A stretch of 22,289 bases of DNA from a virus: the IMG/VR virus record IMGVR_UViG_3300006100_001101, positions 1 through 22,289 of that record. One strand, given 5' to 3'. Made by a program: the position numbers and the translations under genes. The notes beneath the pieces were generated by a model, which ran no database searches, had not been told where the DNA came from, and worked only from the letters and a program-made list of their open reading frames with translations. The first letter of the stretch is position 1. The number at the start of each line of letters is the position of its first letter. Positions 1 to 22,289 of the stretch are shown here, piece after piece.

Positions 1-378
1 TTCTGAATCATTCGGAAAAGCTGTTGCATCAGGCGCTGGAGCATATCTGCCCTCCATAATTTCGTTAAAGTACATTTTAGCAAGGCGACGTGCTGTGCCT
101 TGACTATTTGGATCTGTTTCGCGATCGATAAGTAGCGTATCTAATACTTGCTCAAATGCCGCTGTTGCTTCATTGATTAATTGTTCTTTGTGATCATCGG
201 TAACATATTCGCTGATGTTATCTCCGGCCCAAAAGCGTTTACCTTCACGCCGCATTGTAAAGCGAATAACATCTGCTAAGTTTGCTTCTTTGTATCCGCC
301 GTCGCCGGCCATTGCGTCTAGTGCTGTTGATTTGAGATCTGCTATTTTTTGTTCTTCTGGTGATGCATATTTAGGCAT
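1..378 (-). CDS. folE: GTP cyclohydrolase I (FolE), N-terminal 126 residues, cut by window edge
   Basis: This frame is open from an ATG at 378 to the window edge with no stop, so the C-terminal half, with the zinc and catalytic residues, lies outside. GTP cyclohydrolase I opens GTP to dihydroneopterin triphosphate, the first step of both folate and 7-deazaguanine (preQ0) synthesis. The diagnostic part is residues 80-122: a helix followed by TDPNSQGTARRLAKMYFNEI and a GRY element. It aligns with the family's 'ETPxRxAKMYxxEIFxG' segment. The first 75 residues form an extension that includes a FTMRREGKRFWAGDNI stretch, which I recall from phage-type FolE proteins. A GGAG Shine-Dalgarno lies six bases before the ATG, and a promoter candidate lies upstream. 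In a phage that also carries QueD-like and TGT-like genes, a deazaguanine role is more likely than folate supply. Confidence 0.82.
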   Translation of the reverse strand, partial: MPKYASPEEQKIADLKSTALDAMAGDGGYKEANLADVIRFTMRREGKRFWAGDNISEYVTDDHKEQLINEATAAFEQVLDTLLIDRETDPNSQGTARRLAKMYFNEIMEGRYAPAPDATAFPNDSE

Positions 379-417
379 TAAATTCTCCGAGTTAGTGTCG
401 TGGATGACTTTGTTGAT

Positions 418-446
418 ATTGTATAGTATTCAGACCGTGAAGTCAA
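418..446 (-). promoter_or_regulatory. sigma70-type promoter candidate for folE
   Basis: On the minus strand a TTGACT -35 box (441-446) is followed after exactly 17 bases by a TACAAT -10 box (418-423). The -35 box overlaps the last codons of the aminotransferase gene. The -10 box lies about 40 bases before the folE start, and a GGAG ribosome binding site is in the leader. Confidence 0.5.
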
Positions 447-1011
447 TTGTTCTCAGGTCCGGATACAGGATATATTTAGGTTTTTCGTCCACTAATGGTA
501 ATCTTTCTAGACCCAAACTGCAAGTTTCAAGTGTGGGACAATAGTGATATCCTTGTCGGAATTCCCGTTGATCTTGCCAAGGAACAATACGCAAGTCTCG
601 ACCATCACTACGCATACGGCTTAATATTTCGTACTCGTCAAAGTTGTCTAACAAGATGGCGCCAGCTTTGCCAATGCTGAGTGGTTTACCGTGCCCAAAA
701 CTCAAACATTGTATTTGTCCTGGACGATACATTCCACGTTCGAGTCTACGAGCACTATCCCATATGGTGGTATCATAAAACAAGTATTCGCCTGTCCAAT
801 CCTCGTCGGTCATTCGATATTTGATGTTTAATTGATTCAGCAGTTGTGGTATGCTCAGGTATGTACGTGCTGGAAGTTGACACCAACGAACACGGCGTAT
901 ACGAAAACACAATTCCAGTGCGTGTGTGCAGCTGTCGGTTAGGACCACATAAGGTGCTCCGGTATATTCGGCCAGTGCCGATTCAAATCTAAATAAGGTA
1001 TCAAAGCTCAT
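430..1011 (-). CDS. compact DegT/DnrJ/EryC1/StrS-type PLP aminotransferase
   Basis: At 193 residues this is about half the usual 370-400 of the sugar-aminotransferase family, which moves an amino group onto keto-sugars using PLP. Family landmarks appear in order. An N-terminal FExALAxYTGAPYVV segment is followed by the DSCTHALEL cofactor loop (about residues 26-34). WDSARRL stands for the usual 'EDaAqa' element (about 84-90). SFGHGKPLSIGKAGAI holds the likely PLP lysine, K109. GYHYCPTLETCSLGLERL (about 154-171) matches the 'GyNyRmtelqAAlg' segment. The C-terminal small domain is missing. Other phage-encoded members could be similarly compact, so decay is not certain. The gene diverges from the AMP-ligase-like gene, and its promoter candidate sits between them. 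It may work with the GalE, glycosyltransferase and SGNH genes in making or attaching a sugar. Confidence 0.72.
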   Translation of the reverse strand: MSFDTLFRFESALAEYTGAPYVVLTDSCTHALELCFRIRRVRWCQLPARTYLSIPQLLNQLNIKYRMTDEDWTGEYLFYDTTIWDSARRLERGMYRPGQIQCLSFGHGKPLSIGKAGAILLDNFDEYEILSRMRSDGRDLRIVPWQDQREFRQGYHYCPTLETCSLGLERLPLVDEKPKYILYPDLRTIDFTV

Positions 1012-1039
1012 AAAATCAAATCCGTAGTAGTAGAATCAT

Positions 1040-1068
1040 ATTATAAGTTAAATAAGCGTGTAAATCAA
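1040..1068 (-). promoter_or_regulatory. sigma70-type promoter candidate for the aminotransferase gene
   Basis: The minus strand has TTGATT (1063-1068), a 17-base spacer and a perfect TATAAT (1040-1045). The -10 box ends about 28 bases before the aminotransferase start. This is the only sizeable gap between the two divergent genes. On the plus strand I see no comparable -35/-10 pair. Confidence 0.55.
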
Positions 1069-1083
1069 ATATTTTTTCACCAT

Positions 1084-2169
1084 ATGAAACGTGCCGCCAT
1101 TTGTGTTCCCAATCCCTGGGAAGTGATCCCTCAGTATGAAAAAGACTATAGTATAATGGTATTGAATCCTACGGCCACGCCCGAGCGAAATCGGTATTTG
1201 TTGGATAACAGTGATTGGAGTCTATTGGTCACGGCCGACAATGTCACCGAACGCGATGGCGGCAATTATCCCAATGAACGTGCATTTTGGTACACATCGG
1301 GCACCACCGGCGACAGTAAATTTTACGGATTCACTCACGATCAAATCAATCACGTGGCACGTCAAATGATTGCAGATTATGCAATCACAGCCAACGACAG
1401 ATATGTCAGCATAATGGGCCTGCATCACGCCCACGGACAAATGCTGTACTGGGTATCCAAACTGGTTGATATGGAAACACATTTTTTACCCATCAATCGA
1501 ATAGCATCAATGCACACGTATCATCCCACTTTTATAACAGCTATTCCTGACATATTGCGAACACTGAGCAAACAAAGTTTTGACAGTTTGCGTTTTGTGC
1601 GTAGTGCCAGTACAGCACTATACAATCCTTTGTACGAAAATTTAATCAAGGCATTTGGTGTACCGGTAATTGAAGCATTTGGTATGACTGAAAGCTGCAG
1701 CCATTGTTTTACCAATCCCTTGTACGGCGAACAACGTATGGGTACTATTGGACAAGTATCAGGTATTGAAGCCAAAATAGAAGGCGAACGTTTGATGATA
1801 CGTGGTCCGGCTGTATGCAACAGCGGTTGGGTTGACACCGGTGATCTAGCAACAGTAGATGAGGATGGCTATTACAGTATCTTGGGACGAGCCCGAGACC
1901 GAATCAATGTGCGTGGATTCAAACTGGATCCCATCAGCTTAGAGCAACAAGCATCTCGTGCCTTGCCATTGCTGGACGATATTGCTGTTTTTGGAACTGA
2001 CTCAGTCAAATGCGTGTATGTGGGACCATATGCTGTGAGCCAAGTTGGTGATTTTTTCAAAAGCCTGGGTTCTTACTGCTATCCTTCACGAGTTGAACAA
2101 CTGGAACGCATACCAGTCAATGCATCGGGCAAGATCTCAAGAACTATGTTAGATCAACTATTCGCTTAG
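1084..2169 (+). CDS. AMP-dependent ligase (acyl/aryl-CoA synthetase-like adenylating enzyme), short N-terminus
   Basis: This is the only plus-strand gene recognised in the window. It belongs to the ANL adenylating family, which activates a carboxylate as an acyl-AMP. The P-loop-like A3 motif SGTTGDSK is at residues 72-79, the A5 motif GMTES at about 200-204, the A7 aspartate in DTGDL near 251, the A8 element with RINVRGFKLDP just after it, and the A10 lysine in GKISR at about 350. It is 361 residues against roughly 500-550 for the family. The loss is at the N-terminus, since the first residues already match the 'PLNPxxxPERxxYxLxDS' stretch before A3. The catalytic core looks intact. The substrate cannot be read. 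No clear Shine-Dalgarno precedes the ATG, which is unusual here. The 3' end overlaps that of the convergent DUF6165-like gene by 12 bases. Confidence 0.82.
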   Translation: MKRAAICVPNPWEVIPQYEKDYSIMVLNPTATPERNRYLLDNSDWSLLVTADNVTERDGGNYPNERAFWYTSGTTGDSKFYGFTHDQINHVARQMIADYAITANDRYVSIMGLHHAHGQMLYWVSKLVDMETHFLPINRIASMHTYHPTFITAIPDILRTLSKQSFDSLRFVRSASTALYNPLYENLIKAFGVPVIEAFGMTESCSHCFTNPLYGEQRMGTIGQVSGIEAKIEGERLMIRGPAVCNSGWVDTGDLATVDEDGYYSILGRARDRINVRGFKLDPISLEQQASRALPLLDDIAVFGTDSVKCVYVGPYAVSQVGDFFKSLGSYCYPSRVEQLERIPVNASGKISRTMLDQLFA

Positions 2170-2520
2170 ATGATCTTGTTTGATTTCTCTAACCGAGCAC
2201 TTTAACTTTTCAGCCATTGCATTTTTGAGCGCCACACGTTTGTTGTTGTGATCACGGATGGCTATAGCACGTCGGCCAATTTCTTCTAGGCTCAATTCAT
2301 CTTCGCGTCCTGTTTTGAGTAAGGCTTCTAACTCCCAGATCTCATTGTGAATAGTTTTGAGTGCTTCGTACTCATCTACTATCAAATCCAAATCAATTTT
2401 GAGTGCTTGATTCATATACCATACCAGTTCGGCCTCGTTGGCACCGTTGGTACGCTTTGATTTGACCTCGGCAATGGCCAATCGGTCTACCAGTTCAATA
2501 ATGGGGAATACAATGTTCAT
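2158..2520 (-). CDS. DUF6165-like protein of unknown function
   Basis: This 120-residue, mostly helical, charged protein resembles the DUF6165 family from memory. The N-terminal pattern is [E]LVDRLAIAEVKSKR, followed by a middle helix with NEIWELEALL and a C-terminal stretch of the type 'aRxixxxNxxRvaLKxxi'. No biochemical role is known to me. In bacteria such proteins tend to lie near surface-polysaccharide genes, which fits the aminotransferase, GalE and AMP-ligase neighbours. Its ATG overlaps the stop of the upstream radical SAM gene (ATGA), so the two are probably translated together. Confidence 0.55.
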   Translation of the reverse strand: MNIVFPIIELVDRLAIAEVKSKRTNGANEAELVWYMNQALKIDLDLIVDEYEALKTIHNEIWELEALLKTGREDELSLEEIGRRAIAIRDHNNKRVALKNAMAEKLKCSVREIKQDHLSE

Positions 2521-3545
2521 AGGTAAAGTGTTTCTATATCTTTGGGGTTATTTAAAATATTTTGTATCTTGATATTGCTGATATTGGGTCTGCACGGAGC
2601 ACAAAATTCCACACGTGTGCGATTGTATATGTCATAGTGACGTTCGCCTTGCCAATCATCTCGGAAGTCACCTGAATCCCAATTGGTCAATTCAAACTGT
2701 GGGTTACCTTTGCCTTCACAACAGATGTAGATTTTGCCATCAGCACAAAATACCGGAAAGTGAAACATTTGATGACACTTTTTGTAGTTACGTGGCAGGG
2801 TTTTGTTTTGATTGGCCCAGTAAGGTAATCGATACTGTTGGCTGTAGCGTTCTAGTCTAGCAATGGTCTCTTCGGTGATAGGGTGAGCAACACCATCAAC
2901 AATAACTGGACGAAAATACAACATACGTCCACCCAACTTGGCAACCAAACCAAACAGGTCGTTCATAGCGGCATTGTTGTCGTTCAACGGGTTAATTAAA
3001 CATTTAAAATCCACGTTGACACCAGCTTCAATTAAGCCACGTGCATTGTCACACACTTTTGTAAATAGACTTTCTCTAGTCAAACTGCGGCGTATTTCTT
3101 CATAGAGATCTTGACTGCCAGCATCGATATCAATACCAATCCAGGCCAGTTTACGCAGTTTGTCCACACTGATGGTGTCTAACAAACGATCCAGATTTGA
3201 TCCATTGGTGGTAATACTGCCCAGGAATCCTAGATCTATGGTGTGTTCAATTACTTTTTCGTAGTTGACTAGTACAGTGGGTTCTCCACCGCCCGGGTAG
3301 GTAATGGTATGAGTGGTACCGTAACTGTTGGGTGTATGGCTGCGCCAAGAGGCCAACTTGTCCAACAACTCGATATATTCTGTGTATTTTTTCTGTACAG
3401 GTTTTTCGGCTCTGAAATCAGCACTATTACAGTAGTAACAATCTTGGTTACATACGTTGGTTAAATCTATATCAACCTGTGCGGGTAATAATTTTTTGGT
3501 GTCTTGATTGCTCATCCAGTGGACGAGTTCTGCATATTGATACAT
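2517..3545 (-). CDS. radical SAM protein with C-terminal SPASM/twitch-like Cys region
   Basis: The radical SAM CxxxCxxC motif is clear as CNQDCYYC (C32, C36, C39), which binds the 4Fe-4S cluster that splits S-adenosylmethionine. The GGE-type element follows as YPGGGEP (about residue 84), then TTNGSN. The C-terminal part has further cysteines in FCADGKIYICCEGKGNP and FCAPCRP (about 268-315), which suggests an auxiliary Fe-S cluster as in SPASM or twitch proteins. At 342 residues it is far longer than QueE (about 210) and not a QueE candidate. Substrate unknown. It is followed with overlap by the DUF6165-like gene and lies 16 bases after galE, with an imperfect palindrome at the junction. Confidence 0.85.
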   Translation of the reverse strand: MYQYAELVHWMSNQDTKKLLPAQVDIDLTNVCNQDCYYCNSADFRAEKPVQKKYTEYIELLDKLASWRSHTPNSYGTTHTITYPGGGEPTVLVNYEKVIEHTIDLGFLGSITTNGSNLDRLLDTISVDKLRKLAWIGIDIDAGSQDLYEEIRRSLTRESLFTKVCDNARGLIEAGVNVDFKCLINPLNDNNAAMNDLFGLVAKLGGRMLYFRPVIVDGVAHPITEETIARLERYSQQYRLPYWANQNKTLPRNYKKCHQMFHFPVFCADGKIYICCEGKGNPQFELTNWDSGDFRDDWQGERHYDIYNRTRVEFCAPCRPNISNIKIQNILNNPKDIETLYL

Positions 3546-3552
3546 TAAAGGC

Positions 3553-3572
3553 CTCGGGAGTCTAGACTCGAG
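3553..3572. repeat. imperfect palindrome at the galE / radical SAM junction
   Basis: The 20-base stretch CTCGGGAGTCTAGACTCGAG has a perfect 12-base palindromic core (GAGTCTAGACTC) with flanking CTC/GAG arms. It overlaps the galE stop codon and ends eight bases before the next ATG, so an mRNA hairpin there could affect translation of the radical SAM gene. It could equally be a protein-binding site. Confidence 0.35.
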
Positions 3573-4530
3573 TATACCACTTATAAGCTGAGTCTATGAT
3601 AGTATTTATATCACTGTATTCCGGGCGCCAACCTAATTCAACACGAGCCAGTTCAGCATCGGCTATCAAACGTGCAGGATCGCCCATACGCTTGGGTCCA
3701 TAGTTGACAAAAGGTAATCCATATTTGTCAAACACATAGTCAACAATTTGCTTGTTGCTGACACCGGTATTGGTACCCAAATTATAGCGTCTATGTACAG
3801 AGCCAGCATAGCCAAAGTGTTGATTGGCAGCCAACACGTGTGCCTGGGCAATGTCCCATACGTGTACATAATCGCGAATGCAAGTGCCATCTGGAGTGTC
3901 AAAATCATCGCCGTTGATGCTGAAAGCACGACCCGCAATACTGGCCTCCAACACACGAGCCACAATGTGAGTGGCCTCGGGTTCTTGGCCTAGATCTGAG
4001 TTGACGGGTTCAGCACCGGCTGCATTAAAATATCTAAAAACTGTGCTGGGCAGGGCATAGGCACCCCAGAAGTCTCGGAGTATTGTTTCGGTCATTGCTT
4101 TGGTATTGCCGTAGGGACTGATAGGTTGTATGCGAGCAGTTTCTCGGATGGGCAACAGATCTGGTTCACCGTATACCGATGCACTTGAGCTAAACATGAT
4201 TACCGGTTTCTTTTTGAAATCTTTGACCCAGTTCAACAAGCGTACAGTTTTTGCAATATTATTATTGTAGTATTCGCCAGGATCATCCATACTGGGACCA
4301 ACAAGGCTAGTACCAGCACAATGTACAACAACATCGGGATTGAAGTCGTAAATGGCAGCTAGACTGGCATCATCAGCAAAATCGCCGATGTGATATCCGT
4401 CAATGTCTTTCAAGGTATGTAGACGCAGTACACGATCAATGATCAATACTGTGTTGCCCTGTTGCTTGAATGCTCGTGCCACGTGGCTACCAATATAGCC
4501 ACACCCGCCTGTTACTATTATTCGTTTCAT
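3562..4530 (-). CDS. galE: UDP-glucose 4-epimerase-like NAD-dependent sugar epimerase
   Basis: This extended short-chain dehydrogenase interconverts UDP-glucose and UDP-galactose or related UDP-sugars. The NAD-binding motif GGCGYIGSH is at residues 8-16. The catalytic set is SSSASVYGE (about 114-122) plus Y140 and K144 in SPYGNTK. The family segments YFNAAGA and CIRDYVHVWDIAQAH are also present. Length is 322 residues against about 338 for GalE, so it is essentially complete. It starts at an ATG overlapping the stop of the SGNH hydrolase gene. With the glycosyltransferase and DegT-type aminotransferase it points to synthesis of an activated sugar for DNA, virion or host-surface modification. 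The exact sugar cannot be told from sequence, and a related epimerase or dehydratase activity is possible. Confidence 0.88.
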   Translation of the reverse strand: MKRIIVTGGCGYIGSHVARAFKQQGNTVLIIDRVLRLHTLKDIDGYHIGDFADDASLAAIYDFNPDVVVHCAGTSLVGPSMDDPGEYYNNNIAKTVRLLNWVKDFKKKPVIMFSSSASVYGEPDLLPIRETARIQPISPYGNTKAMTETILRDFWGAYALPSTVFRYFNAAGAEPVNSDLGQEPEATHIVARVLEASIAGRAFSINGDDFDTPDGTCIRDYVHVWDIAQAHVLAANQHFGYAGSVHRRYNLGTNTGVSNKQIVDYVFDKYGLPFVNYGPKRMGDPARLIADAELARVELGWRPEYSDINTIIDSAYKWYTRV

Positions 4531-5222
4531 GTGTAATTTTTTTCTTTCAGGAACGGGAGAATTATTTCTTGGGTGAATTTTTTATTTTGTTCGTTATTGG
4601 GATGATACTGGTCTGGTCCAACATAAGGTATACCAGATCGGTTGGCCCATTCGTACTGGCCGTCGATTGGTAAAAACTGCGTAAAATCAACTTGCCCGTA
4701 CAAATTTTTAATATCATCGTGATTTCTAAATCTAGCGGGCAACACGTAAGAATTAAAGGTTGTCATAAAGTAGCGTATATTGTGTAATTTTAAAAACCAT
4801 TGTACACGTAGTATATGCTCTAATGTGTAAATCATCGAGCCCACTTCGTGGTGAAAATTACCATAATACATTTTGCTGATGTCCGAAGACCAGTGGTGAT
4901 TTAATAGAATCCAACAGTTGTTTGTGCCCGGTCCCAACGATGATGGATTTTCTTTCCACCCGTCTCGTTTTATCACTTTGACATCTGGATTGTAAAAGTC
5001 ATGACGATCACTGCCGCTCCACATTACTCCCACTAGGATATCTTCGGCTTTGGTGGTCTTCAACAATTCACTTACACGATAAATGATTTTTCTGCTGATG
5101 AGACCGTTACCTGAACTCAGCAGTCCGGTGTTTATTACATCGGCATTTAACTCTCGGGCCAAGTGATATGGCCACTTGGTTTCCCCGTCGGTAAAACTAC
5201 ATCCGCCAGCGACCACAATCAT
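4527..5222 (-). CDS. SGNH/GDSL-type hydrolase-like protein (first copy)
   Basis: This 231-residue protein fits the SGNH fold. Block I is GGCSFTDG with the likely catalytic serine at residue 9. A glycine in the NTGLLSSGNG segment and its asparagine (N39) fit the next blocks. The C-terminus has DQYHPNNE, a D-x-x-H catalytic pair (about D204 and H207). SGNH enzymes are esterases, often removing acetyl groups from sugars. I chose the ATG at 5222 because it overlaps the upstream stop (ATGA), the usual arrangement here; an in-frame ATG at 5243 would add seven residues. The downstream galE gene also overlaps it. A second SGNH protein lies at 9432-10316. Confidence 0.68.
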   Translation of the reverse strand: MIVVAGGCSFTDGETKWPYHLARELNADVINTGLLSSGNGLISRKIIYRVSELLKTTKAEDILVGVMWSGSDRHDFYNPDVKVIKRDGWKENPSSLGPGTNNCWILLNHHWSSDISKMYYGNFHHEVGSMIYTLEHILRVQWFLKLHNIRYFMTTFNSYVLPARFRNHDDIKNLYGQVDFTQFLPIDGQYEWANRSGIPYVGPDQYHPNNEQNKKFTQEIILPFLKEKNYT

Positions 5223-5416
5223 TCGGGGGAACCTCCCGTACAACTGCCGCCATCAAACCACAGGCTTTGTGCCTGCCGTTGGTATTCGGCAAGTTCGTAG
5301 GCATCTCTTGCTTTTTGATAGGCCTCTTCACTTAATCCGTGCCAGCCGCAACAGTCTCCGGTTGGGCTACGACCGCATCCGCACGAACCAATTTTATCAT
5401 TGACTTTAATCTGCAT
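5219..5416 (-). CDS. small Cys-rich protein with a CDGSH-like metal-binding motif
   Basis: A GGAG lies six bases before the ATG at 5416, so I prefer this start (65 residues) over the in-frame GTG at 5431. The N-terminal half carries CGCGRSPTGDCCGWHGL, a C-x-C-x6-C-C-x2-H pattern. It resembles the CDGSH iron-sulfur motif (C-x-C then C-x-G-x-H) but with a shorter spacer. A helical stretch rich in Ala, Tyr and Gln follows, and a further Cys sits near the C-terminus. Iron or zinc binding is inference. The stop overlaps the SGNH start (ATGA). I do not know a function. Confidence 0.55.
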   Translation of the reverse strand: MQIKVNDKIGSCGCGRSPTGDCCGWHGLSEEAYQKARDAYELAEYQRQAQSLWFDGGSCTGGSPE

Positions 5417-5504
5417 TTTCATCTCCGGCACAATTTTTTACAAATTTAACAACAGCATAACCAAAAATAAAAATTGTAACAAACACAATTAGTCCGCAAA
5501 TCAT
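5406..5504 (-). CDS. 32-residue single-membrane-span peptide
   Basis: An ATG at 5504 overlaps the stop of the 66-residue gene (ATGA). It opens a 32-residue reading frame starting MICGLIVFVTIFIFGYAVV and ending in a short charged tail (KNCAGDENAD). The first 19 or so residues are strongly hydrophobic, so it should insert in the membrane. It slightly overlaps the start of the Cys-rich gene. Coupled position and composition support a real gene, but a peptide this short cannot be assigned a role. Confidence 0.45.
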   Translation of the reverse strand: MICGLIVFVTIFIFGYAVVKFVKNCAGDENAD

Positions 5505-5701
5505 TTTACTTGAACCTTTAATCCGCGCCATTGATCAATGTTGGCAGTTCCCCAGCCGTGTTTTTTACTCCACTCGGCACGATGTGGCCAAGGCCAAGCG
5601 TTGCTCATTACTTCGTATTCGCCTTCGTGAACTGGATCCAAATCAAATGGAAACCACTCAGTTTTTAATGCTTCGATATCTTCGGTAGTAAAGGTTGTCA
5701 T
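5501..5701 (-). CDS. small Trp-rich protein of unknown function
   Basis: This 66-residue protein is not recognised. It contains PVHEGEYEV (about residues 23-31), PHRAEWSKKHGWG and a final QWRGL. The order 'PVHxGxY … W … WxG' recurs in the neighbouring 371-residue protein, so the two appear to share a small beta-rich module. The start overlaps the stop of that neighbour (ATGA), and its own stop overlaps the membrane-peptide start, so translation is probably coupled. Confidence 0.6.
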   Translation of the reverse strand: MTTFTTEDIEALKTEWFPFDLDPVHEGEYEVMSNAWPWPHRAEWSKKHGWGTANIDQWRGLKVQVK

Positions 5702-6813
5702 TGGCGATGTTTCTCACGGTTAGCACGACCTTGTTTGGTATTGGGGTCGTAATCGATCCAGCTGAACTCTGTACCATTACACGCAGGACAGTGATCATCA
5801 CCTTCTGCGTCGGTTGTGCGATCTTCGCTCATACCAGTCCAGCCACAGGTTTTATTGTCGCACACAATATTTGGCGGCTCTGGCGGTTGGTTGTTCCAGT
5901 TGCTGGTATCCCAGTTGTAACCAGACCAAGTGTCAACACCGTTAATTATATTGGCTTTGCCGTAGTTGAACTCTACAAAATTTTCACCGTCCCAATACAA
6001 GCAACCGTATGTTGTACCAAAATTTGACCATACAGCATTGTACCAACCCACGTGTACCGGTTTGATTTTTTTAAATTTAAAGTCAACTGACTTTTCCCAA
6101 TCGCTTGGCACAGGACCTGACTCAGGTGTGTCCCAGTTATCTTCGGGGTCGTATGCTTCTTCGTCTCCACCCAACAACCATTTGTTTTCGCCCCATTTGC
6201 CTGTGGTGCTCAAGTCGTTGTTGTCAATGGATTCTCCATCATATTCCATTCCATTGCAAATGAGCCAACCGTCGGCATTGGCATAATTTAATTTTAATTT
6301 CTTGGGATCAAATGGTTCATTAAGATTAATTTCTCCGCCATAGCAAAGACCTTTTTCACCTTGGGCTCCCCAAAATGCCACTTCGCCGTCGGCAATTTGA
6401 TCAACGTAAAATTCTTCCCATTCATTGACTTCAACACCAGCGTCTTCTAATGCACCAATGGTCAGCACACATTCCCAAACCAGTTCGTTGTTCTCATCGT
6501 ATATCTGGATAGTATTACCGTCATCCATTGTGGCTCCACTGGCATGAATATAGTCGTCACACTCGTATGGACTTCCGGGAGGGAATGGTTGCAGGTCTTC
6601 TGGAACTTCTAATTCGTTATCCCAGTTGCTGGCATATTCGTCCAAATCAATATTGTTTTCTTTAAAATAGTTGTAGACTTTGCGATCAACTCGACCGCAA
6701 TAAACTTCTCCGCCGTATGCACCCAATTCAACACGATAGGTACGTGGTGTGAATTTGAGAACAGCGATCAGTTGTTCTGCTGTAATTTCTCTAGTTTTTG
6801 TTTGGTGTCCCAT
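5698..6813 (-). CDS. acidic protein of unknown function with C-terminal Zn-ribbon
   Basis: This 371-residue, strongly acidic, Trp- and Asp-rich protein is not recognised. The N-terminus (1-60) resembles a small folded domain with TPRTYRVELGAYGGEVYCGR. The middle is low in motifs. A PVHVGWYNAVW … YWDGENF … DTWSGYNW module lies at about 250-305. The C-terminus has CxxxxC at 318/323 and CPAC at 342/345, a likely zinc ribbon, followed by a basic tail (GRANREKHRQ). The start overlaps the coiled-coil gene by 46 bases. A later internal start is possible, but no better site is visible. Confidence 0.6.
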   Translation of the reverse strand: MGHQTKTREITAEQLIAVLKFTPRTYRVELGAYGGEVYCGRVDRKVYNYFKENNIDLDEYASNWDNELEVPEDLQPFPPGSPYECDDYIHASGATMDDGNTIQIYDENNELVWECVLTIGALEDAGVEVNEWEEFYVDQIADGEVAFWGAQGEKGLCYGGEINLNEPFDPKKLKLNYANADGWLICNGMEYDGESIDNNDLSTTGKWGENKWLLGGDEEAYDPEDNWDTPESGPVPSDWEKSVDFKFKKIKPVHVGWYNAVWSNFGTTYGCLYWDGENFVEFNYGKANIINGVDTWSGYNWDTSNWNNQPPEPPNIVCDNKTCGWTGMSEDRTTDAEGDDHCPACNGTEFSWIDYDPNTKQGRANREKHRQ

Positions 6814-7013
6814 AGTTCGCCTCTTAATCGTGTTTCTAAAAATCTATAATGTTGTACTTCCGACAGTAATGATTGATTTAAATTTTTTTGATACTCAAAT
6901 TCTGCACGTTCATCATCTGACAACTCAACCTGATTGATTATTTCCTTGGGTGCAGAAGTACGGCCGGCCAAAAAGCTAACAAATCCAACAACGCTATAAA
7001 GTATGATGTCCAT
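6768..7013 (-). CDS. small membrane-anchored coiled-coil protein
   Basis: This 81-residue protein has an N-terminal hydrophobic segment (IILYSVVGFVSFLAG, residues 3-17) and then a charged helix likely to form a coiled coil. The topology resembles a single-pass anchor with a cytoplasmic or periplasmic helix, as seen in phage lysis accessory (spanin-like) proteins, but no lysis gene lies nearby, so I make no functional call. It starts one base after the stop of the glycosyltransferase gene. Confidence 0.55.
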   Translation of the reverse strand: MDIILYSVVGFVSFLAGRTSAPKEIINQVELSDDERAEFEYQKNLNQSLLSEVQHYRFLETRLRGELWDTKQKLEKLQQNN

Positions 7014-7014
7014 T

Positions 7015-8211
7015 TTAGTATTTGCTTTCGTGTGTATGTTTACGATAGTCAGTACTCATACGTAACCATTGCTCGCCCGATCCTTCTAAGATGTCACAGA
7101 TACGATCTACAGTACCGTTGGTCCAATCCGATATACGTCCCTGCAATGGATGCGGATCGTTTAGCAGAGTTCGTAATTTTTCAATGGCATCATCTAACGA
7201 CCAAGGAACGTATAACCTTGTTGCGTCATTTGCAAAAGTTTCAGGGAAGCTACGATAAGCAGGATATAAAACATTCGATCCAAGCGTATCAGCTTCTGAT
7301 ACTGTGTTACTGACCCAGTCTTGTAAAGCGCAATTAAACAATACCCTAGTATCATTAAGCAAAGCATAGTAATCATTTTTTTCTAAATCCTCGTATACAG
7401 TCAGCAAACCACGTGCCTGTAGGTCACGTGTACGAGCCATATAGCTGTCGTTGTTGCTTTTTAGTTTGGCACCGCTAAAAATAGCAAACTCAACCCGCTG
7501 TTCGGGAGTGGACTTGCTCATTTCACTGCGTCGATTCCACTCTTCGATAAGATCCATAAAGAAGTCGGGTTGTTTTTCTTGATCCCAACGTGCGGCAAAT
7601 CCCACACGCAGGGTTCTTTCTTTGAATGGCTTTAGTGGACCTGGTACTCTTGCACGGACTTCATCTTTGCCGAACGCCAGTCCGGAGATGTTGTATATCG
7701 GGGCTTCCCAGCCAGCTATTTTCATGTGCATAGCCATTTCTTCATTTGATGCTAAAACAATATCAGCGAAACTATCCACCATTTTTTCATAAAGTCCCAT
7801 CCACTTCTGCATACCCCAGACGTGAACAAAATCATCGGGGTCAATACTTTGTGCAAGACAGCGAACAGCAATACGGGGACGGTGAGCAGGATCGATTTGA
7901 TCCATAATGTAAGGCAAGCTCTCAATACCGGGCTGGAACATATCTTCAAAGTAGATGACATCTTCATTGGTAACTTCTCCTTGTTTCATTTTACGAACCA
8001 AGTTCATCAGCTGGCTCATACCAAAGTAAGTACGGCCGTGTGCATCTAGCACTTGTCCGGTAACAATAGCTTGATCGTTGCTGAGTGTTTCACCTGGTAC
8101 TATTTCATAGTTGATACCGCGACGTTCAAACACAGCACGATTCCACTCTTGTAGTTGCAGAGTGTAGCGGGCTTTGTAGGGCTCCAAGCCCATATACCAT
8201 AATTTTCTCAT
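7015..8211 (-). CDS. GT-B-fold glycosyltransferase (GT4-like)
   Basis: This 398-residue protein has the two-domain layout of GT-B glycosyltransferases, which move a sugar from a nucleotide donor. The C-terminal domain opens with LRVGFAARWDQEKQPDFFMDLIEEW (about 200-225), like the 'xxvgRxxxeKg' start of the donor-binding domain. It ends with the segment VSNTVSEADTLGSNVLYP (about 305-322), close to the E-x7-E region of GT4 enzymes. The acceptor-side N-terminal half is phage-specific and includes EDVIYFEDMFQPGIESLPYI. It may glycosylate modified DNA bases, as T4-like phages do, or a virion or host-surface target. The start overlaps the stop of a 45-residue gene. Confidence 0.72.
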   Translation of the reverse strand: MRKLWYMGLEPYKARYTLQLQEWNRAVFERRGINYEIVPGETLSNDQAIVTGQVLDAHGRTYFGMSQLMNLVRKMKQGEVTNEDVIYFEDMFQPGIESLPYIMDQIDPAHRPRIAVRCLAQSIDPDDFVHVWGMQKWMGLYEKMVDSFADIVLASNEEMAMHMKIAGWEAPIYNISGLAFGKDEVRARVPGPLKPFKERTLRVGFAARWDQEKQPDFFMDLIEEWNRRSEMSKSTPEQRVEFAIFSGAKLKSNNDSYMARTRDLQARGLLTVYEDLEKNDYYALLNDTRVLFNCALQDWVSNTVSEADTLGSNVLYPAYRSFPETFANDATRLYVPWSLDDAIEKLRTLLNDPHPLQGRISDWTNGTVDRICDILEGSGEQWLRMSTDYRKHTHESKY

Positions 8212-8345
8212 TGTTGTACCTTGTCTAAGCTGTGAAAACTTTGGAACGGAATTTTGTATACCGAATAATGTAGTGCTTCGTTTATGGTATCAAAATATTT
8301 TACTGATGTCTGTCCAGTATTTTCGTAGTATTTTAATTTATACAT
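8208..8345 (-). CDS. 45-residue protein of unknown function
   Basis: A reading frame from ATG 8345 to TGA 8208 gives 45 residues beginning MYKLKYYENT and ending SLDKVQQ. The start overlaps the end of the 116-residue gene by eight bases, and the stop overlaps the glycosyltransferase ATG (ATGA), so it fills what would otherwise be a gap. The aromatic-rich, balanced composition, with INEALHYSVYK, looks like real protein. Function unknown. Confidence 0.55.
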   Translation of the reverse strand: MYKLKYYENTGQTSVKYFDTINEALHYSVYKIPFQSFHSLDKVQQ

Positions 8346-8688
8346 TTTTTTTGCGTTTTTTTCTAAACTCGTCCACATCGGCAACTGCTTGGTTCAAGGC
8401 TGATGCATAATTGTGAGCCTGTTGACGGGTCATAATAATACTGGCTTCGTATTCCACGTAGCCACGAGTCAACAACCGCCAAAGATGCGACCAGCGTGTT
8501 TGACTCCACCAATTGGTTTTTTGCTTGGTATAGGTGGTAACAGTGACACCAGCAGCATCACTTTCTACCCATACATTATGTTCGCAATCAGACCCACAAC
8601 AAGAACACGGTACGTTATAGCTCTTGGCATCGCCCCATTCGCCTTGTTTTAAAATGCCCTCAGCAGGCGCCTGTGGTGCTAATTTCAT
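8338..8688 (-). CDS. conserved phage protein with Cys/His metal-binding N-terminus
   Basis: This 116-residue protein has CSCCGSDCEHNVWVE near residues 28-42, a likely Zn site (C, C, C, H). A mixed strand region and the helix IIMTRQQAHNYASALNQAV follow, then a very basic tail (RKKRKKN). I recall similar small proteins in other phages but no assigned role. The start overlaps the stop of the 89-residue gene (ATGA). Confidence 0.6.
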   Translation of the reverse strand: MKLAPQAPAEGILKQGEWGDAKSYNVPCSCCGSDCEHNVWVESDAAGVTVTTYTKQKTNWWSQTRWSHLWRLLTRGYVEYEASIIMTRQQAHNYASALNQAVADVDEFRKKRKKNV

Positions 8689-8954
8689 TGATTATGTCTC
8701 GGTTTCCAATTGGTATCACGTGGTTTGAAGTCTTTACGATCACGCTTAGGAGTACGCCATTGGTCCCAAGGTTCGCGACCACGCAACATCTTCATATACT
8801 CACCATATGGTGTACGCTCGTTGTAAAGATTGCGTTCATCAAATGGATATCCGTAGTTACGACAAAACTCATGATAGTTTTCTAGATCTTCAAAGATTGT
8901 GGTCACTTCGGGTTTGAAACGAAGATACTTATTGAGCCATTCTGGTTTGGCCAT
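8685..8954 (-). CDS. small conserved phage protein of unknown function
   Basis: This 89-residue protein begins MAKPEWLNKYLRFKPEVTTI and holds a FEDLENYHEFCRNYGYPFDE helix. Its C-terminal third is basic and Trp-rich (DQWRTPKRDRKDFKPRDTNW). A strong AAGGAG ribosome binding site precedes the ATG. The pattern is familiar from T4-like phages as a hypothetical protein, and the basic tail might bind nucleic acid, which is only inference. Confidence 0.6.
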   Translation of the reverse strand: MAKPEWLNKYLRFKPEVTTIFEDLENYHEFCRNYGYPFDERNLYNERTPYGEYMKMLRGREPWDQWRTPKRDRKDFKPRDTNWKPRHNQ

Positions 8955-8965
8955 TTTACTACTCC

Positions 8966-9430
8966 TTAAATAACAATTGATTGACTTGGACGGGTGAGGT
9001 TATAAGCAATTGAGCATCCGTTCTCACCGTCCTCGGACACTTCAATTGTAACACAACGATTGGGATAACGTGCAGCAATTTGGACATACAAGTCATCCGC
9101 AATCATTTCGCAACTCTTGTAATTGAGTTCTAAAACTCGATTTTCATTATGGGGACCGGTCCCACTGTATAGGTTCTCGAGCCAGCGTTTGAACTGGATG
9201 AACTCGATGTCCCGGTCGTTATGGAACACATCGATTGACACCCGGAAATGAAACATATGGCGATGAGGACTGGCCAAAAACGATACATCATATTCATCTC
9301 CTGTTGCTAATTGTGGGTCTGTGGCTGCGGCCGGGTAGCAATGTACACCTTCCCGTTCAAAGGTGACCCAAATTTGTCGCTTGGCAGCGTCTTTGATTCG
9401 TTCTACAGTTGCTCTTTGTTCTTGATTCAT
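8966..9430 (-). CDS. QueD-like / 6-pyruvoyl-tetrahydropterin-synthase-like T-fold protein
   Basis: At 154 residues it is near the size of QueD, which converts dihydroneopterin triphosphate to 6-carboxy-tetrahydropterin, the second preQ0 step. The layout matches T-fold synthases: an N-terminal 'F…VHCYPAA' segment (H30), a second zinc-type histidine group PHRHMFHF (H56, H58, H61), DRDIEFIQFKRWLENL, then LNYKSCEMIADDLYVQIA, which stands for the usual 'NPTxExLAxxI' helix, and a final ECG-like VSEDGENG stretch. The usual catalytic Cys before the HxH is not in place (Ser/Ala there), so the activity may differ. It starts two bases after the SGNH stop. Together with FolE and the TGT-like protein it suggests a deazaguanine route. 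The family call is from motif order only. Confidence 0.55.
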   Translation of the reverse strand: MNQEQRATVERIKDAAKRQIWVTFEREGVHCYPAAATDPQLATGDEYDVSFLASPHRHMFHFRVSIDVFHNDRDIEFIQFKRWLENLYSGTGPHNENRVLELNYKSCEMIADDLYVQIAARYPNRCVTIEVSEDGENGCSIAYNLTRPSQSIVI

Positions 9431-9431
9431 A

Positions 9432-10316
9432 CTAGGCCTTGCTTGGTTGTAAAAAGGTTAAAATATAATCGGCCCAGACTTGGTGTCCGTTGCCGTTGGG
9501 GTGTTTGCTGGATCGTTTATTGTTCATTGCACTGGAATCTAACCACTCATTGACTCGAGTGGCCTTTTCAATTAAAGGTAATGCCCACGAGTTGTATGCT
9601 GTCTTAGACTTCACTGCTATTTCTCTATGTACGTTTTCGTTAATACTATCAAAAATCCAACCAGTTACCAAATTGGTTCTAACAGGATCTGCCAATCCCT
9701 GTGCCTGGGCCAAACACTCAATCCAGTTGCGTTCCAACAACACAGCACGATTCTGCAATCTATCAACAATACCGTTGTGCCATACAAAATTGTTGCCAAC
9801 AACCACAGTATATCTTGAATCCATCTTGGCGATACTATTGCAAATCGTGTCGCACCAGACCTGTTCTAGATCACTCAACAACGATTGATAAAACTCCGGT
9901 GTTTCTTCCAGTTCATCAAATCTAGACCGAGCAGAAAATTTATAATGTGCAGCCTGGTCAATATCTCTGCCATTTTCTGTTAGTGTTATTATAACATAAA
10001 TTTTCTTATAATCGCAACAGTCTAATTGCTCAACTATGCGATCTAAATGACTCAAAACATACGAGTTTGACCACGCACAGCACCCAATGTTCAACCAGTC
10101 AGCTGAGAGTTTTTGAGCAATCAATCCACCATAAATCATTGAATGGCGCAACTGCGGTGGGATACCGTCTCCGTAGGTCCAGCTGTCGCCCATGGTAATT
10201 ACTATGGCATCGTTGTCGTTGATTTTGGAATAATATTCGGTATTTGGATTGGGTCCTACTCCAAAAGCCTCTTGTCTCCAATTGACTAATGTTTCAGACC
10301 AGTTGCGGATTTTCAT
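9432..10316 (-). CDS. SGNH/GDSL-type hydrolase-like protein (second copy)
   Basis: This 294-residue protein has a block I motif GDSWTYGDG with the likely catalytic serine at about residue 45. The C-terminal catalytic element is KHPNGNGHQVWADYIL (histidines near 272 and 278), as in GDSL enzymes. Between them, CCAWSNSYVLSHLDRI holds a candidate block II/III region. It differs strongly from the first SGNH protein and is longer. It starts at an ATG overlapping the stop of the radical SAM gene (ATGA) and is followed closely by the QueD-like gene. Its substrate may be an acyl or acetyl ester on a sugar or modified base, which is inference. Confidence 0.68.
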   Translation of the reverse strand: MKIRNWSETLVNWRQEAFGVGPNPNTEYYSKINDNDAIVITMGDSWTYGDGIPPQLRHSMIYGGLIAQKLSADWLNIGCCAWSNSYVLSHLDRIVEQLDCCDYKKIYVIITLTENGRDIDQAAHYKFSARSRFDELEETPEFYQSLLSDLEQVWCDTICNSIAKMDSRYTVVVGNNFVWHNGIVDRLQNRAVLLERNWIECLAQAQGLADPVRTNLVTGWIFDSINENVHREIAVKSKTAYNSWALPLIEKATRVNEWLDSSAMNNKRSSKHPNGNGHQVWADYILTFLQPSKA

Positions 10317-11413
10317 ACCAGTTTGGTTAATAGATCAGGAAAGGTTGTAGTAAAATTTAAATTTCGTCTTTGGTCAATAGCAGTCAACGATTGTACAACA
10401 TTGCCACTGTTACGGTCAAATGGTTTGGCAAGAAACTCTCTGCAGTTTTGCAAACTGGTAGCAAATGTTGTTGGTGCTTGATAACTATTTAGATAGTCTC
10501 GAGTGCTCTGTAGATATTTTTCATTCAAATTTCTAGCGTCCAAGTATTTGGGATCAGTCAAGTAGTGTACAGCCACACGATTTTCGTCCATACCCAAATT
10601 GATCAGATATTGGCCAGTTTCAATGATGGTGGTGGCGTTTAACAAAAAATAATTCATTGTTATACCAATTTGATTGCTGGGCCATTCTGCTATCAATTGT
10701 TTTATGTTGGCTTCAAGTTCAGTCCATACGCCGGGATAGCGTATGTATTCAAATGCTGAGCCAGTGGCTTCCACACTGACTTCCCACTGTACATTTTTAA
10801 ATTTCTTTATTTTGCTGTAGATACCTGTTTGTAGATTTGACAGGTTTGTGGTTATGCGCACCAAGCAGTCGGGATTGACTGTGTACAGTCGGTCCAATAG
10901 TTCGCCGTTTTCTTTGATTATCAAAGGTTCGCCACCGGCCAAGTATACTTCTTTGAGTCCGGCCAGTTTATCGTAGGTGTAATCTTTTAATTGATCAAAT
11001 GCAGTACGGTCAGCATTGACACGTTGTCCCATTTCACTGGCCCATAGGCTACTGAAGTACGGTCCGCAATAAACACAAGCATAGTTACAGGTATTTGACC
11101 AACGTAGATCTAACTGTGTTAGCGTATGCGGACCTGTATAATCAATCGCAACGTCTTGGTGCAGTTTGAGTTGATATGCTCGGTTACTGAACTCGGGGTC
11201 AACTGTTTCGCGTTGCTGGCACAATCTGCAACTGCTGGGCCATATGCCTGCTGTCAGTTCACGTCTTATTGTTTGATTGCGATTGTTGTTTAATATTTCA
11301 GCCACCGGCGATGTTTTTAAATTGCCAAGAGTTTCTTGACTCATTGCACAATTTCTAACAGATCCGTCGGGGTTGACAGCAATACCAGTCCACGGAAGCG
11401 GACACTCAATCAT
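10313..11413 (-). CDS. radical SAM protein with N-terminal Cys-rich (twitch-like) region
   Basis: The radical SAM motif CNYACVYC is at C109, C113 and C116, followed by a GGEPL element (AGGEPLIIKE, about 160-169) and the family's TTNLSN strand. An unusual feature is the N-terminus, where C4, C22 and the pair C62-x2-C65 in a 'PWTGIAVNPDGSVRNC … CRLC' layout look like a SPASM/twitch auxiliary-cluster region placed before the core domain. At 366 residues it is too long for QueE. Substrate unknown. ATGA overlap with the upstream 171-residue gene and with the downstream SGNH gene indicates one operon. Confidence 0.83.
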   Translation of the reverse strand: MIECPLPWTGIAVNPDGSVRNCAMSQETLGNLKTSPVAEILNNNRNQTIRRELTAGIWPSSCRLCQQRETVDPEFSNRAYQLKLHQDVAIDYTGPHTLTQLDLRWSNTCNYACVYCGPYFSSLWASEMGQRVNADRTAFDQLKDYTYDKLAGLKEVYLAGGEPLIIKENGELLDRLYTVNPDCLVRITTNLSNLQTGIYSKIKKFKNVQWEVSVEATGSAFEYIRYPGVWTELEANIKQLIAEWPSNQIGITMNYFLLNATTIIETGQYLINLGMDENRVAVHYLTDPKYLDARNLNEKYLQSTRDYLNSYQAPTTFATSLQNCREFLAKPFDRNSGNVVQSLTAIDQRRNLNFTTTFPDLLTKLV

Positions 11414-11925
11414 CTGATTATTTCGTCTTGTGTGTATTTGGACCAGTCAGTAAACTTGGTACGATCACGCAATTCGTGCAAGCTGTGACACCATACTCCA
11501 GGATTGGATTTTGCAAAATCTTTGTCATCAATTTTGATAGTGGCATTATATCCCAACAGTTGCACATAAGGCAATTTAACACTAATCATTGGAATAAAGT
11601 TGTTGTATTCTACTAGACCGCTTTCGGTTAAACCTTCGGCACAGCTGCTGTCTAAATCCAGTGTACACAAAATTCCTCTTTCTAGGCAATCACTGATCAT
11701 TGATTCCCATTCGCGCCAGTTGTCGGCGTCATCGGTGTCTAAATTTGGAAAACTTTGATTGGCACCAAAGTAGATATGTTCGCAATCGCTATTGTCGACT
11801 ATTTGTAACACAATTTGTGGATCCTGTAGACCCACTACAAATAGTGTACGCAATCCAAATGCCGGAGTGTGTTCTACTTCTTTTCCAATAAAGAAATTGA
11901 CTTGATCGTGTCCTGCTCTATTCAT
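11410..11925 (-). CDS. conserved phage protein of unknown function, partner of the radical SAM gene
   Basis: This 171-residue protein has no motif I can tie to a function. It contains FFIGKEVEHTPAFGLRTLFV near the start, HIYFGANQSFPNLD in the middle and SNPGVWCHSLHELRDR at the end. I recall similar sequences in T4-like marine phages. Its stop overlaps the radical SAM start (ATGA), and that fixed pairing suggests a linked role, for example substrate delivery, but this is inference. Confidence 0.6.
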   Translation of the reverse strand: MNRAGHDQVNFFIGKEVEHTPAFGLRTLFVVGLQDPQIVLQIVDNSDCEHIYFGANQSFPNLDTDDADNWREWESMISDCLERGILCTLDLDSSCAEGLTESGLVEYNNFIPMISVKLPYVQLLGYNATIKIDDKDFAKSNPGVWCHSLHELRDRTKFTDWSKYTQDEIIR

Positions 11926-12107
11926 TATGCTTGCTCGTGTTGTGTTTTTAATTTGACAATTTCGTCTTTTAAATGCAGTCTCTGCTTTTTTAACACTTCC
12001 AAAGTGGCATCTTCAAATACCCCGGTACTTTCCATACCATCAATACGTTTGTCTAGTACTGCGTGGTCGTGTTCTAAATGTCGTAAACGATTTTCCCAAT
12101 GTTCCAT
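11925..12107 (-). CDS. YdcH/DUF465-like small coiled-coil protein
   Basis: This 60-residue protein is nearly all helix. It matches the YdcH (DUF465) pattern: 'LExxHxxLDxxIxxxE' early and 'EVLKKQRLHLKDEIVKLK' late, the latter close to the family's 'lKkxKLxLKDeI' signature. Family members are short coiled coils of unknown function. It sits directly after the TGT-like gene, with start and stop almost touching, so it is probably co-translated. Confidence 0.68.
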   Translation of the reverse strand: MEHWENRLRHLEHDHAVLDKRIDGMESTGVFEDATLEVLKKQRLHLKDEIVKLKTQHEQA

Positions 12108-13664
12108 TTATTCTCCCAAATGTTCAAGTTTAGATTCGTCAAATTCTTCTTCTGGTGCTTCTTCTACAGTTTCTCCACCTTCGACGTCAAACAGCTGATC
12201 AAACATAGCATTGCCGTTAAACGCTTTTTTACCTTTGAAACCGCGGGTACCAATAATCTCGGTCCAGTAGCCCAATGGCCCACCGTACATTTCAATAATT
12301 TCCATAGCGGTCTCTTTGTCGGGTGCAGCAAAAATAGCTTCTACAATGTCTTCAAAGTATTCACCACGTGGACCACTACAGCGCATCATTGCCGGATGTT
12401 CACCGGCGTCAAAGCGTCGATTGGCTTCTTGTACCGCAGTCAAGTGCATCCATACATTGTGTCCCATCAACAATGCGTAACTGAAACTATCCCAACTTGT
12501 TTTGCCTTCTTTGCCGTTCTTGTTGACATCACCTGGCTTGTAGTAGCAAATATCTTTCATCTTGAGCATATCTGAGATAGGGCTATTTTCCCAACGTGGA
12601 TAGATACCATCCGCTACTACACCATCTGACCATTTGCGTGTGTCTGTGGCATATTTCTTATCATCTGCACTAGGTGCCATACGATACGACCATTTGCCAT
12701 TGTCAGGGAAAACATTTTCAAAGTAGACCTGTCCATTGGCCGTGGCCAAGAATGGACTAGCACAGTCAAACGATATAGTAAATGCAGGATTAACATACTT
12801 GCGTACATTACGTTGAATAACAGTTAATAATACTGCCCACTCCAATTTGCTGGTACCCAAGAAGTGCATCCAATCGTGAACACCTTCTTGTAGTAAATTA
12901 TCATAACGTAGTGTAACCAATCGTCTAAGGATCAAGTGTACATCACACATATTCTGTCCACCCATAGCCCACCCATTAAAGTGTGTGTCGGGATATTTGA
13001 CTGGATCACAATACTCTTTCATAATTTCATACCAACGATCAGCATCAGGATGATTGGCGCCTTGTAAAACATTAAGCACTTTCATACCACCGTTACGAAC
13101 ACCCTTGCGATGTTTCATATAAAACTCGTTGTTGAATCGGGTAGCATCAACAGCTTCTTCTAGTGTACGAATTCCACATTTGGCTGATGCATTTTTATCG
13201 TGGATGACCCAAGTTGGAATATCTAATGTCATACCATAGTCAGCAATGCCGTCCAGCCACTTGACCACAGCTTCACGCCGTGCTTGGGCCTTCGGGCACC
13301 CTGAGTTAGCCTTCCAATCGCCTTCCCATAGTCCTTTGGCAATCTGGAATCCTCCAGAGTCGCCTAGCACTAGTGTGTTGGGATCACGATTACGGACCAT
13401 ATCCTCGCTCCAATCTTGCTTGGTAAGGTCCAGGTTGGCATGGCCGCCGGAGTAAAGCGACCACTTATATGGGAACAAGGCCTTCTGATCATTCAACCAG
13501 TTCAGCTGTTCCATATCTGTTAGGCCCTGTGGAAAACGCACAGGGTCTACATAAGGACCATTGACAGGATCACGTTGCTTGCCTATGAAGGTAGCGTAGA
13601 AACCCGAGATAGCTGGAAGAAACACAGCATAGTCATTTTGTTTTGCAGTTAAGTTGTCTTGCAT
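12108..13664 (-). CDS. queuine tRNA-ribosyltransferase-like protein (TGT/DpdA-like), candidate DNA deazaguanine transglycosylase
   Basis: TGT enzymes swap guanine for a 7-deazaguanine base; the DpdA branch does this in DNA. This 518-residue protein has the core signature DSGGFQ (D102, general acid/base position), VLQGANHPDADRWYEI (TGT 'VQGG' region), GWAMGGQ, HFLGTSKLEWAVL (TGT 'GVG…' region) and FDCASPFLATANGQVYF (about residue 298), which matches the 'FDCVxPTRxxRxG' nucleophile segment. The usual zinc set CxCxxC…H of bacterial TGT is not evident: only one Cys appears in the equivalent stretch (ICYY), although a HN pair follows. It is longer than bacterial TGT (about 375). Length and phage context favour a DpdA-like DNA enzyme over a tRNA enzyme. 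The C-terminal 30 residues are very acidic. It starts five bases after the sulfotransferase-like gene. Confidence 0.72.
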   Translation of the reverse strand: MQDNLTAKQNDYAVFLPAISGFYATFIGKQRDPVNGPYVDPVRFPQGLTDMEQLNWLNDQKALFPYKWSLYSGGHANLDLTKQDWSEDMVRNRDPNTLVLGDSGGFQIAKGLWEGDWKANSGCPKAQARREAVVKWLDGIADYGMTLDIPTWVIHDKNASAKCGIRTLEEAVDATRFNNEFYMKHRKGVRNGGMKVLNVLQGANHPDADRWYEIMKEYCDPVKYPDTHFNGWAMGGQNMCDVHLILRRLVTLRYDNLLQEGVHDWMHFLGTSKLEWAVLLTVIQRNVRKYVNPAFTISFDCASPFLATANGQVYFENVFPDNGKWSYRMAPSADDKKYATDTRKWSDGVVADGIYPRWENSPISDMLKMKDICYYKPGDVNKNGKEGKTSWDSFSYALLMGHNVWMHLTAVQEANRRFDAGEHPAMMRCSGPRGEYFEDIVEAIFAAPDKETAMEIIEMYGGPLGYWTEIIGTRGFKGKKAFNGNAMFDQLFDVEGGETVEEAPEEEFDESKLEHLGE

Positions 13665-13668
13665 ACAG

Positions 13669-14283
13669 TTATTTTACACTATCTATAAGGTCAAAGTCAC
13701 GTTTGTATCGCTCAATTATTTTATTCTTTAACTCAGGTTTTTTTTCTAGTCTGTTTTTCATAAATTGTATAATTTGCTTTTGATCGTAGTTATCTTCTGA
13801 TACATTGGCATCCACGTCCGCAACCGTCAATGACTGCCCGGTGTATGCCGAAATATCGTCAACAATGGTTTTTTGATTCAATACAAAATACTTTACCTGG
13901 CACGTGGCCGGCAACTGTGAAATATATTGCCATTGTGGTGTAGTATGATCGTCAAATACCAAATTATCAAAAATGAGATTTTCTGTCAACCAGTTATAAT
14001 CTGCAACAAAATGATCACTTCCGTATCCGTTGCTACAAATCCAACTTGACACGTAGGTGGCAAATCCAGATACCCAACGTTCTACAGGATCTCTCAATAC
14101 AACTATGGCTTCGGTAACTGGTGCATATTCATTGAAAACAAAGTGTCGCCACCCGTTACTAAACAGTATGTTACTGAGATAAGTACTGGCGTTCTTTGGA
14201 ATATTTAGATAAAATACATTCGAGGGCGAAAGAAATCCGCCCTTGGGTCGATACCCTCTTGATCTAAGATACTCCAACTCCAT
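13669..14283 (-). CDS. sulfotransferase-like protein (PAPS-binding fold)
   Basis: This 204-residue protein has the two PAPS contact signatures of sulfotransferases. The 5'-phosphosulfate-binding strand-loop is FYLNIPKNASTYL (K30 region), like 'xxhIPKtGgTsl'. The 3'-phosphate loop is VVLRDPVERWVSGF (R64 and S72). The rest, including an FVLNQK strand, fits a compact family-2-type enzyme that moves sulfate onto a hydroxyl, often on a sugar. It is shorter than most family members. It lies one base after the sliding clamp gene. With GalE, a glycosyltransferase and two SGNH proteins it may decorate a glycan. The acceptor is unknown. Confidence 0.72.
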   Translation of the reverse strand: MELEYLRSRGYRPKGGFLSPSNVFYLNIPKNASTYLSNILFSNGWRHFVFNEYAPVTEAIVVLRDPVERWVSGFATYVSSWICSNGYGSDHFVADYNWLTENLIFDNLVFDDHTTPQWQYISQLPATCQVKYFVLNQKTIVDDISAYTGQSLTVADVDANVSEDNYDQKQIIQFMKNRLEKKPELKNKIIERYKRDFDLIDSVK

Positions 14284-14284
14284 A

Positions 14285-15004
14285 TTACTTGGTTTGTGCT
14301 GGTAACATATAGTGATAAACTGCTAGACCAGAGTCCACAGTGATTTCAGCAACACCGTCATCTGAAATCTTGAATTCTTTGTCGCCTGGCAAGCTGAGAA
14401 TACTGTTGACAACCGATACGGGCCAATTCAACTGTTTGGTCAATGTGCCTGATGTAGTGGCAAATGTAAACGATCCTGCGTGACTGGCGTGATCACCAAA
14501 GAAAAACTTCAATTCGCCATTTTCTGTCTTACTGGAGAATGTGGTAGCATCTGAGTGTGCCATTGCTTGAAACTTGAGTTTCTGAATACTGGCCGCAGTT
14601 GGCGTAATCTCTACACCCCATTTGACTGGTTTCATTTTGACATTTTTGAGTTGATCATTGATCACCGCAGTACTCATAAAGCGATAGTCGTTTTTAAAGT
14701 CGCCTAACTTGTTTTCAAAGTGAACACCGCTGGGTTCGTTGTTTTGTGTATTGATAGTGATCTTGGCATCAGCTTTGTATTCTGGAATGTTAAGAATAGT
14801 ATTCAAACGATCCAAATTTGGCATACCAAATACGCCAACAAATTCAGCAATTGGTGCTTTGAATTCTGCGTTCAACACTACCGTTTTGGTAGCTTGGTCA
14901 AATGCATTAATCACAGTGGTTTGGTCTGTGCCAGTTACCTTGAGCATATTGATAACGCCTAGGCCATATGTGTGTTGTACAATATCTTTTAAATGATCAA
15001 ACAT
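14285..15004 (-). CDS. sliding clamp (T4 gp45-like DNA polymerase processivity factor)
   Basis: At 239 residues it is close to T4 gp45 (228), which forms a ring tethering the polymerase to DNA and also activates late transcription. The repeated beta-alpha-beta layout is visible. The N-terminus has LKDIVQHTYGLGVINMLKVTG, FKAPIAEFVGVFGMPNLDRL and a STAVINDQL strand; the C-terminal half has KFFFGDHASHAGSFTF and a final VYHYMLPAQTK. The last stretch looks like the gp45-type C-terminal edge. A promoter candidate and a GGAG ribosome binding site precede it. In T4 the clamp is read with clamp-loader genes; here the loader genes are not next to it. Confidence 0.8.
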   Translation of the reverse strand: MFDHLKDIVQHTYGLGVINMLKVTGTDQTTVINAFDQATKTVVLNAEFKAPIAEFVGVFGMPNLDRLNTILNIPEYKADAKITINTQNNEPSGVHFENKLGDFKNDYRFMSTAVINDQLKNVKMKPVKWGVEITPTAASIQKLKFQAMAHSDATTFSSKTENGELKFFFGDHASHAGSFTFATTSGTLTKQLNWPVSVVNSILSLPGDKEFKISDDGVAEITVDSGLAVYHYMLPAQTK

Positions 15005-15028
15005 AGTTTATTCTCCGTTAATAGTAGT

Positions 15029-15057
15029 AGTATATAGATGTATTTAGAAAAAGTCAA
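15029..15057 (-). promoter_or_regulatory. sigma70-type promoter candidate for the sliding clamp
   Basis: The minus strand has TTGACT (15052-15057), a 17-base spacer and TATACT (15029-15034), followed by ACTACTATTAACGGAGAATA and the clamp ATG. The -35 box partly overlaps the end of the methyltransferase-like gene. This is among the best consensus matches in the window. Confidence 0.6.
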
Positions 15058-16007
15058 TACGTTATTCTCTGCAATTCGCCCATGACAGGGTGAGCCTTGT
15101 TGCTGGACAGTTTTCCAGGTTTTCGAATTTCAAGCCAACTAAAAGAAACACCAGATGTTTCGTTGTCTCGGCTAAACACTATTTCATAGCCCAAACTTTC
15201 GCACAAGGGTATCAACATTGATTTTGGAATGTAACTCATAAAGAAGTTTTCAGCATACCCAGCTGATTGTGCCACATCACCGTTGTTGTAGCTGAACATA
15301 AACACACCGCCTGGGCGCAACAACTCTTTGACTGCTTTCAAATATTCTTTTACAGTATCTAGGCTGCGATAGTTTAAAAAATTCCAACAAAATACAAGAC
15401 TCATTTGTCCTTGTGGCAACATACTCATATTGTAATCTTTTTCTTTTAACAAATAGGTACGAATACGTTTTTGGTATGTTGGATTAAAATTTTCAAGAGT
15501 GGAGTCAATAAATTCTCTGTAGTAGTCTACAATGTACAAAGGATCGCTGGTGGTCAGCTCTTTGGTCCAATCACCATCACGACAGCCAATTTCTAACGCT
15601 GGATATTGCCAGCTTGAATATAGTGCAATACGTCCTTTGATTTCTTCTCGCAAGTTTGAATCAACTTCTAGTACCCTGACTCTACGAATGATATTAACAG
15701 CTTCTGATTCAACACGCAATTCTAGATCGTAATTGCCGCTGAAGAATTTGGCACTGGCAGCAGCAATCTGATTGTTGATGTTGTCGATCAGTATTTTATA
15801 CAAACTTTGATTGTGTGCCAATTGCAAATGTACTGTTTTAATATCGTCAGACAGTTTTCCGATTTGTGTTCGGAAATCGTCGTCAGGAGTTTCATTTTTA
15901 ACTGCCAACAAATGATGATTGGCCAAATCTACTTCGTGGGCAATTGAATCTGTGCTGTAAACAGTTTCCAATCGTGTTCGAAGTCGTACTAGTTCGCTAA
16001 GTTTCAT
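15054..16007 (-). CDS. class I SAM-dependent methyltransferase-like protein
   Basis: Residues 136-147 read YPALEIGCRDGDW, which matches motif I of Rossmann-fold methyltransferases (hhExGxGxG type, here with GCRDGD). LVFCWNFLNYRSLDTVKEYL (about 215-234) and LLRPGGVFMFSYNNGD (about 240-255) match the later motifs, so residues 130-290 form the catalytic domain. The first 130 residues are a helical domain beginning MKLSELVRLRTRLE, which may mediate partner contacts. It sits between the polymerase and the clamp. The substrate may be DNA, a small molecule or protein; no DNA-methyltransferase target motif (NPPY/DPPY or PC) is seen, so I do not call it a DNA methylase. Confidence 0.65.
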   Translation of the reverse strand: MKLSELVRLRTRLETVYSTDSIAHEVDLANHHLLAVKNETPDDDFRTQIGKLSDDIKTVHLQLAHNQSLYKILIDNINNQIAAASAKFFSGNYDLELRVESEAVNIIRRVRVLEVDSNLREEIKGRIALYSSWQYPALEIGCRDGDWTKELTTSDPLYIVDYYREFIDSTLENFNPTYQKRIRTYLLKEKDYNMSMLPQGQMSLVFCWNFLNYRSLDTVKEYLKAVKELLRPGGVFMFSYNNGDVAQSAGYAENFFMSYIPKSMLIPLCESLGYEIVFSRDNETSGVSFSWLEIRKPGKLSSNKAHPVMGELQRITY

Positions 16008-16010
16008 TGT

Positions 16011-18677
16011 TTACTCGAATGAAAATAAATCATCAAATGTGGTCTTGATATCGGTATTCTCGGCAATTTTCCAATCCAATACACCCAACAAGTTTTCTAC
16101 CTTTTGGTCCACAATGGTTGATTCCATTGTTGAATCATCAAACGGCAACTCTTTAAACCACTGCGGAATGTGTGTTTCATCTGTGGGATATCCTACACTG
16201 GTTAACCCCAGTGGATTGTCTTTGAGTTTACACACAATAGTTTTCATACCGTCCACGATACTGGTGCTGTAGTTGTCGCCGTGCATCTTTTTCAGTCTAT
16301 TCCAGTTCATCGCAGCACGAACGTGTCCAGGCATATTGGCTTTGCCTAAACGTTCTTCTTCAGCAGTATACTTGGTCAAGTTGTTGACACGCTTGGGAGT
16401 ACCTTTTTCCCAGGCTGGCCTACCGGCAAACAAGATTTTGAAATCACGTACCTTGTCGATCACAGTTTGGCGAACATCGCCAGCACCGGTCAACACAATC
16501 ATCAAGATTTCACTCAAGAAATCTTGTACAACCTTGGGAGTGTCTGATCGCTTAAGATCCAGACCCATGGCTTTGACTTTGCCGGCTTTGCCGTGGGTAT
16601 CCAGGCGCACACCTTCCATATCAAATATCAAAATGCCATAACGTTTCTTTTTAATAAACAGGCCCTTGCTGGCAATAAGTTCTCGACCACCTCGAATAAT
16701 TGCACCCATTTCTCTAGGGCAATGGCAAGCACGTTCCATAAATGCCGGGAACGATTCATTTACTGATTCAGCAATGGTATCATATAACTGTACACAAATC
16801 TCTCGATTCCATTCCATACGTCCCGATTCTACTTCCTCTTTGATTTGCGGCCAGGCTGAGAAATAGACCGAGTCTGTGTCCCCGTAAATGATTGCCGCGC
16901 CCACGTGGTTGTATTCACCCGTGATAGCTTCGTTAACGTGCGAGTCCATGTGTTTGGCAATAATACGGCCCGTAAGTGTCGTACTTTGGCCAATCCTTTG
17001 GTCAAAGAAGCGGCAACCCGGATTGAGGATCGCACCGTAGAGCGAGTTGAGGTTAATTTTTTTAACAAGTTGCCTTTTGTCCCAGAACGCTTCATCTTCC
17101 TTAGATGTTGCGGTTTTCTTTTTAGCTTGCATTTCTTTACGTTCAGCATACCATCTCTCCAACAGTCCGGGAATAATACCCTTGGTGTCATATTTAAATA
17201 TTGTGCCATTGGCACTGAATGTCCACGGCTGATTGCTGTCAAATATCAAGCGCCAAACATCTTTGGCACTCATTACATCACTAGATCCGTCTTGCCAATC
17301 TATAGTAATCTCAGTACCGGGTTCGCCATTCATCACTGCTTGATATTCTAAGGTACCAAACATATTTTCCCAGGCATCAGCAAAACTGCTGCCCGCGGCA
17401 ATTTTTTCTCTAATGTAATGATCAGTTATTGTTGGCCGGAGTTGCCCAACGACTGTTTCTGGACCCATGTTGAGGGCTCTAATAGCCGAGGGATAGAGCG
17501 AATTGATGTCGATTGCACCGATGTATTCGTGCATACCCCTTTTGGGATAAGCAACATAGGCACCTGCGGCTTGTGTTTCTCCTTGGTCATCTCTAGATCT
17601 CCTATTAGGTACAACCAACCCACGACTGTGAGCTTCGTTGATAATTGCCTGCTCAGTAACTGCCACGGCACCCATTGTGGTTGCCAACAACACAGTATTA
17701 TCGTGAGCCAATTCGTTGGCCAGATCTAAGAAACGCAATTTCTTATCTAATCTAGACAACAGCATAGTATCTTGTCTATTGTATTCAATAAACTTGGTAA
17801 AGTCTTTGTTGTACAATTGATCTAGTGTGCCTTCGTATTGCGTTTTACTTTCGCCAAGTTCATATTCTGCAATAGCATCCAAACTGTAGCTGTGACGTTC
17901 TTCATAGGTATATTTTCTATACAACTGCATATAGTCCATATGCACACGACCTATCAAGTCAAAGGTCAAGTTCTCTGCACCAAAGCGTTCAAAGGTACGT
18001 TGCTTGGGATATTGGCCCCACAGGCACAGTCTACGTGTGTCATCTTTGCTGAGCACACGATTGATACGCATAGTGGTATAGGGAATATCGAAGCCTTCAC
18101 TGTTCCAGCCCGACAAGATATCGGCATCTTGAATTAGATCAAGGAATGTGTTCAACATGTCCTCTTCACGTTCGAACAGGAAGCAGTTGTCAAAGCCTTT
18201 GCAAATTTCTTCGGCTGTGGCCCACGAGTAACTCTTGGGTGGAACCACCAAGGTGACCAGTTTATCCATCCAGTCTAGGTAAACTGAAATAGCAGTGATA
18301 GCGTTGAATGGATCTTCAGGTTTGGAATAGCCACGATCAGGGTCAAAATCGACCTCAATATCGAAAAAGGCTGTTTGAAGTCGGGGCGAATTCATCCCAA
18401 GATAATTTTCTTCCAAGCAACGGAAGATGGGATTGATATCCGATTCCCATAGGCGTTTGTTACTGTTGACTCGGAGTTCTTTGTGAAATTCTTTACTGTT
18501 TCTAGTAGTAAAGCGATTAACTGGAGTATCAAAGATAGTGCGGAACTTGCCACGTGGATCGTCATAATAAAACACGTAGTTGGCAGGATATTCTTTGTAT
18601 ACCCGCTCACCGTTGACTCGTTCTACAACGTGAATACGATCTTTGTCGCGATCAAACAATGCGTCAATATATGACAT
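16011..18677 (-). CDS. family B replicative DNA polymerase (T4 gp43-like)
   Basis: This is the phage replicative polymerase with 3'-5' proofreading. At 888 residues it is close to T4 gp43 (898). The exonuclease motifs are Exo I FFDIEVD (D106 and E108), Exo II NSEGFDIPY and Exo III EYNRQDTML. Polymerase motif A is DINSLYPSAI (about 390), motif B KINLNSLYGAI (about 537) and motif C YGDTDSVYF (about 600). All key residues are present. The C-terminus should hold a clamp-binding tail (DDLFSFE-like end). The start at 18677 is supported by GGAGAG just upstream. The methyltransferase-like gene follows three bases downstream. In T4, gp43 represses its own translation by binding a hairpin next to its ribosome binding site, and a similar hairpin is present here. 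Confidence 0.95.
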   Translation of the reverse strand: MSYIDALFDRDKDRIHVVERVNGERVYKEYPANYVFYYDDPRGKFRTIFDTPVNRFTTRNSKEFHKELRVNSNKRLWESDINPIFRCLEENYLGMNSPRLQTAFFDIEVDFDPDRGYSKPEDPFNAITAISVYLDWMDKLVTLVVPPKSYSWATAEEICKGFDNCFLFEREEDMLNTFLDLIQDADILSGWNSEGFDIPYTTMRINRVLSKDDTRRLCLWGQYPKQRTFERFGAENLTFDLIGRVHMDYMQLYRKYTYEERHSYSLDAIAEYELGESKTQYEGTLDQLYNKDFTKFIEYNRQDTMLLSRLDKKLRFLDLANELAHDNTVLLATTMGAVAVTEQAIINEAHSRGLVVPNRRSRDDQGETQAAGAYVAYPKRGMHEYIGAIDINSLYPSAIRALNMGPETVVGQLRPTITDHYIREKIAAGSSFADAWENMFGTLEYQAVMNGEPGTEITIDWQDGSSDVMSAKDVWRLIFDSNQPWTFSANGTIFKYDTKGIIPGLLERWYAERKEMQAKKKTATSKEDEAFWDKRQLVKKINLNSLYGAILNPGCRFFDQRIGQSTTLTGRIIAKHMDSHVNEAITGEYNHVGAAIIYGDTDSVYFSAWPQIKEEVESGRMEWNREICVQLYDTIAESVNESFPAFMERACHCPREMGAIIRGGRELIASKGLFIKKKRYGILIFDMEGVRLDTHGKAGKVKAMGLDLKRSDTPKVVQDFLSEILMIVLTGAGDVRQTVIDKVRDFKILFAGRPAWEKGTPKRVNNLTKYTAEEERLGKANMPGHVRAAMNWNRLKKMHGDNYSTSIVDGMKTIVCKLKDNPLGLTSVGYPTDETHIPQWFKELPFDDSTMESTIVDQKVENLLGVLDWKIAENTDIKTTFDDLFSFE

Positions 18678-18689
18678 TTACTCTCCAGT

Positions 18690-18709
18690 GTGTAACTTTG
18701 AGCTTACAC
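18690..18709 (-). promoter_or_regulatory. hairpin before the polymerase start, candidate translational operator
   Basis: The minus-strand RNA can form a 6-bp stem (GUGUAA with UUACAC) around an 8-base loop (GCUCAAAG). It ends three bases before the GGAGAG ribosome binding site (18681-18686) of the polymerase gene. T4 gp43 is known to bind its own mRNA at a hairpin with an 8-base loop by the ribosome binding site to shut off translation. The position and loop size match, but the loop sequence does not copy that of T4. Confidence 0.45.
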
Positions 18710-18742
18710 TCGCTCTTCATGCCCGTCAAGTGGGCGAATCTT

Positions 18743-18771
18743 ATTATACTACTGAAACAACATTCTTGCAA
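18743..18771 (-). promoter_or_regulatory. sigma70-type promoter candidate for the DNA polymerase
   Basis: The minus strand has TTGCAA (18766-18771), a 17-base spacer and a perfect TATAAT (18743-18748). The boxes overlap the last codons of the upstream small membrane-protein gene. The transcript would have a leader of about 60 bases containing the candidate translational operator. Confidence 0.6.
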
Positions 18772-19039
18772 GACCTATGCTGTCGATGGTGATCAAAAAA
18801 ACATAGTTAGCAAGTAAACCAAAACTGCCGCGAGTCCAACAGGTCCAAGCAGCAGCACAGCATCCACTGATAAAAATTGTATACAGCGGAACTACAGGAA
18901 CAGTAGGCACAGTGGCCGCAAATATCACAGCACTGACAACACTACAGGCCCAACTAAAGACTTCTGCACAAAAACGTAAAGGATATTCCCGGAAGTCGCG
19001 ACGGATATATTCCAATGTGCCTTGAAACAATTCAATCAA
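18749..19039 (-). CDS. small multi-span membrane protein
   Basis: This 96-residue protein is hydrophobic, with likely membrane segments at about residues 25-43, 48-66 and 72-93, and a positively charged start (YIRRDFREYPLR). It is not recognised. Its ATG overlaps the stop of the 86-residue gene (ATGA), and its stop lies within the polymerase promoter region. Possible roles such as holin-like membrane action cannot be supported from sequence. Confidence 0.6.
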   Translation of the reverse strand: MIELFQGTLEYIRRDFREYPLRFCAEVFSWACSVVSAVIFAATVPTVPVVPLYTIFISGCCAAAWTCWTRGSFGLLANYVFLITIDSIGLARMLFQ

Positions 19040-19296
19040 AGGGTTTTACCTACTGTTTCTAAAATAGTATTTAGATCTTCGTGATCTTGATTGGTTTCGC
19101 CTAGCTTGCTTTTTTGTGCAATCTTGATAGCCTTTTTCAAGATAGCTGGTTTAATTTCCATTTCTTCAGCAATGGCTTTGACAGTATCGCTTAAACCTGC
19201 ATTAAGGTCTTCGATTTCTTGCAGTACTGCCATACCTTCGTTGATGATTTGGGTCAATTTGGCTTTTTGCTCGGCGCTAAACATACGTGATGACAT
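19036..19296 (-). CDS. small helical protein, possible DsbA-like DNA-binding protein of T4-like phages
   Basis: This 86-residue, helix-rich protein has an N-terminal MSSRMFSAEQKAKLTQIINE helix, then NAGLSDTVKAIAEEMEIKPA and ILKKAIKIAQKSKL. The middle part resembles a helix-turn-helix-like arrangement. From memory it resembles the small T4-like double-stranded DNA-binding protein DsbA, which acts at late promoters, but I hold this only as a possibility. A strong AAGGAG ribosome binding site and a promoter candidate precede it. It leads the segment that ends in the polymerase. Confidence 0.55.
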   Translation of the reverse strand: MSSRMFSAEQKAKLTQIINEGMAVLQEIEDLNAGLSDTVKAIAEEMEIKPAILKKAIKIAQKSKLGETNQDHEDLNTILETVGKTL

Positions 19297-19320
19297 TTGA
19301 ATCTCCTTGGTAATTGAACA

Positions 19321-19349
19321 ATTATACAGTATTTACTTGCAGAACGCAA
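19321..19349 (-). promoter_or_regulatory. sigma70-type promoter candidate before the 86-residue gene
   Basis: The minus strand has TTGCGT (19344-19349), a 17-base spacer and a perfect TATAAT (19321-19326). The -10 box lies 24 bases before the ATG, with AAGGAG in between. The -35 box overlaps a 5-bp inverted repeat (CTTGC at 19336-19340 and GCAAG at 19346-19350). Confidence 0.6.
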
Positions 19350-19377
19350 GAGCAGTTTAGAATTTGTGCTCACTTTA

Positions 19378-19464
19378 GAATACCATTCCGGGGCACGACT
19401 CCCATAATATTCTCGCCAGCAGCCGGCGACACCTATAGTAACGATAACGTCCTAAGGTAGGTGT
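19378..19464 (-). ncRNA. candidate structured RNA: three adjacent hairpins in a non-coding gap
   Basis: This lies in the longest gene-free stretch on the right side (19297-19468). Read from the minus strand, three hairpins follow directly. The first has a 7-bp stem (19429-19435 with 19458-19464) continued by 3 bp past a 3-base bulge, with a 13-base loop. The second is a 15-base CG-rich stem-loop at 19414-19428 (6 bp with one G-U). The third is a 9-bp stem with two U-G pairs, a GGA bulge and three G-C pairs at 19378-19412. The G-U pairs of the last two work only in minus-strand RNA. No T-run follows, so a simple terminator is unlikely. It may be an untranslated regulatory element or a small RNA, or merely structured spacer. 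Confidence 0.4.
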
Positions 19465-19468
19465 TTGG

Positions 19469-20266
19469 TTATTTCTTTTTGCCGCCCTTCATATTGGCAC
19501 ACCAGTGATACATTCGGGCACGTTCGCCTGATGCATTTTTGGCTTTGCGACGTAGATCAGTTACACTTCCTTTACAACTGGCACCAGCACGTTTGACACG
19601 ACCTGGACGACTTTTGCCTTTGACTCGGCCATCAGCAAAGTTTTCTTTTACAGATTTTTTGTAAGTAGTGGCATTGGGATCTGGCCTATGTCCGTTGATA
19701 TCAACACGCACAGCCGGCTCAATTGGTTTTGCTGGTATTTGTTTTTCTGGTTTGATTGTGTTAGCTGGAGGAACAGCACCGCGACCAGACACCGGGTCAA
19801 TTGTTTCTGATAAAAAAGTGTCGGCCAACTGTTTGCACAATTCTCGTAATTTTGGATTTTCAGTCTCTATACTTGCGTCTTGATCCTGTGTAGGGTCTTT
19901 GTATCCGCAATATACGTGTTCAATACCGTATTCAGCAATCAGGTCCTCACAACTTTCACCTGAACGTTCGTCCATTGGTCGATTACAAGGACTCAGGGTA
20001 GTTACTACGATACATTCTGGCGAGACATCAGCACAGCGTTCTAAGGCAGCACGTTCAGCATGTACTCTAGTGCCATCTTCAGCTTCGTAGTTGACACCGT
20101 ATATACATTGACCATCGGGAAATACCACACAAGCACCCACCATACCATAAAAATCTGCATCACTCTCTTGGCCATCAAGAACCAACTCGCAACATTTGGC
20201 AAGTATCTCATCCAGTTCTTCTTGGGGGTTATTAGACGGGGCTGTAAGGATTTCGTTTATAATCAC
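19469..20266 (-). CDS. cytidine/deoxycytidylate deaminase-like protein with basic C-terminal module
   Basis: The zinc deaminase signature is present: H69-A-E71 in RVHAERAAL, and P93-C94 in LSPCNRP, with a second Cys (C106) eleven residues later in GESC rather than the usual two. Residues 1-145 form this domain, which would deaminate a cytosine nucleoside or nucleotide. After a Pro-rich linker the last 60 residues are very basic, containing GKSRPGRVKRAGASCKGSV and ending MYHWCANMKGGKKK. That module resembles one in the neighbouring peptidase protein. The start is a GTG with GAGG nine bases upstream. Deamination may serve the phage nucleotide pool, or the module may carry the enzyme into the virion. 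Confidence 0.7.
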   Translation of the reverse strand: MIINEILTAPSNNPQEELDEILAKCCELVLDGQESDADFYGMVGACVVFPDGQCIYGVNYEAEDGTRVHAERAALERCADVSPECIVVTTLSPCNRPMDERSGESCEDLIAEYGIEHVYCGYKDPTQDQDASIETENPKLRELCKQLADTFLSETIDPVSGRGAVPPANTIKPEKQIPAKPIEPAVRVDINGHRPDPNATTYKKSVKENFADGRVKGKSRPGRVKRAGASCKGSVTDLRRKAKNASGERARMYHWCANMKGGKKK

Positions 20267-20318
20267 TGTCGTCGCCCTCTTGTTGTTCTGGATACACTGG
20301 GTAATCGTTTGGGTTCAT
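20232..20318 (-). CDS. possible 28-residue peptide between peptidase and deaminase genes
   Basis: An ATG at 20318 overlaps the stop of the peptidase gene (ATGA). It opens 28 residues, MNPNDYPVYPEQQEGDDSDY and a short tail, before a stop that overlaps the deaminase start by 35 bases. The only support is the stop/start overlap. It may act to couple translation to the GTG-started deaminase rather than make a useful product. Confidence 0.3.
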   Translation of the reverse strand: MNPNDYPVYPEQQEGDDSDYKRNPYSPV

Positions 20319-21286
20319 TTTACACCAAAGTATTCAGGATTGTGTTCAGCAAAGTCACGCATAGCAATGCCAGCATTGGCATTGGCTTCATTTTCTTGAT
20401 CAGTGCCTGTTTCACCAGCGCCCGGGGGCAAATTGTCTTCTAGGTCTTGTTTGTGATGTGTTAGCTCGTGTGCCAGTGTACGCAAAATATCAACTGGATG
20501 ACGTCCGCCTACAACCAATTTGATTGATTTGGATTCTGGATCATACATACCAAAAGTGGTGTCAATGGGTTCATTCAACAGTTCAATAGTAGGTAATTCA
20601 ATGCCTAGTTGTTCGGCTACCCAAGGCGCATATTCGTTAACAAACTCATTTAGTTTGGGTTCAACACCTTCATTGGCCACACAGTTGTTGACTCTAATGC
20701 CGCCTTTGATCTTGGTACCTTCTTTGTGCTTGCCCTTCCAGCACTTGGCATCCAAGCGTTGTTTGATCTCATCTAGGGTTTCGTAGTCTTGCTCGCCATC
20801 GTCCTCGTGGTGACGTGCCATTGCACGTTTCATCTGTTGATCTCTGTAAGCACGTGCTTGACGTTCTCTGTGTAGTTCCTTGGACAACTCTTGTTTGAGT
20901 CGAGTACCTGCACCTGGACTGGTGGGATCAATGGGATTCAATGTAGACTCGGCAATCATCAACATTTGTTGTAATTGTTCTACACTTTCGCAATGCCATT
21001 TGCGTAAGGCTTTGTTGATACGGCTATTTGGATCGCGTTTGGTCTTGGCTCCTGTGCGAGATTTTTTCATACCCTTCATACGGGCACAGAAACTCTTGCG
21101 ACGTTTGGCTGCCTTGGAGCCTTTCTTTAACTTGCTAGGTTTTGTTGTCACTGCTGTCTGCAGTTTTGAACCAGGATGTTGTCTACGATAGCTTTTGACG
21201 CCTTTGCGATTCAAGCCGCCGTTTTTGTTTTTACCAGACTTTTTCTGCCAGGCTGCCGTTTCAGTTACAATTTCTACAATTTTCAT
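20315..21286 (-). CDS. metallopeptidase (HExxH) fused to a DUF6321-like basic N-terminal module
   Basis: The C-terminal domain has LAHELTHHKQ with H273 and H277 and the catalytic glutamate between them. The third zinc ligand is likely E298 or E300 in QENEANANA, as in zincin peptidases. The N-terminal 100 residues are very basic and Lys/Arg-rich, with GGLNRKGVKSYRRQHPGSK, SKAAKRRKSFCARMKGMKK and a final ALRKWHC, a layout I recall as DUF6321. The middle is charged and helical. The first residues, MKIVEIVTE followed by TAAW, resemble a T4 capsid-targeting peptide with a VTE prohead-protease-type site. It starts inside the stop of the Dps-like gene (ATGA). Role unknown; packaging in the virion is plausible. 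Confidence 0.72.
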   Translation of the reverse strand: MKIVEIVTETAAWQKKSGKNKNGGLNRKGVKSYRRQHPGSKLQTAVTTKPSKLKKGSKAAKRRKSFCARMKGMKKSRTGAKTKRDPNSRINKALRKWHCESVEQLQQMLMIAESTLNPIDPTSPGAGTRLKQELSKELHRERQARAYRDQQMKRAMARHHEDDGEQDYETLDEIKQRLDAKCWKGKHKEGTKIKGGIRVNNCVANEGVEPKLNEFVNEYAPWVAEQLGIELPTIELLNEPIDTTFGMYDPESKSIKLVVGGRHPVDILRTLAHELTHHKQDLEDNLPPGAGETGTDQENEANANAGIAMRDFAEHNPEYFGVK

Positions 21287-21717
21287 TTTGATGTGGCACG
21301 TAACATCCAGGCGTGTTTACGGAAAGCATCCATACGTTCTGCCAGGAAGTTTGAGAAACCGTGCTCGCCCTCCGCTTCTGCAATATCATATACTCGTTTT
21401 AGAATCAATACCATATTGTCAGCGTCTTGCAACAGTTCAGTAACCATTTGTTCGGCTGGCAATACTTCTGTTTCTTCAGGTATCTGACTCAACACACTGA
21501 AACGACTGTTTGATGCAGGAGCATAAGCACCCAGGGTGCGAATCTTTTCTGCAAACTCGTCTACAGTTTCGTATACTTCTACATAGATACGCTCAAACAA
21601 TGCGTGTAGTTCTTGAAAGTGAATCCCTTCCACGTTCCAATGAAAGAACGCAGCCTTTAAATAAAAATTAAATTGGCTAGCAAATGCAATCTTAGCGGCT
21701 CGTTGTAAATGTTCCAT
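21283..21717 (-). CDS. dps: Dps-like ferritin (DNA-protecting iron-storage protein)
   Basis: Dps forms a 12-subunit shell that oxidises and stores iron and shields DNA from oxidants. The 144-residue length is near the usual 150-170. The ferroxidase set H26, H38, D53 and E57 is spaced 12, 15 and 4 residues apart, exactly as in E. coli Dps (H51, H63, D78, E82). It lies in the usual context FHWNVEG … LHALFERIY … VDEFAEKIRTLG. The basic DNA-binding N-tail of E. coli Dps is absent. The start overlaps the stop of the upstream gene. In a phage it may protect the genome or host during infection, or remove iron. Confidence 0.85.
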   Translation of the reverse strand: MEHLQRAAKIAFASQFNFYLKAAFFHWNVEGIHFQELHALFERIYVEVYETVDEFAEKIRTLGAYAPASNSRFSVLSQIPEETEVLPAEQMVTELLQDADNMVLILKRVYDIAEAEGEHGFSNFLAERMDAFRKHAWMLRATSK

Positions 21718-22289
21718 TATCTGTTACTCTCTAATGTACGTTGCAGTTGACGCATATATGCGCTGACATCGCTCGATCCAATTTCTTCCACGTCACCGTG
21801 AAAATCAGCCACTTCTCGCATTGCATCCATAACTTGGTCTAGACCATAAGTCCTGATTAAAAAATGTCCGGCTTCAGTGCCAATCACACGACGTGTCAGT
21901 GCCGAATACACAGCATCCTGATTGTCTGTGTACACATCCTTCATTCCGCCCTCCGCCACACCTTGCTGTCCTTGGACAGGGCTGTCTCTAAGTGCATCTC
22001 GATAAAACTCTTTGAAATCTTGTGCCAATTCTCTTGCTGACCACGCCCAAGTTTGACTGTCCCAATCGTCTGTCATCTCAGCTTCAAGTTTAGTACCCGG
22101 GTCTCGACCACGACTAAACCCTATACGAACAGTATGTTCAATTTGTTTATTAACCAACTTTGCAAATAGTTTGCCATTGGGATTTGGATTAATTGTTACT
22201 TTATATCCGTGTTTTTCAGCAAACTGTATCGTTGGCTGTAAGAACTGGATTTTAGGATCAACAACGCCTTCGCCTTCCGCCACACCTTG
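21717..22289 (-). CDS. QGVAEG-repeat protein, partial (runs off the window)
   Basis: The frame stays open to the window edge, where the first codons read QGVAEG, so the true start is outside; a GTG at 22283 is the first internal candidate and is probably not the start. The motif QGVAEG recurs near residue 105 of that GTG-started frame (QGQQGVAEGGM). Between the copies lies a region with VTINPNPNGKLFAKLVNKQI, then a WAWSARELAQDFKEFYRDAL helix. After the second copy a helical domain has LIRTYGLDQVMDAMREV. No function is recognised. The VAE-G junction resembles the T4 prohead-protease cleavage pattern, so this may be a processed virion or core protein. Confidence 0.6.
   Translation of the reverse strand, partial: QGVAEGEGVVDPKIQFLQPTIQFAEKHGYKVTINPNPNGKLFAKLVNKQIEHTVRIGFSRGRDPGTKLEAEMTDDWDSQTWAWSARELAQDFKEFYRDALRDSPVQGQQGVAEGGMKDVYTDNQDAVYSALTRRVIGTEAGHFLIRTYGLDQVMDAMREVADFHGDVEEIGSSDVSAYMRQLQRTLESNR
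21947..21965 (-). repeat. short direct repeat encoding QGVAEG, copy 2
   Basis: The 19-base minus-strand stretch CAAGGTGTGGCGGAGGGCG differs at one position from copy 1 at 22271-22289 (CAAGGTGTGGCGGAAGGCG). The difference is synonymous (GAG versus GAA). Both are in the same reading frame. Confidence 0.75.
22271..22289 (-). repeat. short direct repeat encoding QGVAEG, copy 1
   Basis: This copy lies at the very edge of the window and may extend beyond it. It matches copy 2 at 18 of 19 bases. The near-identical DNA, not just the peptide, suggests recent copying or an element that spreads between genes. Confidence 0.75.

Follow-up and report, generated by a model that had tools for sequence, protein, structure and literature searches.

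A probable phage operon for a CDG-derived 7-deazaguanine modification of DNA that dispenses with QueC

The modification of phage DNA determines which host nucleases can attack the phage. A stretch of 22,289 nucleotides from an uncultivated large phage (IMGVR_UViG_3300006100_001101, positions 1 to 22,289; hereafter the window) carries a TGT-like gene, a QueD-like gene and part of a FolE gene, and raises the question of whether, and by which route, this phage places a 7-deazaguanine into its DNA. The window is likely to represent the TGT end of a phage 7-deazaguanine DNA-modification operon, in which the modification as a whole derives from 7-carboxy-7-deazaguanine (CDG) and involves no QueC. 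The features are summarized in Table 1; the gene order TGT, g18, T-fold, glycosyltransferase, galE, FolE and QueD/QueE was found repeated across loci in a 116-locus comparison, with the GalE gene on the same strand as the rest of the operon.

Table 1. Features of the window, with their basis and their occurrence in the 116-locus comparison
Feature	Position	Strand	Basis and occurrence
TGT-superfamily transglycosylase, DpdA-like, 518 aa	12108..13664	-	AF2 model, motifs, DpdA2 profile
g18, conserved protein, 171 aa	11410..11925	-	close to TGT gene; 109/116 loci
T-fold protein, phrog_17812, 154 aa	8966..9430	-	QueD paralogue without QueD catalytic residues
g14, small conserved protein	8685..8954	-	between T-fold and glycosyltransferase genes; 85/116 loci
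GT-B/GT4-like glycosyltransferase	7015..8211	-	family matches; 116/116 loci
GalE-like UDP-glucose 4-epimerase	3562..4530	-	PDB and PF01370 matches; 114/116 loci
Short DegT/DnrJ/EryC1 aminotransferase-like protein, 193 aa	430..1011	-	PF01041, E 1.2e-10; 54/116 loci
FolE (GTP cyclohydrolase I), first 126 aa	1..378	-	gene cut by contig end

The AlphaFold (AF2) model of the 518-aa protein (pTM 0.84) has a TIM-barrel TGT fold: ranks 1-11 of the Foldseek search were all TGTs (best E 3.5e-7), all 50 structural alignments listed were to TGTs, and the VIA structural alignment covered 308 residues (Z 18.5, 5.2 Å). The TGT motif set (DSGG[FYL]Q, base-recognition Asp, QG and nucleophile Asp), with residues mapped by motif and not by superposition, is represented by DSGGFQ (102-107), D148, Q201-G202 (LQG) and D300, all invariant among 50 relatives. 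As judged from its predicted structure, the protein is a true TGT-fold enzyme and a member of the TGT superfamily at fold level, as a previous sequence-only reading had proposed from the DSGGFQ motif; its best matches lie inside this superfamily. Relatives are encoded in at least 600 IMG/VR stretches, far above chance. The assignment came from structure prediction, since sequence searches were silent: single-sequence searches of Pfam, PHROGs, NCBIfam (including its TGT models) and PDB gave no match, a sequence profile found nothing in PDB either, and the canonical TGT model PF01702 gave 0 matches, both in the protein's own record and by hmmscan (controls, 14/14 positive). The CxCxxC...H zinc site of tRNA TGTs is absent from the sequence, and after D300 only C373 is invariant; the lack of this motif counts against the explanation favoured here.

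In profile comparisons (hhalign) the protein matched the DpdA2 alignment with an E-value of 1.6e-7 (probability 94%), more strongly than nt-1 DpdA2 alone, for which the match was weak; set against the DpdA of phage 9g, it aligned in an unrelated stretch with E 0.056 (probability 1%), no meaningful match. The phrog_10773 (DpdA2) model matched the proteins of nt-1, pf16, ACP17, X1 and BUCT-ZZ01 and gave no match in the window TGT or its 11 relatives, and tblastn detected no similarity between the window TGT and DpdA2. By its profile, the window TGT is a remote, divergent relative of phage DpdA2, and its predicted activity is the replacement of DNA guanine by a deazaguanine base; the DpdA kinship that had been suspected was thus recovered at profile level, and a match to the canonical TGT family was not. 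With the Vibrio phage 2.275.O protein as query, no match was found among viral contigs. A compact protein family (259-290 aa), TGT-like by motif, was observed near the T-fold gene in phages phiST, MA9V-3, Ahp1 and D479.

The FolE fragment gave weak library matches (NF006824, E 4e-5; phrog_2197, E 3.5e-4) and shares 59% identity with a phage protein annotated as GTP cyclohydrolase (L083), and longer relatives encode a complete FolE above the PF01227 cut-off; the earlier FolE call is confirmed. FolE, QueD and QueE are encoded in all 11 longer contigs of the window's phage group, and QueC in 0/11 above cut-off, in records that may be incomplete. QueD and QueE are missing from the window itself, which is attributed to its being a fragment and counts against the favoured explanation, and in the relatives both lie beyond it; the sequence-only reading had overlooked this, the absence of QueC from the relatives, and the membership of the glycosyltransferase and GalE genes in the same operon.

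Two radical SAM genes of the window (2517-3545 and 10313-11413) were rejected as QueE candidates. Other radical SAM models match both far better and both genes are found in few relatives, for which reasons they look like cargo; other cargo (sulfotransferase, SGNH hydrolases, AMP-ligase) is abundant in the window.

The T-fold protein matches phrog_17812 (E 2e-34). The best Foldseek match of its AlphaFold model (pLDDT 87.6) is E. coli QueD (E 5.6e-5; Z 11.7, 2.4 Å over 111 residues), and H30, H56, H58 and E133 are kept, the conserved H30, H56 and H58 being possible Zn histidines. The column of the QueD catalytic Cys is Leu in 10/10 of the T-fold proteins, however, and the Asp-His is also missing; with the fold retained and these residues lost, the protein is QueD-like but not QueD. 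The family gave no PTPS match in Pfam, and by sequence against PDB reached PTPS at E 0.35 only. The T-fold gene is present in 22/26 records, which are not independent where they belong to one phage group, and the four without it (Vibrio phage 2.275.O, nt-1, pf16 and 9g) are the four with a full-length QueC. Among 15 named phages, the T-fold gene occurs where full-length QueC is missing (11 vs 4; p 7e-4), and 10 of these 11 have no QueC of any kind; the exception, Vibrio phage D479, carries a T-fold gene together with a divergent QueC-like PP-loop protein and counts against the explanation favoured here. The absence of QueC, the loss of the QueD catalytic residues and this near-complementary distribution suggest that the T-fold protein probably acts on CDG or a derivative of it. 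Reportedly, in work of Cui et al. in 2023, CDG decarboxylation in such phages was linked to an enzyme DpdL. Presumably, 7-deazaguanine phages that lack QueC would have this enzyme, Cellulophaga phage phiST being one of them. This phage carries a homologous T-fold gene, and the T-fold protein may be DpdL.

The TGT fold, the DpdA2 homology and the operon with FolE, QueD and QueE lend good support to a route for 7-deazaguanine modification of DNA; this part of the previous proposal stands, the guanine replacement and nuclease evasion that it envisaged are putative, and its implied preQ0 product is not supported, as the longer relatives have no QueC and the T-fold protein taken for QueD is another enzyme of that fold. 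From the folds, the gene set, the QueC absence in the relatives and the conserved operon, as seen by sequence analysis or structure prediction, we infer the substrates and order of steps as follows. Phage FolE, QueD and QueE would convert GTP to CDG; the T-fold protein would then act on CDG or a derivative, most likely by decarboxylation to 7-deazaguanine; and the TGT-fold enzyme would swap guanine for the 7-deazaguanine base in DNA, not tRNA. The GT-B enzyme, supplied by the GalE-type epimerase, might then glycosylate this base or a derivative of it.

That the altered base may carry a sugar is suggested by the presence of a sugar-transferring enzyme in the same operon. The glycosyltransferase profile matches PDB group 1 glycosyltransferases (E 5.5e-5), and a close homologue (L096) scores above the PF13692 and PF00534 cut-offs, the window copy alone falling below; the GalE-like protein matches PDB UDP-glucose 4-epimerases (E 3e-65) and PF01370, and the DegT-like protein is, by sequence, a possible variant of sugar aminotransferases. 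The glycosyltransferase shares a cluster with the T-fold gene in five other lineages (PA5oct, Phosso, ACP17, X1 and BUCT-ZZ01), and among the 15 named phages it was found only in those with a T-fold gene and DpdA2 or a window-type TGT; it is absent from the other 10, including phiST. As a query against viral contigs, the ACP17 glycosyltransferase matched ACP17 itself only. The g18 protein has no Pfam match; among named phages its homologues are confined to ACP17 and the PA5oct group, every one a carrier of TGT, glycosyltransferase and T-fold genes. We tentatively propose that the glycosyltransferase decorates the modified base and that GalE supplies the sugar donor, and with still more caution that a glycosylated 7-deazaguanine results, in which a DpdA2-related TGT inserts the CDG-derived base and a GalE-fed glycosyltransferase adds the sugar. 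The step would be chemically unclear if the T-fold protein decarboxylates CDG, since plain 7-deazaguanine has no obvious O or N at C7 as acceptor for the sugar.

The competing possibility that the glycosyltransferase, GalE and DegT-like proteins are chance neighbours in the operon and serve some other sugar pathway, for glycosylation of the surface, of proteins or of pyrimidines, is a serious one; it contests only the sugar step and is compatible with the core CDG explanation. It would fit the other cargo in the window, the lack of annotated GalE or DegT genes in the ACP17, X1 and BUCT-ZZ01 clusters, and the PF00303 enzymes in some glycosyltransferase-bearing records; no PF00303 hydroxymethylase is present in the complete genomes of ACP17, X1 and BUCT-ZZ01, however, and chance is also argued against by the glycosyltransferase itself, which recurs within T-fold/TGT clusters in five lineages that are divergent and is absent from the other named phages.

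As to the base itself, CDG might be inserted as such (dCDG), the T-fold protein or the glycosyltransferase using its carboxylate instead of removing it; this we consider rather unlikely, since no ligase or transferase was identified for a carboxylate step and DpdL is reported as the CDG decarboxylase of such phages. The gene set does stop at CDG, and the carboxylate could be a handle for the glycosyltransferase or another enzyme; in a different phage system, hypermodification is known to use carboxyl groups in this way (PMC12783734). A preQ0 (or dG+) route, with QueC from the host or undetected, the T-fold protein as a second QueD and preQ0 inserted by the TGT, would find a parallel in Vibrio phage 2.275.O, where a TGT of this family is accompanied by QueC, by a protein resembling QueF and by a YhhQ-like transporter, and the Q pathway is often encoded by hosts (PMC6884629); it is nevertheless improbable, given that the QueC-less relatives have a separate phage QueD and that the T-fold protein, devoid of the QueD Cys and Asp-His, is found almost only where QueC is absent. 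Action of the TGT-fold enzyme on tRNA instead of DNA is very improbable: the fold does match tRNA TGTs, but the family models and the CxCxxC motif do not, the profile relation is to DpdA2, a DNA-modifying family, and no queuosine-specific gene was recognised in the window.

The phage group with this operon accounts for several hundred or more virus contigs in public data, and represents very common uncultivated phages with a QueC-less gene set and a transglycosylase that standard family libraries overlook. The same module is found in the cultured phages PA5oct, Paride, Callisto, ACP17 and BUCT-ZZ01, where most of it has no annotation beyond an occasional gene name (QueE, 'glycosyltransferase'), so that the chemistry is now testable. 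If the sugar step holds, deazaguanine replacement and DNA glycosylation, each already known as a phage strategy, would be joined in one base, also in cultured PA5oct/Paride and ACP17; to our knowledge, based on a search of the open-licence literature, a sugar-bearing 7-deazaguanine in DNA would be the first.

Among known systems, DpdA2 (phrog_10773; nt-1 YP_008125322) shares with the window TGT the motifs DSGGxQ, Asp-x-x-Pro, QG, H-x-LG and IS[FY]D in the same order, and is likewise encoded in large phages by genes adjoining FolE/QueD/QueE, but is shorter (424-464 aa vs 518 aa) and has QueC as its partner, where the window TGT has the T-fold protein and the glycosyltransferase instead; DNA of nt-1, the type phage for DpdA2, carries dPreQ0, dADG and dG+ (PMC6884629). 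QueD/PTPS (PF01242) and the window T-fold protein have the T-fold, the Zn-type histidines and the anchoring Glu in common and differ in the catalytic Cys and Asp-His, and a separate true QueD is present in the relatives. As for DpdL, with which phrog_17812 may be identical, phiST has the homologous T-fold gene but no glycosyltransferase. A precedent for a sugar on a 7-deazaguanine nucleoside is animal tRNA queuosine, glycosylated by QTMAN/QTGAL (PMC12518689); these place the sugar on the queuosine cyclopentene, in tRNA, and resemble the window glycosyltransferase as a precedent only.

The window, a genome fragment that makes up an entire virus record of 22,289 bases, contains the FolE start, the T-fold protein and the TGT-like protein from which the sequence-only reading had proposed a 7-deazaguanine route, all as described. 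The TGT-like protein had no match in sequence searches of Pfam, PHROGs, NCBIfam and PDB. Its structure was predicted with AlphaFold from an alignment of 50 virus homologues (mean pLDDT 79.7, pTM 0.84), and Foldseek returned tRNA-guanine transglycosylases as the eleven best matches (best E 3.5e-7), in agreement with the proposed superfamily; TGTs accounted for 50/50 structural alignments among the matches listed (Z about 18). The residues D102-SGGFQ-107, D148, Q201-G202 and D300 are invariant across 50 relatives, and DSGGFQ and the D300 position are also retained in the three groups of named relatives that a tblastn search recovered (PA5oct group, Phosso, Vibrio phage 2.275.O). The features of the window are summarized in the table.

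Features of the window and accompanying observations
Feature	Position	Strand	Observation
FolE, start	1-378	-	
AMP-binding (acyl/adenylate ligase) gene	1084-2169		near FolE, opposite strand
Radical SAM protein 2	2517-3545		best curated model prokaryotic viperin (E 1.5e-14); 53.8 bits, far below the cut-off of 180
GalE-like protein	3562-4530	-	close match to UDP-glucose 4-epimerase structures (E 3e-65)
Glycosyltransferase (GT)	7015-8211	-	GT-B/GT4-like
T-fold protein, 154 aa	8966-9430	-	T-fold model, pLDDT 87.6
SGNH-like gene	9432-10316		inserted in the interval from g18 to the T-fold gene; rare in relatives
SPASM/twitch radical SAM protein	10313-11413		NF033640 match over cut-off; rare in relatives
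g18, conserved 171-aa protein	11410-11925	-	
TGT-like protein	12108-13664	-	AlphaFold model, Foldseek, motifs
Sulfotransferase-like gene	13669-14283		adjoins TGT gene
phrog_12062 protein	14285-15004		neighbours the DNA polymerase and TGT genes at 81 loci; no assigned function; Phosso homologue annotated as sliding clamp
Methyltransferase-domain protein	15054-16007		between polymerase and clamp-like genes; 77 loci; fast-evolving (about 25-56% identity)
Ferritin-like (Dps-type) protein	21283-21717		PF00210, E 1e-20

The T-fold protein model is nearest to E. coli QueD among solved structures (Z 11.7, 2.4 A, 111 residues). The Zn-type histidines are kept, as is the anchoring Glu, but the QueD identity is not: the catalytic Cys aligns with Leu in 10/10 T-fold proteins compared, the Asp-His pair is missing from them, and relatives of the window encode a true QueD separately. 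As judged from sequence and model, the T-fold protein is not QueD.

Pathway genes were searched in 26 records (11 longer contigs of the window's group, 15 named phages). FolE, QueD and QueE were found in 11/11 longer contigs (QueE truncated by the contig end in one); QueC was found above cut-off in 0/11, and the presumed preQ0 end point is not upheld. The T-fold family (phrog_17812) occurs in 22/26 records, and full-length QueC in exactly the four others (Vibrio 2.275.O, nt-1, pf16, 9g); for the 15 named phages, which are not fully independent, p is 7e-4, or 4e-3 if a D479 PP-loop protein is counted as QueC. This divergent QueC-like protein of Vibrio phage D479 (278-aa frame; L205, 153300-154700) lies alongside a T-fold gene. 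A family of compact TGT-like proteins (259-290 aa), annotated as hypothetical, is encoded near the T-fold gene in Cellulophaga phiST, Ahp1, D479 and MA9V-3 (L085, L094, L095, L097).

With QueC missing, the route from GTP stops at 7-carboxy-7-deazaguanine (CDG) (PMC6884629). For the T-fold enzyme, CDG processing would be the simplest role, possibly by decarboxylation to 7-deazaguanine. Such a decarboxylation would fit DpdL, an enzyme reportedly of QueC-less phages.

Of the loci, 116 extend far enough beyond the TGT gene for its neighbours to be counted: all 116 have GT, 115 T-fold, 114 galE, 109 g18 and 88 FolE, each on the same strand. On long contigs the distance from the TGT gene to QueD and QueE is at most about 15 kb. 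Since the loci derive from one TGT and one GT query and all belong to related phages, the figures demonstrate conservation rather than an independent association. The operon link is supported independently by other lineages, where GT clusters with the T-fold gene: PA5oct (L081), ACP17 (L084), X1 (L092), BUCT-ZZ01 (L096) and Phosso (L098). Only these five of 15 named phages carry GT, and only they combine the T-fold gene with DpdA2 or the window TGT (p 3e-4). A second glycosyltransferase-like gene (L096:5358-6701, 447 aa) stands between FolE and DpdA2 in BUCT-ZZ01.

GT is strongly linked to the system and may add a sugar to the modified base. In animal tRNA, 7-deazaguanine nucleosides that bear sugars are known (PMC12518689); the chemical weak point is that plain 7-deazaguanine has no evident acceptor at C7, so the sugar may be on a derivative, the T-fold enzyme may not be a simple decarboxylase, or GT may have another target. 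No PF00303 enzyme was found in ACP17, X1 or BUCT-ZZ01, so a hydroxymethylated pyrimidine from that source is unlikely to be the acceptor in these phages.

Taken on sequence and models, a route for DNA modification is probably the correct reading. The window TGT lacks the CxCxxC zinc motif of tRNA TGTs. By hhalign its family is linked to the DpdA2 group that includes Vibrio phage nt-1 (E 1.6e-7, probability 94%) and to ACP17 DpdA2 alone (E 2.4e-7), and phrog_10773, the model for DpdA2, gives no match to it; given both results it is classed, on profile evidence, as a relative of DpdA2 within the TGT superfamily rather than as a DpdA2 itself. Deazaguanines are present in the DNA of nt-1, a DpdA2 phage (PMC6884629). 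The system of the window is predicted to be a novel form of 7-deazaguanine modification in phages, one whose transglycosylase is invisible to family libraries.
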